Assembly (NCBI RefSeq): GCF_030285665.1
Contig: NZ_CP127295.1
Span: 8,494,001-8,558,000 of the forward strand
Reading direction: 5' to 3'
DNA from: Amycolatopsis mongoliensis
GTDB taxonomy: Bacteria > Actinomycetota > Actinomycetes > Mycobacteriales > Pseudonocardiaceae
Length of the DNA: 64,000 nt
How positions within the stretch are numbered: position 1 is the stretch's first letter; every line of letters starts with the position of its first letter. Position numbers and translations under genes: made by a program. This document shows, in pieces, positions 1 through 64,000 of the stretch. The notes under the pieces were generated by a model. That model saw only the letters and a list, made by a program, of their open reading frames with translations. It made no database searches and was not told the origin of the DNA.

Positions 1-185
1 GCGAGATCACGACGCCCGCCCTGGTGGTGATCGGGACGGCGGACGCGCCCGGCCTCGTCGAGCTGTCCCACCACCTCGCGGAGTCGCTGCCGGACGCGGA
101 GCTCGCCAAGCTCCCCGACACCGGTCACCTCCCGGCCATGGAACGGCCGGACGAGGTCACCGCCCTGCTGCGGAAGGTCCTGTGA
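1..185 (+). CDS. alpha/beta hydrolase, C-terminal end only
   Basis: The reading frame is open from the window edge (first full codon at base 3) to a TGA at 183-185. The 60 visible residues contain TPALVVIGTADAP, the strand-turn that normally carries the catalytic Asp, and then DTGHLPAMERPDEV, the usual loop with the catalytic His of alpha/beta hydrolases. That places the fragment at the C terminus of a lipase- or esterase-like serine hydrolase. The nucleophile region lies outside the window, so the substrate cannot be guessed. The next gene converges on it with only 6 bases between the stops. Confidence 0.7.
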   Translation, partial: EITTPALVVIGTADAPGLVELSHHLAESLPDAELAKLPDTGHLPAMERPDEVTALLRKVL

Positions 186-191
186 CCCGGC

Positions 192-533
192 TCAGGTGAA
201 GATCTTCTGCACCTGGTCGGTGATCTTCGCGACCAGCTCGGAGAACTGCACCGCCCCGCCCAGCAGGCCCTTGACCTTCTCCCAGCGGCTGCGGACCACC
301 GCCGGTTCCGCGGCGTCACCGGCGCGCAGGTCGCCGGCCAGGTCGGTCAGCGTGTCCTCCAGCACCTCCTGCTTCGCGAGGTCCTTCCCGCGCACCTCGG
401 CCGTCAGCCGCTCGATCAGCTCCAGCAGCGAGGAGACCGTGGCGTCGGTGTCGCCGCCCTCGATGCCGGTCTGGGTGATCCGGCCCGAGTTGTCGCCGCC
501 GATGCTGACCTTGTTCGTGATCCGGTGTCCCAT
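192..533 (-). CDS. small IGGDN-motif protein
   Basis: 113-aa protein of unknown function. Its ATG overlaps the TGA of the upstream gene (ATGA at 532-535), so the two are probably translationally coupled. Near residues 9-22 it carries VSIGGDN followed by GRITQTG, a glycine-rich turn that reappears almost exactly in the C-terminal tail of the upstream membrane protein. The rest (about residues 28-113) is charged, probably helical, with a final amphipathic stretch FSELVAKITDQVQKIF. No transmembrane segment is evident. I cannot name a family. The shared motif and coupled translation suggest it works with its neighbour, possibly through strand-to-strand pairing of the motif. Confidence 0.7.
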   Translation of the reverse strand: MGHRITNKVSIGGDNSGRITQTGIEGGDTDATVSSLLELIERLTAEVRGKDLAKQEVLEDTLTDLAGDLRAGDAAEPAVVRSRWEKVKGLLGGAVQFSELVAKITDQVQKIFT

Positions 534-2212
534 CAGGCCTCCGCTCCGGCCGGCCGGCCGCTCGTCCGGGGCGGGCGCGAGCGCGGGCCGCGCTGCCCGG
601 TCTGGGTGATCGGGGCGCGGTTGTCGCCGCCGATGGTGATGTCGTTGTTGATGACGACCGCCGCCTGCTCCTCGAACTTCGCCGTCGAGAACCCGGCGTC
701 GCCGAGCAGCTTGCCGATCGTCGGCAGCAGCCGGCTTTCGATGATCTTTTCGTACCGTTCGATGTCGACGAGCTGGAAGTAGTCGGTGAAGAGGTTCACC
801 GACGCGAGCTCGCGCAGGGTGCTGGCGGCGCCGTAGCGCTCCGGGTCGAGGACGCCGGCTTCGCGCCTCGGCTGCCGGATCCACGACACCAGGTTCGCGA
901 TCCGGCCCGGCAGGCTCGCCGGCAGCTCCAGCCAGCCGAGCAGGCCCTGGCCGAACGGGCGCAGGGACTCCTGCCGCATCTTGTCCACGGCGCGGTACTC
1001 GGCCCGGATCGGCGGCAGCATGAACGGCGTCCACTCGACGTACAGCGTCGTGTCGTCCACCGCCAGGTGCAGGAACGTCGTGAGCACCAGGTCCCGGTCC
1101 CAGGTCTCCACCTGGAAGCACAGGTAGTAGCGCGCCCACTCCTTCGGCTCCCGCCGGATCCGCTCGACGTCGGCCGCGCCCAGCCGGGTGTGCGGCGGGT
1201 ACTCGATGTCCGGCAGGTAGGCCGCGGCCTCGGGCTCCCCCAGGTGGTCCACGAGCTCGGCGGCCGGGGTGAACACGGCGTCGGTCACGGTCAGCCCGCC
1301 GAGCCGGCGGTCCGGCGAAAGCGCGGCTGAGCGGCGCAGGTCCCCGATCGCACCGCGGATCTCCTCGTACAGCGTCTCGGTGGTGAGCTCGCGACGGTTG
1401 GCGGGGTCGCTCTCGTCGTCGTCGACGCGCTCCAGCGGGATCGCCATGGACCAGGAGTCGCGCCGGAACCCCGCGCCCACGAAAGGTTTGTAGCCGCGGT
1501 ACACCACCAGGGGCGCGCCGGGGGCGCCGGCGAACTCGTCGCCCCGCTGGTAGCGGCCGAGCTGCTCGCGGAAGTCTTCGGTGAACAGCCCGGCGAGGCT
1601 GCCGCTGTCGGGAGCGGGCGGGGCGAAGCGCTTGAAGCGCGTCGTCAGCAGGTTCCACAGCGACCAGTGTTCGAAGGTCACGACCATGAGCACGACCACG
1701 GCGAGCACGATGCCGATGACGAACCGGGCGGTGTCACCGCCCGACGAGTCGTCGTACTGGACGTCTGCGTAGTACCGGGACGAATACCGGCTCCCGGAGC
1801 CGAAGAGCACGTCCCAGTACGCCAGAACCAGCCAGATGAAGACGACGGCGACGGCCGCCACGGCGAGCGTCTTCGGGGTGAACGGCCGCTCCGTCGTGTA
1901 GGCGCTCTTGCCCGCCCGCGCGACCACGAGCACGATCGACAGCGCGATCCAGCCGTACAGCATCGGGTTGTCCCACGACAGCCCGACGACGACGGCCATC
2001 AGCAGCACGAGCAGGCCGTCGTAGTTCTTCCGGCGCGCCCGCGCCCGCACCGCCTCGGTGAGCACGCGGCCCGCGTCGAGGCCCGGTGACGGCGGGACCG
2101 GCCGGGTCGGCTCGACGAGGAACTCCGTGATCGCCCGCGTGCTGTAGCGGGGATCGAGGTAGGAAGCCGCGCACAGGTAGCGCGTGGTGTCGTCGGCCGA
2201 GCCAGGGGACAT
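533..2212 (-). CDS. membrane protein of unknown function with C-terminal IGGDN motif
   Basis: 559-aa protein. I chose the ATG at 2212 because it follows GAGGGAG by 5 nt; a longer frame upstream lacks a ribosome site. Roughly four hydrophobic segments lie in the first 210 residues (LLVLLMAVVVGLSW, WIALSIVLVVARA, AVAAVAVVFIWLVLAYW, FVIGIVLAVVVLMVV). A soluble domain of about 330 residues follows. The tail contains NNDITIGGDN...ITQTG, the motif also found at the start of the 113-aa downstream partner. I do not recognise the family. The layout resembles an actinobacterial membrane-anchored scaffold with a soluble effector, but no catalytic motif is visible. Confidence 0.75.
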   Translation of the reverse strand: MSPGSADDTTRYLCAASYLDPRYSTRAITEFLVEPTRPVPPSPGLDAGRVLTEAVRARARRKNYDGLLVLLMAVVVGLSWDNPMLYGWIALSIVLVVARAGKSAYTTERPFTPKTLAVAAVAVVFIWLVLAYWDVLFGSGSRYSSRYYADVQYDDSSGGDTARFVIGIVLAVVVLMVVTFEHWSLWNLLTTRFKRFAPPAPDSGSLAGLFTEDFREQLGRYQRGDEFAGAPGAPLVVYRGYKPFVGAGFRRDSWSMAIPLERVDDDESDPANRRELTTETLYEEIRGAIGDLRRSAALSPDRRLGGLTVTDAVFTPAAELVDHLGEPEAAAYLPDIEYPPHTRLGAADVERIRREPKEWARYYLCFQVETWDRDLVLTTFLHLAVDDTTLYVEWTPFMLPPIRAEYRAVDKMRQESLRPFGQGLLGWLELPASLPGRIANLVSWIRQPRREAGVLDPERYGAASTLRELASVNLFTDYFQLVDIERYEKIIESRLLPTIGKLLGDAGFSTAKFEEQAAVVINNDITIGGDNRAPITQTGQRGPRSRPPRTSGRPAGAEA

Positions 2213-2421
2213 GCTCGCTCCCTCGCGGTTTCCGGAAAGGCGACCCTGCAAGTTGCCGACCGTAGCATGCACAACCGGGACGGACGACGGTATTTCGGAC
2301 ACCGGCAGTGGTCGCGAAATGGTCCTGAATCGAACGCCTCGCCTTGCCGAATACGGACTTCGGGCGGCCCTGGACGGTGTGCGTCGAGCCCGCCGGCCTG
2401 TCCGAAGTGGACCGGCCCGGT

Positions 2422-2850
2422 CTAGCCGGGCTCGATCAGCTGCTCGCTCCAGGCCCGGATGGCCGCCGCCTGTTCGGGCGTGAGCCGGTCGAGGACCAGG
2501 CGGCGGATATTGCCGCCGTGCGCGCGGGTCGCGCTCTCCGCTGTGCGGCGTCCTTCGCCGGTCAGTTCGATCCCCGTACGACGGCCGGTGGCGCCGTCCT
2601 CGGTCCGCGCCACCAGGCCGCGGTTCTCCATCCGCGTCAGCAGGTGCGCGACGCGGCTCTTCTCCCAGTCGAGCGCGTCGGCGAGCTCGCCGACGCGCAT
2701 CGGCCGGGTCAGCGTCATCAGCACGCTGAACTCGGCCTTCGAAATACCGCAGTCGCGCTGCAGGCCGCGGTCGAGCTCCCGGGCGAGCAGCCGCTGCGCG
2801 CGCATCCAGGTGTCCCAGAACTCCCAGTCCTCGGGGCTCATCTCCGCCAT
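2422..2850 (-). CDS. MarR-family transcriptional regulator
   Basis: 142-aa winged-helix regulator of usual MarR length. The recognition region (VGELADALDWEKSRVAHLLTRM, about residues 52-73) and the wing (RTEDGATGRRTGIELT) are typical. The ATG at 2850 lies 17 bp from a perfect AGTTGA/TCAACT palindrome placed between it and the divergent amidohydrolase gene. It probably represses both itself and that gene, with a small-molecule ligand, perhaps a substrate of the hydrolase, relieving binding. The ligand is not predictable from sequence. Confidence 0.9.
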   Translation of the reverse strand: MAEMSPEDWEFWDTWMRAQRLLARELDRGLQRDCGISKAEFSVLMTLTRPMRVGELADALDWEKSRVAHLLTRMENRGLVARTEDGATGRRTGIELTGEGRRTAESATRAHGGNIRRLVLDRLTPEQAAAIRAWSEQLIEPG

Positions 2851-2866
2851 GGCGACAGTCTACGCT

Positions 2867-2886
2867 AGAGTTGACGCATCAACTCT
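2867..2886. promoter_or_regulatory. MarR operator palindrome
   Basis: Perfect inverted repeat AGAGTTGA-N4-TCAACTCT, centred in the 50-bp gap between the marR start and the divergent amidohydrolase. The TTGA-N4-TCAA core matches the well-known MarR operator type. It ends 2 bp before the amidohydrolase ribosome site, so binding would block that gene directly. Confidence 0.8.
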
Positions 2887-2900
2887 TAGGGAGGACACCG

Positions 2901-4163
2901 ATGAAGACACTGGTGCGCGGCGGCATGGTGGTCAGCATGGATCCGGCCGTCGGGGACCTCCCGCGCGGTGACGTGCTCCTCGAGGACGGCCGGATCGCGG
3001 CGGTGGCCCCCGCGATCGACGGCGGCGACGCCGAGGTCGTCGACGCCACGGGCAAGATCGTGCTGCCCGGGTTCGTGGACACCCACCGGCACACGTGGCA
3101 GACCGCGTTCCGCGGCGTCGGGGCCGACTGGACGTTCGACCAGTACCGCACGGCGATGCACGGCACGATCAAGCCTCACTACCGGCCGGAGGACGTGTAC
3201 CTCGGGAACCTGCTCGGCCGGCTCGAAGCGCTCGGTTCCGGCGTCACGACCATGCTCGACTGGTTCCACTGCGCCGGCCGTCCGGAGAACGCGGACGCCG
3301 CGATCGAAGCGCTGCGAGAGGCACCCGGCCACTCGATCTTCTGCTACGGCGCCGAGGGTCCGGACATCGCACCGGAGATCCGGCGGGTGCGGGCGTTGCT
3401 GCCGGGCGAAGACATGGCACTGGGCCTGCGTGGCCCGGTCGTGTCCACAATGGAGGAAACCGCCGCGGATGTCGCGCTGGCGCGGGAACTCGGGCTGCGC
3501 GTGAGCACCCACGTCCACGGCACCGGCGGGTGGCCGCACGGCGACCGGCCGATCGACGGCATGCGGGAGCGTGGACTGCTCGACGACCGCACGACCGTCG
3601 TGCACGGCAACGATCTCTCCGACGACCAGCTGGTGATGCTCGCCGACGCGGGCTGCTCGCTGTCGATCAGCCCGGACGTCGAGCTGAAGATGGGCTTCGA
3701 GCCGCTCGTGACCGGCCGGGCGCTGGCCGCCGGGATCCGCCCTTCGCTGTCGATCGACGACTGCCCGTCCACCGGCGGCGACATGTTCGGCGCCATGCGC
3801 ACCGCGCTGGCCGCCGAGCGCGGCGGCACCACGGCCCGGGACGTCCTCGGGTTCGCCACGGTCGAGGGCGCCCGGGCCTGCGGGCGCGACACCGGCAGCC
3901 TCACCGTCGGCAAGGACGCCGACCTCGTCCTGCTCGACGCCGAGGACCTCTCGGTCTTCCCCGTCGGCAACCCGGTCGGCACGATCGTCGCCGCCGGTCA
4001 CCCCGGGCTGGTGGACAGCGTCTTCGTCGCAGGCAAGGCCGTGAAGCGCGACGGCCGGCTGCTCGGCGTCGACCTGCCCGCCCTGCGTGCCCGGCTGCTG
4101 GAGTCGCGCGACCGGATCGCCGCGGCCGCCGGCGTCGCGCTCGACGGCTCCTGGACGCCCTAG
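2901..4163 (+). CDS. amidohydrolase-superfamily deaminase or chlorohydrolase-like enzyme
   Basis: 420-aa metal-dependent hydrolase of the TrzA/AtzF-cytosine deaminase group. The ATG at 2901 has AGGGAGG 6 nt upstream. Family marks: N-terminal beta-sandwich, [10 protein letters not shown] with H62 and H64 as metal ligands, a further His in STHVHGTGG, a His in VVHGNDL, the [10 protein letters not shown] segment carrying the expected catalytic Asp, and a C-terminal KDADLVLLD sandwich strand. It would hydrolyse a cyclic or linear C-N bond (amidine, cytosine-like or guanine-like substrate); the exact substrate is unknown. A divergent MarR protein probably controls it. Its TAG overlaps the relA stop in a shared CTAG. 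Confidence 0.85.
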
Positions 4164-6514
4164 GAAGCCGACGTCACGCGGTAGACGTCGTAGACGCCTT
4201 CCACGCCGCGGACCACCTTGAGGACGTGGCCCAGGTGCTTCGGGTCGCCCATCTCGAACGAGAACCGGCTGACCGCGACGCGATCGCGGGACGTCGTCAC
4301 CGACGCCGAGAGGATGTTGACCTTCTCGTCGGCCAGCACCTTCGTGACGTCGGAGAGCAGCCGGTGCCGGTCGAGCGCCTCGACCTGGATCGCGACCAGG
4401 AACACCGAGGACGCCGACGGCGCCCATTCGACCTCGACCAGCCGCTCGGGCTGGGACTGCAGGTCGCCGGCGTTCGTGCAGTCCGTGCGGTGCACCGAAA
4501 CGCCGCCGCCGCGGGTCACGAAGCCGAGGATCTCGTCGCCCGGCACCGGGGTGCAGCAGCGGGCGAGCTTCGCCCAGACGTCGCTGGCGCCCTTGACCAC
4601 CACGCCGACGTCGTTGGAGCCGCGGCGCCGGGTGACGGTGGACGGCGTCGCGCGCTCGGCGAGCTCCTCCTCCGCCGCGTCGACCCCGCCGATGAGCGCC
4701 ACCAGGCGCTGCACGACGTGCTTCGCGCTGGTGTGCCCCTCCCCGACCGCCGCGTACAGCGACGAGATGTCGGCGTGGCGCAACTCGGTGGCCACCGCGC
4801 CCATCGACTCCGCGGAGACCAGGCGCTGGATCGGCAGGCCGACCTTGCGGATCTCCTTGGTGATGGCTTCCTTGCCGCCTTCGATCGCCTCGTCGCGGCG
4901 TTCCTTGGCGAACCACTGCCGGATCTTCGCGCGGGCCTTCGGCGAACCGGCGAACTGCAGCCAGTCGCGGCTCGGGCCGGCGTTCTCCGCCTTCGAGGTG
5001 AAGATCTCGACGACTTCGCCGTTTTCCAGCTTGCGTTCCAGCGCGACCAGGCGGCCGTTGACGCGGGCGCCGATGCAGCGGTGCCCGACCTCGGTGTGCA
5101 CGGCGTAGGCGAAGTCGACCGGCGTCGAGTCCACGGGCAGCGTGATCACGTCGCCCTTCGGCGTGAACACGAAGATCTCGCGCGAGGCCAGCTCGTAGCG
5201 CAGGGATTCGAGGAAGTCACCCGGGTCCGCCGCCTCGCGCTGCCAGTCGAGGAGCTGGCGCATCCACGCCATCTCGTCGACGTCCATCGCGTTGCCGTTG
5301 TGCGTGCCCTTGGTTTCCTTGTAGCGCCAGTGCGCGGCGATGCCGTACTCGGCGGTGCGGTGCATCTCGTAGGTGCGGATCTGCACCTCGAGGGGCTTGC
5401 CGTCCGGGCCGATCACCGTGGTGTGCAGCGACTGGTAGACGCCGAACCGCGGCTGGGCGATGTAGTCCTTGAACCGGCCGGGGACCGGCTGCCACAGGGC
5501 GTGCACGACGCCCATCGCCGCGTAGCAGTCGCGGACGTCCTCGACCAGGATCCGCACGCCGACCAGGTCGTGGATGTCGTCCAGGTCGCGGCCGCGGACG
5601 ATCATCTTCTGGTGGATCGAGTAGTAGTGCTTCGGCCGGCCCTCGACCTTCGCGGTGATCCGCGACGACACGAGGTTGCTGGTCAGGTCGGTGATGACCG
5701 ACCGCAGGTAGATGTCGCGCGAGGGCGCGCGGTCGGCGACCAGGCGCACGATCTCGTCGTACTTCTTGGGCTGCAGGATGGCGAACGCGAGATCCTCGAG
5801 CTCCCACTTCACCGTGGCCATGCCGAGCCGGTGGGCCAGCGGGGCGAGGACTTCGAGGGTCTCGCGGGCCTTGCGGGCCTGCTTCTCCGGCGGCAGGAAG
5901 CGCATCGTGCGCATGTTGTGCAGCCGGTCGGCGAGCTTGATGACCAGCACCCGCGGGTCCTTGGCCATCGCGATGACCATCTTGCGGATGGTCTCGGCCT
6001 CGGCGGAGGTGCCCAGCTTGACCTTGTCCAGCTTGGTGACGCCGTCGACGAGCTCGGCGACCTTCTCGCCGAAGTCGGCCTTCAGGCTCTCGACGGCGTA
6101 GCCGGTGTCCTCGACCGTGTCGTGCAGCAGGGCCGCGACGAGGGTCGTGGTGTCCATGCCCAGCTCGGCGAGGATGGTCGCGACGGCGAGCGGGTGGGTG
6201 ATGTAGGGGTCGCCGGACTTGCGCCGCTGGTTCCGGTGCAACTCCTCGGCGACGTCGTAGGCGCGCTGCAGCAGCCCGAGGTCGGCGTTGGGGTGGAGCT
6301 CGCGGTGGATGACGGCCAGGGGCTCGAGGACCTGCTTGACCGGGGCGGCGCGCTGCGCGGTGATGCGCCGGGCGAGACGCGCCCGGACCCGCCGGGTCGC
6401 GGACGGGTTCGGCGCCGCACCGTTCGGCTTCGGCGGCGCGGGCTGTGCCGCCGCCTGCCCGCTCTGCTGGGCGCCCTGCTTCGGGGGCACCGCGGCGTCG
6501 AGCTCCTGGCTCAC
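4160..6514 (-). CDS. relA: bifunctional (p)ppGpp synthetase/hydrolase
   Basis: 784-aa Rel protein that makes and degrades the stringent-response alarmone. Domain order: HD hydrolase (HDTVED at 131-136, DRLHNMRT further on), synthetase domain ([28 protein letters not shown]), TGS domain ([29 protein letters not shown]) and a C-terminal ACT domain. The intact HDxxED motif implies a bifunctional enzyme. The GTG at 6514 is preferred because AGGAGG lies 5 nt upstream; a longer frame exists. It ends the secDF-apt-relA run, but a 260-bp repeat-bearing gap separates it from apt. Its stop shares CTAG with the convergent amidohydrolase. Confidence 0.97.
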
Positions 6515-6644
6515 CCGCACCTCCTGCTGCTCGTGCGGCCTTCGGAACACCAGGGTAGCCGCTACGCCTCGCGGCCCTCTCGGGTGCGCCCGTTCAGGGG
6601 GATGCCGGGCCGCGGACCAGCGGATTCACCCGGTCGCCCGGCGT

Positions 6645-6766
6645 GGCGAACCCGTGACTCACGTGATCCGGCGCGTGACTCGCGTGATCGAAGCCGGAAC
6701 TCGCGAGTTCCGGCTTCGATCACGTGGGTTCCGGCCTGGATCACGTGGGATCCGGGTTCGATCACG
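6645..6766. repeat. nested palindromic repeat, 42-bp perfect core
   Basis: In the apt-relA gap, bases 6683-6703 and 6704-6724 form a perfect 21-bp inverted repeat with no spacer (arms start CGTGATCGAAGCC and end GGAACTCG). Degenerate copies of the same words (GTGACTC, CGTGATC, GGATCACGTGGG) flank it on both sides from 6645 to 6766, so the element looks built by repeated duplication. No T-run follows, so it is not a textbook terminator. Confidence 0.85.
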
Positions 6767-6775
6767 CCAAGGAGA

Positions 6776-7294
6776 TCAGCAGACCTGCAGGGCGTGGACC
6801 TTGCGGTTCGTCAGGGCGTCCCGGCCGCGCAGAGCCGCCAGTTCCAGGACCACCGACACGCTGTCGACCACGGCTCCCACGTCCTCCAGGAGCTTGCCCG
6901 TCGCCGCGACCGTGCCGCCCGTCGCCAGGACGTCGTCGAGGATCGCGACGCGCTGGCCCGGCCGGACCACGCCCGCCGGGAGCTCGACCGTCGCCGTGCC
7001 GTACTCCAGCGCGTAGTCCACCCGGCCCGCCACCCGCGGCAGCTTGCCCGGCTTGCGGATCAGCACCACGCCGAGGCCGCGGGCGTACCCGACGGCCGCG
7101 GCGAGGAGAAACCCGCGGGCCTCCACGCCGGCGAGCGCCTCGACCTCCGGGTCGAGGGTGCCCGCCAGCGCGTCGGTCACCGCCTTGAACGCACCCGCGT
7201 CCGCGAACAGCGGGCTCAGGTCGCGGAACAGCACGCCGGGCTCGGGAAAGTCCGGCACCCCGGCGATCAGGCCGAGGGCGTCGTCCAGGTCCAC
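6776..7294 (-). CDS. apt: adenine phosphoribosyltransferase
   Basis: 172-aa cytosolic salvage enzyme that converts adenine and PRPP to AMP. The PRPP-binding motif VAILDDVLATGGT, the N-terminal FPEPGVLFRDLSPLFAD segment and EARGFLLAAAVGYA are all present, and length is normal. The start is GTG at 7294, separated by one base from the secF TGA (TGA-C-GTG), so translation is probably coupled. The secD-secF-apt-relA order is conserved in actinobacteria. Confidence 0.96.
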   Translation of the reverse strand: MDLDDALGLIAGVPDFPEPGVLFRDLSPLFADAGAFKAVTDALAGTLDPEVEALAGVEARGFLLAAAVGYARGLGVVLIRKPGKLPRVAGRVDYALEYGTATVELPAGVVRPGQRVAILDDVLATGGTVAATGKLLEDVGAVVDSVSVVLELAALRGRDALTNRKVHALQVC

Positions 7295-7295
7295 G

Positions 7296-8525
7296 TCAGC
7301 GCTTCCGCTTGCCCGCGGGCTTGCCGGACGGGCGCTGCTTCTGGATCCGGGCGGGGACGCTGGCCGCGGCCGCGTACGCCTTCTCCTTGCGCAGCTCCTT
7401 CGCCAGGGCGTCGTCGTCCGAGGCGTCGAAGTCCTCTTCGCCGGCCGCCTTGCGCTCCTGGGTGACCCGGCGCTGACGGACGCGCTCGGCCTGCTGCTTG
7501 TACTTCGGGTCGCGCATCTTGAAGTCGACCAGCAGCGGCGTCGCCAGCGCGACCGACGACAGCACGCCGACCAGGGTGCCGGTGAGCTGCACCAGCGCCA
7601 GGTCCTGCAGCGTGCCCGAGCCGAGCAGGACGTACCCGACGATCAGCAGGCCCAGGATCGGCAGCAGCGCGATGAACGCCGTGTTGAACGAGCGCATCAG
7701 GGTCTGGTTCAGCGCGAGGTTCGCGGCCTCGCCGTAGGTGCGGCGGGTCAGCCCGAGCAGGCCGCGCGTGTTCTCGCGGACCTTGTCGAACACCACCACC
7801 GTGTCGTACAGCGAGAACCCGAGGATCGTCAGCAGGCCGATCACGGTCGCCGGGGTGACCTCGAAGCCGACCAGCGAGTACACGCCGGCCGTCACCAGGA
7901 TGTCGTGCAGCAGCGAGATGAGCGCCGCCGCGGCCATCCGCGGGTCGAAGTAGATCGCCAGGAAGATGACGACCGCGACGAGGAACACCGCGAGCGCGAT
8001 CAGCGCCTTCTGCGAGATCTCGCCGCCCCAGGACGCACTCACCGCGCTGTCACTGATCGCCTGCACGCTCGGCTGCTTGTTGCTGCCGATCGGGCCCAGG
8101 TCCTGGAACAGGCCCTGCTTGACCTTCGCGACGTCGGCCGCGTCCAGCGTGTCGGTGCGGATCTGGATGGTCGACGCCGCGCCGGAGCCGACCTTCTGCG
8201 CCTCCGCGGCCGGGCGGCCGAGCGCCTTCTGGAACGAGTCCTTCGCCTGCTCCTCGGTGATCACGCCGTGGATGCCGGTGGCCGGCATCTGGATCTGCGT
8301 GCCGCCCTCGAACTCGATGCCGAGGTTGAAGCCGCGGAAGACCATGGACGCGAGGCACACCAGCACCAGCGCGGAGAAGAAGAGGTACCAGCGCCGGCGC
8401 TTGCCGACGACGTCGAACGCACCCGTGCCGACGTAGAGCCGGTGGAAGACGCTTTCCTTCTTGCCGGGCTTCACCGCCGTCTTGGCGTTGCCTTCGGCGT
8501 CCGTGCCCAGTTCTTCGACACCCAC
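7296..8525 (-). CDS. secF: protein translocase subunit SecF
   Basis: 409-aa inner-membrane partner of SecD that uses the proton gradient to help release exported proteins. An N-terminal transmembrane segment (WYLFFSALVLVCLASMVF) is followed by the FNLGIEFEGGTQIQ signature, a periplasmic domain, then five hydrophobic segments including ALISLLHDILVTAGVYSLVGFEVTP and GFSLYDTVVVFDKVREN. The C terminus has a basic actinobacterial extension. It starts at GTG with a single base after the secD stop. Confidence 0.96.
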   Translation of the reverse strand: MGVEELGTDAEGNAKTAVKPGKKESVFHRLYVGTGAFDVVGKRRRWYLFFSALVLVCLASMVFRGFNLGIEFEGGTQIQMPATGIHGVITEEQAKDSFQKALGRPAAEAQKVGSGAASTIQIRTDTLDAADVAKVKQGLFQDLGPIGSNKQPSVQAISDSAVSASWGGEISQKALIALAVFLVAVVIFLAIYFDPRMAAAALISLLHDILVTAGVYSLVGFEVTPATVIGLLTILGFSLYDTVVVFDKVRENTRGLLGLTRRTYGEAANLALNQTLMRSFNTAFIALLPILGLLIVGYVLLGSGTLQDLALVQLTGTLVGVLSSVALATPLLVDFKMRDPKYKQQAERVRQRRVTQERKAAGEEDFDASDDDALAKELRKEKAYAAAASVPARIQKQRPSGKPAGKRKR

Positions 8526-8526
8526 G

Positions 8527-10308
8527 TCAGGCCTCCTTCACGTTCGCGCGGCCGACCGTGGTCGACTTCTTACGCTGCGAACCCACTTGCTGCACGGCGC
8601 CGAGGCCCAGGTGCCTCGGATTGGACAGGAACGACGACTTGGACGTGGACACCATGGCCACCAGCGGGTGCGTCACCAGGTAGACGACCACCAGGTCGAG
8701 CACGGTGGACATGCCGAGGGTGAACGCGAAGCCCTGCACGTCGCCGACCGCGATGACGTACAGGATCGCCGCGGCCAGGAAGCTCACGCCGTCCGAGGCC
8801 AGGATGGTGCGCCGGGCGCGGACCCAGCCGCGCGGCACCGCGGACCGGAACGTCCGGCCCTCCCGGATCTCGTCTTTCAGCCGTTCGAAGTAGATGACGA
8901 ACGAGTCCGCCGTGATCCCGATCGCGATGATCAGGCCGGCGATGCCCGCGAGGTCCAGCGTGTACCCGATCCAGCGGCCGAGCAGCACCAGCACCGCGAA
9001 GATCAGCGCGCCGGACAGCGCCAGCGACAGGATGGTCAGCACGCCGAGCAGCCGGTAGTAGAACAGGCAGTAGATGAACACCACCAGCAGGCCGATGCCG
9101 CCGGCGATGAGCCCGGCCTGCAGCGAGGCCAGGCCGAGGGTCGCCGACACGGTGGTCGCGTCCGACGACGCGAACGACAGCGGCAGCGAGCCGTACTTGA
9201 GGATGTCCGAGAGGTCCTTCGCCTCGGACTGCGTGAACTTGCCGGTGATCTGGGTGTTGCCGTCGAGGATGGCCACCTGGATGTTCGGCGCGGACACGAC
9301 CTGCGTGTCGAGCACGAAGGCCGCCTGCTGGCCGGTGTTCTTCGAGGTGAAGTCCGCCCAGATCTTGGTTCCCTCGCTCTTGAAGCTGAGGTTCACCACC
9401 CACTGGCCGCGCTGCTGGTCGTAGCCCGAGGTCGAGTCGGCGATCTCGGTGCCCGGCAGGAACTCCGGCTCCAGCAGGTACTTGTACGTGTCGTGGTCAC
9501 CGCAGGCGACCAGCGGCAGCTTCGGGTCGTCGTTGCCCTCGAGGGGGTCCTTGGCGTTGGGCGCGCAGGTGAGCGACGCCATCGCCTTCGCGACGAGCTC
9601 CTGGTTCGGCTGACCGTCGGCACCGATCAGCTTCGGGTCCTGGCGGACCGCCTTCGCCGCCTGGATCTCCTTCGCGGTCTCCGCGTCGACGGAGCCGTCC
9701 GTCGGGGCCGGGGCCTGGCTCGACGCGGGCGGCGGCGTGCTGCTGCTCGGCGGGGCCGGCGTGGTGCTCTGCTGCTGCGCGGGCGCCGCGGCGGGGGCAC
9801 CGCCACCACCGGCGGCCGGGCTCGACGGCGGGGTGCTGGAGCTGGCCGGCGGCGCCGAGCTGCTCGGGGCACCCGAGGTCGGCGTGCCCGTGGCCGGCGG
9901 CGGCGTGGTCTGCGGCGGCACGACCGGCTGCGTCGCGTTCGCGACGACCTTCCGGAAGCCGAGCTTCGCGGTCTTGCCCAGGTTCTTCGCCTGGTCGCCC
10001 TGCTCGCCGGGGACGGTGATGACGACGTTGTTGCCGTCGAGGAGGACCTCGGTGCCGCTGACGCCGATCCCGTTGACGCGCCGCTCGATGATCTGGCGGG
10101 CCTGGTTCAGGGACTCCCGGGTCGGCTGGCCCCCGTCGGGGGTGCGGGCGGTGAGCGTGACGCGGGTGCCGCCCTGCAGGTCGATGCCCAGCTTCGGGGT
10201 CGGCTTGTGGTTGCCGGTGAGGAACACCAGCGCGTACAGCACGATCACGATCAGGGCGAACAGGGCGAGATAGCGTCCCGGGCGGAGATGCCCGGCTGAA
10301 GCTGCCAC
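8527..10308 (-). CDS. secD: protein translocase subunit SecD
   Basis: 593-aa SecD. GTG at 10308 gives VAASAGHLRPGRYLALFALIVIVLYALVFL, a first transmembrane helix; GAGGAG lies 11 nt upstream. LGIDLQGGTRVTL is the family signature. The periplasmic part contains a long Pro/Ser/Ala-rich linker (about residues 135-210, encoded in a low-complexity stretch around 9700-9900), common in actinobacterial SecD. Five more helices follow, with GITADSFVIYFERLKDE conserved. It acts with SecF and YajC. A strong hairpin separates it from yajC, so it may have its own promoter. Confidence 0.95.
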   Translation of the reverse strand: MAASAGHLRPGRYLALFALIVIVLYALVFLTGNHKPTPKLGIDLQGGTRVTLTARTPDGGQPTRESLNQARQIIERRVNGIGVSGTEVLLDGNNVVITVPGEQGDQAKNLGKTAKLGFRKVVANATQPVVPPQTTPPPATGTPTSGAPSSSAPPASSSTPPSSPAAGGGGAPAAAPAQQQSTTPAPPSSSTPPPASSQAPAPTDGSVDAETAKEIQAAKAVRQDPKLIGADGQPNQELVAKAMASLTCAPNAKDPLEGNDDPKLPLVACGDHDTYKYLLEPEFLPGTEIADSTSGYDQQRGQWVVNLSFKSEGTKIWADFTSKNTGQQAAFVLDTQVVSAPNIQVAILDGNTQITGKFTQSEAKDLSDILKYGSLPLSFASSDATTVSATLGLASLQAGLIAGGIGLLVVFIYCLFYYRLLGVLTILSLALSGALIFAVLVLLGRWIGYTLDLAGIAGLIIAIGITADSFVIYFERLKDEIREGRTFRSAVPRGWVRARRTILASDGVSFLAAAILYVIAVGDVQGFAFTLGMSTVLDLVVVYLVTHPLVAMVSTSKSSFLSNPRHLGLGAVQQVGSQRKKSTTVGRANVKEA

Positions 10309-10424
10309 GGTGCTTCGGTCTCCTCGGACGGGGTGGACCCCAAAGTTGCGGTGCCCGCCCGGAGGGTTACCGGGAGGGACTGTGTGCGATTCACTCCCGG
10401 GCACGGGTATGACGGCGGACACGC

Positions 10425-10456
10425 ACGCAGCACCGAGACACTACTCGGTGCTGCGT
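10425..10456. terminator. hairpin between yajC and secD
   Basis: Perfect 13-bp stem (ACGCAGCACCGAG and its complement) with a 6-nt loop. It lies just below the yajC stop on the minus strand without a clear T-run. It probably attenuates read-through from yajC into secD. Confidence 0.6.
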
Positions 10457-10526
10457 GAGCCCGGCGTGCGAGGCCACACCGACTTTCGTCGGAGGTTTCC
10501 GCGGCCCGCCCAGGGTGCCGCGGGGG

Positions 10527-10937
10527 TTACTTCTTGCCGTGCTCCAGCGGGGGCGCCACCTGAGCGGTGGTCTGCGGCTCGTCGTCGTTCTTGATGCCGG
10601 AGCCCGACTCGATGATCGACTCCTCGGCGGGAGCGTCCGACACCTCGTCGGTGGCGTCCTCTTCGGTCTCGACGACCGGCTCGACCTTCTCGCGGACCGC
10701 GAGCCGCAGCCAGGTGGTGACCACGCCGGGGGCGATCTCGATGTCGATCGTGTTGTCGCCGGAGGCGTCGGCGACGGTGCCGTAAAGACCCGAGGTGGTC
10801 ATCACGCGGTCACCGGGCGCCAGGCTGCTCTGCAGGTCCTGCTGCGCGGCCTGCTGCTTCTTCTGCTTTCGCGTGCTCATCACCAGCGGCACGGCGAGGA
10901 CGAGCACGAGCAGCAGGGGCAGCAATAGCTGTTGCAT
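10527..10937 (-). CDS. yajC: preprotein translocase subunit YajC
   Basis: 136-aa accessory of the SecDF complex. The single N-terminal helix (QQLLLPLLLVLVLAVPLVM) is followed by RKQKKQQ and the typical LAPGDRVMTTSGLYGTV core, then a long acidic tail (EPVVETEEDATDEVSD) seen in actinobacteria. ATG at 10937 is preferred over an upstream start because GGAG sits 6 nt before it. It lies upstream of secD and secF in the usual order. Confidence 0.93.
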   Translation of the reverse strand: MQQLLLPLLLVLVLAVPLVMSTRKQKKQQAAQQDLQSSLAPGDRVMTTSGLYGTVADASGDNTIDIEIAPGVVTTWLRLAVREKVEPVVETEEDATDEVSDAPAEESIIESGSGIKNDDEPQTTAQVAPPLEHGKK

Positions 10938-11056
10938 GATTCTCCGTTCGACGGACACCGGGCCCAGCCGAAATGTCCGGTTTTTGGGTATGTGCTCCTG
11001 TCAAGTGTGCCAGGTACCAGCGCGGACGCCAGCACCCACCCGCCGGTTCCGGCCGC

Positions 11057-12130
11057 TCAGTCCTGCTCGAACGGCGAGAGCCCGCCCGGGTCGGGGCGCC
11101 CCGGGTGGTCGGCGGGCGGCACCAGGCCGAGGTGCTCCCAGGCGGCCGCCGTGGCGACCCGGCCCCGCGGGGTGCGGGCGAGCATACCGGCGCGCACGAG
11201 GTAGGGCTCGCACACCTCTTCCACAGTGGTCGCCTCCTCCCCCACGGCCACCGCCAGCGTCGAAATCCCGACCGGCCCGCCGCCGAACGACCTGGTCAGC
11301 GCGGTGAGCACCGCCCGGTCGAGCCGGTCGAGACCCAGCTCGTCGACGTCGTAGACGGCCAGCGCCGCGCGGGCGACCTCCACGGTCACCTTGCCGTCGG
11401 CGCGGACCTCGGCGTAGTCGCGGACGCGCCGCAGCAGCCGGTTCGCGATCCGGGGCGTGCCCCGCGAGCGCCCGGCGATCTCCTGGCAGCCGTCGCGGTC
11501 GATCGGGATGTCGAGGATGGTCGCGGCGCGCCGGACGACCAGCTCCAGCTCGGTGTCGGTGTAGAACTCCATCTGGCCGGTGAAGCCGAACCGGTCGCGC
11601 AGCGGGCCCGTCAGCGAACCCGAGCGCGTGGTCGCCCCGACCAGCGTGAACGGCGCGATCTCCAGCGGGATGCTGGTGGCGCCCGGGCCCTTGCCGACGA
11701 CGACGTCGACCCGGAAGTCCTCCATCGCGAGGTAGAGCATCTCCTCGGCGGGGCGGGCGATCCGGTGGATCTCGTCGATGAACAGGACGTCGCCGGGCGC
11801 GAGGTTGGACAGCATCGCAGCGAGGTCGCCGGCCCGCTCCAGCGCGGGCCCGGAGGTGATCCGGATGGCCGCGCCCAGCTCGGCGGCGACGATCATCGCC
11901 ATCGACGTCTTGCCCAGCCCGGGCGGGCCGGACAGCAGGACGTGGTCGGGCGGCACCCCGCGGCGGCGCGCGCTCTCCAGCACCAGCTCCAGCTGCTCGC
12001 GCACGCGCGGCTGGCCGACGAACTCGTCGAGCTTGCGGGGCCGCAGCGTGCCTTCGACGTCGCCTTCGCCGGTCTGGGCCCACGCCGAGAGGGCGTCGTC
12101 CTCGTCCTCGGTCACGGCCTCATAGTCCAT
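11057..12130 (-). CDS. ruvB: Holliday junction branch-migration helicase RuvB
   Basis: 357-aa AAA+ motor that drives branch migration with RuvA. Walker A is GPPGLGKT (68-75), Walker B is VLFIDEIHR (115-123), sensor 1 is GATTRSG, and the arginine finger lies in [10 protein letters not shown]. The C-terminal winged helix ([16 protein letters not shown]) is present. It starts 9 bases after the ruvA stop and forms a ruvC-ruvA-ruvB operon. Confidence 0.97.
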
Positions 12131-12139
12131 GAAGGGGCC

Positions 12140-12733
12140 CTACCGCTTCCGGCCGAGGGTCGCCAGCGCGGCGCGCAGCACGCTGGCCGTCGTGTGGCCG
12201 TCGCCGTCGGCGAGGACCTTGTCCACGGCCTGCTCGGCCTGCTTGGCCGGGAACCCGAGCCCGGCCAGCGCCTCGACGACCTCCGCGCGCAGGGCACCGG
12301 GTGCGGTGACGGCGGGCAGGTCGCCGCCGCCGAGCGCGGTCACCTTGTCGCGCAGCTCGAGCGTGAGCCGTTCGGCGCCCTTGCGGCCGATGCCCGGCAC
12401 CGAGGTGAGCACCGTGATGTTGCCCTCGACCAGCGCGGCCCGCAGCTTGTCGGGGTCGAGCACGGCGAGGGTGGCCAGCGCGAGCCGCGGCCCGATCCCG
12501 GACACGGTCTGCAGCAGCCCGAACAGCTCCCGCGCGTCGGCGTCGGCGAAGCCGAACAGCGTCAGCGAGTCCTCGCGCACGACCAGCGCGGTGTGCAGCC
12601 GGGCCTCCTCGCCGCGCCGCAGGGTGGCCAGCGTCGCCGGGGTGGCCTGGACGGCGAAGCCGACCCCGCCGACCTCGACCACGACGTGGTCCAAGCCGAC
12701 CGAAAGGACTTCCCCGCGTACCGACGAGATCAT
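12140..12733 (-). CDS. ruvA: Holliday junction DNA-binding protein RuvA
   Basis: 197-aa protein that binds four-way junctions as a tetramer and loads RuvB. N-terminal OB fold ([10 protein letters not shown]...[10 protein letters not shown]), two helix-hairpin-helix motifs ([28 protein letters not shown]) and a C-terminal RuvB-binding three-helix domain ([16 protein letters not shown]) are all recognisable. The ATG overlaps the ruvC TGA (ATGA at 12730-12733), so the two are coupled. Confidence 0.97.
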
Positions 12734-13356
12734 CGTGCTGCTCCAGGCTTCTTCGTCTTGGTCATCGTGGCCGGCTTGGCGGCCGTGGTCTTCGAAGCTT
12801 GCTTGGCCGCCGCGGCCAGCCGGGCCTTGTGCGTGCGGGCCATCTCGGCCGCCCGCGCTTCGGCTTCGGCGAGCCGGGCGCGCATCGGCTCGCGCCAGAG
12901 GTGGCAGATGGCCAGGGCCAGCGCGTCGGCGGCGTCGGCGGGGTGCGGGGCGACCTCGAGGTTGAGCAGGCGCATCACCATGGCGGTGACCTGCGCCTTG
13001 TCCGCCCGGCCCGACCCGCTGACCGCGGCCTTCACCTCGCTCGGCGTGTGGAAGACGACGGGCAGGCCCCGCCGCGCGGCGGCCAGGGCGACCACGCCGC
13101 CGGCCTGCGCGGTGCCCATCGCGGTCCGGACGTTGTGCTGGGCGAAGACGCGCTCGACCGCCACGGCCGCCGGCTTGTACCTGTCCATCCACCGCTCGAC
13201 CTCGTCGGAGATGCCGAGCAGCCGGTGCGCCAGGTCGGCGTCGGCCGGCGTCCGCACGACGTCGACGGCGACGCAGCGGACGGCCCGGCCCTTGCCACCG
13301 TCGACCACCCCCAGGCCGCACCTGGTCAGACCGGGGTCGACCCCGAGCACCCGCAC
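12730..13356 (-). CDS. ruvC: crossover junction endodeoxyribonuclease RuvC
   Basis: 208-aa resolvase that cleaves Holliday junctions. The N terminus [14 protein letters not shown] carries the first catalytic Asp (D7); [10 protein letters not shown] carries the Glu; [12 protein letters not shown] carries the last Asp pair. The core ends near residue 160. A 45-residue Ala/Lys-rich tail follows ([19 protein letters not shown]...), longer than in E. coli but common in actinobacteria and probably disordered. GTG start; first gene of the ruvCAB unit. Confidence 0.96.
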
Positions 13357-13430
13357 GCGTTCTCCCTCTCACCGCGAACACCAGTTCGAGCTAGCAGGCT
13401 ACTTGGCGCGCCTGCGGCAGGATGGGAGAC

Positions 13431-13871
13431 ATGCCGCAGCCCTCGGATTTCGTCACCCACCTGGGTCTTGAGCCCCTGCCGGTCGAAGGCGGGCGGTGGG
13501 CGCAGAGCTGGCGCTCGGAGACCGGGTCCGCGATCTACTACCTGCTCGTCGCGCCGGAGTTCTCCGCGCCGCACCGGCTGGACCGCGTCGAGGTCTACGC
13601 CCACCACGCCGGCGCGCCCGCCGCGATGCTGCTGCTGCACCCGGACGGCTCGGTCGAGCGGCCCGTGCTCGGCACCGACGTCGCCGCCGGGGAGCGCCCG
13701 CAGGTCGTCGTGCCCGCCGGGACGTGGCAGGCCACGGTCACGCGCGGGGAGTGGAGCCTGCTCGGGACGGTCGTCGTGCCGCCCTACACCGACGACTGCG
13801 TGGAGTTCGCTTCGGCTTCGGAGCTGGCCGAGCGGTATCCGGAAGCGGCCGCCGACCTGCGGATGTTCTAG
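13431..13871 (+). CDS. cupin-fold protein, DUF985 family
   Basis: 146-aa single-domain protein resembling the DUF985/cupin_5 family: LGLEPLPVEGGRWAQSW, then IYYLLVAPEFSAPHRLDRVEVYAHHAG and LHPDGSV. Such proteins adopt a beta-barrel and sometimes bind metal or sugars; no reaction is established for this group. ATG at 13431 is chosen because AGGA lies 10 nt upstream, while the in-frame ATG at 13422 directly abuts that site. Its stop shares CTAG with the convergent gene. Confidence 0.8.
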   Translation: MPQPSDFVTHLGLEPLPVEGGRWAQSWRSETGSAIYYLLVAPEFSAPHRLDRVEVYAHHAGAPAAMLLLHPDGSVERPVLGTDVAAGERPQVVVPAGTWQATVTRGEWSLLGTVVVPPYTDDCVEFASASELAERYPEAAADLRMF

Positions 13872-14419
13872 GGGCCGTCGACGCCGGGGGTCCAGCTCTC
13901 CGGGTCACCGCTCCCGGTGAGCACCAGCTGCCACTGGGCGAAACCGTCCGGCGCGTCCGGGTGCCAGGGGAACTTGCCCTCCGGCGTCGCGACGATCAGC
14001 TGCAGCGCCGGGAAGTCGCCGTCCGGGTAGATGAGGAACGCTGTGCCGAAGTACTCGGGGTAGTGCCCCTTGTTGACGCGCTCGAGGACGACCGGGACGC
14101 CTTCGAAGAAGTCGTCGTAGCGCTTGCCGACCTCGAAGATCTCACCGTTGGCCGCGCGGTCGACGTAGGCGTCGAGCAGGACCTGGCCCATCTGGTCGGG
14201 CAGTCCGATCACGACGGCCTCGGGCACGCTGTGCAGCGCCCACGCGCAGGCGGTGAAGCAGTAGCCGGCACCCTCGTCGTCGCCCGCGACCGTGATGACC
14301 GCGTTGCCGCGTTCCTTCGCCTGCGTCTCGATCCATTCGATCAAGCGCAGTTCGTCCGCGGAGAGTTCGGCGGTGATGTCGGCGGAAGCGGCGGGGGTCG
14401 TCGAGGTCACGGCGCACAT
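13868..14419 (-). CDS. DUF4262-like protein
   Basis: 183-aa soluble protein. GNAVITVAGDDEGAGYCFTACAWALHSVPEAVVIGLPDQMGQVLLDAYVD has the layout of DUF4262 proteins, and a conserved-looking C-terminal FPWHPDAPDGFAQWQLVL follows. No catalytic residues are recognised and function is unknown. ATG at 14419 or the GTG four codons later are both possible; neither has a strong ribosome site. It lies downstream of yebC, beyond a strong hairpin, and converges on the DUF985 gene. Confidence 0.7.
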   Translation of the reverse strand: MCAVTSTTPAASADITAELSADELRLIEWIETQAKERGNAVITVAGDDEGAGYCFTACAWALHSVPEAVVIGLPDQMGQVLLDAYVDRAANGEIFEVGKRYDDFFEGVPVVLERVNKGHYPEYFGTAFLIYPDGDFPALQLIVATPEGKFPWHPDAPDGFAQWQLVLTGSGDPESWTPGVDGP

Positions 14420-14446
14420 TCTGCCTGACGAGCTCGCCCCCGCCCA

Positions 14447-14479
14447 GTGTCCGGGCCGGAAAGTTTCCGGCCCGGACAC
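14447..14479. terminator. perfect hairpin downstream of yebC
   Basis: A 16-bp perfect inverted repeat around a single central G (arms GTGTCCGGGCCGGAAA and complement). It lies 27 bp beyond the yebC stop and before the DUF4262 start, on the minus strand. It probably ends the yebC transcript. Confidence 0.7.
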
Positions 14480-14505
14480 CGAAGTGTTGCGGCGTAAGGC
14501 AAAAC

Positions 14506-15261
14506 TCAGCCGACTTCGGCGAGCACCTCGTCCGACACGTCGAAGTTCGCGTAGACGTTCTGGACGTCGTCGCAGTCTTCGAGGGCGTCGATCAGCTTGA
14601 AGACCTTCTTCGCGCCGTCCGCGTCCAGGGGGACGCTGACCGACGGGAGGAACGTCAGCTCCGCCGACTCGTACTCGAAGCCGGCCTCCTGCAGTGCCTT
14701 GCGCACCGGGACCAGGTCGCCGCCCTCCGAAACGATCTCGAAGCTCTCGTCGAGGTCGTTGACCTCTTCGGCGCCCGCGTCGAGAACCGCCATGAGGACG
14801 TCGTCCTCCGTCGCGTCGCCCTTCGGCATGATCACGACACCCTTGCGGGTGAACATGTACGCGACCGAGCCCGGGTCGGCGAGGGAGCCGTTGTTGCGCG
14901 TGAGCGCGGTGCGGACCTCCATCGCGGCGCGGTTCTTGTTGTCGGTGAGGCACTCGATCAGCACCGCGACGCCGTTGGGGCCGTAGCCCTCGTACGTGAT
15001 GTTCTGCCAGTCGGCGCCGCCGGCCTCTTCGCCGGCGCCGCGCTTGCGGGCGCGCTCGATGTTGTCCTGCGGGACCGAGTTCTTCTTCGCCTTCTGGATG
15101 GCGTCGTAGAGCGTGGGGTTGCCATCCGGGTCGCCACCACCGGTGCCGGTCCGTGCGGCCACCTCGATGTTCTTGATCAACCGCGCGAAGAGCTTGCCGC
15201 GCTTCGCGTCGAGGTTGGCCTTCTTGTGCTTCGTGGTGGCCCACTTGGAGTGGCCGCTCAT
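14506..15261 (-). CDS. yebC: YebC/PmpR-family transcriptional regulator
   Basis: 251-aa protein of usual length starting [37 protein letters not shown], the family hallmark. The three-domain fold continues with [22 protein letters not shown]. YebC-family members act as DNA-binding regulators or, in some bacteria, in translation of proline-rich stretches. It lies between pdxT and ruvC as in mycobacteria, although two extra genes have been inserted next to ruvC here. Confidence 0.95.
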
Positions 15262-15302
15262 CTCTCCTCCATCTGTTCCGTACCCCGGCCGGGCACCGCG
15301 TC

Positions 15303-15923
15303 TCAGGAAGCCTTCCGCACGAGGTCGACGAACAGCCGGTGCACCCGCACGTCGGGCGTCAGCTCCGGGTGGAACGCGGTCGCCAGCACCGCCCCCTGCC
15401 GGACCGCGACGATCCTAGCGGTCTCGTCCCCCACGCCGGGCACGCCGCTGACCGTGGCCAGCACCTCGACGCCGTCACCGGCTTTCTCGACCCACGGGGC
15501 CCGGATGAACACCGCGTGCACCGGCCCGCCGTCCACCTCGGCGAAGTCGAGGTCGGCCTCGAAGGAGTCGACCTGCCTGCCGAAGGCGTTGCGCCGGACG
15601 ACGACGTCGAGCCCGCCGAGCTGCTGCTGGTCCGGCCGCCCGTCGAGGGTCTGCCGCGCGAGCAGGATCATCCCGGCGCACGAACCGAAGGCGGGCATGC
15701 CTTCGGCGATCCGCGCGCGCAACGGCTCCAGCAGCTCGAAGCCCTCCAGCAACCGCGACATCGTGGTCGACTCGCCGCCGGGCAGCACCAGACCATCCAC
15801 TTCGGACAGCTCAGTGGCCCGGCGCACCGGCTTCGCCCGCGCGCCCGCCTCTTCCAGCATCGCGACGTGCTCCCGCACGGCGCCCTGCATGGCGAGCACA
15901 CCGACGACCGGTTCCGACGACAC
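15303..15923 (-). CDS. pdxT: pyridoxal 5'-phosphate synthase glutaminase subunit
   Basis: 206-aa class I glutaminase that feeds ammonia to PdxS for PLP synthesis. Catalytic triad: Cys82 in FGSCAGM, His185 and Glu187 in FHPELT. The N terminus [17 protein letters not shown] and [11 protein letters not shown] match PdxT closely. GTG start with GGGAGG 4 nt upstream. Unusually, it is separated from pdxS by azlD, azlC and a divergent regulator instead of sitting next to it. Confidence 0.96.
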
Positions 15924-16023
15924 CCAACCTCCCGAAAGACCTTCCCACCAGCCTAGACGCTCTGACTCCGGGGCTTACCGGCAGGTCAGCCCCGGTCCCG
16001 GCACCGCTCCTCCCGCGGCAGCC

Positions 16024-16076
16024 GTCTTGAACGAGTCGTCCAAGACCTCCGAAGTCCTGAACGACTCGTTCAAGAC
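16024..16076. repeat. 16-bp perfect inverted repeat, NDSF-type
   Basis: Arms GTCTTGAACGAGTCGT (16024-16039) and the exact complement (16061-16076) around a 21-base centre. Read as codons it yields NESSKTSEVLNDSFKT, close in wording to the hairpin at 29601-29647 (NDSF...NESF), which suggests a shared repeat family. Confidence 0.8.
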
Positions 16077-16153
16077 GTTCGGACCCGCGCCCGCCGAAGC
16101 TGCGCCGGCCGGACCCACCCCCGGCCTTCCCGCCCGGGACCTCCGGGCCACCA

Positions 16154-16238
16154 GCGCCCCAATGTGGCATTGGGTGCGTCCCACGCACCCAATGTGGCGT
16201 TCGGTGCGTCCCACGCACCGAACGCCACATTGGGGCGC
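16154..16238. repeat. three-way-junction inverted repeat
   Basis: Outer 15-bp arms (16154-16168 and 16224-16238, GCGCCCCAATGTGGC) are perfect complements. Between them are two perfect 11-bp hairpins, 16169-16193 and 16199-16223, each with a CCC loop, separated by GTGGC. Nearly every base is paired, giving a Y-shaped fold on either strand. Confidence 0.9.
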
Positions 16239-16262
16239 CGGCAACCGGACAACAACGGCGGC

Positions 16263-16583
16263 TCAGGGCACCCCGGCCAACCTCAACAGCGCCGCCGTCG
16301 CCGCGGCCGCGACGACCACCAGCACGAACGGCGCCTTCCGCCACGCCAGCACCCCGGCCACCAGCACCCCCGCCGGCCGGGCGAAGCCCGCGAACCCGTG
16401 GCCCTCCGTCAGCGCGCTGACCGCGACCAGCGCCGCCAGCAGCACCACCGCCGCCAGGGCCATCAGCCGTTCGGCCCGCGGCGACAGCTTCACCCGGCTG
16501 CGCAGCACCGGCCCGGCGAACCGGAACGCGAACGTCCCCAGCGCCAGCACCGCCGTGCCGATCAGCAGCTCCACCCCGTCCAT
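16263..16583 (-). CDS. azlD: branched-chain amino acid exporter small subunit, AzlD family
   Basis: 106-aa membrane protein with about four hydrophobic segments (VELLIGTAVLALGTFAF, MALAAVVLLAALVAVSAL, AGVLVAGVLAW, VLVVVAAAATAALL) and the AzlD-like FAFRFAGPVL. It should pair with AzlC to export branched-chain amino acids or analogues. Its ATG overlaps the azlC TGA (16582-16585), so the two subunits are coupled. Confidence 0.9.
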   Translation of the reverse strand: MDGVELLIGTAVLALGTFAFRFAGPVLRSRVKLSPRAERLMALAAVVLLAALVAVSALTEGHGFAGFARPAGVLVAGVLAWRKAPFVLVVVAAAATAALLRLAGVP

Positions 16584-17272
16584 CAGCGCGCCTCCTGCAG
16601 TTCGGGTTCCTTCGCCGCGATCCCCACCACGACGCCGGCCAGCGCCAGCAGCACCGGGAGCCCGGCCGGCAGGAACGGCGTCGCGGCCAGCGCGACCAGC
16701 ACGCCCACCAGCACCGGCAGCCGGGCCGCCTGGTCGCGCAGGGACGGAAGGACCAGGGCCAGGAGCACCGCCGGGAACGCCGCGTCGAGGCCGAAGACGT
16801 CGGTGTCCTTGATCGCCGATCCCGCGAACGCGCCGGCCAGCACGCCCGCGTTCCAGCACACGAAGATCCCCACCCCGCAGGCCCAGTAGGCCGCGCGACG
16901 GCGGTGGGCCTCGTCCTGGGCCATCGCGAACGCCACCGTCTCGTCGCTCATCAGGTGGCTGCCGAACAGCCGGGTCCAGCGCTGCCCGACGACGTCGCCG
17001 ACCGCGAAGCCGAACGGCAGGTGCCGGGCGTTGGCCAGCAGCCCGGCCAGCACGGCCGCGAACGGGTTGCCGCCCGCGGCCACGATCCCGATGAACATGA
17101 ACTGCGACGCGCCGGCGAAGACCAGCAGCGACATCAGCATCGGCAGCCACAGCGGGAAGCCCGAGCTCACCGCGATGGCGCCGTAGGACACGCCCACGAG
17201 ACAATCGGCGACGCAGACCAGGCCGATGTCGCGGGCGAGGCCCCGGTCGAGTGTTCGCCATATCGAACGCAT
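16583..17272 (-). CDS. azlC: branched-chain amino acid exporter large subunit, AzlC family
   Basis: 229-aa membrane protein with about eight hydrophobic segments. GVSYGAIAVSSGFPLW, FAGASQFMFIGIVAAGGNP and ANARHLPFG are typical AzlC sequences. It probably exports branched-chain amino acids or azaleucine-like analogues with AzlD. Transcription starts divergently from an XRE-cupin regulator. The gap and the first codons carry three repeats of a TGTTC...GAACR palindrome, implying direct control by that regulator. Confidence 0.92.
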   Translation of the reverse strand: MRSIWRTLDRGLARDIGLVCVADCLVGVSYGAIAVSSGFPLWLPMLMSLLVFAGASQFMFIGIVAAGGNPFAAVLAGLLANARHLPFGFAVGDVVGQRWTRLFGSHLMSDETVAFAMAQDEAHRRRAAYWACGVGIFVCWNAGVLAGAFAGSAIKDTDVFGLDAAFPAVLLALVLPSLRDQAARLPVLVGVLVALAATPFLPAGLPVLLALAGVVVGIAAKEPELQEAR

Positions 17273-17317
17273 GTGTTCTATGGTGAACGTAGGCCCCCGT
17301 GTTCGTCAAGGCGAACA
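17252..17317. promoter_or_regulatory. triple operator between azlC and its regulator
   Basis: Three inverted repeats share one pattern: TGTTCG-N6-CGAACG at 17252-17269, TGTTC-N6-GAACG at 17274-17289 and TGTTCG-N6-CGAACA at 17300-17317. Their centres are about 21 and 27 bp apart. The first lies inside the start of azlC, and the others lie across the divergent promoter region. Confidence 0.75.
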
Positions 17318-17340
17318 GAACGACCGATGGAGCGAACGGC

Positions 17341-17904
17341 ATGCCGCAGGAAACCACCGGAGCGCCCTTGGACATCATCGCGGCGTCCTTGCGCCGCGAA
17401 CGGACCCGCGCCGGACTCTCCCTGACCGAGGTCGCGAAGCGCGCCGGCCTGGCCAAGTCGACGCTCTCGCAGCTGGAATCGGGCACCGGCAACCCGAGCG
17501 TGGAAACGCTCTGGGCGCTCGGCGTCGCCCTCGACGTGCCGTTCTCCCGGCTGGTCGAGCCGGAGCGGCCGAAGGTCCGGGTGGTCCGCGCGGGCAAGGG
17601 GCCGACGGTGTTCGCCGAACACGCCGACTACGCGTGCACGCTGCTGTCGGCGTGTCCCAGCGGCGCCCGCCGCGACATCTACGTCGTCCACGGCGAGCCG
17701 GGCACGCCACGGCGCTCCGACCCGCACATGACCGGGGTGGTCGAGCACATCGTGCTGTGCGCGGGCCGGGCGCGCGTCGGCGTGCTGGACGCCCCGGAGG
17801 AGCTCCTGCCCGGGGACTACATCTCCTACCCGGGCGACGTCCAGCACCTCTTCGAAGCCCTCGAGCCGGGAACCTACGGCGTCGAGATCTCCGAATACGT
17901 CTAG
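17341..17904 (+). CDS. XRE-family regulator with C-terminal cupin domain
   Basis: 187-aa two-domain regulator. The N-terminal helix-turn-helix (residues 14-68) contains LSLTEVAKRAGLAKSTLSQLESGTGNPSVETLWALG; the C-terminal cupin barrel (about 115-187) contains MTGVVEHIVLCAGRARV and LLPGDYISYPGDVQHLFEAL. Such proteins often sense a small ligand such as an amino acid. ATG at 17341 is preferred with GGAG 9 nt upstream; a GTG at 17299 would overlap the operators. It is divergent from azlCD and its probable targets are those genes and itself. Confidence 0.9.
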   Translation: MPQETTGAPLDIIAASLRRERTRAGLSLTEVAKRAGLAKSTLSQLESGTGNPSVETLWALGVALDVPFSRLVEPERPKVRVVRAGKGPTVFAEHADYACTLLSACPSGARRDIYVVHGEPGTPRRSDPHMTGVVEHIVLCAGRARVGVLDAPEELLPGDYISYPGDVQHLFEALEPGTYGVEISEYV

Positions 17905-17908
17905 GACG

Positions 17909-18829
17909 TCACCAGCCGCGCTCGGCCAGCCGGTGCGGCTCCGGGAGCTCTTCGACGTTGATGCCGACCATGGCCTCGCCCAGGCCGCGCGACACCTTCG
18001 CGAGGACGTCCGGGTCGTCGTAGAACGTCGTCGCCTTGACGATCGCCGCCGCGCGCTGGGCCGGGTTGCCGGACTTGAAGATGCCGGACCCGACGAACAC
18101 GCCCTCCGCGCCGAGCTGCATCATCATCGCCGCGTCGGCCGGGGTGGCGATGCCGCCCGCGGTGAACAGCACCACCGGGAGCTTCCCGGCCTGCGCCACC
18201 TCGCGCACCAGCTCGTACGGCGCCTGCAGCTCCTTGGCCGCGACGAACAGCTCATCCTCGGGCAGCGACGTCAGCTTCCGGATCTCGCCGCGGATCTGCC
18301 GCATGTGCGTGGTGGCGTTGGAGACGTCGCCGGTGCCGGCCTCGCCCTTGGAGCGGATCATCGCCGCACCCTCGGTGATCCGGCGCAGGGCCTCGCCGAG
18401 GTTGGTCGCACCGCAGACGAAGGGGACGGTGAACGCCCACTTGTCGATGTGGTTGGCGTAGTCGGCCGGGGTGAGCACCTCGGACTCGTCCACGTAGTCG
18501 ACCCCGAGGGACTGCAGCACCTGCGCCTCGACGAAGTGGCCGATGCGGGCCTTGGCCATCACCGGGATCGAGACGGCCTCGATGATGCCGTCGATCAGGT
18601 CGGGGTCGCTCATCCGCGCGACGCCGCCCTGGGCGCGGATGTCGGCGGGGACGCGCTCGAGCGCCATCACCGCGACCGCGCCGGCGTCTTCGGCGATCTT
18701 GGCCTGCTCGGCGGTGACCACGTCCATGATCACGCCGCCCTTGAGCATCTCGGCCATGCCGCGCTTCACCTTGGCGGTGCCGGTGACGGACTGGACGGTG
18801 CCACTGGAGGTGGTCTGCTGCTCGGACAC
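17909..18829 (-). CDS. pdxS: pyridoxal 5'-phosphate synthase subunit PdxS
   Basis: 306-aa TIM-barrel synthase that condenses ribose 5-phosphate, glyceraldehyde 3-phosphate and ammonia into PLP. Catalytic Lys93 (MAKARIGHF) and Lys161 ([10 protein letters not shown]) and Asp36 (IMDVV) are conserved. GTG at 18829 with AAAGG 7 nt upstream gives the conventional N terminus; a longer frame adds an unlikely 23 residues. It works with PdxT at 15303-15923, from which it has been separated. Confidence 0.97.
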
Positions 18830-18919
18830 GACGGGGCCTTTCCACAAGAAGAACAAGGGGTGACGAGTTCGATCGTAGGTCGGCGGTGGCCCCTTCAAGC
18901 AGGCCAGTTCACGGCTATC

Positions 18920-19903
18920 TCAGGAGTCCACTTCCGGCACGCCCGCGACCAGGACTTCCGCGGCCCGGGTGCGTGCGTAGAGCACGTGACGTCCGGCACG
19001 GTGCCCGCTGACCAGGCCCGCGGCCTTGAGGACCCCGAGGTGCTGCGACACGGCCCCGGCGCTGAGCCGGGTCCGGCGGGCCAGCTCGGCGGTGGACGCC
19101 GGCGCGGTCAGCTCGGTGAGCAGCATGGCCCGGCTGCGGCCCACGACGGCGGCCAGCGCACCGGGCGCGACGGCGGTGCCGGCCTCCCAGAGCGTGGCGA
19201 TCCCGCGCGGCGGGTAGCGCAGCACCGGCTGCCACCGCGGGTCGGTCTTGGAGAACACCCGCGGCCAGACGAACGCCGAGGGCACCAGCACCAGGCCGCG
19301 CCCGTCGAGCGGCACGGCGGCGTGCAGGTGCCGGTGCGCCACCGTGAGCGTGCCGCCCTCCCAGCGGACCAGCGGGGTGAGGTCGTTGAACAGCTCGGCG
19401 GCCCCGCCCTGGGCCAGCAGCCGCGACCGGTACAGCACGTCGGCCTCGAGCAGCGCGCGGATCCGGGGCCAGTCGGGGGCGAGCACGAGGTCCCAGTACT
19501 TCCCCATCAGCGTCGCGAGCCGGTCGAGACCGGCTTCGGGGTCGCGGTGGAACCGGTTCACCGCGGGCGTGTGCGGCCCGGCCATCGCGTCCAGCTCGCG
19601 CCGGACGAGCCGGGCGGGCACGTCGCGCAGGTCGGCGAGCTCGTCGGCGAGGTCGGGCAACGGCGTCGACGGCGTGCCGGCCAGGAAACCGGGCAGGTGC
19701 CGCAGCGGGACGAGGTCGCGCAGCAGCTCGATGTCGAGCCCGGCCGCCTCGAGCGCCGCGGTGGCGCGCTTGACCCACGGCAGGTGCAGGGCGTGTTCCC
19801 CCGGCTGGTTCAGGACGCGGACGCTCGCCACGATCTCCCACGCCGGGGAGAAGGCGAACCGGGTGTGCGCCAGGTCCTCTGCGGAGAATGCCAGGTCGAG
19901 CAC
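18920..19903 (-). CDS. ArsR-like regulator with N-terminal DUF5937-type domain
   Basis: 327-aa regulator. The N-terminal about 240 residues (FSAEDLAHTRFAFSPAWEIVASVRVL...) resemble the sensor domain often called DUF5937. A C-terminal winged helix (TSTAELARRTRLSAGAVSQHLGVLKAAGLVSGHRAGRHVLYART style) is clearly ArsR type. No metal-binding Cys cluster is visible, so it probably does not sense metals. GTG at 19903 with GAGAGG 6 nt upstream. It lies 31 bp downstream of the oxidoreductase on the same strand as it, so that gene is a candidate target. Confidence 0.85.
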   Translation of the reverse strand: MLDLAFSAEDLAHTRFAFSPAWEIVASVRVLNQPGEHALHLPWVKRATAALEAAGLDIELLRDLVPLRHLPGFLAGTPSTPLPDLADELADLRDVPARLVRRELDAMAGPHTPAVNRFHRDPEAGLDRLATLMGKYWDLVLAPDWPRIRALLEADVLYRSRLLAQGGAAELFNDLTPLVRWEGGTLTVAHRHLHAAVPLDGRGLVLVPSAFVWPRVFSKTDPRWQPVLRYPPRGIATLWEAGTAVAPGALAAVVGRSRAMLLTELTAPASTAELARRTRLSAGAVSQHLGVLKAAGLVSGHRAGRHVLYARTRAAEVLVAGVPEVDS

Positions 19904-19934
19904 GCGCTGCCTCTCTGCCGACGTCCCGCGAAGT

Positions 19935-21362
19935 CTATGTCTCTCCCAAGTGGACAGTCGAGTGGGGCGCCGAAAGTCCTTGCGGGAAAGCGAAAATTCC
20001 TCGCGGGTCATACTTTCGGGCGACAGCGCGCAGCCGCGGCAGGTTCACCCCGTAGTAAGCCTCGGCCCAGTCGGGCATCTCCGGGTCCAGGTAGTTGACG
20101 TAGCCGGTGGTGCCGAACTCCGGCCCGAGCCCGTCGCGCACGGCGGCGAGCGAACGCCGTGCGCCGGCCTCGCTGCCTTCCCCGGGCGCCGCCCCGTGCA
20201 GGAACTGGAAGCTGGCCAAGGCCTTCCGGTGCGGGAACGCCGTTTCGCGGGCGCCGACGCGCGCGATCGCGCCGCCGGCCGAGTCGACGAGCGTGTCGAC
20301 GCCCGGATCGCGGGTCAGCACCTCGGCCACCGCCGCCGGGTCGGCGACCGGTCGCGTCAGCATCCGCGAAGTGCCGACGTACGCCTCCCGGACCGTGGCC
20401 TCCCGGGTGTCGAAGGACCGCATCGCGCTCAGGTGGTCGGTGACGCGGCTCCGCCGTCCGCCGGGCGGGGTGCCCACCCGGCGGACGAGGTCGTCGAGCA
20501 GCTCGGTCAACCGCGTCTCCGGACCGAGGAACGTCCCGCTGACCCCGGCGCGCCCGGCCGCGAGATCCATGCCCGACCACAGCTCGTCCGGGAGCCCCGG
20601 CAGCCACTCCTGCCACGCGCCGAGCAGCGCGGCCTGTGTCCCGTCCGGGAAGTCCAGCGCGAAGGTCGCGACGTCCGCCGCCGGCACGGTCCGGAACGTG
20701 AACCCGGTGACGATGCCGAAGTTGCCGCCGCCCCCGCCGCGCAACGCCCAGAACAGGTCCGGCTCCGCCGTCGCCGACGCCGTTCGCACCCGGCCGTCGG
20801 CCGTGACGATCCGCGCCGCCTCCAGCTGGTCGCAGGTCAGCCCGTACTTCCGGTCGACGAGGCCGAGCCCGCCGCCGAGGGTCAGACCGGCGATGCCGAC
20901 CGTCTCGCAGGTGCCGGCGGGCAGCACCCGGCCGCGTGCGGCGAGCGTCGCCGCGATCGGGCCCAGCCGGGCGCCGGCGCCGATCACCGCCCGCCCGTCC
21001 GGCCGCACCTCGATGCCGCAGAACCGGCTCAGGTCCACCACGATCCCGCCGTCCACTGTGGAGTAACCGGGGTAGCTGTGCCCGCCGCTCCGGGCGGCGA
21101 CCGGCAACCGGTGCCGGGCCGCGAAACCGATCACCTCCTGGACGTCCTCGACCCGCGCGGCGCCGACCACGGCCGCGGGCATCCGGTCGTCGTACATGGT
21201 GAAGAAACCCTGCTTGGCCTCCGGGTAGCCCGGGTCGCCCGGCCGGAACAGCGGCCCGGAGAGCCGCCGGCGCAGCCGCTGCCAGTCGTCCGGCGGCGGC
21301 CACCCCGCCATCCCCGCCACCGGCACCGCTCCGGAAACCCGCAAGAAAGTACGCCTGTCCAT
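19935..21362 (-). CDS. Tat-exported FAD-dependent oxidoreductase, BBE family
   Basis: 475-aa berberine-bridge-type flavoprotein. The N terminus MDRRTFLRVSGAVPVAGMAGW is a twin-arginine signal. The FAD domain contains ARSGGHSYPGYS, whose His is the usual covalent flavin attachment site, and AGTCETVGIAGLTLGGG, whose Cys could provide a second covalent link. A PDLFWALRGGGGGNFGIVT segment and a C-terminal BBE motif (YYGVNLPRLRAVARKYDP) complete it. Family members oxidise sugars, alkaloids or polyketide-derived alcohols; the substrate is open. It is divergent from the EF-G-like gene. Confidence 0.92.
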   Translation of the reverse strand: MDRRTFLRVSGAVPVAGMAGWPPPDDWQRLRRRLSGPLFRPGDPGYPEAKQGFFTMYDDRMPAAVVGAARVEDVQEVIGFAARHRLPVAARSGGHSYPGYSTVDGGIVVDLSRFCGIEVRPDGRAVIGAGARLGPIAATLAARGRVLPAGTCETVGIAGLTLGGGLGLVDRKYGLTCDQLEAARIVTADGRVRTASATAEPDLFWALRGGGGGNFGIVTGFTFRTVPAADVATFALDFPDGTQAALLGAWQEWLPGLPDELWSGMDLAAGRAGVSGTFLGPETRLTELLDDLVRRVGTPPGGRRSRVTDHLSAMRSFDTREATVREAYVGTSRMLTRPVADPAAVAEVLTRDPGVDTLVDSAGGAIARVGARETAFPHRKALASFQFLHGAAPGEGSEAGARRSLAAVRDGLGPEFGTTGYVNYLDPEMPDWAEAYYGVNLPRLRAVARKYDPRGIFAFPQGLSAPHSTVHLGET

Positions 21363-21483
21363 GTCGCCCCCCGCCGTCCCCCCAGGCATTCGGCTGGTCC
21401 CGGGACCCCTGCCTTGCCGTGACCAGGGTAGCGGGTGTGTGATCGAGGACACACGCCGTACACCAGCCGTTCGCCGAGGAGTC

Positions 21484-23595
21484 GTCATGGCAGACAAACA
21501 AGCCAAGAACGCCGACACCGGGGCCGCCGTCGCTGTGGACGACCCCGCGAAGGTCCGCAACGTGGTGCTCGTCGGCCCGTCCGGCTCGGGGAAGACGACC
21601 CTCACGGAGGCCCTCCTCGCGGCGTCGGGCACCGTCCCGCGCGCGGGCTCGGTGGTCGACGGGACGACGGTGTGCGACCACGACCCGGCCGCGGTCCGCC
21701 AGCAGCGCTCGGTCGGCCTTTCGGTTGCGCCGGTGCTGCACCAGGGCCACAAGATCAACCTGATCGACACGCCGGGGTACGCCGACTTCGTCGGGGAGCT
21801 GCGGGCGGGGCTGCGCGCGGCCGACGCGGCGCTGTTCGTCGTCTGCGCGGCCGAAGGGGTCGACGCGGCGACGGTCGCGGTGTGGGAGGAGTGCGCCGCC
21901 GTCGGCATGCCGCGCGCGGTCGTCGTCTCCCGGCTCGACCACCACCGGGCCGACGCGATGGCCGAGATCGCCGCCTGCCAGGCCGCGTTCGGCGCCGGCG
22001 TGCTGCCGCTGTACCTGCCCGCGGGCGACGGCCTGGTCGGGCTGATCACCCAGCGGTACTTCGACTACTCCGCCGGATACCCGCCGAAGACCGGCGAGCC
22101 CGATCCGGCCGACCTCGAGCGGATGGCCGAAGCCCGCAACGAGCTGATCGAAGGGATCATCGCCGAGAGCGAGGACGAATCCCTGATGGATCGCTACCTC
22201 GGTGGCGAAGAGATCGCCGAGGAGACCCTCATCGCCGACCTCGAAACCGCCGTCGCGCGCGGGTCGTTCCACCCGGTCATCCCGGTCTGCGCGACCAGCG
22301 GGATCGGCCTGGCCGAGGTGCTCGACGGCATCGTGCGAGCGTTCCCCTCCCCGCTCGAACACCGGCCACCCGACGTCACCACGCCGGACGGCGCAGCGCA
22401 CGCCGCCATCACCGCCGACCCCGCGGGCCCCCTCGCCGCGGAGGTCGTCCGGACGGCCGTCGACTCCTACGTCGGCCGCGTGTCGCTCGTCCGGGTGTTC
22501 TCCGGGACGCTGCGGCCGGAGCGGCCGGTGCACGTGTCCGGGCACGGCCTCGCCGAACGCGGCCACGAGGACCACGACGCCGACGAGCGCGTCGCCCACC
22601 TCTACTCCCCGCTCGGCGCCAACCTGCGGGAAGTGCCCTACTGCGTCGCGGGCGACCTCTGCGCGCTGACGAAGGTCGGCTCGGCGGAGACCGGCGACAC
22701 CGTCTCTTCGCCGGACGAGCCGCTGCTGATGGAGCCGTGGGCGATGCCGGAGCCGCTGCTGCCGGTGGCGGTGGTCGCGAAGACCCGCAGCGACGAGGAC
22801 ACGCTGGCGCGCAACCTGTCCCGCCTGGTCGCCGGCGACCCGACGCTGCGGCTGGACCGCAACGCCGAGACCAACCAGCTGGTGCTGTGGTGCATGGGTG
22901 AGGCCCACGCGGACGTCGTCCTCTCCCGGCTGCGGGCGGGCGGCGCGGACGTCGACACCGAACCGGTGAAGGTCAGCCTGCGCGCGACCTTCACCAAACC
23001 GGCCAAGGGACACGGGCGGCACGTGAAGCAGTCCGGCGGCCACGGCCAGTTCGCGGTCTGCGACATCGAGGTCGAGCCGCTGCCGCGGGGCAGTGGGTTC
23101 CAGTTCGTGGACAAGGTCGTCGGCGGTTCGGTGCCGCACCAGTTCATCCCGAGCGTGGAGAAGGGCGTGCGGGCCCAGCTGCAGAAAGGGCTGACCGACG
23201 GGCACCCGGTGGTCGACGTGAAGGTGACCCTGGTCGACGGCAAGGCGCACAGCGTGGACTCGTCGGACGCCGCGTTCCAGACCGCGGGCGCGCTCGCGGT
23301 GCGGGAGGCCGCCGCGAGCGGGCACATCACGATGCTGGAGCCCCTGGAGGAGGTGGCGATCCGGCTGCCGGACGAGCACCTCGGCACCGTGCTCGGCGAC
23401 CTGTCGTCCCGGCGGGGCCGGGTGCTGGGCACCGAAGCCGGCGACGGCGGGCGGACGGTGATCCGGGCCGAGGTCCCGGCGACGGAGCTGCTGCGGTACC
23501 TGATCGACCTGCGCTCGATGACCTCGGGCACGGCGACCTTCACCCGCCGGCACGCGAGGTTCGAGCCGGTGCCGGAAGGAATGGCGGTGCACTAG
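21484..23595 (+). CDS. fusA2: EF-G-like translational GTPase (FusA2 type)
   Basis: 703-aa protein with the EF-G domain order: GTPase (P-loop GPSGSGKT at 30-37, DTPGYADF at 94-101), domain II, and domains III-V (GEAHADVVLSRL, KQSGGHGQFAVCDIEVEPL, LEPLEEVAIRLPDEHLG). Actinobacterial genomes carry this EF-G paralogue beside the true fusA. The G4 motif is SRLD (148-151) instead of NKxD, which weakens guanine recognition, and switch I is short. It is not expected to replace EF-G in elongation; a role in stress translation or recycling is plausible. ATG with GAGGAG upstream. Confidence 0.9.
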   Translation, partial: VMADKQAKNADTGAAVAVDDPAKVRNVVLVGPSGSGKTTLTEALLAASGTVPRAGSVVDGTTVCDHDPAAVRQQRSVGLSVAPVLHQGHKINLIDTPGYADFVGELRAGLRAADAALFVVCAAEGVDAATVAVWEECAAVGMPRAVVVSRLDHHRADAMAEIAACQAAFGAGVLPLYLPAGDGLVGLITQRYFDYSAGYPPKTGEPDPADLERMAEARNELIEGIIAESEDESLMDRYLGGEEIAEETLIADLETAVARGSFHPVIPVCATSGIGLAEVLDGIVRAFPSPLEHRPPDVTTPDGAAHAAITADPAGPLAAEVVRTAVDSYVGRVSLVRVFSGTLRPERPVHVSGHGLAERGHEDHDADERVAHLYSPLGANLREVPYCVAGDLCALTKVGSAETGDTVSSPDEPLLMEPWAMPEPLLPVAVVAKTRSDEDTLARNLSRLVAGDPTLRLDRNAETNQLVLWCMGEAHADVVLSRLRAGGADVDTEPVKVSLRATFTKPAKGHGRHVKQSGGHGQFAVCDIEVEPLPRGSGFQFVDKVVGGSVPHQFIPSVEKGVRAQLQKGLTDGHPVVDVKVTLVDGKAHSVDSSDAAFQTAGALAVREAAASGHITMLEPLEEVAIRLPDEHLGTVLGDLSSRRGRVLGTEAGDGGRTVIRAEVPATELLRYLIDLRSMTSGTATFTRRHARFEPVPEGMAVH

Positions 23596-23600
23596 CCAGG

Positions 23601-23686
23601 CCGGACGACGCGCGTACCCGGCTGGACAACGCGGCGCGGGAAGCCTCTGCCGCCGTGTCGTCCGGCTGCGTACGCGCGTCGTCGGG
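23601..23686. repeat. long imperfect hairpin between convergent genes
   Basis: Arms of about 35 bp; the outer 14 bp (GACGACGCGCGTAC) are perfect and the inner part is imperfect (CCGGCTGGACAACGCGGC against GCAGCCGGACGACACGGC). It begins 5 bp after the fusA2 stop and ends 12 bp before the methyltransferase stop, so it could end both transcripts. Confidence 0.75.
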
Positions 23687-23698
23687 TCGGGGGCGAGG

Positions 23699-24496
23699 TC
23701 AGCCGGGCCGGTGTGCGCGGTGCAGCGTGGCCGCGAAGTCGAGGGTGATCCCGCCGTCCTCGCCCATCGTGCGGGCGCCGTCCAGGAATCGCGCGTGGAA
23801 CTCGCCGGCCCGTTCGCCCAGCGCGGCGACCAGCTCGGTGCCGCCGCGCGGCTGCAGCCACTCCCACAGTGCCTCGGGTCCGTCGAGCGGCAACGGCATC
23901 TCGATCTCTTCCCGTGCCAGGCCGGTGAATCCCGCTTCGGTCAGCAGCGAGTCGAGGCCTTCCGCGTCCATCGGCCCGGTCCCCGGCGACGGTTCGGGAG
24001 CGGGCTCGGCCGGAGAGCCCGGCGAGAAGAACTCGACGCTGAGCTCCTGCAACCAGCTCAGCCGGCCCACCGACTGCCGTTCCAGCGACAGCGCGATCGT
24101 CCCGCCGGGCACCAGCATCCGCCGGACCTGGGCGAGCACCGCCGCCGGGTCGTCCAGGACCTGCACGACGAACCCCGCCGTGACCAGGTCGAACGTCGCG
24201 TCGGGAAAGTCCGGCGCGGCGGCGTCCATGGTGCGGGCGGTCAGTTCCGGGTGGTCGGCGGCGAGCCGGGCCACCATCTCCGGCGACGCGTCGATCGCCG
24301 TCACCGCGCAGCCGCGCGCCAGCAGAGCACGGGCGACCGCGCCGCGGCCGGCCCCGACGTCGAGGGCCCGCGCACCCGGCGGCGGGCCGGCGAACGCGGC
24401 GAGCCGGGCGCCGACGTCCCCCACGTAGAAGAAGATCTCCTCGTACCGGTCGGCGATCCGGTCGTACTTCGCCCGCGCCTCGGCAGCTGTCGCCAT
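23699..24496 (-). CDS. class I SAM-dependent methyltransferase
   Basis: 265-aa Rossmann-fold methyltransferase. Motif I ALDVGAGRGAVARALL (about 43-58), acidic motif VTAIDASPEMV, post-motif DATFDLVTAGFVVQVLDDP and RMLVPGGTIALSLE are intact. The C-terminal half (SWLQELSVEFF... EALWEWLQPRGG) probably defines the acceptor. It resembles small-molecule methyltransferases of the UbiE type; the substrate is unknown. Its stop faces fusA2 across a long hairpin. Confidence 0.88.
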   Translation of the reverse strand: MATAAEARAKYDRIADRYEEIFFYVGDVGARLAAFAGPPPGARALDVGAGRGAVARALLARGCAVTAIDASPEMVARLAADHPELTARTMDAAAPDFPDATFDLVTAGFVVQVLDDPAAVLAQVRRMLVPGGTIALSLERQSVGRLSWLQELSVEFFSPGSPAEPAPEPSPGTGPMDAEGLDSLLTEAGFTGLAREEIEMPLPLDGPEALWEWLQPRGGTELVAALGERAGEFHARFLDGARTMGEDGGITLDFAATLHRAHRPG

Positions 24497-24553
24497 GGGG
24501 GCCGACGCTAGCGACCGTCCCCGCGGCGAGGAACCGCCAGTGGGACGAGCCGG

Positions 24554-25057
24554 TCAGAAGTCGAAGCCACCCGGGCGGCCGTTGCGGTCGGCCAGCAGCC
24601 CGGCGAGCGTCGCCACCGCGATCTCCGCCGGGGTCCGGGAACCGATGTTCAGCCCCACCGGCCGGTGCACCCGGGCGATGTCGGCCTCCGCCACGCCGAG
24701 CCCCTGCAGCGCGGCCACGTGCGGGCCCGGGTGCCGCGGGTTGCCGAGCACGCCGATCCACCGCGGCGCCTCGCCGAGCGCGGCCTTCAGGACGTCGCCG
24801 AGCTCCGGCCGGTGGTGGTCGGTGACGACCACGTCCGCCGAGGCGTCCAGGGGCGGCAGCGTGGTGCCCGCTTCGATCCCGTCGGGCACGTCGGTGGCGC
24901 GCGCGGCGTCCGGCTCGAACAGCGCGACGTGGTAGCCGAGGTCCCGCGCGAACTTCAGCAGGTACCGCGAGACCGGCGAGGCGAAGACGGCCACCAGGGT
25001 CCGCGTGTCCGGGTCCGCCGGTGCCGCGCCGTGGGCGACGTCGCAGGTCTCGCTCAT
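24554..25057 (-). CDS. XdhC-like C-terminal domain protein
   Basis: 167-aa protein equivalent to the Rossmann-like XdhC C-terminal domain: VAVFASPVSRYLLKFARDLGYHVALFEPD, VVVTDHHRPELGDVLKAAL, RWIGVLGNPRHPGPHVAALQGLGV and the conserved end RPVGLNIGSRTPAEIAVATLAGLLADRNGR. XdhC proteins help insert or sulfurate the molybdenum cofactor in xanthine or CO dehydrogenases. No such enzyme is encoded nearby, and the N-terminal XdhC/CoxI half is absent, so it may have a different cofactor-related role. Confidence 0.85.
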   Translation of the reverse strand: MSETCDVAHGAAPADPDTRTLVAVFASPVSRYLLKFARDLGYHVALFEPDAARATDVPDGIEAGTTLPPLDASADVVVTDHHRPELGDVLKAALGEAPRWIGVLGNPRHPGPHVAALQGLGVAEADIARVHRPVGLNIGSRTPAEIAVATLAGLLADRNGRPGGFDF

Positions 25058-25070
25058 GCCGCCCAGTCTG

Positions 25071-25340
25071 TCAGCCCCCGGCCTGTTCGCCCACCGTCAC
25101 GCGGAACTGCCAGAGGTCGGTCTTGCCCTTCACGAGCACCAGGTACCCGTCGGTCACGCGCAGCACCAGCCGGTTCCGCGGTGACGACGGCCGCGGCGGC
25201 CGGTGCTGTTTGGCCAGCAGGTACGCGTCGTCCTCCGCACTCTGGCGGTCGGGGTACGGCGTCGCCTCCGCGACGCCCCAGCCCCGGCTGTCGCCCATGC
25301 CGCCCTGCTCCTCGATGACCACCCACCACGTCGAACTCAT
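25071..25340 (-). CDS. small tandem-paralogue protein (copy 2)
   Basis: 89-aa protein beginning SSTWWVVIEEQGGMGDSRGWG and ending LVKGKTDLWQFRVTVGEQ. It is clearly homologous along its whole length to the 85-aa neighbour at 25373-25630 (shared WWVV-EEQ-G-GD-R-W, AE--A--LA--H-P, LRV--GYLV-V-G-T, FR-TVGE). No signal peptide or catalytic residues. I recognise no family; the beta-rich pattern suggests a compact sandwich. ATG at 25340 has only a weak ribosome site. Confidence 0.75.
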   Translation of the reverse strand: MSSTWWVVIEEQGGMGDSRGWGVAEATPYPDRQSAEDDAYLLAKQHRPPRPSSPRNRLVLRVTDGYLVLVKGKTDLWQFRVTVGEQAGG

Positions 25341-25372
25341 GCCGGTCCGACGCGGCCGGGGGCCGCCGGGTT

Positions 25373-25630
25373 TCAGGTTTCCTCGCCCACCGTCAGCCGG
25401 AAGTGGAACGTCGACGTCCGGCCCTCGACGATCACCAGGTACCCACCCGCGACCCGCAGGACCCGCCGCGACTTCGGCGACCACGGGTACACCGGCTGGT
25501 GCTCCCGCGCGAGCCGCAACGCCTCGGCCTCCGCCGCCGGCTGATCGGCGAAGGGGAACGTCTCCGACAGCGACCAGTTCCGGCCGTCACCGGCCCCGCG
25601 CTGCTCCTCGACGACGACCCACCAGCCCAC
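25373..25630 (-). CDS. small tandem-paralogue protein (copy 1)
   Basis: 85-aa protein starting at GTG (GWWVVVEEQRGAGDGRNWSLSE) four bases after the stop of the membrane protein upstream, with TGAGGA at the junction. It shares roughly half its residues with the 89-aa downstream copy, so the pair arose by tandem duplication. Its conserved Trp pair and EEQ suggest a shared fold. Function is unknown. Position at the end of the pgsA-patA-pimA run suggests co-transcription with PIM-lipid genes. Confidence 0.75.
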   Translation of the reverse strand: MGWWVVVEEQRGAGDGRNWSLSETFPFADQPAAEAEALRLAREHQPVYPWSPKSRRVLRVAGGYLVIVEGRTSTFHFRLTVGEET

Positions 25631-25634
25631 GTCC

Positions 25635-26117
25635 TCAGACCTCCGGTTCGGCGAACTCGAAGTACTCCGGCAGCGGCGCGGTGCCCGCGAGCCGGAAGTA
25701 CCGCACCTTCCGCCGCTGCCGCAGCCGCAGCGTGTCGCGGACGGCGTCGTTGTGGACGCGGCGGGCGATCACCACCCGGTGTTCGGCGTCGGTCAGCTCC
25801 TCGGCCAGCTCGGCCGGCAGGCCCGCCCGGTCGACGCGGCTGAGCTGCAGCGTCAGCTCGTTCTCCGCGTCCTCGCGGTCGGCCCGCGGTGCCGCTTCGG
25901 CGCGCTCGGCCAGCGTCCGCAGGCCCGTTTCGCCCAGCACCACCGCGACCGCGCGGGCCACCACCGCGCGGCGCGCCAACGCCGCATCGAGCGCGGCCCA
26001 GCCCGCGTCCATCCGGACGTGCAGCCGGTCGAGCCGGTTCGCCGTCGCCACCAGGAGGAGCCCGCCCAGCACGACGACGAGCGCCAGGACCGGGAGCAGC
26101 CAGCCGAGCACGCTCAC
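25635..26117 (-). CDS. membrane-anchored protein, LemA-like
   Basis: 160-aa protein. A single N-terminal helix (VLGWLLPVLALVVVLGGLLLVATA) precedes a long charged alpha-helical region (RLDRLHVRMDAGWAALDAALARRAVVARAVAVVL... ENELTLQLSRVDR) as in LemA proteins, although LemA signatures are weak. The start GTG overlaps the pimA TGA (GTGA), so translation is coupled to the mannosyltransferase. A membrane protein is commonly found at this position in the actinobacterial PIM operon; its role is not established. Confidence 0.75.
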   Translation of the reverse strand: MSVLGWLLPVLALVVVLGGLLLVATANRLDRLHVRMDAGWAALDAALARRAVVARAVAVVLGETGLRTLAERAEAAPRADREDAENELTLQLSRVDRAGLPAELAEELTDAEHRVVIARRVHNDAVRDTLRLRQRRKVRYFRLAGTAPLPEYFEFAEPEV

Positions 26118-27274
26118 CGGGCCGGCTCCCGCTCCGGCGCCGCGACGCGCCGCGGGTCGGCGGCGATGGCCGTCTCGTAGACCCGCAGCACCTGCGTCGC
26201 CACCACCGACCAGTCGAACATCGTCACCCGCTCCCCCGCCGCCGCGGCCAGCGACGCCCGCCGCGCCGGGTCGCCGAGCAGCTCGCGCAGGCCGTCGGCG
26301 AGGGCCGCCGGGTCGCCGGTTTCGACGAGCATCCCGGCGTGGCCGTCGTCGAGCACCCGCCGGAACGAGTCGAGGCCGCTGGCCAGCACCGGGGTGCCGG
26401 CCGCCATCGCCTCGGTGAGGATCATCCCGAAGCTCTCGCCGCCGGTGTTCGGCGCGCAGTAGACGTCGACGCTGCGCAACGCCTGGGCCTTCACGTGATC
26501 GTCGGCCTGCCCGAGCAGCTCCAGGTGCGGCGCCAGCTCCGGGCCGGCGTCGCGGCGCAGCTGGTCTTCGTCGCCGCGGCCGACCACGACCAGCCGCAGG
26601 TCCTCGAACTCCGGCAGGATCCGCCGCAGCGCCTCCAGGAGCACCCCCATGCCCTTGCGCGGCTCGCCGAACCGGCCGACGAACCCGACCGTGCCACCGG
26701 CCCGCGGGTAGCCCGGCAGCGGTGTCGCCGAGGAGAAGAACTCGACGTCGACGCCGTTGGGGATCTCCACGGCGTCGCCGCCCGCGTGCTCCACCTGCAC
26801 CCGGCGGGCCAGCGCGGACACCGCGATCCGCGCGGTGATCTTCTCCAGCAGCGGCCGCAGCACGGGCTGGAACGCCGACAGCGTGCGCGAGCGCGTGGTC
26901 GCGGTGTGGAACGTCGCCACGATCGGGCCGTCCGCGATGAGCAGCGCCAGCAGCGAAAGGCTCGGCGCCGCGGGCTCGTGCAGGTGCAGGACGTCGAAGT
27001 CGCCGTCACGGATCCAGCGGCGCACCCGCGCGTAGGACACCGGGCCGAACTGCAGCCGCGCGACCGAGCCGTTGTAGGGGATGCCGAGCGCCTTGCCGGC
27101 CGGGTGCACGAACGGCGGCAGGTCCGCGTCCTCGTCGGCGGGCGCGAGCACGGACACCTGGTGCCCGCGCGCGAGCAGCGCCTTCGTCAGGTCGATCACG
27201 TGCCCCTGGACCCCGCCGGGCACGTCGAAGGAGTAGGGGCAGACGATCCCGACCCGCATCGGACGCGTGGCCAC
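26114..27274 (-). CDS. pimA: phosphatidylinositol alpha-mannosyltransferase
   Basis: 386-aa GT4 glycosyltransferase that adds the first mannose to phosphatidylinositol on the cytoplasmic membrane face. The N terminus RVGIVCPYSFDVPGGVQGHV and DVLHLHEPAAPSLSLLAL, IPNGVDVEFF, VGRFGEPRKGMGVLLEAL and the nucleotide-sugar motif GGESFGMILTEAMAAGTPV are characteristic. GTG start 3 bases after the patA-like stop. It sits in the operon order pgsA-acyltransferase-pimA. Confidence 0.95.
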   Translation of the reverse strand: MATRPMRVGIVCPYSFDVPGGVQGHVIDLTKALLARGHQVSVLAPADEDADLPPFVHPAGKALGIPYNGSVARLQFGPVSYARVRRWIRDGDFDVLHLHEPAAPSLSLLALLIADGPIVATFHTATTRSRTLSAFQPVLRPLLEKITARIAVSALARRVQVEHAGGDAVEIPNGVDVEFFSSATPLPGYPRAGGTVGFVGRFGEPRKGMGVLLEALRRILPEFEDLRLVVVGRGDEDQLRRDAGPELAPHLELLGQADDHVKAQALRSVDVYCAPNTGGESFGMILTEAMAAGTPVLASGLDSFRRVLDDGHAGMLVETGDPAALADGLRELLGDPARRASLAAAAGERVTMFDWSVVATQVLRVYETAIAADPRRVAAPEREPAR

Positions 27275-27277
27275 GCC

Positions 27278-28195
27278 TCAGCTCGCCTCTTCCAGGCTGA
27301 CCTGCTCGCCGGCGTCCAGGTCGGCCGGCCAGAACTTCTGCACCATGTGCCAGTCGGCCGGGTGCGCGGCGATGTCGCCGGCGAAGATGTCGGCCAGTGC
27401 CTGCGTGGCGGCGGGGACCTCGGCGCGCGCGGTGACGCGGATGCGCGGGTGCAGCCGGATCTGCCAGCCGTCCTCGGTGAACCAGCAGCCGGCCGGGATC
27501 AGCGCCGCACCGGTCGTGGCCGCCAGCCGCGCCGGGCCGCCGGGCATCCGCGCGGCCTCGCCGAAGAACTTCACCGGGATCCCGCTCGTGGTCAGGTCGC
27601 GGTCGCCGACCAGGCAGACGGCCTTGTTCTCGCGCAGCCGCTTCAGCAGCACGCGCATCGCCGAGCTGTCGCCGGTCAGCGGCACGATCTCGAAGCCGAG
27701 CGACTCGCGGTACTCGACGAACCGGCGGTAGAGCGACTCGGGCTTCAGCCGCTCGGCGACGGTCGTGAAGCCGCCGAGGTAGTCGGCCAGCCAGACCCCG
27801 GCGATGTCCCAGTTCCCGCTGTGCGGCAGCGCCATCACCGCGCCGTTGCCCTCGGCGAGCGCCGCGTCGAGGTTCTCCACGCCGGTGATCGACCCCGCGA
27901 CCTTGGCGCTGACCTCCTTCTGGTCCATCGACGGCAGCCGGAAGGTCTCGTGCCAGTACCGGGCGTACGAGCGCATGGCACGCCGGGTCAGCTCGTCCAG
28001 CTCGACCGGATCGGCCTGCGGGACGACACGGGCGAGGTTGGCGCGCAACTGCCGCACGCCGCCGGCGTCACGCCGGACGGCGAGGTCCGCGCCGAGCGAG
28101 AACACCGTGCTGCCGAAGCCGGCCGGCAGCCAGCCGGCCAGCCGCCACCCGGCCGCGTAGCCGAAGGCGCTCAGCCGCTCGGAGACCCTGCTCAT
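27278..28195 (-). CDS. PIM acyltransferase (PatA-like, LPLAT family)
   Basis: 305-aa membrane-associated acyltransferase homologous to the lipid A lauroyl-transferase group. Motif ALPHSGNWDIAGVWLADYLGG carries the His-x4-Asp catalytic pair; GDRDLTTSGIPVKFFGEAARMPGGPARLAA is the second block. In mycobacteria the gene between pgsA and pimA acylates phosphatidylinositol mannosides, and that role is inferred here. Its ATG overlaps the stop of a 26-codon ORF, which in turn overlaps pgsA. Confidence 0.92.
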   Translation of the reverse strand: MSRVSERLSAFGYAAGWRLAGWLPAGFGSTVFSLGADLAVRRDAGGVRQLRANLARVVPQADPVELDELTRRAMRSYARYWHETFRLPSMDQKEVSAKVAGSITGVENLDAALAEGNGAVMALPHSGNWDIAGVWLADYLGGFTTVAERLKPESLYRRFVEYRESLGFEIVPLTGDSSAMRVLLKRLRENKAVCLVGDRDLTTSGIPVKFFGEAARMPGGPARLAATTGAALIPAGCWFTEDGWQIRLHPRIRVTARAEVPAATQALADIFAGDIAAHPADWHMVQKFWPADLDAGEQVSLEEAS

Positions 28196-28272
28196 GCGCA
28201 CGCCTCGCTGACGCTCGGCGCGGCCTGGGCCGAAGGCGCAGTGGTGAATGATTCGCTCGCGGGCTCGCTCAT
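28192..28272 (-). CDS. 26-aa coupling ORF between pgsA and patA-like gene
   Basis: ATG at 28272 overlaps the pgsA TGA (ATGA), and its own TGA overlaps the patA-like ATG (ATGA at 28192-28195). The peptide MSEPASESFTTAPSAQ... is Ser/Ala-rich with no recognisable domain. It may exist mainly to pass ribosomes from pgsA to the acyltransferase. The SESFT wording echoes the intergenic NDSF repeats, so it may have arisen from such an element. Protein expression is unproven. Confidence 0.4.
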   Translation of the reverse strand: MSEPASESFTTAPSAQAAPSVSEACA

Positions 28273-28895
28273 GCCGACTGCTCCCCGGCGGCGGCCTCGC
28301 GGGCCGCCTTCGCCACGGCGGCGAAGCGCTGCAGCAGGGTGATGACCGACAGCACGGCCAGCAGCCAGAGCGTCACGTCGACGGTGTACGGGATGCCGAA
28401 GCCGTGCAGGCCGGTGCCGACCAGGGCGATGATCAGCCGCTCGGCGCGTTCGACGAGCCCGCCGTCCACCGGCAGGCCGGAGGCGTCGGCGCGGGCCTTG
28501 ACGTAGGAGATGACCTGGGCGAGCACCAGGCACAGCAGCGCCGCGGCGGCGGCCGGGTGGTTGTCGTCGACGACGAAGCACCACCAGGCGATCGCGGCGA
28601 ACAGGGCACCGTCGACCAGCCTGTCGCAGGTGGCGTCGAGCACCGCGCCGAACGGGGTGCCGTAGCCGCGGGCACGGGCCATGGCGCCGTCGAGGAGGTC
28701 CAGCATGGCGAAGCCCCACACCGTGAAGGTGCCCCAGAGCAGGTAGCCGTTCGGGAAGAAGGCCAGGGCGCAGACGACGGCGCCGGCGGTGCCGAGCACG
28801 GTCATCGCGTTCGGGGTCAGCCCGACGCGGACCAGCGCCTGGCCGATCGGATCGGTGACGCGGGAAACGGAGGCACGCGCGAAGATATTGAGCAT
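28269..28895 (-). CDS. pgsA: phosphatidylinositol phosphate synthase
   Basis: 208-aa integral membrane CDP-alcohol phosphotransferase with about six helices. The signature D69-G-x2-A-R-x8-G-x3-D-x3-D91 is intact (DLLDGAMARARGYG...FGAVLDATCD). It makes phosphatidylinositol phosphate from CDP-diacylglycerol and inositol phosphate, the start of PIM synthesis; the operon with patA-like and pimA supports this over a phosphatidylglycerol role. Classical order would put the HIT gene directly upstream, but a MarR gene intervenes. Confidence 0.93.
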   Translation of the reverse strand: MLNIFARASVSRVTDPIGQALVRVGLTPNAMTVLGTAGAVVCALAFFPNGYLLWGTFTVWGFAMLDLLDGAMARARGYGTPFGAVLDATCDRLVDGALFAAIAWWCFVVDDNHPAAAAALLCLVLAQVISYVKARADASGLPVDGGLVERAERLIIALVGTGLHGFGIPYTVDVTLWLLAVLSVITLLQRFAAVAKAAREAAAGEQSA

Positions 28896-28984
28896 CGGTT
28901 CGTCTGAGACACCTGGCTACGAGGATCGGGTGGGCGATGGCAGCCTATCCACCCGCCCCGGTGAACCCCACGCGCCGCCCCGGC

Positions 28985-29515
28985 TCAGCCCGATTTCGGC
29001 AGCCGGACGACCTCGCCGGGGTACTCCCGTGCCTCTTCCGCGGCCTGGGCGGCGGCGCACTTCGGCGACAGGCGCTGCCGGATCGCGGCGCTGATCTCGC
29101 CGAGCGCGGTGACCTGCTCCGGCGTCAGCGGGTCGAAGAGGCTCTCGCGGACGGCCTCGACGTGCCCGGGCGCGGCCGCTTCGAGCGCGGTGAAGCCGGC
29201 GTCGGTCAGGACGGCCCAGGCGCCGCGCTTGTCGGTCGGGCAGGCTTCGCGGCGCACCCAGCCGTTGGCTTCCAGGCGCGCGACCGCGTGCGAGAGCCGG
29301 CTTCGCGACGCCTGGCGCGCGTCGGCGAGCTCGCTCATCCGCAGCCGGCGGCCGGGCGCTTCCGAGAGCGCCACGAGGACTTCGTAGTAGGTGTGCGGCA
29401 TGCCCGAGTCGTGCTGCAGCTGCCCCTCGAGGTGCGCGCTGAGCATGCGGGTGGCCGCGTTGAACTCACGCCAGACGCGCTGCTCGTCGTCGCTGAGCCA
29501 TCGGGTTTCGGACAT
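28985..29515 (-). CDS. MarR-family transcriptional regulator
   Basis: 176-aa winged-helix regulator. RMSELADARQASRSRLSHAVARLEANGWVRREACPTDKRGAWAVLTDAG is the HTH and wing. The tail (SPKCAAAQAAEEAREYPGEVV) is longer than usual and has a lone Cys. ATG at 29515 lies 19 bp below a TTGA-N4-TCAA palindrome, suggesting autorepression. It is inserted between pgsA and HIT, and no divergent partner gene is present, so its regulon is unclear. Confidence 0.88.
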   Translation of the reverse strand: MSETRWLSDDEQRVWREFNAATRMLSAHLEGQLQHDSGMPHTYYEVLVALSEAPGRRLRMSELADARQASRSRLSHAVARLEANGWVRREACPTDKRGAWAVLTDAGFTALEAAAPGHVEAVRESLFDPLTPEQVTALGEISAAIRQRLSPKCAAAQAAEEAREYPGEVVRLPKSG

Positions 29516-29534
29516 ACCCCCATCATACCCTCGG

Positions 29535-29546
29535 TTGAACACTCAA
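29535..29546. promoter_or_regulatory. MarR-type operator
   Basis: TTGAACACTCAA, a TTGA-N4-TCAA palindrome 19 bp upstream of the MarR start. It has the same core as the operator at 2867-2886 but lacks the longer flanking symmetry. Confidence 0.55.
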
Positions 29547-29600
29547 TCAGGCTTTGCCGGTTACGGCATCCGAGCGTTTTCCGTGGGCGACCGGCGTGTA

Positions 29601-29647
29601 GTGAATGACTCATTCCTGTCGTCGGGCGACAGGAATGAGTCATTCAC
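29601..29647. repeat. 21-bp perfect hairpin, NDSF family
   Basis: Arms GTGAATGACTCATTCCTGTCG (29601-29621) and its exact complement (29627-29647) around TCGGG. It lies 22 bp beyond the HIT stop on that strand and could serve as its terminator, but there is no T-run. Codon reading gives NDSFLSSGDRNESF, matching the wording of the 16024-16076 repeat. Confidence 0.85.
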
Positions 29648-29669
29648 GTCGTGTGGTGCCGGGCCCGCG

Positions 29670-30212
29670 TCACCAGGCGTCGGACAGCAGGTCCCGGGTC
29701 TCGCCGAGCAGCTGCGGCAGCACCTTCGTCTGGCCGATGACCGGCATGAAGTTCGCGTCCCCGCCCCAGCGCGGCACGAGGTGCTGGTGCAGGTGCGCCG
29801 CGATCCCCGCGCCCGCGACCACGCCCTGGTTGAGGCCGATGTTGAACCCGTGCGCGCCGGACACCGCGCGGATCACCTTCATCGCGTGCTGGGTGAACTC
29901 GGCGACCTCGCGCGTCTCCTCCACCGTCAGCTCGGTGTAGTCCGCGACGTGCCGGTAGGGCACCACCATCAGGTGCCCGGGGTTGTACGGGTACAGGTTC
30001 AGCACCGCGAACACCTTCTCGCCGCGCGCGACGATCAGGCCCGTCTTGTCGTCCAGGGACGGGATGCGGCAGAACGGGCAGCCGGTGTCCTCGTCGTCGT
30101 CCGGCTTGTCCTGGCCCTTGATGTAGGCCATCCGGTGCGGGGTCCAGAGGCGCTGGAACGCGTCCTGGACCCCGCCGCCCTGCTGCTCGACGAGCTCGGG
30201 ACCGTCACTCAC
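29670..30212 (-). CDS. HIT-family nucleotide hydrolase or phosphorylase
   Basis: 180-aa HIT protein. The histidine triad [10 protein letters not shown] is intact, and [11 protein letters not shown] gives a CxxC zinc-type pair seen in the Ap4A phosphorylase-like branch. In mycobacteria the thrS-HIT pair precedes the PIM operon. It is expected to act on dinucleoside polyphosphates or nucleoside-phosphoramidates, the likely by-products of aminoacyl-tRNA synthetases such as the adjacent ThrRS. GTG start overlaps the thrS TGA (GTGA). Confidence 0.93.
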
Positions 30213-32236
30213 CGAACGACCGTCTCCAGCGCCTCGGCCGACGGCGACGCGTTTTCGCGGCGTTCGACCCACTCCGCGATCGCCTCGACCGCCTTGTCCA
30301 CCGGCACGCCGTTGATCTGGCCGCCGTCGCGGAAGCGGAACGACACCGCGCCCGCCTCGACGTCCTTCGCGCCGGCCAGCAGCATGAAGGGCACCTTCTG
30401 CGTCGTGTGGGTGCGGATCTTCTTCTGCATCCGGTCGTCGCTCGCGTCGACCTCCGCGCGGATCCCCTTGGCGCGCAACGCCTTCTCGACGTCCTGCAGG
30501 TACCCGACCTGGTCGGCGGTGATCGGGATGCCGACCACCTGCACCGGCGCGAGCCACGCCGGGAACGCGCCCGCGTAGTGCTCGGTCAGCACGCCGAAGA
30601 ACCGCTCGATCGAGCCGAACAGCGCGCGGTGGATCATCACCGGCCGCTGGCGCGAACCGTCCGGCGCGGTGTACTCCAGCTCGAACCGCTTGTTCTGGTT
30701 GAAGTCCAGCTGGATGGTCGACATCTGCCAGGTGCGGCCGATGGCGTCCTTGGCCTGGACCGAGATCTTCGGGCCGTAGAAGGCCGCGCCACCCGGGTCC
30801 GGGACCAGCTCGAGGCCCGAGTCGACGGCGGCCTGCCGCAGTGTCTCGGTGGCCTCCTCCCACTCCCAGTCCTCGCCGATGAACTTGTCGGAGTCGCCGC
30901 GGGTGGACAGCTCGAGGTAGAAGTCGGAGAGGCCGTAGTCGGCCAGCAGGTCCAGCACGAACTTGAGCAGCGACCGCAGCTCGCCCGGCATCTGCTCCTT
31001 GGTGCAGTAGATGTGCGAGTCGTCCATCGTCAGGCCGCGCACGCGGGTGAGGCCGTGCACGACGCCCGACTTCTCGTAGCGGTAGACCGTGCCGAACTCG
31101 AACAGCCGCAGCGGCAGCTCGCGGTAGGACCGCCCGCGCGAGCGGAAGATCAGGTTGTGCATCGGGCAGTTCATGGCCTTGAGGTAGTAGTTCTCCTCGT
31201 CGAACTGCACCGGCGGGAACATCGTGTCCGCGTAGTAGGGCAGGTGGCCGGAGGTGTGGAACAGCTCGCCCTTGCTGATGTGCGGGGTGTTCACGAACTC
31301 GTAGCCGGCCTCCTCGTGGCGGCGGCGCGAGTAGTTCTCCAGCTCCCGGCGGATGATGCCGCCCTTGGGGTGGAACACCGGCAGGCCGGAGCCGATCTCC
31401 TCGGGGAAGGAGAACAGGTCGAGCTCGGCGCCGAGCTTGCGGTGGTCGCGGCGCTCGGCCTCGGCGATGCGCTCGAGGTGGGCGTCCTGCGCCTCGGCCG
31501 ACTCCCACGCGGTGCCGTAGATCCGCTGCAGCTGCGGGTTCTTCTCGCTCCCCCGCCAGTACGCGGCGGCGACGCGGGTCAGCTTGAACGCGGGGATGAA
31601 CTTCGTGGTCGGCACGTGCGGACCACGGCAGAGGTCACTCCAGACACGTTCCTTGGTGCGCGGGTCGAGATTGTCGTAGATGGTGAGCTCGCCCTCGCCC
31701 ACCTCCATGACCTCGGAAGTGTCCACTTCGGACTTGAGGTCGACGAGTTCGAGCTTGAACGGCTCGTCCGCCAGTTCCTTCTTGGCCTCGTCGACGGAGT
31801 CGAAAACGCGCCGCGAGAACTGCTGGGCGCCCTTCACGATCTGCTTCATGCGCTTTTCGAGCGCCTGCAGGTCTTCCGGGGTGAACGGAGTGTCAACCGC
31901 GAAGTCGTAGTAGAAGCCGTCTTTCACCGGCGGGCCGATACCGAGCTTGGCTTCGGGGAATTGCTGCTGCACGGCCTGGGCGAGCACGTGGGCCGCCGAA
32001 TGGCGGATGACGCTGCGCCCGTCCTCGGTGTTCGCGGCGACCGGCTCGACCTCGGCGTCGGATTCCGGGGCCCAGGCGAGGTCGCGCAGCTTGCCCTCGG
32101 CGTCGCGGACGACGACGACCGTGTCCGGGCCCTTGGTCGGCAGGCCGGCCTCGCGGACCGCCGCCCCCGCCGTAGTGCCCGCCGGTACCACCACGCGGGA
32201 GGCGGCCACGGGGGAAACGGGGGGCGACTGCGACAC
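30209..32236 (-). CDS. thrS: threonine-tRNA ligase
   Basis: 675-aa class II synthetase. Domain order: TGS (residues about 1-70), the SAD editing domain ([18 protein letters not shown]), catalytic core ([60 protein letters not shown]) and anticodon-binding domain ([19 protein letters not shown]). Length is normal. GTG start with AGGAG 5 nt upstream. The HIT gene is translationally coupled downstream. Confidence 0.97.
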
Positions 32237-32367
32237 GATGGCTCCTCGGACTGGAGTGACGGAGATGACCCCGACGATGCTAGTCGTCGGCCCGCGCGCG
32301 CCTCACGCGCGTCCGCGAACGCCGGACAGGCCGCCTCCGGACGCGGAGGCGGCCTGTCCGGTCGTGG

Positions 32368-32982
32368 TCAGAGGGTTTCGACGACCTGGTCGAAGTCCAG
32401 CCGCGGCAGGCGGTCGAACCAGGGGTTCTCGCCCGGCTTGCCGACGTTCACCACGACCAGCGAGCGCCACTTCTTGTCCGCGAAGAACTCGTCGTCGACG
32501 CCCTGGGCGTCGAAGCCGGTCATCGGGCCGGCAGCCAGGCCGGCGGCGCGGACGCCGATGATGAAGTAGCCGACCTGCAGCAGCGAGTTCAGCTTGGCGA
32601 ACTCGACGCGGCCCTGCTCGTCGGAGAAGTTGTCCTTGACGCCGGGGTTGTGCGGGAAGACCTGCGGGATGTTCTCGTGGAAGTCGACGTCCGCGGCGAG
32701 CACGACGGTCAGCGGAGCGGCTTCGGTCTTGTCCCGGTTGCCCGGGGCCATGTGCGGCAGCAGGCGGGCCTTCGCCTCGGCGGTCCGGAGCACCAGCGCC
32801 CGCAGCGGCTGGGTGTTCATCGACGTCGGGGCCCACTTGACGAGGTCGTAGATCGCGCGGACCTGCTCCTCGGTCACCGGCTCGGAGCTGAAACTGTTGG
32901 CCGTTCGCGCCTCGCGGAACAGGAGGTTCTGGACGTCCGCGGGGACCTGGAGGGCCTCGGCCTGCTCGGCAAAGGTGGTCAT
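32368..32982 (-). CDS. nitroreductase-family protein, RutE-like malonic semialdehyde reductase
   Basis: 204-aa FMN-dependent reductase of the RutE/HadB branch: EARTANSFSSEPVTEEQVRAIYDLVKWAPTSMN, YFIIGVRAAGLAAGPMTGFDAQGVDDEFF and KWRSLVVVNVG match this branch rather than drug-nitroreductases. The E. coli enzyme reduces malonic semialdehyde to 3-hydroxypropionate in pyrimidine breakdown. No rut genes are adjacent, so the physiological substrate may differ. Upstream lies a GGTTGAGC inverted repeat that could bind a regulator. Confidence 0.88.
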   Translation of the reverse strand: MTTFAEQAEALQVPADVQNLLFREARTANSFSSEPVTEEQVRAIYDLVKWAPTSMNTQPLRALVLRTAEAKARLLPHMAPGNRDKTEAAPLTVVLAADVDFHENIPQVFPHNPGVKDNFSDEQGRVEFAKLNSLLQVGYFIIGVRAAGLAAGPMTGFDAQGVDDEFFADKKWRSLVVVNVGKPGENPWFDRLPRLDFDQVVETL

Positions 32983-33024
32983 GGGGCTGGGTTCCTTCCG
33001 TTGGTCGGGTACCCCGTGCAACCA

Positions 33025-33055
33025 GGTTGAGCGTTGAACTATTTCATGCTCAACC
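33025..33055. promoter_or_regulatory. operator-like inverted repeat upstream of RutE-like gene
   Basis: GGTTGAGC-N15-GCTCAACC, 42 bp before the start codon. Two additional GTTGA/GTTG half-sites lie within and beside it, so up to four half-sites are packed in 36 bp. The spacing suits two dimers of a winged-helix regulator. Confidence 0.5.
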
Positions 33056-33138
33056 AGTTGTGTGGATCACAACCGGCAGGCGCCCGCACACGAGCGGCGA
33101 CGCCCCCTCACCCGGCCGGGTACCCAGCCGCGAAACGG

Positions 33139-33181
33139 GCACGGCCGCCGACCCCCCTTGTCGGGGATCGGCGGCCGTGGT
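33139..33181 (-). terminator. terminator of glycosylphosphotransferase gene
   Basis: GC-rich hairpin built on CACGGCCGCCGA and its complement, with an inner CCCC/GGGG and a TTGT apex. It begins 22 bp after the stop at 33204 on the minus strand. Confidence 0.6.
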
Positions 33182-33203
33182 GCGCGTGCGCGGCCCGGGC
33201 GGG

Positions 33204-34730
33204 TCAGTAGGCGCCCTGCCCGCCCATCACCGCGCGGAACGTCTTCCAGAGGATCACCAGGTCGAGCGCCAGCGACCAGTCCTCGACATAGCGCAGGTCG
33301 AGCCGGATGGACTCCGCCCACGTGAGGTCGCTGCGCCCGCTCACCTGCCAGAGCCCGGTCAGGCCCGGCTTCACGAGCAGCCGGCGGCGGGCGTCCGGCG
33401 CGTACTGCGCGGTCTCCTCCGGCAGCGGTGGCCGCGGGCCGACGAGCGACATCTTCCCGGACACGACGTTGAACAGCTGGGGCACCTCGTCGAGCGAATA
33501 CCGGCGCAGGAAACCACCCACGCGGGTGATCCGCGGATCACGCTTCATCTTGAAGAGCGGGCCCGCGCCTTCGTTCTCCTGTTCGAGGGTCTTCCGGATT
33601 TCGTCGGCGTTCGTGACCATCGTGCGGAACTTGAGCATGGTGAACGTCGCGCCGTCGCGGCCGACGCGGCGCTGGCGGTAGATCACCGGGCCGCGGTCGT
33701 TCAGCTTGATCGCCAGCGCGATCACCAGCAGCAGCGGGGAAAGCAGGGTCAGCAGCAGCGCCGAGCCCGCCCGGTCCACGATCTCCTTCACCACGCGGCG
33801 GCCGCCGGTGAACATCGGCGCCGTGACGCGCAGCAGGGGCATCCCCAGCACGCCGGTGACGTTGAGCCGGGGCCCGGCCACCTCCATCAGCACGGGCGCC
33901 ACGACCATCTCCGCGCCGGTGCCCTCCATGTCCCAGGCCAGCCGCTGCAACCGCTTCGGCGTCCAGTACTGGTCCGCGGTGATCGCCACGACCCGGTAGC
34001 CGCCGCGCCGCACGTACCGCGAAAGTTCGTCCAGCCTCCCGACCACCGGGACACCGTCGATTTCGCCGCTGTCGCGCTCGGCGCCGTGGCCGGTGAACGT
34101 GCACGCCGCCTCGACGCGCCAGCCGACGTGTGCTTCGGACTTGGTGCGCGCGATCAGGTCGGCGACGGTTTCCGGGCTGCCCGCCGCCATCACCGGCAGC
34201 AGGCAGAGTCCCTTGGCGCGCTTGCGGTGCAGCACCTGGCGCAGCAGGTACCGCTGCGGGAACGCGACGAGCGCGATCGCCGGGACGACGACGAACACCC
34301 AGACCTGGACCTCGAGCGCGCCGAACAGCAGGCCGCCCAGCGCGACCAGGACGGCCGCGGTGATGAAGCCGCGGCCCAGCGTGCGGTACTCCTCCGCCCC
34401 TTCGCCGAGCACGCGCGGGCTCCAGGCCCGGCTGACCGGGAGCGAGACGAACACGGCGAGGATCGTCCCGAAGGCGTGCATGTCGTGCGGGGCAACGCGA
34501 TCGATGACGAACGCGCTGATCGCGATCACCAGCAGCGTTATGAAGACGTCGCTGCCGATGACCCAGGCTCTGTATCTCGCCTCCCAGGCCGCCGGCAGCG
34601 CCTTGGGGGGCGGCGTCCCGGCCGCCTCGGCCGGTTTGCCGTCCCGCTGAGCGGGTCGGGGAATGGCCTGGAGGTCGATGTGCGGCGGTGGTTTGCTCAC
34701 CGTGTACGACGGCCGCACCGACTCTTCCAT
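33204..34730 (-). CDS. polyprenyl glycosylphosphotransferase (initiating exopolysaccharide sugar transferase)
   Basis: 508-aa membrane enzyme of the WbaP/WcaJ type, which transfers a sugar-1-phosphate to undecaprenyl phosphate to start polysaccharide synthesis. Four N-terminal helices (DVFITLLVIAISAFVI, AFGTILAVFVSLPV, GFITAAVLVALGGLLF, VWVFVVVPAIALVAF), a central Rossmann-like CoA-binding-type domain, a fifth helix (LLLTLLSPLLLVIALAI) and the catalytic domain with RRVGRDGATFTMLKFRTM, LRRYSLDEVPQLFNVVSG and LVGPRPPLPEE are in order. ATG at 34730 follows GGGAGG by 5 nt. It stands alone behind a very long leader. Confidence 0.95.
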   Translation of the reverse strand: MEESVRPSYTVSKPPPHIDLQAIPRPAQRDGKPAEAAGTPPPKALPAAWEARYRAWVIGSDVFITLLVIAISAFVIDRVAPHDMHAFGTILAVFVSLPVSRAWSPRVLGEGAEEYRTLGRGFITAAVLVALGGLLFGALEVQVWVFVVVPAIALVAFPQRYLLRQVLHRKRAKGLCLLPVMAAGSPETVADLIARTKSEAHVGWRVEAACTFTGHGAERDSGEIDGVPVVGRLDELSRYVRRGGYRVVAITADQYWTPKRLQRLAWDMEGTGAEMVVAPVLMEVAGPRLNVTGVLGMPLLRVTAPMFTGGRRVVKEIVDRAGSALLLTLLSPLLLVIALAIKLNDRGPVIYRQRRVGRDGATFTMLKFRTMVTNADEIRKTLEQENEGAGPLFKMKRDPRITRVGGFLRRYSLDEVPQLFNVVSGKMSLVGPRPPLPEETAQYAPDARRRLLVKPGLTGLWQVSGRSDLTWAESIRLDLRYVEDWSLALDLVILWKTFRAVMGGQGAY

Positions 34731-35062
34731 CTGACCTCCCGGGACCAGGGATTGGCTTGGGTCCGCAAGCACGCTGCGTCACCGGGCGTGATTTCGTACA
34801 GTCACCACGACTCGGGTTCGCGCTGTGCCCGCGGTGGGCTTCACACGGCAAGGTATCGGCGACCCTCTCAGCATCGTTACAAGGATTTCCAGCCACATGC
34901 AGCGCGTCTTTCCCGCCAGAAAATGGCCGCAAGATAACAAGATGATGACGATGCGTAATAGCGCGTATCCCCACAAAAACTACGGAATGTAGCCAAGAGC
35001 GTGATACCCGCACCCGGGTGGACCCACGCTCTTCCGAACGGCCGAACGAGGCCGGGAAATCT

Positions 35063-35103
35063 ACTGTGGACACTGCGGCGCGCCGGTGGTCCACAGTGGA
35101 CCA
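35063..35103. promoter_or_regulatory. GTGGAC/GTCCAC palindrome cluster
   Basis: ACTGTGGAC (35063-35071) pairs with GTCCACAGT (35089-35097), and TGGTCCAC-A-GTGGACCA (35087-35103) is a second perfect palindrome using the same half-site. It lies about 330 bp upstream of the glycosylphosphotransferase start. Confidence 0.5.
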
Positions 35104-35466
35104 GGCCGATCCCCGGACGCCGCCGCGCGGGCGGCCGGTGATCAGCTCGTGACGTTCGTCGCCGAATCGTCACACCCGCGGGTTTCCGTCACAAGTTCTC
35201 CCGTCTCGGCCGCGCCGCGGCACACCGAGGATCCCGCGCACGCCTCCCGTGGGGTTCGTTCGACAGAAGACCGCCGCACCGGCAGGCCACAGACGCACGT
35301 TCCCGAAGCTCCGGCGACGAGGACGAGAACGCGTCTGACAGCGAATACGGAGGATTCGAACGGATCGTTCACTCCGCTTCGGCGTGGTCAACATCACAAT
35401 AGGACTACATGCGGGGATCCGAAGGCTCGCCGCCGCGGGAGACTCGGCCCATCGGGCACAAAGCGA

Positions 35467-35499
35467 GAGCCCTGTCTGCGCATTTCGCAGACAGGGCTC
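35467..35499 (-). terminator. tRNA-Val(CAC) terminator
   Basis: Perfect 14-bp stem (GAGCCCTGTCTGCG) with loop CATTT, 13 bp past the 3' end of the tRNA on the minus strand; a short T-containing tail follows. Confidence 0.8.
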
Positions 35500-35512
35500 A
35501 TCAGCTGTCGCG

Positions 35513-35584
35513 TGGGCGATACTGGGATCGAACCAGTGACCTCTTCGGTGTGAACGAAGCGCTCTCCCGCTGAGCTAATCGCCC
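35513..35584 (-). tRNA. tRNA-Val(CAC)
   Basis: 72 nt on the minus strand. Acceptor GGGCGAT pairs with ATCGCCC; the D arm is AGCTCAGCGGGAGAGC; the anticodon loop TTCACAC on stem CTTCG/CGAAG gives CAC; the T arm is CTGGTTCGATCCCAG. Discriminator A; CCA not encoded. It reads GUG codons. Confidence 0.97.
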
Positions 35585-35978
35585 GCTCGCGGTGTTGCGG
35601 TGAACTTTAGCGTACGACTTACGGGCGCCTGCAAACGGGTGGTCCTCGGCGACCACACTCCGCTTACCGGCGAGTACGGAACGAACAACCCCGAGCTAGC
35701 CGGGGTTGTGGCAGGTGGGGGTCGCCCGACGCCACATTCGACATCCGTGCGACGGTGCTATCGCCCGGCGACTAAACCGCGCAGTATGGAGGCGTGGGCC
35801 CGCACGGGGCGCGCCGGTCGATCGCGCGCCGTGGGGGTGAACAACGGGCGCAAACGGGGGCTGATGGGCCCGTACGGGTGATATGCGGCTCACCTGCGAC
35901 GGAATCGGCCTCCCGATGCGTCCCAGTGGTGACGCCCTCGGCCGGGCCGGGCCGGGAAGGGAGACGAAGGGTAGGACG
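35585..35978. other. intergenic region upstream of ssgB
   Basis: 394 bp between the divergent tRNA-Val and ssgB. No coding frame is convincing. A purine-rich run (about 35955-35977, ending in GGTAGGA) provides the ssgB ribosome site. No clear operator was found. Confidence 0.5.
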
Positions 35979-36404
35979 ATGCGCAACGATCACGTGACGC
36001 TCCGCTCGACGGCGGTCTTCGACCTGCTGGCGCCGCGGACGCCCGCGGTTCCGGTCAAGGTGGAGCTGCGCTACGACACACGCGACCCGTATGCGGTCGT
36101 CGCCGCCTTCCGCACCGGCCGCGCCGGCTGGGTCGAATGGGTGTACGCACGCGACCTCCTCGCGGACGGCCTGCTGGCCGACGCGGGTGACGGGGACGTC
36201 CGCATCCGCCCTTCCGTCGAGGACCCCGAGTCCGTGCTGATCGAGCTGAACTCGCCGTCCGGGCACGCCATGTTCGAGGCGTCCGCCCAGGAGCTGGCCG
36301 ACTTCCTCGACCGGACCTACGACGTGGTGCTGCCGGGCAACGAGCACCTGTGGGTCGACGTCGACGACGCGCTCACCCACCTCATCCCCCACGATCTGGC
36401 CTGA
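35979..36404 (+). CDS. ssgB: SsgB-type sporulation/cell-division regulator
   Basis: 141-aa SsgA-like protein. FDLLAPRTPAVPVKVELRYDTRDPYAVVAAFRTGRAGWVEWVYARDLLADGL matches SsgB, which in Streptomyces recruits FtsZ to division sites during sporulation. Pseudonocardiaceae carry SsgB orthologues even when spores are rare. ATG at 35979 follows GTAGGA by 2-7 nt. An excellent terminator follows. Confidence 0.92.
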   Translation: MRNDHVTLRSTAVFDLLAPRTPAVPVKVELRYDTRDPYAVVAAFRTGRAGWVEWVYARDLLADGLLADAGDGDVRIRPSVEDPESVLIELNSPSGHAMFEASAQELADFLDRTYDVVLPGNEHLWVDVDDALTHLIPHDLA

Positions 36405-36416
36405 TGACGGGCTTGC

Positions 36417-36452
36417 AACGGCGGAGTGACACCCCGGTGTCGCCGCCGTTTT
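36417..36452 (+). terminator. ssgB rho-independent terminator
   Basis: AACGGCGG...TGACACC pairs with GGTGTC...CCGCCGTT, followed by TT, 12 bp after the ssgB stop. It is the clearest classical terminator in the window. Confidence 0.85.
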
Positions 36453-36540
36453 CGGGGTCCGATATGGTTTTCACACACCACGGCGACGGGGTGAGGGACA
36501 AGGTCGAGGCCTTGGACCTCGGGATCCGGAGCTGTGCAGT

Positions 36541-36613
36541 GCGGATGTAGCGCAGCTGGTAGCGCATCACCTTGCCAAGGTGAGGGTCGCGGGTTCGAAT
36601 CCCGTCATCCGCT
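36541..36613 (+). tRNA. tRNA-Gly(GCC)
   Basis: 73 nt. Acceptor GCGGATG/CATCCGC, D arm AGCGCAGCTGGTAGCGC, anticodon loop TTGCCAA on stem TCACC/GGTGA gives GCC, T arm CGGGTTCGAATCCCG. Discriminator T; CCA not encoded. First of a Gly-Cys-Val cluster. Confidence 0.97.
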
Positions 36614-36636
36614 CGGTAGGCTCTCGAGCCTGGCAC

Positions 36637-36707
36637 GGTGGAGTGGCCGAGAGGCGAGGCAACGGCCTGCAAAGCCGTGTACACGGGTTCGAATCCCGTC
36701 TCCACCT
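36637..36707 (+). tRNA. tRNA-Cys(GCA)
   Basis: 71 nt. Acceptor GGTGGAG/CTCCACC, anticodon loop CTGCAAA on stem ACGGC/GCCGT gives GCA, T arm CGGGTTCGAATCCCG. Discriminator T; CCA not encoded. It lies one base from tRNA-Val(GAC). Confidence 0.96.
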
Positions 36708-36708
36708 C

Positions 36709-36783
36709 GCGCGATTAGCTCAGCGGGAGAGCGCTTCCCTGACACGGAAGAGGTCACTGGTTCAATCCCAGTATCGCGCACCA
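36709..36783 (+). tRNA. tRNA-Val(GAC)
   Basis: 72-nt body plus encoded CCA (36781-36783). Acceptor GCGCGAT/ATCGCGC, anticodon loop CTGACAC on stem CTTCC/GGAAG gives GAC, T arm CTGGTTCAATCCCAG. Most of the body is identical to the Val(CAC) tRNA in inverse orientation 1.1 kb away. An integrase-like remnant abuts its 3' end, so it was probably an integration site. Confidence 0.97.
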
Positions 36784-37050
36784 GATGTTTTCGCAGGTCA
36801 GAAGCCCTGTCCCTCTTCGGAGGGGCGGGGCTTCAGTCGTCGGGTGGCGATGATTTGGCGATAGACCCGGGCCCGATTGCCCGCCGGGCCGCAGGTGCGG
36901 GAGCCACGACACCAGCTTTGCCCGCTCCCCCGGAGGTAGGGCGGCCAGCGTTCGTCCAGCGCATCGATGCTCGTACACCATCGCCGGCGTTACGTGGTCG
37001 TAGACGCGGGCGAAGGCCGTCATCTTCTGCCCCAGCCGCGCCTCGTCCGG
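36754..37050 (-). pseudogene. tyrosine integrase C-terminal remnant
   Basis: The minus-strand frame reads DEARLGQKMTAFARVYDHVTPAM, then ALPPGERAKLVSWLPHLRPGG. This resembles the last segment of actinobacterial tyrosine recombinases (R-L-G-[HQ]-K-M, catalytic Tyr in VYDHVTPxM, then an ERAKLxxWxPHL tail). The frame then runs straight into the 3' end of tRNA-Val(GAC), the classic arrangement of an integrase beside its attachment site. Nothing upstream in any frame supplies the earlier catalytic Arg and His boxes, so this is a decayed fragment. The family call is by pattern only. Confidence 0.5.
36802..36833 (+). terminator. tRNA cluster terminator
   Basis: AAGCCC...CCCTC-TTCG-GAGGG...GGGGCTT hairpin with a stable TTCG loop, 19 bp after the tRNA-Val(GAC) CCA. 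Confidence 0.75.
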
Positions 37051-37554
37051 ATCGAGCCCGTCCTACTCCGGCCGAACGGCTCCCGCTGGCTGTCCGACAG
37101 CTCCTCGTCGGCACCGCGATGCCTGGCGAATCACGTCCCCGTAGGAGCTCTCTTCCGTCCCCGCTCTTCCGGCATCCTTTGTAGACCTTCCCGTCCAGCT
37201 CTTTCGACGGCGTCCGGATACTCGGGAAAGTGTCCGCCAAGGCGCAGCCGAGCAGACTGTCCCCTTCGGACTCGACGGACGGCACCCCATCAGAGTCGCG
37301 TCGGCCGGCGAACGGGGATACCGACGCGGCTGCCCCAGCTCATCGAGCTGACCGCTGGCCTCGCAGGGACACCCATCAGGTGATCCACAGGTGAACCTCA
37401 AGTGAACAACGTCTGGTCTGAATCCGACGTGCACGGCGCCGACCTCGGTGTCCGGCTGTCCGGCGCACCACCCGCGCGCCGCCGGCGGTACCGCTGCGCG
37501 GGCATGATCCATTACGGTGGCCGGACCTGGGGGCCGCGACCGCAGGGAGCCGTC
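37051..37554. other. non-coding or decayed region beside integrase remnant
   Basis: About 500 bp with no convincing gene on either strand. The frames here have irregular codon-position GC. It may hold further degraded mobile-element sequence. The ribosome site for the next gene (AGGGAG, about 37543) closes it. Confidence 0.5.
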
Positions 37555-37971
37555 ATGCCGATCCTCACCACCGTGGCCGACTGGACGATCACCGCGTCCG
37601 GCGACTCCGCGACGTTCACCCACGCCTCGGCCGCCGCCTGCTGGGCGCCGCGGGTGTGGAGCGGACGTGGGCTCGCGATCGCCGAGACCGACGTCGCCTC
37701 GTTCGACAAGGCGCTGGGCGAAGTGCTGAAGCTGCCCGTCTACTGGCTGGCCCGCGCCCGGCGGGCAGACAGCGGGGCCGGGGACGCCACGGTCTGGTCG
37801 GAGCCGCGGTTCGACCCGGACGACGAGTTCGTCTCCATCGCCGGCCCCTGCCGGACCGACGAACCCGCGCCGGGGTACCGGCCTGCCTTCACGTTCGCCA
37901 TCGATCTGGTCCACCTGCGGGGATTGCGGATCAGGATCGCCGCCTACCGGGCCGCGTCGGCCGGCCGTTGA
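37555..37971 (+). CDS. hypothetical protein
   Basis: 138-aa protein beginning PILTTVADWTITASGDSATFTHASAAACWAPRVWSG and ending VHLRGLRIRIAAYRAASAGR. ATG at 37555 has AGGGAG 6 nt upstream. No transmembrane segment or catalytic motif; three Trp-containing stretches suggest a folded beta domain. I do not recognise the family. It converges on the pyruvate-kinase-like gene (14-bp gap). Confidence 0.65.
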   Translation: MPILTTVADWTITASGDSATFTHASAAACWAPRVWSGRGLAIAETDVASFDKALGEVLKLPVYWLARARRADSGAGDATVWSEPRFDPDDEFVSIAGPCRTDEPAPGYRPAFTFAIDLVHLRGLRIRIAAYRAASAGR

Positions 37972-37985
37972 GGTCGCTGTCGTGA

Positions 37986-39794
37986 TCAGCCGGGTGGATG
38001 CCACGAGCGCAAGGGCCTGAGCAAGGCGTTCTTCTTGTAGTGGTGGTCGGCCATGCGGCGGAGGATGTCGTCGAGCGTGGTGACGGCGTCGACGATGTGC
38101 GGTCCTTTGTTGAGCATGACGCATTCGGCGCGCACGCCCATCGCGGCGTCGGTGATCTCGGCGCGGGACGGGCGGCCGGTGCGGGCGAGCTGGTCGAGGA
38201 CCTGGGTGGCCCAGACAACCGGCAGGTGCGCGGCTTCGCAGAGCCAGAGGATTTCTTCCTGGAGTTCGGCGAGCCGTTCGTAGCCGCATTCGACGGCCAG
38301 GTCGCCGCGGGCGATCATCACGCCGGTACGCGGGTGGCGCATCGCGGTCAACAGCAGTTCGGGCAGGTTTTCGAACGCCTGCCGGGTCTCGACCTTGAGG
38401 ATCACGCCGAGCTCGCGGGCACCGTGCCGGTCAAGTTCGGCGAGCAGGTCTTCGACGTCGCCGGGGGTGCGGACGAACGACAGCTGGACCAGGTCGGCGT
38501 GGGCGCAGACGAACGGCAGGCAGGCGCGGTCGGCCTCGGTCAGGGCGGGCACCGGCAACTCGGTTCGGGGCAGGTTGATGCCCTTGCCCGCCCGCAGCCG
38601 GGATCCGCCGTCGCGGGCGTCGATGATCCGGACGGTGACCGTGTCCGCGCGGGCGTCGACGACGGCACCGCCGATGCGGCCGTCGTCGAACAGGACCGGG
38701 TCTCCCGGGCGGGCCGCGTCGAAGACGGCGGGCAGGGTGCAGCCGATCCGGGGCGGCCGTTGGACGGCCACGGGCGCGCAGTCGCGGGTCAGGGTGAGCA
38801 GGTCGCCTTCGTGCAGCGTCAGGAACTGCTCGACCGGGGGCAGCGCACCGACTTCGGCCTCGGTGCCGTCGCGCGCCCGCACCACCGTTCCGGTGGTGAG
38901 GTAGGCGGTGTGGTGCGTGGTGGCAAGCACTCCGGCCGGGCTCGCCGAGACGATCACGAGCCGGCGGTGGGCGCCCCGGGCGTCGCGGAACCGCAGCCCC
39001 TGTCCCGGCTGCAGGGTGGTGAGCTCGGCGGCGTGGATCGGGATCGGCCGGGCGTCGGGCCGCGGGGCCGGGGCGCCGGCGGGGGTGAGCCAGCACCACG
39101 CCGGGGCGGTCGGGCGGCCCAGCTGGTCGCGGTGGGGACGGAGCTTGACCACGCGAGGTCCCTCGAGCAGGGGGCCGGTGCGCAGTTTCGGGCCGGCGAG
39201 GTCCATCGCGATCCGGCAGGGCCGTCCGGCGTCCCGGGCGGCGGCGCGGACGTGGTCGATCATCGCTGTCCACTGCTCGGGTCCGTCGTGCGCGCAGTTG
39301 ATCCGGGCGAGGTCCATGCCGGCGCCGACGAGGGCGCGCGTCAGCGTCGGGTCGCGAGCGGCTTCCGCCGGCAGGGTGACCATGACGCGGGTCCGCCGCC
39401 GCGCGGGTTCCGGACCCAGCAGGGCGGTGCTGTTGCTGCGGAGGCTGCGCGGACCGGTGATGAATTCGGTGCGCGGCGGGCGTTTCCGCGCTTCGGGGTC
39501 ACCGGCCAGGGCGACGGCGGCCGCGAAGATGGCTTCGAGGCTGGCGTGGACATGCGGTTCGCTGCGGCCCAGCGAGGACAGGCCCTGCTCGGCCAGCCGG
39601 GCTTGGAGGTCGCGCAGGTCCAGTTGCCGCACGGCCCAGTAGTGCGTGAGGTTGCGCGCGCCGGCCGCATGGCCGGGGGCGACTTCGCCGACCCGCGCCG
39701 CCCAGTAGGACTCGGCGTCGGTCAGCACGGTGAACAGCTGTCGGATTTCTTCGACGATCACGGAGGATTCGCTGGCGGACGGTGCCTTCGTCAC
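37986..39794 (-). CDS. divergent pyruvate kinase-like protein
   Basis: 602 aa, longer than the usual 470-500 because of a helical N-terminal extension of about 170 residues. From about residue 180 the pyruvate kinase barrel is recognisable: TRVMVTLPAEAARDPTLTRALVGAGMDLARINCAHDG, DLAGPKLRTG, ILKVETRQAFENL (catalytic Lys and Glu), MIARGDLAVE, VVWATQVL and RPSRAEITDAAMGV. Differences: the K+-site NFSHG is NCAHDG, and the MLSGETAKG loop near the active site is replaced by MLNKGPHIVD. It may still be a PEP-linked phosphotransferase, but ordinary glycolytic activity is doubtful. GTG start. A DosR-like box lies 80 bp upstream. Confidence 0.8.
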   Translation of the reverse strand: MTKAPSASESSVIVEEIRQLFTVLTDAESYWAARVGEVAPGHAAGARNLTHYWAVRQLDLRDLQARLAEQGLSSLGRSEPHVHASLEAIFAAAVALAGDPEARKRPPRTEFITGPRSLRSNSTALLGPEPARRRTRVMVTLPAEAARDPTLTRALVGAGMDLARINCAHDGPEQWTAMIDHVRAAARDAGRPCRIAMDLAGPKLRTGPLLEGPRVVKLRPHRDQLGRPTAPAWCWLTPAGAPAPRPDARPIPIHAAELTTLQPGQGLRFRDARGAHRRLVIVSASPAGVLATTHHTAYLTTGTVVRARDGTEAEVGALPPVEQFLTLHEGDLLTLTRDCAPVAVQRPPRIGCTLPAVFDAARPGDPVLFDDGRIGGAVVDARADTVTVRIIDARDGGSRLRAGKGINLPRTELPVPALTEADRACLPFVCAHADLVQLSFVRTPGDVEDLLAELDRHGARELGVILKVETRQAFENLPELLLTAMRHPRTGVMIARGDLAVECGYERLAELQEEILWLCEAAHLPVVWATQVLDQLARTGRPSRAEITDAAMGVRAECVMLNKGPHIVDAVTTLDDILRRMADHHYKKNALLRPLRSWHPPG

Positions 39795-39874
39795 GCGCCC
39801 AGCTTCCCCGGCCGGTCCCGGCACGGCCAGGGCACGAGAGTGCCGATGGAGAAGCCTTTCGCCTCTGGCGGCCC

Positions 39875-39888
39875 GCGACGAAGGTCCC
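39875..39888. promoter_or_regulatory. DosR-like box
   Basis: GCGACGAAGGTCCC matches 11 of 14 positions of GGGACTWWAGTCCC. It lies 81 bp before the pyruvate-kinase-like start and 95 bp before the divergent 70-aa gene, so it could serve both. Confidence 0.5.
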
Positions 39889-39982
39889 TGGTGCCGGGGG
39901 CGCAGGTCCATGTGCCGAGCCGTGGACACTACCTACGGTCGGTGCTGGAAGCGAGAGGATCCCCGCCGAAGGAGCCTGGAGC

Positions 39983-40195
39983 ATGCCCGCTCGTGTCTCG
40001 CCCCGCGAACGCCTCGAGATCCGGCTGGTCGTCGCGCGGCTGACCGCGAAGTTCGCCGCCACCCACGCCACCAGCCACATCCAAGACGTCGTCGACGACA
40101 GCTACCGCGCTTTCACCGACGCCCGCATCCGCGACTTCGTGCCGTTGCTCACCGAACGACGAGCCCATCGCGAACTCGCGAGAGCGGCGGAGTGA
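39983..40195 (+). CDS. small three-helix-bundle protein
   Basis: 70-aa protein: RLEIRLVVARLTAKFAATHATSHIQDVVDDSYRAFTDARIRDFVPLLTERRAHREL. It resembles small actinobacterial proteins annotated as a three-helix-bundle dimerisation domain, which occur singly or as parts of stress proteins. All-helical, no catalytic motif. ATG with GGAG upstream. It shares an upstream region with the divergent pyruvate-kinase-like gene. The IS110 element begins just downstream. Confidence 0.75.
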   Translation: MPARVSPRERLEIRLVVARLTAKFAATHATSHIQDVVDDSYRAFTDARIRDFVPLLTERRAHRELARAAE

Positions 40196-40319
40196 CCTCG
40201 CGTGCGGCATCCGGGTGACGGGTGTAACCACACGCCGGAACGCGACGAGTCCTCAGGTACGCGGTGCACCGGACACCGGTGACCGGCACGCGAGCGCCCG
40301 GGGAGTTTCAATGATCGTG

Positions 40320-41528
40320 TCAAGCAGCAGCCGTGACCGGCGGTGAATGATGGAACTCACGACCATCGCGCAGCAACGCCCACATGACGTCGACCAGGCG
40401 GCGGGCCAGTGCGATCAACGCCTGGGTGTGCCGTTTCCCCTCACCACGTTTGCGCAGGTAGAAAGCCCGGGAGGGACCGTCGGGACGTTTGATCGCCGAC
40501 AACGCAGCCAGGTAGAACACCCGGCGCAGCCCACGGTGATAGCGCTTCGGCCGGTGCAGGTTGCCCCGCACCCGCCCGGAATCACGCGGCACCGGCGCCA
40601 GCCCGGCATAGGCCGCCAGATGCGCGGAACTGCCGAACGCAGCCCGCAGATCACCGCCGGTCCCGGCCAGCAGCGAAGCACCCAGGATCGGACCGAACCC
40701 GTCGAGACTGGTGATGCGCCCCGCGTCGGGATGCTCACCAAATCGGTCAGCGAGCTGCTTGCCCAGATCCTTGATCTCCCGATCCAGCTCCAAAAGCTGC
40801 CGCGCCAGCCGCGCGATCAGCGGCGCGGTCACCGATTCCTGCGGCAACGCAACGGTTTGCTCGGCAGCGGCAGCAAGGGCCTTGTCCACCATGGACGGAA
40901 TACCCCTGGCCCACGCACCGTGCTCGTCCAGGTAGGCCGACACACCGGCCGCCCCGGCAGCGCGGATCCCGGCCGGGGTCTGGAAACCGGTCAGCAGCAC
41001 CAGCGCCGAGCGGGTGGAGTAATCGAACGCCCGCTCCAGCGCAGGAAAAATACTCGCCAGCAGCTCACGGATCCGGTTGACCCCGCGCACCCAGTCAGCC
41101 ATCAGGTCCTCCCGCCGCGCGGTGAGCACCTGCAGATCGGTCACCACCGCATCCGGGCTGGTGATCGGGGTCAGATCACCGCGCAGACGCGCGGTTTCGG
41201 CGATCGTGCGGGCGTCTTTGGCGTCGGTCTTGCCCTCACCGACGAACGCACCGGCCATCCGGTTGACCAGCCGGCCCGGCACCGACACCACCGGCTGTCC
41301 GGTGGCCAGCAACAGGGTGATCAGCAAACCGGCCGCACCGGAAGTCATGTCCACTGCCCACACCACCTCGGACGCTTTCGCGGTGGTGCGGGCGATCAGC
41401 TGCTCGATCGGGGCCTGCCCGTTGGCCACCTTCCGAGAGAACACGATCTTGCCGGTCTCATCCACCGCGCACGCGTGGTGGAAACCTTTGCCGACGTCGA
41501 TCCCGACCCACACCTTGCCCACGGCCAC
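40320..41528 (-). CDS. IS110-family transposase
   Basis: 402-aa RuvC-like recombinase. Catalytic positions counted from GTG at 41528 are D11 (VGIDVGK), D60 (WAVDMTSG), D102 and D105 (KTDAKDA), aligning with the D11/E60/D102/D105 set of IS621-type enzymes but with Asp at position 60. A coiled-coil follows, then the C-terminal Tnp domain (ITSLDGFGPILGASLLAG, YAGLAPVPRDSGRVRG) with the presumed Ser nucleophile in RDSG. Reading frame intact, so the element may be active. GGGAGG lies 9 nt before the start. Confidence 0.93.
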   Translation of the reverse strand: MAVGKVWVGIDVGKGFHHACAVDETGKIVFSRKVANGQAPIEQLIARTTAKASEVVWAVDMTSGAAGLLITLLLATGQPVVSVPGRLVNRMAGAFVGEGKTDAKDARTIAETARLRGDLTPITSPDAVVTDLQVLTARREDLMADWVRGVNRIRELLASIFPALERAFDYSTRSALVLLTGFQTPAGIRAAGAAGVSAYLDEHGAWARGIPSMVDKALAAAAEQTVALPQESVTAPLIARLARQLLELDREIKDLGKQLADRFGEHPDAGRITSLDGFGPILGASLLAGTGGDLRAAFGSSAHLAAYAGLAPVPRDSGRVRGNLHRPKRYHRGLRRVFYLAALSAIKRPDGPSRAFYLRKRGEGKRHTQALIALARRLVDVMWALLRDGREFHHSPPVTAAA

Positions 41529-41745
41529 CCGGCCTGTCCTCCCGTCTTCCCAGCTCACCCCGTGGACGACCCGCCGGCATCTCCATAAACAGCGACCGAG
41601 CGCAGATCTCAATCAGCGGCCAGGGCGTCCAGAACGACAGAGCGGCCACTCCTCAGAAGCCACCTCACGAGGCAAGACATCATCAGCCACACCCCATCGC
41701 CCTGGGCATCCAGAACATCCCGTCCTGAACACCAACAATCTTATG
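41529..41745 (-). ncRNA. candidate IS110 bridge-RNA region
   Basis: About 215 bp of non-coding leader upstream of the transposase, the position and size where IS621-type elements encode the bridge RNA that specifies target and donor. A 15-bp near-repeat lies at 41621-41635 and 41702-41716 (CAGGGCGTCCAGAAC against CTGGGCATCCAGAAC). No structure was computed; assignment rests on family knowledge and position. Confidence 0.4.
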
Positions 41746-41753
41746 GAGGCGTC

Positions 41754-42698
41754 ATGGTCGTCATCGGCACGTGGAATCTGGAGAACCTGTTCCGCCCGGG
41801 TGGCGACGGGCCGCCCGACCAGGCCGCCTACGACGCCAAGCTGGCGGCACTGCGCGCCACCATCACGGCGATCGCGCCGGACGTGCTCGCCGTCCAGGAA
41901 GTCGGCGACCCCGCCGCCCTCGACGACCTGGCCGCACTGCTCCCCGGCGACTGGACGACCGCGCTGTCGCAGCATCCGGACGCACGCGGGATCCGCGTCG
42001 GGTTCCTCTCCCGGCTGCCGCTGACGGTCGTCGCCGACACCGCGGCCCTGGCGCCCAAGCTCGCGCCCGTCCAGGTCGCCGACCCACCCGCCCCGCGCAG
42101 CGACCAGCTCGGACGCGGCGCGCTGACCGTCACCGTGGAACCCGAACCCGGCACCACGCTCACCCTCATCACGTGCCACCTGAAGTCCAAGCTGCTCACC
42201 TACCCCGGCGGCCGGTTCACGCCCCACGACGAAGGCGAACGTGCCCGCTTCGGCGCCTACGCCCTCTACCGCCGAACCGCCGAAGCCACTGCCGTCCGCG
42301 AACTCGCCACCACCTGCCTCGAACCGGATGCCGGTGAACGGCTCGTCGTGCTGGGCGACCTCAACGACGAAGCCACCGCGGCCACCACCCAGATCCTGGC
42401 CGGCCCACCCGGCTCGGAGATCGGTACCGCCGGATTCAAGCGCCCCGACGCCGGCGACCGCTGGCGCCTGTGGAACCTCGCCGCACTCATCCCGCCCGAC
42501 CAGCGCTATTCCCGCATCAACAACGGCCGCCGCGAACTCATCGACCACATCTTCGCCAGCCACGCCTTGCTCGACCCGCTGCCCGAAGTCCACGTCGTCC
42601 ACGACCACGACCTGCCCTCGGTCACCGACAACCCGTCCACACACGTCAGCCAGTCAGGATCCGACCACGCTCCCGTCGTCGCCTCTTTCACCGCATAG
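41754..42698 (+). CDS. endonuclease/exonuclease/phosphatase-family protein
   Basis: 314-aa EEP-fold hydrolase: IGTWNLENLF (first Asn), DVLAVQEVGD (metal Glu), LITCHLKSKL (His), VVLGDLNDEATAA (Asp/Asn), RRELIDHIFASHALL and the terminal SGSDHAPVVASF (catalytic Asp-His) are all intact. It could be a secreted-like nuclease or a phosphodiesterase, but no signal peptide is seen. ATG with GGAGG 5 nt upstream. The IS110 element lies immediately upstream and may have replaced its natural promoter. Confidence 0.9.
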   Translation: MVVIGTWNLENLFRPGGDGPPDQAAYDAKLAALRATITAIAPDVLAVQEVGDPAALDDLAALLPGDWTTALSQHPDARGIRVGFLSRLPLTVVADTAALAPKLAPVQVADPPAPRSDQLGRGALTVTVEPEPGTTLTLITCHLKSKLLTYPGGRFTPHDEGERARFGAYALYRRTAEATAVRELATTCLEPDAGERLVVLGDLNDEATAATTQILAGPPGSEIGTAGFKRPDAGDRWRLWNLAALIPPDQRYSRINNGRRELIDHIFASHALLDPLPEVHVVHDHDLPSVTDNPSTHVSQSGSDHAPVVASFTA

Positions 42699-42815
42699 AG
42701 GTGTCTTGGCCCTGTTCGCTCCCCCACTGGGGTTCGGCGCCGTCGAGGTCGGATTGCGCGGCACTCGAAAGGCGGGCGGTGCGGCCTTCCGCCCCACCGC
42801 CCGCGGGTTCCCGGG

Positions 42816-43223
42816 TCAGTCCTTCTTCACCGGGATTTCGATCTGACCGGTCGCTTCGGTCTGCGCCACCGGGACCTTCACCTCGAGGATCCCGTCGTGG
42901 TAGGTGGCGGCGATCTTCGCGGTCTCGGCACCCCGTGGCAGCGCCACCGTCCGGCTGAAGGACCCGTAGCGGAACTCGCTGCGGCCCTTCTCTTCCTTGC
43001 GGGCCTGCCGCTCCGCCGAGATCGTCAGCATCCCGTTCTCCGCCGCGACGTGCACGTCCTTCTCGGGGTCGAAGCCAGGAAGCTCGGCACGCACGACGTA
43101 CTCGCCCTCCGCGGCCACTTCTTCGATCCGGACCAGGTTGCGCTCGCCGAACGGCCACGCCGCGTCGAACCACTCCGTGAGCCCGGGGAACATCGTCCTC
43201 GTCCGAGGAAGCAGTGATGTCAT
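42816..43223 (-). CDS. Hsp20/alpha-crystallin small heat-shock protein
   Basis: 135-aa chaperone. The alpha-crystallin domain (YVVRAELPGFDPEKDVHVAAENGMLTISAER to GILEVKVPV) is complete, with the GxLxV-type signature. It holds unfolding proteins in oligomers. HspX/Acr is a main DosR-regulon product in mycobacteria; a DosR-like palindrome lies 87 bp upstream here. ATG with GGAGGG upstream. Confidence 0.95.
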   Translation of the reverse strand: MTSLLPRTRTMFPGLTEWFDAAWPFGERNLVRIEEVAAEGEYVVRAELPGFDPEKDVHVAAENGMLTISAERQARKEEKGRSEFRYGSFSRTVALPRGAETAKIAATYHDGILEVKVPVAQTEATGQIEIPVKKD

Positions 43224-43309
43224 CCTGCCCTCCTTTCCACACGACAATCGTCGGTCCAGGCAACACCGGCCACCCGCTGCGCCGAAGCGGCCGTAATGCC
43301 CCGAAAGGC

Positions 43310-43323
43310 GGGACCAACGGCCT
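43310..43323. promoter_or_regulatory. DosR-like box upstream of hsp20
   Basis: GGGACCAACGGCCT, the GGGACC-NN-CGGCCCT variant of the box; 10 of 14 consensus positions. It lies 87 bp before the hsp20 start. Confidence 0.55.
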
Positions 43324-43354
43324 CACCGGAACAGGCCGCGGGCCGGAGCGCGGG

Positions 43355-43963
43355 TCAGAAAGCTTCGGCGTAGTCCTCTTCGTGCCGCAGCCGGTTCCGC
43401 ACGGCGACGACCCCCGGGACGGCTTCGGCCAGCCGGACCGCGCGTTCGGCGTCGGCGCCGCCGTGGGCGGTGCCCTCGAGCGTCACCACGCCGTCGTCCA
43501 CGCGCACGGAGAGCGCCCGCTGCGCGCTGGTTTCCCGTTCCACCACCGCCTTGATCTCGGCGTCCGGTCGGACGAACGTGCGCAGTACGTCCGCGCGAGC
43601 AAGAACACCGACCAGCCGGCCCGACCCGTCGACGACGTACAGACGCGGCTGTCTCGCCTGAGCGAGCCGCTGCGCGGCACGTCTGACGGGTTCGTCCGGG
43701 TGGACGGTGGGGACCGGCCGGGTCATGAGTTCCCGCGCGCGCGGCCCGCGTCCGCGGACCCGGCGGTGCGTGCCTCCGCGCCGGAACCGCGCGGGGAGGT
43801 CGGACTCGGCAACCACCCCGATCGGGCGCGACCGGGCGTCGGCCACCGGAACCGCGCCGATGCGGTACCGGTGGAGCAAGGTGGCCAGCTCCGCCGCCGG
43901 GGTGTCCGGGTCGACCGAGACCACCGGCCAGTTCATCAGGTCCGAAACGAGCGGTCCGCGCAT
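43355..43963 (-). CDS. CBS-CBS-BON domain protein
   Basis: 202 aa. Two CBS repeats (VSDLMNWPVVSVDPDTPAAELATLLHRYRIGAVPVAD and ARELMTRPVPTVHPDEPVRRAAQRLAQARQPRLYVVDGSGRLVGVLARADVL) are followed by a BON domain (EIKAVVERET... LSVRVDDGVVTLEGTA). CBS pairs bind adenosyl nucleotides; BON domains contact membranes. CBS proteins such as Hrp1 are in the mycobacterial dormancy regulon. ATG at 43963 is preferred with GGAGG 5 nt upstream. DosR-like boxes lie in the divergent gap. Confidence 0.88.
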   Translation of the reverse strand: MRGPLVSDLMNWPVVSVDPDTPAAELATLLHRYRIGAVPVADARSRPIGVVAESDLPARFRRGGTHRRVRGRGPRARELMTRPVPTVHPDEPVRRAAQRLAQARQPRLYVVDGSGRLVGVLARADVLRTFVRPDAEIKAVVERETSAQRALSVRVDDGVVTLEGTAHGGADAERAVRLAEAVPGVVAVRNRLRHEEDYAEAF

Positions 43964-44043
43964 GCCCACCTCCACCTCGGGTTCCGGCCACCACGTTAGG
44001 CGCTCGCGGCCGGGACCGACGGGGGCCTCGGTCATCGGACGGG

Positions 44044-44057
44044 CGGGCTTTGGTCCT
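44044..44057. promoter_or_regulatory. DosR-like box for CBS-BON gene
   Basis: CGGGCTTTGGTCCT, 10 of 14 positions; 81 bp before the CBS-BON start. Confidence 0.45.
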
Positions 44058-44081
44058 CGGTTCCGCGCGAACCGAGGCGGA

Positions 44082-44095
44082 GAAACGAAAGTCCC
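44082..44095. promoter_or_regulatory. DosR-like box for fusion gene
   Basis: GAAACGAAAGTCCC, 11 of 14 positions with a perfect right half; 83 bp before the phosphoribosyltransferase-hydrolase start. Confidence 0.5.
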
Positions 44096-44178
44096 TTGAC
44101 CAGGTGACGGTCTGCCCTGGTTCGCACGAGGAAACCGGAACACCATCGACGACCCGACCCGCCGCAGGAGGTGCCCCC

Positions 44179-45417
44179 ATGCGGTTCGCCGACCGCGTCA
44201 CCGCCGGCCGTCGCCTCGCCGGGCGGCTGCTCCGGTTCCGGGACGAGGACCCCGTGGTCGTCGGCCTGCCCCGCGGCGGCGTACCGGTCGCGTTCGCCGT
44301 GGCACAGGCCCTGCACGCCCCGCTCGACGTGATCGTGGTCCGCGAGCTCGGGCTGACCGCGGACCAGCTGACGACCGCGGCCGAGGCCGGACAGGCAGAA
44401 CTGCGGCGCCGGGCCGTGCGGCGCCGGGCCGTGCGGGCCCGGGTCCCGCTGAGGGGACGGACCGTGATCGTCGTGGACGACGGCGTGGCCACCGGATCCA
44501 CGGCCCGCGCCGCGTGCCGGGTCGCCAAGGCGCAGGGTGCGGCCCGGGTGGTCCTGGCGGTACCGGTGGCCGCGCCGACGGCCGTCACGGACCTCGCGGC
44601 GAGCGCGGACGAAGTCGTCTGCCTGCAGGCACCGGCGGGCTTCCGCACCGTCGGCCAGTGGTACCGGGACTTCCGGCCGGTCTCCGACGAAGAGGTCGAG
44701 GACCTGCTCCGGCGGGCCGTCGACGACCGGCCGCTGCGGGACGAGGAGGTCACGCTGCTCCAGGCCGCGGTCACGCTGCCCGGGCACCTGACCGTCCCCG
44801 GCGCGCCCACCGGGCTCGTCGTGTTCGCCCACGGCAGCGGGAGCAGCCGGCACAGCCCCCGCAACCAGTACGTCGCCGCGGCCCTGAACCAGGCCGGCCT
44901 GGGCACTCTGCTGTTCGACCTGCTCGCCCCCGGCGAGGAACACGACCGCCGGAAGGTGTTCGACATCCCGTTGCTGGCCGGACGGCTCGCCGAGGCGACG
45001 CGCTGGCTGAGCGCCCAGCCGGAGGCCGCCGGGCTGCCGATCGGGTACTTCGGCGCGAGTACCGGCGCCGCGGCTGCGCTGGTCGCCGCCACGAGACCGG
45101 AAGTCGGCGTCCGCGCGATCGTGTCGCGCGGCGGACGCCCCGACCTGGCCGGCGCGGCGCTGCGCCGGGTACGCACCCCGACGCTGCTGATCGTCGGCGG
45201 AGCCGATGACGTCGTCCTGGGCCTCAACCGGCGCGCCCGCGCCGTCATGCCCGGGGAGACCCGGCTGGCCGTCGTTCCCGGCGCCACCCACCTGTTCGGA
45301 GAACCCGGTGCGCTCGACCGGGTCACCCTCCTCGCCCGCGACTGGTTCACCACCCGTTTCGCCCGCGAGGCACGAGTCTCGACCGCCGCGCGCGCACCGG
45401 GGACCCGTACCGGCTGA
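44179..45417 (+). CDS. phosphoribosyltransferase-alpha/beta hydrolase fusion
   Basis: 412-aa fusion of the Rv0571c type. Residues 1-180 are a type I phosphoribosyltransferase domain with the PRPP motif VIVVDDGVATGST (96-108). Residues about 205-405 are a dienelactone-hydrolase-like domain with Ser294 (FGASTG), Asp343/344 (GGADD) and His371 (PGATHLF). The usual segment after the LG of VVRELG, with a GAIxEGG-like motif, is missing, leaving about 25 residues where relatives have about 60; a 15-bp tandem repeat lies close by. ATG with CAGGAGG upstream. Rv0571c belongs to the DosR regulon. Confidence 0.85.
   Translation: MRFADRVTAGRRLAGRLLRFRDEDPVVVGLPRGGVPVAFAVAQALHAPLDVIVVRELGLTADQLTTAAEAGQAELRRRAVRRRAVRARVPLRGRTVIVVDDGVATGSTARAACRVAKAQGAARVVLAVPVAAPTAVTDLAASADEVVCLQAPAGFRTVGQWYRDFRPVSDEEVEDLLRRAVDDRPLRDEEVTLLQAAVTLPGHLTVPGAPTGLVVFAHGSGSSRHSPRNQYVAAALNQAGLGTLLFDLLAPGEEHDRRKVFDIPLLAGRLAEATRWLSAQPEAAGLPIGYFGASTGAAAALVAATRPEVGVRAIVSRGGRPDLAGAALRRVRTPTLLIVGGADDVVLGLNRRARAVMPGETRLAVVPGATHLFGEPGALDRVTLLARDWFTTRFAREARVSTAARAPGTRTG
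44404..44433 (+). repeat. 15-bp tandem duplication in coding sequence
   Basis: CGGCGCCGGGCCGTG occurs twice head to tail, encoding RRRAV-RRRAV in the phosphoribosyltransferase domain, next to the apparent internal deletion. Confidence 0.9.
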
Positions 45418-45448
45418 ACTGGTGCGCGCACCAGGAAAGGAGGAACTG

Positions 45449-45769
45449 ATGGCCGACAGCCACACTCCCACGACCCGCCGTGAACGGGCGGAGAGAGACG
45501 TCGCGGCGCTCGGCCGGTGCCGCGAGGAGCACCTGCTCCTGCGTGTGCGCTGCCAGGCCGGCCACGACGTGGCCGCCGTCTACGGCACGGTCCACGGCCC
45601 GGTCTTCGTGTCGCGGGCCGCCCACCGCGGGGCGGAACACGTCGACGCGCTCGACGGGAACGGTGAAGACCTGATTCCGGCGTGGTGTGCCTGCGGCACC
45701 CGCCGGATCTCCCGGTCGGCCCTGCTGCGGCGGTTCGCCTACCACGAAAGAACCCTCGTCCTGATCTGA
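45449..45769 (+). CDS. small Cys-containing protein of unknown function
   Basis: 106-aa protein. It has a Cys-x-x-G-H type element (RCQAGHDVAAVYGT) and a late CACG motif (IPAWCACGTRRIS), which could bind zinc. The ending RRFAYHERTLVLI is hydrophobic. No family recognised. ATG with AGGAGG 6 nt upstream, 31 bp after the fusion gene, so probably same operon. Confidence 0.7.
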   Translation: MADSHTPTTRRERAERDVAALGRCREEHLLLRVRCQAGHDVAAVYGTVHGPVFVSRAAHRGAEHVDALDGNGEDLIPAWCACGTRRISRSALLRRFAYHERTLVLI

Positions 45770-45841
45770 CCCGAACCGGACCTCGGCCGCCGGTACCCGC
45801 TGTGGGCCTCCCCGTTCCCTGATCCGACGGAGATGATGACG

Positions 45842-46726
45842 ATGACCGCGGAAGCCGGCCCGGATTTCCATCCGGAGTACTACGGTCCGGTAGAGCAACA
45901 GCCACTCGAGACCGGCCCCTTCGCCGCACCTCCGCCGCCGCGGGTGCGAAGACGACGCCGGCCGATGATGCTCGCCGTGATCCTGACGGCCGTGGTGTTC
46001 GGCGCCGCCGGCGGCACGATCGCCCAGATCGTCGCCTCGCACTTCACCGGAGCGGCCGGCACCACGGTGACGGTCGAGCCCGCACAGCGGCTGACCGGCA
46101 CCTCGCTCGACGTGGCGACGATCGCCGCCCAGGTCGAGCCGTCCGTGGTGAACCTCGCGGTCACGACCTCCCTCGGCCGGGCGGCCGGCACCGGAATCAT
46201 CCTGACCTCCGACGGCTCGGTGGTCACCAACGCCCACGTGGTCATCGGCGCCACGAGCGTCTCGGTCACGCGCGCCGGATCGACCACGGACCTGCCCGCC
46301 GTCGTCATCGCCGCCGACCGCGGTGCCGACATCGCGTTGCTGCGCATCAACGGTGCCGGCGGACTTCCCGCGGCCCGGCTGGCCGACTCCGACAGCGCCA
46401 AGGTCGGTGACGACGTCGTCGCGATCGGCAACGCGCTGGACCTCGGCGCCGTTCCGTCGGTGACCCGCGGCGTGATTTCCGGGCTGGACCGCTCCCTGCC
46501 CGGCACCGAGACCGACCTCGCGGGGTTGCTGCAAACCGATGCCGCGATCAGCTCGGGCAACTCCGGCGGCCCACTGCTCAACGCGGCGGGACAGGTGATC
46601 GGCGTGGTCACGGCGGCGGTCACCAGCAACCACGCGACCACAGCCGAAGCGGTGAACTTCGCCATCCCGATCAACGACGCGCTGCAGGTGCTGAAGGGGT
46701 TCGGTGTCACCGTTCAAGGCGGCTGA
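45842..46726 (+). CDS. membrane-anchored trypsin-like serine protease (HtrA type, no PDZ)
   Basis: 294-aa protein. A Pro-rich N terminus, RRRRR, one transmembrane helix (residues about 41-62), then an S1C protease domain with His132 (TNAHVV), Asp163 (ADIALLRI) and Ser241 (SSGNSGGPLL). The C-terminal PDZ domain of typical HtrA/DegP is absent. It should face the outside of the membrane and degrade or sense misfolded exported proteins. In-frame ATGs at 45833 and 45836 are alternatives; 45842 is best spaced from GGAG. Confidence 0.9.
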   Translation: MTAEAGPDFHPEYYGPVEQQPLETGPFAAPPPPRVRRRRRPMMLAVILTAVVFGAAGGTIAQIVASHFTGAAGTTVTVEPAQRLTGTSLDVATIAAQVEPSVVNLAVTTSLGRAAGTGIILTSDGSVVTNAHVVIGATSVSVTRAGSTTDLPAVVIAADRGADIALLRINGAGGLPAARLADSDSAKVGDDVVAIGNALDLGAVPSVTRGVISGLDRSLPGTETDLAGLLQTDAAISSGNSGGPLLNAAGQVIGVVTAAVTSNHATTAEAVNFAIPINDALQVLKGFGVTVQGG

Positions 46727-46915
46727 CCGGGAACAAGCCGCTGAAAAGTCCGGACGACCGAACTGGCGCTTCCCCCTTGACGAATTCGGCCCGGGCTGCT
46801 CGGCTGAGGTGGCGGGCGACGCGCGGCCCGCCCGCGGTCGACCGTCTGCCGAGGCGTGGCGCGCGCACGACCCTCGTGGCGAGGACCAGTGAGGGATGAG
46901 TGTCGAGGTGACCTG

Positions 46916-47356
46916 ATGCATCCAGAAGACCTGACGCAGGCAGAGCAACGGGTTGCCCCACGGTCATTCCGCGCGTCACCCGGTCCGCGCTGCCTCTACT
47001 GCGGTGAACCGTGCCCCGCCGGCGATGTCCAAGGGGCTTTGGTGCCGGATTCTTCGGTGATCGATCCGATCTTCTTTTCCCTGGACGGCCAGCGGTACGT
47101 CAACGCCTGCTGTCCTGAGCACCTGGCGGCACTGATCGACCACGCCCGGTCGAGCTGGTCGATCGCCGAGCTGTGGTTCGGCCGCCTGTGCCGTGCCAGC
47201 AAACAGCCCGGAATGCGGGACGCCGACATGGACCAACTCCGCGCCAGGGCACGGTTGTCGCCGGACGACCTCGAGGCCGCGCTCGCCTGGAATGCCGGGC
47301 AGACCGAGCCGATGCTGACCCTGCCGGGCGGCCAGATCCTGCCTTTGAGTCGGTAA
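46916..47356 (+). CDS. zinc-ribbon-like hypothetical protein
   Basis: 146-aa protein. [12 protein letters not shown] and [17 protein letters not shown] provide CxxC plus CC..H ligands, a probable zinc knuckle. The rest is helical ([44 protein letters not shown]). No family recognised. ATG at 46916 follows AGGTG by 6 nt. It precedes the aldehyde dehydrogenase by 200 bp that carry several DosR-like boxes. Confidence 0.7.
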
Positions 47357-47386
47357 CGAGCTGTCTCGGCCCCTACGCACCGGTTC

Positions 47387-47400
47387 GGGACTTTCGGCCC
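47387..47400. promoter_or_regulatory. DosR-like box, strongest match
   Basis: GGGACTTTCGGCCC within TTCGGGACTTTCGGCCCCGG; 12 of 14 consensus positions and nearly identical to the known GGGGACTTTTGGCCCT variant. It lies 160 bp before the aldehyde dehydrogenase start. Confidence 0.65.
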
Positions 47401-47453
47401 CGGCCTCCCTGCCCCCGCCTCCGTGAGATCCCGCCCGGCGTGACCGTCGACAC

Positions 47454-47489
47454 AGGACTTGGTGCCCGTGCGCCAAGGACTTTCAGCTC
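47454..47489. promoter_or_regulatory. two weaker DosR-like sites in tandem
   Basis: AGGACTTGGTGCCC (47454-47467) and AGGACTTTCAGCTC (47476-47489) each match 9 of 14 positions and share AGGACTT, 22 bp apart; the second lies 70 bp before the aldehyde dehydrogenase start. Confidence 0.45.
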
Positions 47490-47559
47490 TCCATCGCCGC
47501 GACGGTGCGGTGTTCAGTGGCCCGTGAGCGCCGGGCTACGACAAGGCGAGGAGAGGCCC

Positions 47560-49080
47560 ATGCAGTACACGCCACCGGGACGACCGGACAGCATCGTCGC
47601 CGTGGAACCGCGGTACGAGAACTTCATCGGGGGCAAGTGGCCGGCTCCCGCGGCCGGGCAGTACCGGGTCAACCGGTCACCGGCGACCGCACAGCCGATC
47701 ACCGAAGTCGCCCAGTCGACCCCGGAGGACGTCGAGTCCGCGTTGGACGCCGCGCACGAGGCGAAGGACGCCTGGGGTGAGGCGTCCGCGACCGAACGCG
47801 CCGCCGTGCTCACGGCGATCGCCGACGCGGTCGAAGCGAACGCGGAGATGCTGGCGGTCGCGGAAAGCTGGGAGAACGGCAAACCGGTCCGGGAAACCCT
47901 CAACGCCGATGTCCCGCTCGTGGCCGACCACTTCCGGTACTTCGCCGCCGCCGCGCGGTCCGAAGAGGGCCGGACCACCGAGATCGACAAGGACCTGGTC
48001 GCCTACCACTTCCGCGAACCGCTCGGTGTGGTCGGGCAGATCATCCCGTTCAACTTCCCGCTGCTGATGGCGGCGTGGAAGCTCGCCCCCGCGCTGGCGG
48101 CCGGGAACTGCTCGGTGCTCAAGCCGGCCTCGCCGACCCCGTGGTCGATCCTCAAGCTGATGGAAGTGATCCAGCACGTCGTCCCGCCGGGCGTGATCAA
48201 CGTGGTCAACGGACCGGGTGGCGAAATCGGCCGCGCGCTGGCGACCAGCCCGCGGATCGCGAAGATCGGGTTCACCGGTGAGACCGTGACGGGCCGGCTG
48301 ATCATGCAGTACGCCGCCCAGAACCTCATCCCGTCCACCGTGGAGCTGGGCGGCAAGTCGCCGAACATCTTCTTCGCCGACGTCATGGCCCACGACGACG
48401 AATTCCTGGACAAGGCCGTCGAAGGGCTCGTGCTGTACGCGTTCAACAAGGGCGAGGTGTGCACCTGCCCGTCGCGCGCGCTGGTCCAGGCCGACATCTA
48501 CGACGAGTTCATGGCCCGGGCACTCGACCGGATCGCCGCGATCAAGCAGGGCAACCCGCTCGACACCGACACCCAGCTCGGCGCCCAGGTCTCCGCCCAG
48601 CAGCTGGAGAAGATCACCTCCTACGTCGAGATCGGCCGGGAAGAAGGCGCGAAGGTCCTCATCGGCGGCCAGCGCGCCCACGTCGGCGGCGAGTTCGACG
48701 AGGGCTACTACTTCCAGCCCACCGTCCTCGAAGGACACAACAAGATGCGCGTGTTCCAGGAGGAGATCTTCGGACCGGTGCTCGCGGTCACCAGGTTCAC
48801 CGACGAGGCCGACGCGCTGGCGATCGCCAACGACACGCTCTACGGCCTGGGTGCGGGCGTGTGGACCCGCGACGGCAACCGCGCCTACCGGATGGGCCGG
48901 CGGATCAAGGCCGGTCGCGTGTGGACGAACTGCTACCACCAGTACCCGGCGGGTGCGGCGTTCGGCGGCTACAAGATCTCCGGGATCGGGCGGGAGAACC
49001 ACCGCATGATGCTGGACCACTACAGCCAGACCAAGAACCTCCTGGTCAGCTACGGCACCGCACCGCTCGGCCTGTTCTAG
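47560..49080 (+). CDS. NAD-dependent aldehyde dehydrogenase
   Basis: 506-aa ALDH of the acetaldehyde/AldB-ExaC branch. [28 protein letters not shown] (oxyanion Asn), [12 protein letters not shown] (NAD), [12 protein letters not shown] (general-base Glu) and GEVCTCPSR (catalytic Cys) are intact. Full length, ends LGLF. A DUF779 protein follows directly, which is typical of this branch. ATG with GGAGAGG upstream. Three DosR-like boxes precede it. Confidence 0.95.
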
Positions 49081-49110
49081 GGCGGCGCTTCTGAGGTCCG
49101 CTGGCCGGGG

Positions 49111-49156
49111 GTCGTGAGTGAGAAACCGTGTTCTAACGCTGTTTCTCACTCACGAC
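49111..49156. repeat. 16-bp perfect hairpin between ALDH and DUF779 genes
   Basis: GTCGTGAGTGAGAAAC (49111-49126) and its exact complement (49141-49156) around 14 bases that can pair further (GTGTT/AACGC). No T-run. It resembles the other long intergenic palindromes. Confidence 0.85.
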
Positions 49157-49184
49157 AAGCCGCGACACCAGGCAGGAGGAGCCG

Positions 49185-49535
49185 ATGACCACGCCCCGGA
49201 GCGAGCGGGTCACCGCCACGCCGGCGGCGCGCGACGCGATCTCCGCGTTGCGCGCCGCCCGCGGCCCGGTGATGTTCGTCCAGTCGGGTGGGTGCTGTGG
49301 CGGCAGCGTCCCGATGTGCTTCCCGGCCAAGGAGTTCCTCGTCGGTGCCGGCGACGTGCTGCTCGGCGAGATCGACGGTGCGCCCTTCTACCTCGACAGC
49401 CGGCTCGACGAAGCCTGGGGGCACGGCAGCTACGTCCTCGACGTCGCGGACGGTGACCCCGATGGCTTCTCCCTGCCCGCCGGACCCCGTCGCCACTTCG
49501 TCACCCGCGTCCACCTCGACCGGAGCGTTTCCTGA
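49185..49535 (+). CDS. DUF779-family protein
   Basis: 116-aa protein. FVQSGGCCGGSVPMCFPAKEF (three Cys) and GAPFYLDSRLDEAWGHGSYVLDVADGDPDGFSLP are the DUF779 hallmarks. DUF779 genes regularly follow aldehyde or alcohol dehydrogenases, and the Cys-rich patch suggests a metal or redox role with the ALDH. ATG with CAGGAGG 6 nt upstream; a hairpin separates it from the ALDH gene. Confidence 0.9.
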   Translation: MTTPRSERVTATPAARDAISALRAARGPVMFVQSGGCCGGSVPMCFPAKEFLVGAGDVLLGEIDGAPFYLDSRLDEAWGHGSYVLDVADGDPDGFSLPAGPRRHFVTRVHLDRSVS

Positions 49536-49645
49536 AAGCCGCTGTCGACACCGAGTTCGGCGGCTGACGAGAAACCCGTTGGCGAACCACGGCGAACACC
49601 GCTAGCCTGCCGGGAGCCGTGCGAGAGACCGAGGAGGTGGTACCC

Positions 49646-49696
49646 GTGAACGTAGCGACATGGGTGCTCCCCTGCGGGGTCACGGTCGGGCGATAG
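49646..49696 (+). CDS. 16-aa putative leader peptide
   Basis: GTG follows GAGGAGG by 9 nt and encodes VNVATWVLPCGVTVGR, stop at 49694-49696, 45 bp before the next gene. A strong ribosome site in front of so short an ORF suggests a regulatory leader. A CCCCTGCGGGG hairpin lies inside it. Unproven. Confidence 0.35.
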   Translation: MNVATWVLPCGVTVGR

Positions 49697-49741
49697 GTCG
49701 TCCGGGAGCGCCGTTCACCAGCACTCCCGAAAGGCACCACC

Positions 49742-50473
49742 ATGCGGTTCACTTCCGAACAGCGCCTCGACGACGGCGTCCTCGAACGCGGATTCACCCT
49801 CGGCGAGGTTCCCGGCATCCTGTGGACGCCCGGATCCCGGTCCGCGCCGGCGCCGCTGATCCTGATGGGCCACCCCGGCGGCCTGCACAAGATGTACCCC
49901 CGGCTCGCGGCCCGGGCCCGGCACGCCGCGGCGGAGGGCTACGCCACGGCGACCATCGAACTCCCCGGGAGCGGTGACCGGCCCCCGCTCCCCGCCGTGG
50001 ACGAGGCCCGGGCCGACCTGCGCCGGGCACTGCAGGCCGGCGAGCCGGTCGCCGACGAAGTCGTCGAGCGGCTCATTCTCCCGCTGGTCGACCAGGCGGT
50101 CCCGGAATGGCGGGCCACCCTGGACGCCCTCTTGGACCTGCCCGGGATCGGCGGCCCGGTCGGGTTCGCGGGCGGGGTGATCGCCGTCGCCGTCCGGCTG
50201 GCGGTGGTCGAGCCGCGCATCGCGGCCGCCCTGCTGTTCGCCGGGAGTTACGTGCCCCGCGCCATGGTCGACCAGGCCCGGCAGGTCACCATTCCGCTGC
50301 TGGTCCTGCTGCAGTGGGACGACGAAGGAAACGACCGGCAGCTGGCTCTGGACCTGTTCGACGCGTTCGGCTCGAAGGAGAAGACGCTGCACGCCAACAT
50401 GGGCGGGCACACCGGCGTCCCGCAGTCCGAGGGGGACGCCGGGAACTGGTTCTTCGGCCGGCACCTGAGGTGA
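49742..50473 (+). CDS. alpha/beta hydrolase-fold protein lacking the usual nucleophile
   Basis: 243-aa protein with a dienelactone-hydrolase-like layout: PLILMGHPGGLHKM (oxyanion strand), ATIELPGSGDRPP, and a late NMGGHTGVP with a His. At the nucleophile elbow the sequence is VGFAGGVI, where GxSxG is expected, so the Ser is replaced by Ala. It may be a non-enzymatic paralogue or use another residue. ATG immediately follows a purine-poor leader. Confidence 0.8.
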   Translation: MRFTSEQRLDDGVLERGFTLGEVPGILWTPGSRSAPAPLILMGHPGGLHKMYPRLAARARHAAAEGYATATIELPGSGDRPPLPAVDEARADLRRALQAGEPVADEVVERLILPLVDQAVPEWRATLDALLDLPGIGGPVGFAGGVIAVAVRLAVVEPRIAAALLFAGSYVPRAMVDQARQVTIPLLVLLQWDDEGNDRQLALDLFDAFGSKEKTLHANMGGHTGVPQSEGDAGNWFFGRHLR

Positions 50474-50501
50474 GGCACGGACGGTAGGCGGTGTCGCGGC
50501 G

Positions 50502-51794
50502 TCACGCCAGCACGAAGTAGCGCAGCCAGAGGTAGGGCGCCGCGACGAGCACCGTGATCGCCGTGACGATCGCGCCCTTCTTGGTGAACTCCCAGAACGA
50601 GATGGGTGAGCCGGAGCGGGCGGCGATGCCGAGCATCACGACGTTCGCGCTGGCGCCGACGGCGGTCATGTTGCCGCCGAAGTCCGCGCCGATCGCCAGC
50701 GACCACCACAACGCCTCGGAGTGCGCCGGGTCCGGGATGTCGTGGGTGAGCGCCAGCACGAGCGGGCTCATCGTGGCCACGTAGGGGATGTTGTCGATGA
50801 CACCGGACAGCAGCGCGGAGACGCCCAGGATGAGCATGACCGCGAGCAGGGCGTCGCCGCCGGTGGCGTCGGCGGCCAGCCGGGCGAGCGTCCCGATCAC
50901 GCCGGTCTTGACCAGCGCGCCGATCATGATGAACAGCCCGGCGAAGAACAGCAGCGTCTCCCACTCCACCCCGGCCAGGTACTGCTTCGGCTCGGTTCCC
51001 GAGATCAGCACCAGCACGCCCGCACCGAGCAGGGCGACGACCGACGGCTCGATGTGGATCAGCGAGTGCAGCACGAACGCGGCCAGCACGGCCAGCAGCA
51101 CGGCCCCGGACTTGAGCAGCAGCTTCGGTTTCTGGATCGCCTCGCGCTCGTTCAGCGCCATGACGTCGGCCACCCGCGCCGGATCGACGGCGAAGGAACC
51201 CCGGAACAGCCGGGGCAGCACCAGCGTGAACACGACCAGCTCGATTGCCACGATCGGCGCCAGGTTGACCAGGAAGTCGTTGAACGCCAGCCCGGCGCGG
51301 CTGCCGATGATGATGTTCGGCGGATCACCGATCAGGGTCGCCGTGCCCCCGAGGTTGGAGGCGAAGACCTCGGCGATGAGGAACGGCGCCGGCTTGATGT
51401 CGAGCCGGTCGCAGACCAGCAGCGTGACCGGGGCGATCAGCAGCACCGTCGTCACGTTGTCCAGGAAGGCCGACGCCACCGCGGTGATCAGCGACAGCAG
51501 GATCATGACGCGCAGCGGGGATCCCTTGGCGCGCTTGGCCGCCCAGATCGCCACGTACTCGAAGACCCCGGTCCGCCGCAGGATCCCGACGATGATCATC
51601 ATGCCGAGCAGCAGGAAGACGACGTTCCAGTCGACACCGGTGTCCTCGGAGAAGAACGCGTCGTCCGACCCGCTGATCCCCAGCGCCAGCACCACCCCGG
51701 CGCCGCCGAGCGCGGCGGTCATCTTCGGGATCTTCTCGGTCGCGATGAAGAGGTAGGCGACCACGAAGACGGTGACGGCGACGGCCGTGTTCAC
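50502..51794 (-). CDS. ArsB/NhaD-family ion transporter
   Basis: 430-aa membrane protein with about eleven helices. [64 protein letters not shown] and the inverted-repeat second half ([35 protein letters not shown]) are typical of the ArsB/CitM/NhaD superfamily. It may export arsenite or exchange Na+/H+. It is not adjacent to ars regulators; a CBS protein directly upstream probably modulates it. Confidence 0.9.
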
Positions 51795-51816
51795 GACACC
51801 ACCGCCCCGGCCGCCG

Positions 51817-52263
51817 TCAGCGCGGGGTCAAGGCCAGCTCCAGGAGCCGGGAGGCGGAGATGACGCCGAGCAGGGTCCGGCCTTCCATGACCGCGACCAG
51901 CGGGCAGCGCAGCCGGGCCATCATGGCGGCGACCTCGATGATGGTGTCGTCGGCGTTCACCCGGGGCAGCTCCGTGGCTTCCTCGGGCAGCAGCGACCGG
52001 ACGGTCTTGCCACCCAGCTTGTCGACGACCCGGTCGGCCATCGACTCGTCGAGCACGCCCGCCAGCGAAGGGTCGTCGCGCACGTAGCCGGGCACCAGGA
52101 ACTGCACCACCTCCGAGGCCGGCAGCACCGACTGCGGGCAGCCCGTCCGGTCGGTCACGACCAGGCCGGGCAGCCGCCGCTCGGCCAGCAGCCGTGCCGC
52201 GTCGAGGGCGTCGGAATCCAGTTCGACGACCGGGTACTCCTCGGCCATCTGGGCGGCGTGCAT
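51817..52263 (-). CDS. CBS-domain pair protein
   Basis: 148-aa protein with two CBS motifs ([27 protein letters not shown] and [43 protein letters not shown]). CBS pairs sense ATP/AMP-type ligands. It lies 22 bp upstream of the ArsB/NhaD transporter on the same strand and likely regulates it. Start at 52263 or at an in-frame ATG 18 bases earlier; neither has a clear ribosome site. Confidence 0.85.
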
Positions 52264-52459
52264 CGGCCCAGCGTACGACATCCACGGCGGGAGCGCCGGA
52301 GTTCACGGCGCCGGTGGTGGAGCTGAGCGCCATCGGACTCCCCGCGGTCGGTTCGGCCGCCCGCCGTCCGGGTCGGACGCGGACCGGCCGACCAGACTTC
52401 CCGGCACTCCTCGCGTAAAGATGCCGCAAAGACCGTCCCGGGGCAACTCGGGCGCGGCG

Positions 52460-52478
52460 GCTGTCCACTGAGGACAGC
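52460..52478. promoter_or_regulatory. inverted repeat upstream of ABC exporter
   Basis: GCTGTCC-ACTGA-GGACAGC, a perfect 7-bp repeat 85 bp before the ABC ATPase start. A plausible operator for a dimeric regulator; none is encoded next to it. Confidence 0.45.
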
Positions 52479-52562
52479 ACGGTCGCCGGCAGGGGTAGGA
52501 TGGCCCGCGGAGAGCCGGGAAGCCTGGTCGGCGCGAGGTGCCCACGCGCGAAAGAGGCTTCC

Positions 52563-53477
52563 ATGACGGACACCCAGGCCATCGACGCCACCGGCCTGAC
52601 CAAGCGCTACGGCGAGGTCGTGGCGGTGGACCGGCTCTCCCTCACCGTCGCTCCCGGCGAGATCCACGCCCTGCTCGGGCTCAACGGCGCGGGCAAGACC
52701 ACCACGATCCGGATGCTGCTCGGCATGGTCCGGCCCACCGCCGGCCGGGTGTCGCTGCTGGGCACGCGCGTCCGGCCCGGCGCCCACGCGGTCTGGTCGC
52801 GCGTCGGCTACCTCGTCGAGACCCCCGCGGCGTACCCGGAGCTGACCGTCACCGAGAACCTCGTGGTGGCCGCCCGGCTGCGCGGGCTGAGCGAGGACGC
52901 GCCGGTGTCCGAGGTGATCACCCGGCTCGACCTCGGCGCGTACGCCCACCACCGGGCGCGGACGCTGTCCCTCGGCAACGCCCAGCGGCTCGGCCTGGCC
53001 AAGGCCCTGATCCACCGGCCCGCGCTGCTCGTGCTCGACGAGCCCGCCAACGGCCTCGACCCCGCGGGCGTCGCCGAGATCCGCGCGCTGCTCGGTGAAC
53101 TCGCCCGCGACGGCGTGGCCGTGCTGCTGTCCAGCCACATCCTGACCGAGGTCGCCCGCCTGGCCACCCGCATCGGCGTCCTCGACCGCGGCCGGCTCGT
53201 CTGGACGGGCGCCACGGCCGACCTCATCGCCCACGCCCGCCCGCGGCTGACCGTCCTCGTCCGCGACCGGGACGCCGCCGCGGCGGCCTTGCACGCCGCG
53301 GGCCACCCCGTCTCGCGGACCGGTGACAACGGCCTCGAACTCGAAGACGAACGCGCGGTCGGCCGTCCCGAGGAGATCGCGACCCTCCTCGTCACCGCGG
53401 GCTGCCCGCCGTCGCGGCTCGCGGTGGAGCGGGACGACCTGGAGACCTGCTTCCTGCGGCTGGTGAGCACCTCGTGA
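52563..53477 (+). CDS. ABC transporter ATP-binding protein
   Basis: 304-aa ATPase: Walker A GLNGAGKTTT (39-48), signature LSLGNAQRLGLAKAL, Walker B LLVLDEPANGLDP, H-loop SSHILTE. It has the C-terminal extension of drug/bacitracin-type exporters. It forms a two-gene unit with the overlapping permease (GTGA). Confidence 0.93.
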   Translation: MTDTQAIDATGLTKRYGEVVAVDRLSLTVAPGEIHALLGLNGAGKTTTIRMLLGMVRPTAGRVSLLGTRVRPGAHAVWSRVGYLVETPAAYPELTVTENLVVAARLRGLSEDAPVSEVITRLDLGAYAHHRARTLSLGNAQRLGLAKALIHRPALLVLDEPANGLDPAGVAEIRALLGELARDGVAVLLSSHILTEVARLATRIGVLDRGRLVWTGATADLIAHARPRLTVLVRDRDAAAAALHAAGHPVSRTGDNGLELEDERAVGRPEEIATLLVTAGCPPSRLAVERDDLETCFLRLVSTS

Positions 53478-54262
53478 CCGCCGCGACCGCCGCCGTCCGC
53501 GTCGAACTGCTGAAGGCGCGCCGGTCCCGGCTGCCCTGGGTCACCGTGGCCGCCTTCACCGTCGCCGGCGCGTTCGGCGGCCTGGTCATGTTCATCCTCC
53601 AGGACCTGCGGCGCGCGCGGTCGCTCGGGCTGCTCGGCACCAAGGCGTCGCTGACCGGCGGCACCGCCGACTGGCCCGCGTACTTCGCCCTGCTCGGCCA
53701 GACCGTCGCCGTGGGCGGCACGTTGCTGTTCGGCCTCGTCGTGGTGTGGCTCTTCGGCCGGGAATTCAGCCAGGACACGGTGAAGGACCTGCTGGCCCTG
53801 CCGACCGCGCGCACCACGATCGTCGGCGCGAAGTTCGCGGTCGCGACGGTGTGGTCCCTGCTCCTGGCCTGCTACCTCTTCGTCCTCGGCCTGCTGGTCG
53901 GAGCCGTGATCGGCCTGCCTCGCTGGTCCGCCGGGGCCGCGCTGCACGGGCTGGCCGGGCTCCTGGTCACGACCGTGCTGGCGGTCCTGCTGGTGACCCC
54001 CTTCGCGCTGGCCGCCAGCGCGGGCCGCGGCTACCTCGCCGGTGTCGCCGCGATGATCGCCGCGGTCTTCTCCGCTCAGGTCGTCGCCCTGCTCGGCTAC
54101 GGGCGGTACTTCCCGTGGTCCGTGCCCGCGCTGTACACCGAGCTCGCCGGCCCCGACCGCGACCCGCCCGGCGCGCTCGGCTTCACCCTCGTCGCGCTGG
54201 TGGGCATCGCCGGAGTGGCGGCGACAGCGGCCTGGTGGCGCTACGCCGACCACGACCGCTGA
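53474..54262 (+). CDS. ABC transporter permease
   Basis: 262-aa membrane protein with about six helices (WVTVAAFTVAGAFGGLVMFIL, LLGQTVAVGGTLLFGLVVVWLF, VWSLLLACYLFVLGLLVGAVIGL, and others) and the cytosolic EFSQDTVKDLLALPTARTTIVGAKF typical of ABC-2 exporters. GTG start overlaps the ATPase TGA. Substrate unknown. Confidence 0.9.
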   Translation: MTAATAAVRVELLKARRSRLPWVTVAAFTVAGAFGGLVMFILQDLRRARSLGLLGTKASLTGGTADWPAYFALLGQTVAVGGTLLFGLVVVWLFGREFSQDTVKDLLALPTARTTIVGAKFAVATVWSLLLACYLFVLGLLVGAVIGLPRWSAGAALHGLAGLLVTTVLAVLLVTPFALAASAGRGYLAGVAAMIAAVFSAQVVALLGYGRYFPWSVPALYTELAGPDRDPPGALGFTLVALVGIAGVAATAAWWRYADHDR

Positions 54263-54277
54263 CCGAAGCCGCCGCGG

Positions 54278-54874
54278 TCAGGAGCGTCCCAGCCGCTCCT
54301 GTTCGCGGAACCACTCCTGCTGCCAGTGCGCCAGGCGGAAGCGGTCCAGCACCAGCACCACACCGCGGTAGGTCAGCCACAGGAGGAACACCACACCCGC
54401 CCACAGGCCCACCGCGAGCACCGCCGAGTCGACGGCCGCCGACGCCGGGGTGAGGGGACGCTCGGCCGGCGAGCCCGAGGCGTCCAGCCAGATCGGGATT
54501 TCGTTGCCGGCGACCGTCCCCGACGGGGCGTCGACCTCACCGGTGCGCTGCCGGCCGTCGCGCGTCGTCCAGCTCGCCGCCGCCGGGCCGGACTCGCCCG
54601 GGATCCCGCTCCGCCCGGCCAGGCCGACGGCCGGCCCGTCGGCCTGCAGGACCGCCGTCGCGGTGTAGCGCGAAGCGAGCTGTTCGGCGGACCGGGCCGC
54701 CTCGCTCGCGTGGAGACCGATGCCGAACAGGACGGCACCAGCCGCGGCGGCGAGTGACAGCAGCAGCACGAACATCAGCAGGACCGCCTGAACCCGGTCC
54801 GACGGTCGGGCCACCGTGCCGCGCCCGGGCAGGAGTGTGTGCCGCAGCCGGGTAAGTCGCATCGTCGTGTACAT
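54278..54874 (-). CDS. Rv1733c-like two-helix membrane protein
   Basis: 198-aa protein. Two hydrophobic helices (VLLMFVLLLSLAAAAGAVLFGIG near residues 31-53 and VLAVGLWAGVVFLLWLTYRGVVLVL near 150-174) bracket an extracytoplasmic segment that includes SWTTRDGRQRTGEVDAPSGTVAGNEIPIWLDASG. This layout and wording match Rv1733c, a probable membrane antigen of the mycobacterial DosR regulon. ATG at 54874. A DosR-like box lies about 90 bp upstream. Confidence 0.8.
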   Translation of the reverse strand: MYTTMRLTRLRHTLLPGRGTVARPSDRVQAVLLMFVLLLSLAAAAGAVLFGIGLHASEAARSAEQLASRYTATAVLQADGPAVGLAGRSGIPGESGPAAASWTTRDGRQRTGEVDAPSGTVAGNEIPIWLDASGSPAERPLTPASAAVDSAVLAVGLWAGVVFLLWLTYRGVVLVLDRFRLAHWQQEWFREQERLGRS

Positions 54875-54965
54875 CGCCCCTGCCTTCCTCGTCGCCGAAA
54901 TGTGCGTTCGCCCAGCATCGCGCGCGGCCCCCGCCGAACCGGAGAGCACGACGTAACGCGGTGCG

Positions 54966-54979
54966 GGGCAAACGGTCCC
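54966..54979. promoter_or_regulatory. DosR-like box for Rv1733c-like gene
   Basis: GGGCAAACGGTCCC; 9 of 14 positions with a perfect right half. 92 bp before the Rv1733c-like start. Confidence 0.4.
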
Positions 54980-55020
54980 GCGCTCCGCGGGCCTTGCGGC
55001 CGTCTCCCGCCGCGGTTCCG

Positions 55021-55034
55021 GTGACTTTGGGCCC
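55021..55034. promoter_or_regulatory. DosR-like box for trehalose operon
   Basis: GTGACTTTGGGCCC followed by TGG; 11 of 14 positions and close to the GGGGACTTTTGGCCCT variant. 62 bp before the TreT-like start. Confidence 0.6.
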
Positions 55035-55095
55035 TGGCGGCACCGGTCCCGCCGGGCCGACGCTGGAACCCCGCCCGCCGAGCGAGAGGTCAGAT

Positions 55096-56517
55096 ATGCA
55101 AACGGTCGACGTCGGTGAGCTCTCCGTCGCCGCGTACCGGAAGGTCGCGCCGGACTGGGTCGTGGAACCCCTGCTGGCCGTGGCGGAGCGGCTGCGCGGT
55201 GCCCGCGTGATCCATCTGAGCGCCACGCCCTACGGCGGTGGCGTGTCCGAGCTGCTGCGGTCGGCGGTGCCGCTCTACAACGACCTCGGCGTGCACGCGA
55301 CGTGGAAGATCATCAGCGGCGAGCCCGCCTTCTTCGCCGTGACGAAGAAGCTCCACAACGCCCTGCAGGGTGGGAAAGACCCGATCACGGACGCCGACAT
55401 CCGGCTCTACGAGGAGAATTCACGCCGCAACGCGGAAGAGATCTCGGCCGATCCGGACTTCGCCGGCTGCGACTTCGTGTTCGTGCACGACCCACAGCCC
55501 GCCGCCATACTGTCCTTTTCGGACTTCCGGCGAGGGAAGTCGATCTGGCGCTGTCACATCGACACCTCCCAGCCCGCGCCCAGTGCCTGGGGCTACCTCG
55601 GCAAGTTCGTCGAACACTACGACGCCACCGTGTTCACCATGGCGCAGTTCGTGCCCCCGACCCTGTCCCCCGGCCTGGCCGACATCATCTCGCCGGCAAT
55701 CGATCCCCTCAGTCCCAAGAACATGTCGCTCGACGACCGGACGGCGCACGCGGTGCTCAACTGGATCGGCATCGAGCCCGACCGCCCGCTCGTCACACAG
55801 GTCTCCCGGTTCGACCCGTGGAAGGACCCGCTGGGCGTGATCGACGCCTTCCGGCTGGTGCGCCCCGAGGTCCCGGGCCTGCAGCTGGCGCTGGTCGGGT
55901 CCATGGCGCTCGACGACCCCGAAGGGTGGGAGGTGTACCGCCGGATCAGCGACGCCACCCGCGCGGACCCGGACATCCACGTCTTCACCAACCTGACCGG
56001 CGTCGGCAACGTCGAGGTCAACGCCTTCCAGCGGTTCTCCTCGGTGATGATCCAGAAGTCCATCCGGGAGGGCTTCGGGCTCGTGGTGTCCGAAGCCCTG
56101 TGGAAGGGCACGCCGATCGTCGCCGGGCGCACCGGCGGGATCCCGCTGCAGGTCGCCGACGACACGGGCGGGCTGCTCGTCGACTCGACCGACGAATGCG
56201 CGAAGGCGCTGCTCGGCCTGCTCCAGGACCCGGGCCGCTCGGCCGCGCTGGGCGCGTCCGGCCGCGAACGCGTCCGGCAGTACTTCCTGCTCCCCCGGCT
56301 CCTGCTCGACGAGCTCACCCTGCTCGACGGGCTCGCCCACGACGACCCGCCCGGCGCGCTGATGAGCCGGTTCGACCACCGCGACCCGGTCTGCGGGCTG
56401 GGCGTGCCGCCCGGCGCCGGAACACCCAGCGCCATTGCGGACGGGCACACGTACTCGTTCTGCTCGCAGCAGTGCCGCACCGCGTTCCTGCGGGCCCGCT
56501 CGGGGAGCGCGTCGTGA
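55096..56517 (+). CDS. trehalose synthase (TreT-like) fused to a YHS domain
   Basis: 473-aa protein. Residues 1 to about 410 are a GT4 retaining glycosyltransferase resembling TreT: LSATPYGGGVSELLRSAVPL, WRCHIDTSQP, LVTQVSRFDPWKDPLGVIDAF and FGLVVSEALWKGTPIVAGRTGGIPLQ. TreT reversibly joins NDP-glucose and glucose to give trehalose. Residues about 425-470 form a YHS domain (DHRDPVCGLGV...HTYSFCSQQCRTAFL), normally a metal-binding module of copper enzymes, which I do not expect on TreT. ATG with GAGAGG upstream. A GalT-like gene overlaps its stop. Confidence 0.88.
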   Translation: MQTVDVGELSVAAYRKVAPDWVVEPLLAVAERLRGARVIHLSATPYGGGVSELLRSAVPLYNDLGVHATWKIISGEPAFFAVTKKLHNALQGGKDPITDADIRLYEENSRRNAEEISADPDFAGCDFVFVHDPQPAAILSFSDFRRGKSIWRCHIDTSQPAPSAWGYLGKFVEHYDATVFTMAQFVPPTLSPGLADIISPAIDPLSPKNMSLDDRTAHAVLNWIGIEPDRPLVTQVSRFDPWKDPLGVIDAFRLVRPEVPGLQLALVGSMALDDPEGWEVYRRISDATRADPDIHVFTNLTGVGNVEVNAFQRFSSVMIQKSIREGFGLVVSEALWKGTPIVAGRTGGIPLQVADDTGGLLVDSTDECAKALLGLLQDPGRSAALGASGRERVRQYFLLPRLLLDELTLLDGLAHDDPPGALMSRFDHRDPVCGLGVPPGAGTPSAIADGHTYSFCSQQCRTAFLRARSGSAS

Positions 56518-57446
56518 CGGCCCGGCCGTGGCACGGCGGCGAACTGCGCTGGAACGCCGAAACCGAGGACTGGACCGTGCTCGCCCCCAGCCGCGGGAGC
56601 CGCCCCCACAGCGCCGCCGGGGCCGCGTGCCCGTTCTGTCCCGGCCCGGCCGAGGACACCCCGCCCGAGACGTGGCGGCTGCCCGGCGGCGACGTGGGCT
56701 GGCGCGTGCGCGCGGTCCCGAACCGCTACGCGCTCTCGGACCGGCACGAGATCGTCATCGAGTCGCCGCGGCACGACTGGGACCTCGCCACCGGGACCGA
56801 CGGCGAAGTGGCCGACGTGCTCGGCGCCTGGCAGCACCGGCACCGCGCGCTGCGGCCCGCGACCGCCCAGGTCGTCGTGTTCCGCAACCACGGGCTCGCG
56901 GCCGGCATCTCGCTGGCGCACCCGCACTCCCAGATCGCGGGCCTGCCGGTGCTGTCGGCGGAGACCCGGCGCGAGCTGGAGACCGCGCGTGTCCACCACC
57001 GCGACCGCGGCCGGCTGCTCGCCGGCGAACAGCTCGAAGCGGCGTTGAGCGACGGCAAGCGGATCGTCTTCGCGGACGACCACGTGGTCGCCTACACCCC
57101 CTTCGCCCCGATCGCCGCCTACGAGGTCCGCATCCTCCCGCACCGGGCCGGACCGGACTTCGCCGCCGCGGGTGCCGAGGAGATCCGGGCGACCGCGCGG
57201 TGCCTGCGGACGATCCTGGCCGCCCTGCGCGCGGAACTGGGCGACCCGGCCTACAACGTCGTGGTGCGGACCGCGCCCACCGGCTACGAGACCGCGCCGT
57301 TCCTCGCCTGGTCGCTGCAGCTCGTGCCCCGCCTGGAGACTCCCGCCGGGCTGGAACTGGCGACGGGTGTCCCGGTCACGACGGTGTCGCCGGAACACGC
57401 GGCCGCCCGTCTGCGCACCTTGGTCGGCATGGCCGACGTGGGCTGA
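56514..57446 (+). CDS. GalT-like nucleotidyltransferase
   Basis: 310-aa HIT-superfamily uridylyltransferase. CPFCPG (zinc), RAVPNRYALSDRHEIVIESPRHD, VVFRNHGLAAGISLAHPHSQI with the HxH-Q active site, and a C-terminal half ending VVRTAPTGYETAPFLAWSLQLVPR are typical of the GalT/ADP-glucose phosphorylase group. GTG start overlaps the TreT stop (GTGA). With TreT it could turn NDP-glucose into glucose 1-phosphate, or the reverse; specificity is unknown. Confidence 0.88.
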   Translation: MTARPWHGGELRWNAETEDWTVLAPSRGSRPHSAAGAACPFCPGPAEDTPPETWRLPGGDVGWRVRAVPNRYALSDRHEIVIESPRHDWDLATGTDGEVADVLGAWQHRHRALRPATAQVVVFRNHGLAAGISLAHPHSQIAGLPVLSAETRRELETARVHHRDRGRLLAGEQLEAALSDGKRIVFADDHVVAYTPFAPIAAYEVRILPHRAGPDFAAAGAEEIRATARCLRTILAALRAELGDPAYNVVVRTAPTGYETAPFLAWSLQLVPRLETPAGLELATGVPVTTVSPEHAAARLRTLVGMADVG

Positions 57447-57475
57447 CGGCCGGCGTCCGGCGAACGCGGGGATCC

Positions 57476-57916
57476 TCAGCGCCGCCGCACGGCGGCCCGC
57501 ACCAGTGTCACCAGGTTCACCAGCAACCCGATCGCGCTGCCGGTGATGGCGACGACCAGCACGATCCGCGCCGTCAGCGGCCAGTCGAAGGAGGCGCCCG
57601 CGAAGTCGAACGGGAACACCTGCCAGATGCGGACCGCGGCGACCAGGCCGGCGCACGCTGTCACCACCCCGCCGAGCGCGGTGAACCATTCGGGGTCGTA
57701 CAGCACGTAGGCGAGGCTGGTGGCCAGACCGGCCACGAGGGCGAGGTCGGCCACACCCACCACGAGCCGGGTGTCCGCGGTCAGGAACGACGCCGCCTCC
57801 CACCCGGGGAAGGCGTTGACCGCGATCAGCAGCACCGCGTTGATCGCGGCGCCGACGAGGTAACCGGTGCGGCGGGCCCGCGAGGACGGGCGGCGCGTCT
57901 TTTCGCTGGTGGTCAT
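57476..57916 (-). CDS. four-helix membrane protein of unknown function
   Basis: 146-aa protein with about four hydrophobic helices (TGYLVGAAINAVLLIAVNAF, LVVGVADLALVAGLATSLAYVL, ALGGVVTACAGLVAAVRIW, IVLVVAITGSAIGLLVNLVTLV). No family recognised. ATG with GGAGG 5 nt upstream; a DosR-like box lies 52 bp upstream. Confidence 0.75.
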   Translation of the reverse strand: MTTSEKTRRPSSRARRTGYLVGAAINAVLLIAVNAFPGWEAASFLTADTRLVVGVADLALVAGLATSLAYVLYDPEWFTALGGVVTACAGLVAAVRIWQVFPFDFAGASFDWPLTARIVLVVAITGSAIGLLVNLVTLVRAAVRRR

Positions 57917-57967
57917 CGTGGCCTCCGTTCGCACCACGATCGTCGGCCCGCCGCCCCGCCGGGGGCA

Positions 57968-57981
57968 GGGTCTTGGGTCCA
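57968..57981. promoter_or_regulatory. DosR-like box for membrane protein gene
   Basis: GGGTCTTGGGTCCA, 10 of 14 positions; 52 bp before the start at 57916. Confidence 0.45.
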
Positions 57982-58005
57982 CGACCGGGGAGCCGAAAGG
58001 CCGCG

Positions 58006-58620
58006 CTACCGCAGGGGCCGCGCCCGGTGCCCGATCTCCGCGAACAGCTCGCCGACGCGTTCGCGCATCTCGGGCCCGCCGTCGGGGCCGGTCCAGTACC
58101 GGCGGACCGCGCCGGCCAGCCGGTAGCAGACGTCGACCGGCACGAGGAAGCAGTCCGTGCCGCGTTCGGTCCCGCGGAACACGATCGCCTCGACGTCCGG
58201 CTCGGCCGCGGCCAGCAGCGGGTGGCCCGCGGAGAGCTCCGCCCAGAGGCCGGCGGGCAGGGTCGTCTCGACGGCGCCGGCCGGACCGGGCTGGAACGCG
58301 GTGACGCGGGTGCCGCGGCGCAGGAAGAACGCGAAGCCGGCCGGGATCCCGAGCCCGCACCAGTCGAGGCGGACGACCGGGCGCCGGGGGTCCCACAGGT
58401 AGCGCTCCGGCACCGCGCGGTACCGCGCCTCCCCGGCCGGGCACCGGGTGGACAGCAGGAAGCACGCGCGGCACGCGCACAGCAGGCCACGGCGGCCGGT
58501 GTCGACCACGTGGCAGTGCCGCGAAGCCACCGGTGTCCCGCACAGCTCGCACCGCTCCTGCCGCGCGGAGCGCCGGTCCCGGGCGAACGCGGAGTGCGTG
58601 GACCCGGCGTGGACACTCAT
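58006..58620 (-). CDS. DUF5947 hydrogenase-associated protein
   Basis: 204-aa protein with a Cys-rich N terminus (ERCELCGTPV, CHVVDTGRRGLLCACRACFLL), then FLRRGTRVTAFQPGPAGAVE and TDCFLVPVDVCYRLAGAVRRYW. The pattern fits DUF5947, found in operons of actinobacterial high-affinity [NiFe]-hydrogenases. Likely a zinc-binding maturation or electron-transfer partner. ATG overlaps the NifU-like TGA (ATGA). Confidence 0.8.
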   Translation of the reverse strand: MSVHAGSTHSAFARDRRSARQERCELCGTPVASRHCHVVDTGRRGLLCACRACFLLSTRCPAGEARYRAVPERYLWDPRRPVVRLDWCGLGIPAGFAFFLRRGTRVTAFQPGPAGAVETTLPAGLWAELSAGHPLLAAAEPDVEAIVFRGTERGTDCFLVPVDVCYRLAGAVRRYWTGPDGGPEMRERVGELFAEIGHRARPLR

Positions 58621-59147
58621 GACGCTCGCCCTTCCGGTGCGACGCCGGAAGGTGGTCCCATGCCGATCTGGTACAGCGCCTGGGTGGCTTCGGTGACGAT
58701 CTCGACGCCGGTGATCTCCGGAGCGGCGTCCCGGACGGCGGCTTCGACCGTCGCCCGGCCCGTGCGCCCCGCGGACGAGCAGCCCCGGCTCGCGCCGAGG
58801 CTCAGCCGGACCACACCGTCGTCGATGCCCAGGTACCCGACCGCGCCCACCTGCGGGCGGACCCGGTCCAGGGCCCGCCGGACCCGCGCCTGCGCGTCGA
58901 GGGGGTGCAGGTCGTGCAGCGCCAGCAGGCTCCCGACGACGTCGTCGGCGGCGATCGCCCCGACCAGTGCCGGGGCGTGCTCGCGCAGGGAGCCGACGAT
59001 CCGGGTCAGGCCTTCGCCGTACAGGTCCGTCAGCTGCCGGACGATCTCTTCGGCCGGTCGCCGGTTCGGGCCGGCGAGCAGGACGCCCAGAAGTGTCTCG
59101 AGGCGTTCTCCGGGGCTCGGGGCAGCGGGGCCGCCGGGCGTGCTCAC
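58617..59147 (-). CDS. NifU-like C-terminal domain protein
   Basis: 176-aa protein. The second half (LGIDDGVVRLSLGASRGCSSAGRTGRATVEAAVRDAAPEITGVEIVTE) resembles NifU iron-sulfur scaffold domains, but the usual CxxC is SRGC, leaving one Cys. GTG start overlaps the hydrogenase small subunit TGA (GTGA). In related operons a NifU-like gene supports cluster assembly on the hydrogenase. Confidence 0.85.
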   Translation of the reverse strand: MSTPGGPAAPSPGERLETLLGVLLAGPNRRPAEEIVRQLTDLYGEGLTRIVGSLREHAPALVGAIAADDVVGSLLALHDLHPLDAQARVRRALDRVRPQVGAVGYLGIDDGVVRLSLGASRGCSSAGRTGRATVEAAVRDAAPEITGVEIVTEATQALYQIGMGPPSGVAPEGRAS

Positions 59148-60163
59148 CGGTCCGCCGCCGTCCGGATCTCCCGCAGGATGCGGATCGCGGACCCGGACAC
59201 GGTGGTCGTCCCCATCGGGCCGCCGGCGCCGGCCGGGTCCTCCATGAACGGCATGAACTTGTCCGGGAAGCCCGGCATGGTGCAGCCGATGCAGATGCCC
59301 CCGACGTTCGGACACCCGCCGACGCCGTTGATCCAGCCCCGCTTGGGCACGTTGCACTTGACCACCTGGCCCCAGCACCCCAGCTTGACCAGGCACTTGG
59401 GCGAATCGTGCTGATCGGCGAACTCGTCCTGCTCGTAGTACCCGGCCCGGTCGCACCCTTCGTGCACGGTGTTCCCGAACAGCCACTTCGGGCGCAGAGC
59501 CTCGTCGACGTCGATCTCCGGCGCCCGCCCGGACACCTGGAACAGCAGGTGCAGGATGGTCTCGGAAAGGTTGTCCGGCTGCACCGGGCAGCCCGGCACG
59601 CACACGATGGGCAGCCCGGCCCACGACCGCCAGTCCCGGCCGAGGTACTCGGGCACGCCCATCGCGCCGGTGGGGTTGCCGGCCATGGCGTGCACGCCGC
59701 CGTAGCTCGCGCAGGTGCCGACGGCCAGGATCGCCATCGCCTTGGGGGCCAGCCGGTCGAGCCACTCGCTCGCCGTCACGGGCTGGCCGGTCGCGGGGTC
59801 GGTGCCGAACCCGCTCCAGTACCCCTCGGCCTTGTTCGTCTCGTCGGCGATCGAACCCTCGACGATCAGGATGAACGGCTCGAGCTCGCCGCGGTCCGCG
59901 CGGTGCCACCATTCGATGAAGCTGTCGGAGCCCCCGTCGGGCCCGCTGTGGAAATCGAGGAACGGCCAGTGCATGGCGACCTCGGGCAGCCCGGGAAGAC
60001 CGCCGAGAACGATCTCTTCGATACTGGGCTGGGTGGCCGCGGTCAACGCGACCGATTCACCGTCGCAGCTCAGCCCGCCATTCATCCATAAAATATGGAC
60101 GGTCGGTGGATGATTCTCGGAGTCGTCCGCCGGGCCGTTGCCGGTCTGCGTGGCCCTGAACAT
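59144..60163 (-). CDS. hhyS: [NiFe]-hydrogenase small subunit, group 1h-like
   Basis: 339-aa iron-sulfur subunit. VHILWMNGGLSCDGESVALT has Cys33 and Asp34 where standard enzymes have the CxxC proximal-cluster motif; a three-Cys one-Asp ligand set is known for oxygen-tolerant actinobacterial-type hydrogenases. Further cluster Cys: VGTCASYGG, VPGCPVQPD, KLGCWGQVVKCN, GGCPNVGGICIGCTMPGFPDKF. No Tat signal, consistent with this group. ATG at 60163 follows GGAAAGG. The large subunit normally encoded next to it is absent. Confidence 0.92.
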   Translation of the reverse strand: MFRATQTGNGPADDSENHPPTVHILWMNGGLSCDGESVALTAATQPSIEEIVLGGLPGLPEVAMHWPFLDFHSGPDGGSDSFIEWWHRADRGELEPFILIVEGSIADETNKAEGYWSGFGTDPATGQPVTASEWLDRLAPKAMAILAVGTCASYGGVHAMAGNPTGAMGVPEYLGRDWRSWAGLPIVCVPGCPVQPDNLSETILHLLFQVSGRAPEIDVDEALRPKWLFGNTVHEGCDRAGYYEQDEFADQHDSPKCLVKLGCWGQVVKCNVPKRGWINGVGGCPNVGGICIGCTMPGFPDKFMPFMEDPAGAGGPMGTTTVSGSAIRILREIRTAADR

Positions 60164-60431
60164 CGATGACACCTTTCCGTGCGGCGGCGCGCCGCGTGCG
60201 ACGTCGGCAGTTCCCCTGCGCAGCCGGGCCGTCCCACCAAGTGACCGACCCGAAGGACGCCCACCGTAGACCCGTCGCGCAGCAGCGGCAAGACTGGCGC
60301 AGCGGCATCCCGGACACAGCTGTACGCCGGACGGCGGACAATACCGGCACCCGCGCGTCCGCGTTCCCGGGGCAGCTGGAAATCGCGCCGGCGACTACAC
60401 TGGGACTTCGGCGGAAGGGGCTTTGATCGTG

Positions 60432-60944
60432 ATGGAATCGGCGGGCCGGGCACACGGCGATTCGATCGAGGTCGTACCGGTCGAAATCGTCAAAAAGATC
60501 TTTCCCGCCCGCCCGTCCGCCGTTGCGGGAATCCGGGAATTCGTCCAGCTTTGCCTCACGGACGCGCCGCTCGCCGAGGCCGAAGAGCGCGAAGTGGGCA
60601 ACACGATCCTCCGGGCCCTGCTGGCCGCGGCCGGCCCGTCCGGCATGCTCGAGGTCTCCTGCCGGAAGTACCCCCAGCGCGTCGAGTTCGACGTGCTCCC
60701 GTCCCGCGCCGAGGAGCCGCCCCCGGCGCCCTCGCGGCCGGCCGGACCGGACACGCCCGCCGCCAGCTTCGCCGAGTGGCTGGCCGAAGCACTGCGCGGC
60801 CGCGGGATCACGAAGGAGGCCGCCGCCGCAGAGCTGGGCGTGTCGGCGAAGACGATGAGCCGCTGGCTCGGCGGGCAGACCGAGCCCCGGCTGCGCGATC
60901 TGCGACGGATCGAAGACCGCTTCGGCGACGTGCGGTTGCGCTGA
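60432..60944 (+). CDS. HTH protein with degenerate ATPase-like N terminus
   Basis: 170-aa protein. Residues about 25-95 (AVAGIREFVQLCLTDAPLAEAEEREVGNTILRALLAAAG...EFDVLP) recall the start of anti-sigma-type HATPase domains, but the nucleotide-binding boxes are missing. The C terminus (ITKEAAAAELGVSAKTMSRWLGGQTEPRLRDLRRIEDRFG) is a helix-turn-helix. It may be a regulator that binds another HATPase-type protein such as the one at 61001-61984. ATG or the GTG one codon earlier are both possible. Divergent from hhyS. Confidence 0.65.
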   Translation: MESAGRAHGDSIEVVPVEIVKKIFPARPSAVAGIREFVQLCLTDAPLAEAEEREVGNTILRALLAAAGPSGMLEVSCRKYPQRVEFDVLPSRAEEPPPAPSRPAGPDTPAASFAEWLAEALRGRGITKEAAAAELGVSAKTMSRWLGGQTEPRLRDLRRIEDRFGDVRLR

Positions 60945-61000
60945 CGGACAGATGTGTCCCGGGACCCCGCGGTGGTGGTGCCGGGCCGGCGCCCTGGCCG

Positions 61001-61984
61001 CTACTCCTGAGCGGGCTGCGCCGCACCGGCGGGCCGCTGCCGCATGGCCAGCTCGATGGTGCAGCCGGCGACGTCGGAGCTGATGTCGAGCCATTCGCAG
61101 ATCTGGTCGGTCATCCACAGGCTGGCGCCGGGCCGGGCCGCCGGCCGGAGCCCGTAGAACGCGGGGCCGTCGACCGGCCGGTCGCTGTGCAGCGTGCACA
61201 CCACCCGGCCCGCGGCCGGCCGCACCCACACGGCCGCCCGGTCGATGCCGTGGTCGAGCAGGTAGGCGATCGCCTCTCCGACGGCGATGCCGAACAGCGT
61301 CGCGGTGTCCTCGGACCGCAGCAGGGCACTCGCCCGCTCCAGCACGTGGCGCCGCACGGCGACCAGGTCCCCCTCGAAGCGGAAGAGGTCCGCGGCGGTG
61401 CGCGGTGGTGCGTCCGCACCGGCGCCATCGGCTTCCGCCGGTGCCGTGAACTGCGCGGACGGCCGGATCTCGCCGTCCACGACGCACTCGGGGTGCGTGC
61501 GGCGGGCGTCCGCGACGACGCCCGCACCGGCGGTCCTGGTGTCGTACGGGCAGATCATCCAGATCCGGGTGCCGGCCAGCGCCACGTTGAACTCCGCCTC
61601 GGCCTGCTGCCAGGCGGCTTGGTCGCGGGAGTCCCCGGCCCTGGCCGGCTCGGCGAGGATGCGGACCGCGCCGGTCGGCGCGGTGGACCGGTGGCGGGTC
61701 CAGTAGCGGTGCAGCGCGTCGGCCAGCTGCGCCGGCCGCCGCCCGACGTAGGCCGACTCGGCGAAGGCGATGCGGCCGGCGTCGGCGCCCATCGCAGCGT
61801 GCAGCAGCTCCAGGTTGGCCGCCGTCGTGGTGACCAGCACCGGCTCACCCCGGCGCAACCCGTCCTGCGCGAACGGCACGGCCACCGCGAGGAAGTCGGC
61901 GTCGCTGCCGTAGAGGCAGCCTTGGTGCCGGAAACCTGGCTCCACCCGACCTTTCGGTGCCGGAGCAGCTGCCGGGGTGTTCAT
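61001..61984 (-). CDS. MEDS-domain sensor with anti-sigma-like ATPase domain
   Basis: 327-aa protein. Residues about 15-175 resemble the MEDS sensory domain (FRHQGCLYGSDADFLAVAVPFAQDGLRRGEPVLVTTT, IWMICPYDTRTA). Residues about 215-320 resemble an RsbW-type HATPase (LFGIAVGEAIAYLLDHG, GLRPAARPGASLWMTDQICEWLDISSDVAGCTIELAM). Such proteins regulate sigma factors or anti-anti-sigma partners in response to a signal. AGGAGG precedes GTG (61990) and ATG (61984). Tail-to-tail with the HTH gene. Confidence 0.8.
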   Translation of the reverse strand: MNTPAAAPAPKGRVEPGFRHQGCLYGSDADFLAVAVPFAQDGLRRGEPVLVTTTAANLELLHAAMGADAGRIAFAESAYVGRRPAQLADALHRYWTRHRSTAPTGAVRILAEPARAGDSRDQAAWQQAEAEFNVALAGTRIWMICPYDTRTAGAGVVADARRTHPECVVDGEIRPSAQFTAPAEADGAGADAPPRTAADLFRFEGDLVAVRRHVLERASALLRSEDTATLFGIAVGEAIAYLLDHGIDRAAVWVRPAAGRVVCTLHSDRPVDGPAFYGLRPAARPGASLWMTDQICEWLDISSDVAGCTIELAMRQRPAGAAQPAQE

Positions 61985-62361
61985 GCGCACCGAGCCTCCT
62001 GAGAACGTTCTTCACCGGTTGCCCATTCGATCGCGTTTCCCACGGAACGCTTGCGGACCGGTGGGAGCGTACCGGCAACAGCTCGATTCGGCTATCACGA
62101 GACGAATTTATTGCACCCGTTCGGAGTATTTGACAGCACTGCACCCGAAGGCGGACACAACCGTCGTCGCGGTACCTCGCGCACGTCGGCCGGGACCGGC
62201 TGAAATCTTTGTGGCACATGGGTCTCGGGCCAGATGTGTCCCACCCGGCGGGGCGCCCGACAGTACTGTCCGCACCTCGCCGGAAACGGCCCCGGAAAAA
62301 TCTCGCGTCCACCTGTTCGAAAAACAATTCATCGGCATTACGGGCAGATGGTGGGAATTGG
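61985..62361. other. intergenic region
   Basis: 377 bp between the Acg-like gene (stop side) and the MEDS sensor start. The segment at about 62080-62130 is AT-richer than the surroundings and may hold the sensor promoter. I found no DosR-like box or strong palindrome here. Confidence 0.5.
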
Positions 62362-63351
62362 TCAGCGGTCGCGCAGCACCTCTTGCACCGCCCGGCGCGG
62401 CGAGAGCGGATCGGCTTCGGCGGCGTACCCGATGCGCAGGAGCGCCTGCGGGAAGCCGGCGAGCCCGAGGTCGTCGCACAGCGCGGAGCGGACCGCCGGC
62501 AGGTGCAGCGGCTGGGTCAGCACCGCGGCCGCCAGCCCGAGGTCGACCGCGGCGAGCCAAGCCCGTTCCATCGCGTAGCCCGCCCGCACGTGGTCGAGCC
62601 GGGCGTCGTCCGCGGTGACGAAGATCAGCAGGGTCTCACCGGCCAGGCGGGCCTCGAGTTCGGCGGCGTCCGGAAGTTCCGTCGCACGGCGGACCAGTCC
62701 CGCCCACGGCACCGATCCCGCCGGAACCCGGCCGGCGGGCAGGCCGACACCGTGCCGGTGGGAGCGCTCGTCCCGGATCGTCCAGAGGGACAGCTCCCGT
62801 TGGTAACCGCCGTCGGCCTGGAAGCTCTCCGCGGCGAAGTGCAGCAGCCTGGCCGTGACAGCGACCTCCCGGCCGGGTCGCAGCGGACGCGCTTCGACGC
62901 CCGGCGCCCCGCCCGCGCCGGTGATGGCCCGCACCACCGGCGCCGGCACGGCCACTCCTTCGAAGGGCGCCCGGTGGCTCGCCCGGCGGGCGATGGCCCC
63001 GTAGTGGAGGAGCTCTTCGCGCGTGGGCGGTTCGTCGGCGCCGACGACGATCCGCGCCACCAGGTCCGGTTGCCGCTCGTCGGGCAGGAACGCGAGGTCC
63101 ACCGAGCGGCCGAGCGTGCGGGCCGCGAGCTCGAGGTTGGCCACCGCGGCGCCGCAGGACGCGGCGCGGTCGCGCCCGTCCGGGTCGTGGTGCGGGAGGA
63201 CGGGTTCGGCGCGTTCCCGCACCCGCAGCTCGCCCGGCGCGACCTCCAGCAGCCAGGGCTGCGTGTTGTGCACCGACGGCGCCCGCATCATGGACCGGAC
63301 GAGCACCTCGGTCTCGGCCGCCGTCCAGGACCTGCCCTCCACAGTGGACAT
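62362..63351 (-). CDS. Acg-family nitroreductase-like protein
   Basis: 329-aa protein of the Acg/Rv3131 group: RAPSVHNTQPWLLEV near residue 24, HYGAIARRASHRAPFEG and AGYAMERAWLAAVDLGLAAAVLTQPLHLP. These are duplicated nitroreductase folds, several of which are strongly induced through DosR in M. tuberculosis and may sequester flavin rather than catalyse. It starts 6 bases after the DUF6292-like stop, so it shares the promoter at about 63930. Confidence 0.9.
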   Translation of the reverse strand: MSTVEGRSWTAAETEVLVRSMMRAPSVHNTQPWLLEVAPGELRVRERAEPVLPHHDPDGRDRAASCGAAVANLELAARTLGRSVDLAFLPDERQPDLVARIVVGADEPPTREELLHYGAIARRASHRAPFEGVAVPAPVVRAITGAGGAPGVEARPLRPGREVAVTARLLHFAAESFQADGGYQRELSLWTIRDERSHRHGVGLPAGRVPAGSVPWAGLVRRATELPDAAELEARLAGETLLIFVTADDARLDHVRAGYAMERAWLAAVDLGLAAAVLTQPLHLPAVRSALCDDLGLAGFPQALLRIGYAAEADPLSPRRAVQEVLRDR

Positions 63352-63357
63352 GGCGGG

Positions 63358-63852
63358 TCAGCCCGCCCGGCGCAGGAACGGGACACCCGCGGACCACACG
63401 TCGCGCCGGTACCGCAGCAGGCGGGCGCTCAGCTCGCTCCGATCGTCCCGCAGGTCCGGCGGCACCGGCGCGGTGTCCGGCGCGCCCGCCGACCGGATCC
63501 CGGCCACGAAGCGGCCGACGCGGGGCGGGGCGGGCACGAGCTCGCCGCCGAGGTAGGCGAGCACCAGCAGGTCTTCCCCGGAGTGGGTCTCCATGGCGAA
63601 CGCCCAGCCGTGGCGCTCGTCCCACAGCAGGGCCATGTCCCGGTCCGGGTGGCGGAGCAGGCGCACGTCCAGCGCGACGTACGCGGACGCGGGGGCGTCG
63701 AGGTCGACGGTGCAGGACTCCACGCCCACACCGACCGCGGAGCTCACCGCGGCCAGATAGCCGGTCAGCCCGCGCCGCAGGCCGTGATCACGGTCGATAC
63801 CGGTCAGCAGGGGAATCACCCTCCATCGCCTCGGGACGTACACCGGCCACAT
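63358..63852 (-). CDS. DUF6292-like protein
   Basis: 164-aa protein (DHGLRRGLTGYLAAVSSAVGVGVESCTVDLDAPASAYVALD, RDMALLWDERHGWAFAMETHSGEDLLVLAYLGGELVPAPPRVGRFV) resembling small actinobacterial DUF6292 proteins of unknown role. ATG at 63852 is preferred because the longer frame would begin inside a DosR-like box. It is the first gene of a two-gene unit with the Acg-like protein. Confidence 0.75.
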   Translation of the reverse strand: MWPVYVPRRWRVIPLLTGIDRDHGLRRGLTGYLAAVSSAVGVGVESCTVDLDAPASAYVALDVRLLRHPDRDMALLWDERHGWAFAMETHSGEDLLVLAYLGGELVPAPPRVGRFVAGIRSAGAPDTAPVPPDLRDDRSELSARLLRYRRDVWSAGVPFLRRAG

Positions 63853-63928
63853 CGGACCGGTTCTCACCAGGCTCCGACGGTACGATCCCGCCCCCCGGGC
63901 CGGATGGCGTCGTTCGGCCCCCGTGGGA

Positions 63929-63942
63929 AGGACTTTGGTCAC
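63929..63942. promoter_or_regulatory. DosR-like box for DUF6292-acg unit
   Basis: AGGACTTTGGTCAC, 11 of 14 positions; 77 bp before the start at 63852. Confidence 0.55.
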
Positions 63943-64000
63943 CTGGGCGCCGCAGCGCCCGCAGCAGGTCCGCCACGACCGGGACGCCGGGCCGGTCGTC

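Follow-up and report, generated by a model that had tools for sequence, protein, structure and literature searches.

The left end of an unusually large dormancy/hypoxia island in Amycolatopsis mongoliensis, very probably run by its own OsdKR/DevSR-type two-component system

Do dormancy-type genes that lie together in an actinobacterial chromosome form a regulon, and is their regulator encoded alongside them? Typical members of DosR/OsdR regulons encode Usp, Hsp20, CBS, Acg nitroreductase, Rv1733c-family, WS/DGAT and hydrogenase proteins; the Mycobacterium tuberculosis DevR/DosR regulon is scattered, unlike the locus described here. The window, by which we mean the whole 64,000-nucleotide stretch of A. 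mongoliensis DNA analyzed (contig NZ_CP127295.1, positions 8,494,001 to 8,558,000), had received a first-pass annotation that placed a dormancy/hypoxia regulon of 26 kb at its right end. We find that this segment (about 37–64 kb) is very probably the left end of a dormancy/hypoxia island of ~180 kb, run by an OsdKR/DevSR-type two-component system encoded within it; the measured extent is thus about 180 kb rather than 26 kb.

The gene families named in the first-pass annotation are borne out, with the Rv1733c and Acg families scoring above NCBIfam cut-offs and the Hsp20, CBS and phosphoribosyltransferase-hydrolase fusion proteins recognized by Pfam. The segment opens with a PRK14725-type pyruvate kinase (37986..39794, minus strand; NCBIfam NF011314, 802 bits, cut-off 642), an IS110-family transposase (40320..41528, minus; PF01548 and PF02371 on the longer frame 40320–41612) and an endonuclease/exonuclease/phosphatase-family protein (41754..42698, plus; PF03372). 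These are followed by an Hsp20 small heat-shock protein (42816..43193, minus; PF00011, 77 bits, longer frame 42816–43247), a CBS-BON protein (43355..43963, minus; two stretches of PF00571 and PF04972, longer frame 43355–44146) and a phosphoribosyltransferase-alpha/beta-hydrolase fusion (44179..45417, plus; PF00156 and PF12146, longer frame 44050–45417), which we take to be of the Rv0571c type and which has paralogues at genome positions 8699510 (77%) and 6178891 (52%). A trypsin-like serine protease (45965..46726, plus; PF13365, longer frame 45833–46726) precedes an aldehyde dehydrogenase and a DUF779 protein (47560..49535, plus; PF00171 on the longer frame 47173–49080, PF05610). Pfam further identifies a CitMHS transporter and a CBS protein on the minus strand and an ABC transporter pair on the plus strand (50502..54262). 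The Rv1733c-family protein (54278..54874, minus; NCBIfam NF050032, 138.5 bits, cut-off 80) is followed by a TreT-type trehalose synthase/glycosyltransferase with a GalT-like protein (55096..57446, plus; PF21269 and PF00534 on the longer frame 54961–56517, PF01087). Minus-strand genes at 58006..60163 encode DUF5947 (PF19372), NifU-domain (PF01106) and second [NiFe]-hydrogenase small subunit (PF14720/PF01058) proteins, the Pfam matches being on frames that overlap these genes; no large subunit adjoins the latter, the PF00374 matches of the genome lying elsewhere. An RsbA-type anti-sigma regulatory protein with a MEDS domain (61001..61945, minus; NCBIfam NF041045, 256 bits, cut-off 210; PF14417), the Acg-family (Rv3131-type) FMN oxidoreductase (62362..63351, minus; NCBIfam NF047509, 232.7 bits, cut-off 199) and a DUF6292 protein (63358..63819, minus; PF19809, longer frame 63358–63942) complete the segment.

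Eleven palindromes had been picked out by eye in the upstream regions; all are present where they were reported, with 9–12 of 14 positions matching in each, and they are of the DevR/OsdR type. Because a matrix built from Streptomyces coelicolor sites alone underrates the local box form (A at position 5, AT-rich center), we seeded a local matrix with the published S. coelicolor sites and refined it only on intergenic DNA at 64–201 kb, testing it on the window and on 201–218 kb (coordinates past 64 kb are extended coordinates, counted on beyond the window end). Six of the sites score strongly (55021, 15.3; 47387, 15.0; 63929, 14.6; 43310, 13.1; 39875, 11.9; 44082, 10.1), four weakly (44044, 7.9; 47476, 6.8; 57968, 6.2; 54966, 5.9), and the site at 47454 is negligible (2.4).

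Several of these boxes come in pairs with centers 22 bp apart: upstream of the pyruvate kinase gene (39874..39911; 11.9 and 5.3), upstream of hsp20 (43287..43324; 8.8 and 13.1), twice in the divergent CBS/phosphoribosyltransferase promoter (44021..44118; 44021/44043 scoring 7.0/7.9 and 44081/44103 scoring 10.1/9.6) and, weakly, at 57967..58004 (6.2 and 7.2). The strong box before the aldehyde dehydrogenase gene (47386..47401; 15.0, and 11.9 with the S. coelicolor matrix) lies farther from the start than a weak pair at 47453/47475 (2.4/6.8), and the TreT-type gene has a strong box 68 bp upstream (55020..55035; 15.3), accompanied by a weak pair at 54965/54988. The DUF6292 gene has its box 116 bp upstream (63928..63943; 14.6), within the 3′-terminal part of the adjoining reading frame. 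Taken individually, the weak sites at 47454, 54966 and 57968 may be chance. The matrix scan found no box scoring above 5 in the divergent intergenic region between the CitMHS/CBS genes and the ABC pair (52264–52562) or upstream of the DUF5947/NifU/hydrogenase small subunit group, and 9 of the 14 intergenic regions of the island within the window carry no box scoring above 9, the regions ahead of the ABC operon and of the hydrogenase small subunit among them; therefore, not every gene here need belong to the regulon.

In a genome of 72% G+C, long intergenic regions could in principle contain G+C-rich palindromes by chance, with the gene grouping a coincidence, and two blunt counts lean that way. 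Consensus matches across the whole window (up to 3 mismatches) are only modestly in excess, with 8 found against 3.6 expected and 3 of 100 shuffles reaching 8, and strict genome-wide patterns show no enrichment: GGGMCSWWSGKCCC has 15 matches, of which 4 fall in the island, against 20 for the reversed control, and a second strict IUPAC pattern gives 12 matches, 3 in the island, against 16. Since reversed controls were at least as frequent, such patterns are too blunt, and a matrix applied to intergenic DNA was needed. Sites matching at least 10 of 14 bases occur in 6 of the 14 window-island intergenic regions and in 12 of 168 control regions from the same genome; their number, 8, compares with a mean of 1.4 in length-matched controls and was reached in 0 of 1000 draws. 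With the matrix refined outside the window the proportions are 5/14 and 4/168, and with the S. coelicolor matrix, which is independent of the present genome, 3/14 and 3/168 (score >9; Fisher 0.006). When the same 14 regions were dinucleotide-shuffled, 0 of 1000 shuffles reached the local-matrix count and 25 of 1000 reached that of the S. coelicolor matrix (score >7), and the observed box count also exceeds that of column-permuted local matrices. The enrichment claimed for the 37–64 kb promoters is therefore real, as it exceeds both controls and shuffles; chance grouping of sites is ruled out by the matrix, shuffle and length-matched comparisons. For the island as a whole the chance explanation, hardly credible by our estimate, is already refuted.

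The same contrast extends far beyond the window. Boxes run on to about 214 kb, with the local matrix placing them in 32 of 69 island intergenic regions against 1 of 33 in the flanks and 4 of 168 in the control set (5/201 for flank and control together), and density drops to 0 of 12 between 220 and 260 kb, as would not be expected of chance palindromes. In the parts of the island outside the matrix training, 10 of 25 intergenic regions carry a box against 5 of 201 (Fisher 9e-8), and the S. coelicolor matrix gives 16/69 for the whole island against 1/33 in the flank and 3/168 in the control (4/201 together). Typical dormancy-regulon members (Usp, Hsp20, CBS, Acg nitroreductase, Rv1733c family, WS/DGAT, hydrogenase) are present, and by hand count 17 of the 30 Usp domain matches of the genome fall inside the island, about 1.7% of the genome. 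Its content also includes cytochrome bd, two hydrogenases, V/A-type ATPase genes, the TreT-type gene and the aldehyde dehydrogenase. The hydrogenase at 174.9–179.0 kb is of the membrane-linked type, because Pfam finds a cytochrome b561 partner and a HycI protease; these exclude group 1h. The description of the regulon as one island proved incomplete, because box-dense satellite clusters also occur at 0.74–0.80, 6.17–6.18 and 8.97–8.98 Mb.

Box placement and pairing are likewise non-random. The first-pass figure of 52–95 bp before a start codon does not hold as such, depending as it does on the start codons chosen; the underlying regularity does, with 82% of 45 boxes lying 40–130 bp from the closest start (53% on average for random placement; 0/2000). 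Across the whole island the median box-to-start distance is 89.5 bp (interquartile range 68.5–123.5, n=77, approximate gene calls). Exact 22-bp pairing occurs at 13 of 79 opportunities against a background of 0.0043 (p 4e-17) and is missing among control boxes (0/17), a further point against chance. Counted per box, it recurs in relatives G073 (10/43), G003 (10/28) and G027 (14/77), the counts in G003 and G027 coming partly from promoters orthologous to those of the island. This arrangement fits cooperative binding. In M. tuberculosis, DevR binds cooperatively to a primary and an adjacent, closely packed secondary site, with the site proximal to the transcription start overlapping the −35 element, as described in passages of PMC3029386; the 22-bp figure is from the present analysis and not from those passages. 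A search of the literature for a published box spacing found none, and we do not claim the spacing as unpublished.

A search for devR and devS located genes resembling both in the same island, 46–49 kb past the window. The OsdR homologue (112663–113301) has a receiver and a LuxR-type DNA-binding domain, and its closest solved homologue is M. tuberculosis DevR (3c3w), to which it aligns without gaps over 209 residues (E 1e-94). Asp54 and RMFLAEKTVKNYVSRLL are identical, as is the stretch EKTVKNYVSRLL, which we take to be the DevR recognition helix. The kinase (109735–111501) is of the DevS/DosT/OsdK type: its first GAF domain matches the DosT/DevS heme-GAF structures 2vzw (presumably DosT), 2y8h and 2w3d (E 9e-65 to 3e-57), residues 239–394 match the GAF protein 2vjw, giving a tandem GAF arrangement, and the C-terminus matches the DosT ATPase domain structures 3zxq and 3zxo. 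The HHPPM segment, presumably the place of the proximal histidine, is kept.

Whether this OsdR is the sole controller is a separate matter, since the genome encodes three further OsdR-like regulators, one 69% identical at 780540 and two 55% identical at 7479073 and 2195219. The sites could be real and yet be served in vivo mainly by one of these paralogues, or by several regulators jointly; box-dense DNA near 0.74–0.80 Mb, where the 69% copy sits, and the two devR-containing clusters described for M. smegmatis (PMC2799521) speak for such an arrangement. Set against it, the in-island copy adjoins its kinase, the divergent promoter that osdR shares with the cytochrome bd operon has a box identical in G027 and G003, and the in-island OsdR is close to DevR, a closeness measured for this copy only. 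We consider control chiefly from elsewhere, or shared among several regulators, unlikely, and the in-island OsdKR pair remains our preferred regulator.

Sites persist in relatives, again contrary to chance. The 55020 box is identical in G027 at the same distance from its gene, with the flank 68% identical, and the 63928 box is at the same position in G027 and G003 (score 17.0); of the phosphoribosyltransferase-hydrolase promoters, 16 of 42 from actinobacterial loci have a box against 2 of 46 others. Mean box conservation is only moderately above that of the flanks (78 against 70% in G027, 77 against 74% in G003), and several island boxes are lost in relatives. Around osdR, box-carrying intergenic regions number 32/76 in G027, 10/73 in G003, 7/91 in G028 and 5/69 in G005, so that among these four only G027 is comparable to the island. 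The box-rich stretch of G073 has no close OsdR within the 200 kb examined (best tblastn 30%).

The setting of the island suggests another origin for its gene grouping. A tRNA-Val(GAC) gene (36709..36783, plus strand; ARAGORN) marks the left edge of the site, and the interval from the tRNA cluster to the right-flank gene, read by hand, varies from about 35 to 354 kb across 14 relatives of the same arrangement; a clean empty site, sought with these two markers, was not seen, the shortest interval being about 35 kb (G077). G076 and G084 keep both flanks with other DNA of about 45–60 kb between them; no island gene is found in this interval at 50% identity or more, and boxes occur in 0/29 and 2/37 intergenic regions, respectively, which also counts against chance. 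The 37.5–50.5 kb segment has a lower GC3 than the core to its left (0.893 against 0.955), contains the IS110 transposase and is missing from the G027 island; the 37.5–54 kb segment looks like a later addition. The grouping might then mainly reflect a site of variable insertion next to the thrS-ssgA-tRNA locus, a hot spot where niche genes collect, with shared OsdR control later or partial. Box density is many times higher inside the island than elsewhere in the genome, and osdR lies between the same landmarks in six other genus members; both make this unlikely as the main explanation.

A second tRNA-Val(GAC) copy, inverted and identical at 75 of 75 positions, lies about 5 kb past the right edge (220291–220365). 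The arrangement also occurs in the island-less G076 and G084; the inverted copies thus belong to the flanks and are ruled out as the island's own edges. No further copy of the tRNA 3′ end was found as a direct repeat at the far edge in about 260 kb searched, and a tRNA-borne integrative element, strictly defined, is unsupported, the tRNA copies being inverted and flank-owned.

The hot spot and the OsdR-run island are compatible, as the hot spot could accrete OsdR-wired modules. We tentatively raise the possibility that the island is a growing, modular low-oxygen package, in which metabolic modules pre-wired with 22-bp-paired OsdR boxes accumulate beside the tRNA cluster, and hypoxic functions (pyruvate kinase, aldehyde dehydrogenase, TreT-type gene, hydrogenases, V/A-type ATPase) would join the regulon by insertion and not by promoter evolution in place. 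The relatives sharing the flanks without the island (G076, G084) somewhat strengthen this proposal.

The system type is known from Mycobacterium and Streptomyces, and the present island is unusually large. The first-pass annotation set the island against the scattered M. tuberculosis regulon; clustering of DosR/OsdR regulon genes is not new, as the published S. coelicolor (PMC5069765) and M. smegmatis (PMC2799521) clusters attest. The S. coelicolor OsdKR region SCO0167–SCO0219, as described there by Urem et al. (2016), likewise sets a DevR-type regulator and a kinase among Usp, nitroreductase, dehydrogenase and pyruvate phosphate dikinase genes, and its OsdR box is a 16-bp palindrome, AGGGCCGATCGGCCCT; the box at 47386 differs little from sites like AGGGACCTTCGGCCCC. 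Unlike the island, that cluster includes a nitrate reductase (Nar2), and the word hydrogenase has no occurrence at a word start in that paper; the island spans about 180 kb and adds cytochrome bd, two hydrogenases, V/A-type ATPase, TreT-type and aldehyde dehydrogenase genes. In M. smegmatis, DosR-type genes also lie in clusters each with a devR copy (msmeg_3932–3955 being one), one of them beside a NiFe hydrogenase, and are up at 2.5% and 0.6% O2 (PMC2799521); the hydrogenases Hhy and Hyh are counted in the dos regulon in a passage of PMC8125079. The two M. smegmatis clusters of PMC2799521 are smaller than the island (24 and 6 locus numbers).

Taken together, this analysis establishes the gene content, the pair of regulators, the enrichment and 22-bp pairing of boxes, the conservation of several of them and the extent of the island, and from these we infer signal, phosphotransfer, OsdR binding, cooperativity and induction. 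The heme-GAF kinase would sense low O2, NO or CO and phosphorylate OsdR; phospho-OsdR would bind a GGGMCSWWSGKCCC-type box and, in cooperation with it, another box, often the weaker of the two, centered 22 bp (two helical turns) away, the pairs lying mostly 40–130 bp before the start codon. Binding would activate numerous short operons that serve energy metabolism at low oxygen, redox balance, storage metabolism and the protection of proteins.

Here a DevR/OsdR dormancy system and its own regulators can be read at a single compact locus, and the 22-bp spacing of two boxes provides a sharp, directly testable cis-rule for the regulon. Its gene content lists the energy-conserving enzymes that the organism may use under oxygen shortage. 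With the site filled in some species and island-free in others, the locus asks how a stress regulon grows, whether by acquiring pre-wired modules or by gaining boxes in place.

All 11 DosR-like palindromes that the first-pass annotation placed between 37555 and 64000 exist, each matching its consensus at 9–12 of 14 positions. Their density was measured against the rest of the genome, a single contig of 10.81 Mb of which the window comprises bases 8494001–8558000; the region past the window's right end was read as contiguous stretches and numbered beyond 64000. The unit of counting was the intergenic region of at least 40 bp facing at least one start (genes were called from codon-position G+C, with extra credit for start codons and ribosome sites, so that starts are approximate), and twenty 20-kb stretches spread over the same genome, with 168 such regions, served as controls. 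At a threshold of at least 10/14, the consensus occurs in 6/14 regions at 36.5–64 kb versus 12/168 control regions (Fisher 7e-4), so that these promoters do exceed the same-genome background; it occurs in 1/19 regions of the first 36.5 kb and in 25/44 at 64–201 kb. The eight matches observed at 36.5–64 kb were reached in 0/1000 length-matched control draws. The contrast is weak at a laxer 9/14 (9/14 versus 58/168 regions, Fisher 0.03), and a single window site remains at 12/14.

Scoring matrices for the OsdR/DevR-type 16-bp palindrome, hereafter the box, gave a sharper picture. The first was built from 26 published Streptomyces coelicolor OsdR sites, listed in Table 1 of PMC5069765 as predicted and in part EMSA-tested, and was made symmetrical; the second, local matrix was seeded with the first and refined solely on intergenic DNA at 64–201 kb. 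At scores >9, the S. coelicolor matrix finds boxes in 3/14 regions at 36.5–64 kb, 1/19 in the first 36.5 kb, 12/44 at 64–201 kb and 3/168 controls. The corresponding counts for the local matrix are 5/14, 1/19, 22/44 (its training set) and 4/168, with 5/11 at 201–218 kb, which also lies outside the training DNA. Pooling the untrained island parts yields 10/25 regions versus 5/201 in flanks and controls with the local matrix (Fisher 9e-8) and 4/25 versus 4/201 with the S. coelicolor matrix (Fisher 0.006). Column permutation reproduced the window count in 0/400 trials for the former and in 2–3% of permutations for the latter.

The enrichment continues far past the window. Boxes >9 occupy 32/69 intergenic regions at 36.5–218.6 kb versus 1/33 in the flanks; the last lies at 214026, and 0/12 regions carry one at 220–260 kb. 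Genes from 215431 onward are common to two relatives lacking the island, which therefore spans ~36.8 to 215 kb. Profile or structure–sequence searches covered 30 genes beyond the window, and profile matches there include two WS/DGAT acyltransferases, a nitroreductase-family protein, soluble hydrogenase subunits, GAPDH, acetate kinase, an acyl-CoA-ligase/acetyltransferase fusion, phosphoketolase, PPK2, FtsH, cytochrome bd I and II with an ABC fusion, a P-type ATPase with a hemerythrin domain, a membrane-linked hydrogenase, V/A-type ATPase subunits, cation P-type ATPases and a redox/TPP-enzyme pair. By hand count, 17 of the genome's 30 Usp domain matches fall in the island, none of them inside the 64-kb window. 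The membrane-linked hydrogenase genes (small, large, cytochrome b561, HycI; 174885–178986, locus L009) have a box of 15.2 upstream at 179063 and are 82–97% identical in the congeneric genome G073; the V/A-type ATPase genes (195176–203360, L010 and L158), among which Pfam identifies subunit I and an alpha/beta-family member, have boxes ahead at 195019 and 195081. Within the window, genes for a NifU-domain protein, a DUF5947 protein and a second small subunit of [NiFe]-hydrogenase stand together at 58006–60163 (−), and no large-subunit gene adjoins them. A 72%-identical small subunit at 2.04 Mb adjoins a large-subunit match, and close copies (87–96%) occur in seven genomes of the genus, in three of them ~12–13 kb from the other small subunit.

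The devR/devS counterparts sought are both encoded in the island, past the window. The OsdR homologue (112663–113301, −) gives a gap-free 209-aa alignment to Mycobacterium tuberculosis DevR (E 1e-94). The kinase (109735–111501, −) matches the heme GAF of DosT/DevS and, in addition, a further GAF and ATPase domains; 119279–120919 encodes another GAF/HisKA_3 kinase. Outside the island, the genome has three more OsdR-like genes (69, 55 and 55% identical). An RsbA-type MEDS anti-sigma regulator at 61001–61945 (−), inside the island and with a best upstream box of just 6.0, perhaps connects the island with a stress sigma factor.

The boxes are paired at a preferred distance. Of 79 opportunities around boxes >9, 13 show a partner (>4) at exactly 22 bp, whereas the rate over the remaining spacings of 12–60 bp, 21–23 excluded, is 0.0043 (binomial 4e-17); 21 and 23 bp account for three pairs each. 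Matrix refinement could not have created this spacing because it took single boxes, and control boxes are paired at 22 bp in 0/17 cases. Window members of the 13 are 39874/39896, 43287/43309 and 44081/44103; weaker window pairs stand at 22 bp (44021/44043, 47453/47475, 57967/57989) and 23 bp (39851/39874, 54965/54988). Counted per box, 22 bp also dominates in the relatives G073 (10/43), G003 (10/28) and G027 (14/77), the last two counts arising partly via orthologous promoters; among genomes with few boxes, G028 has 1/15 at 22 bp and G005 none, with 1/9 at 21 bp. M. tuberculosis DevR is described as binding cooperatively to a primary site and a secondary one next to it (PMC3029386), and a 22-bp spacing would place two dimers on one helix face. 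A 22-bp pair at 204721–204758, with one box similar in sequence, precedes a 77%-identical paralogue of the window's phosphoribosyltransferase–hydrolase fusion (44179–45417, +), as at the window copy.

Mean conservation of the boxes is modest. Those >8 are 78% identical to G027 (784 positions; flanks 70%, 5201) and 77% to G003 (240 positions; flanks 74%, 1805), and several are lost, for instance upstream of 95536 in G027 and of 125996 in G003. Single boxes make a stronger case: that of the TreT-type gene (start 55096) is identical in G027 despite a 68%-identical flank, that of the DUF6292 gene (63358–63819, −) stands at the same place, with a higher score, in two relatives, and the box between the divergent osdR and cytochrome bd genes is unchanged in G027 and G003 alike. 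Among 88 phosphoribosyltransferase-fusion loci (80 named, 8 from the genus), classified by record title, a box >7 lies within 200 bp upstream in 16/42 actinobacterial and 2/46 other loci; random 200-bp windows of the own genome contain one in 6.7%. An osdR relative, the fusion gene and several boxes lie within 21 kb in Streptosporangium (67%, L037) and within 17 kb in an Acidimicrobiales MAG (60%, L050).

The first-pass annotation spoke of one island. Ten 20-kb stretches outside it were picked for Usp, OsdR-like or fusion-gene paralogues; boxes >11 number 8 at 6.17 Mb, 6 at 0.74 Mb and 6 at 8.97 Mb, versus 0–3 in the other seven and 0–2 in the 20 controls. The description therefore becomes one main island plus satellites. 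The cluster within G000:C1:740001–800000 (own genome, L206–L208) contains Usp genes and the 69%-identical OsdR copy, at 780540.

The closest island is that of G027, beside the same thrS/ssgA genes and with gene order largely kept; its soluble hydrogenase genes and cytochrome bd operon stand elsewhere in the order, and it has two osdR copies. It lacks a counterpart of 37.5–54.3 kb apart from remote similarities (Hsp20 56%, CBS 56%, ABC ATPase 41%) and a 92%-identical IS110 copy at another place. GC3 at 37.5–50.5 kb is 0.893 and that of the core on its left 0.955, the window's fusion gene occurs in just 5/80 genus genomes, own included (E≤1e-60), and promoters of the stretch carry paired boxes. 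We infer that 37.5–54.3 kb is a later module, which arrived wired or was wired quickly.

The island's left edge coincides with a tRNA Gly-Cys-Val cluster. Identical inverted tRNA-Val(GAC) copies lie at 36709–36783 and 220291–220365; the latter belongs to the flanks because G076 and G084 share the arrangement, and recombination between the two could invert the whole interval. The ssgA-tRNA locus is matched in 80/80 genus genomes (own included) and the right-flank gene in 63/80. By manual reading, the two landmarks are about 35–354 kb apart in 14 same-arrangement relatives (G003, G005, G025, G029, G062, G068, G073, G076, G077, G082, G083, G084, G098, G099) and 0.75–2.6 Mb in four more (G089, G093, G100, G012); G006, G007, G015, G016, G019 and G031 have osdR between the landmarks and the tRNA cluster in opposite orientation. 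In three of the shortest, fetched from G077, G076 and G084, boxes occur in 1/14, 0/29 and 2/37 intergenic regions, and no gene of 36.8–215 kb has a match there with ≥50% identity across half of the gene. The site is therefore variable, filled here by the dormancy island.

Systems of this kind are known (PMC5069765, PMC2799521, PMC8125079), and a search of literature listings and opening lines of abstracts, mostly of open papers, found no further such island in other actinobacteria. The present island is predicted from its sequence to respond to oxygen and represents an unusually large case of a known kind.
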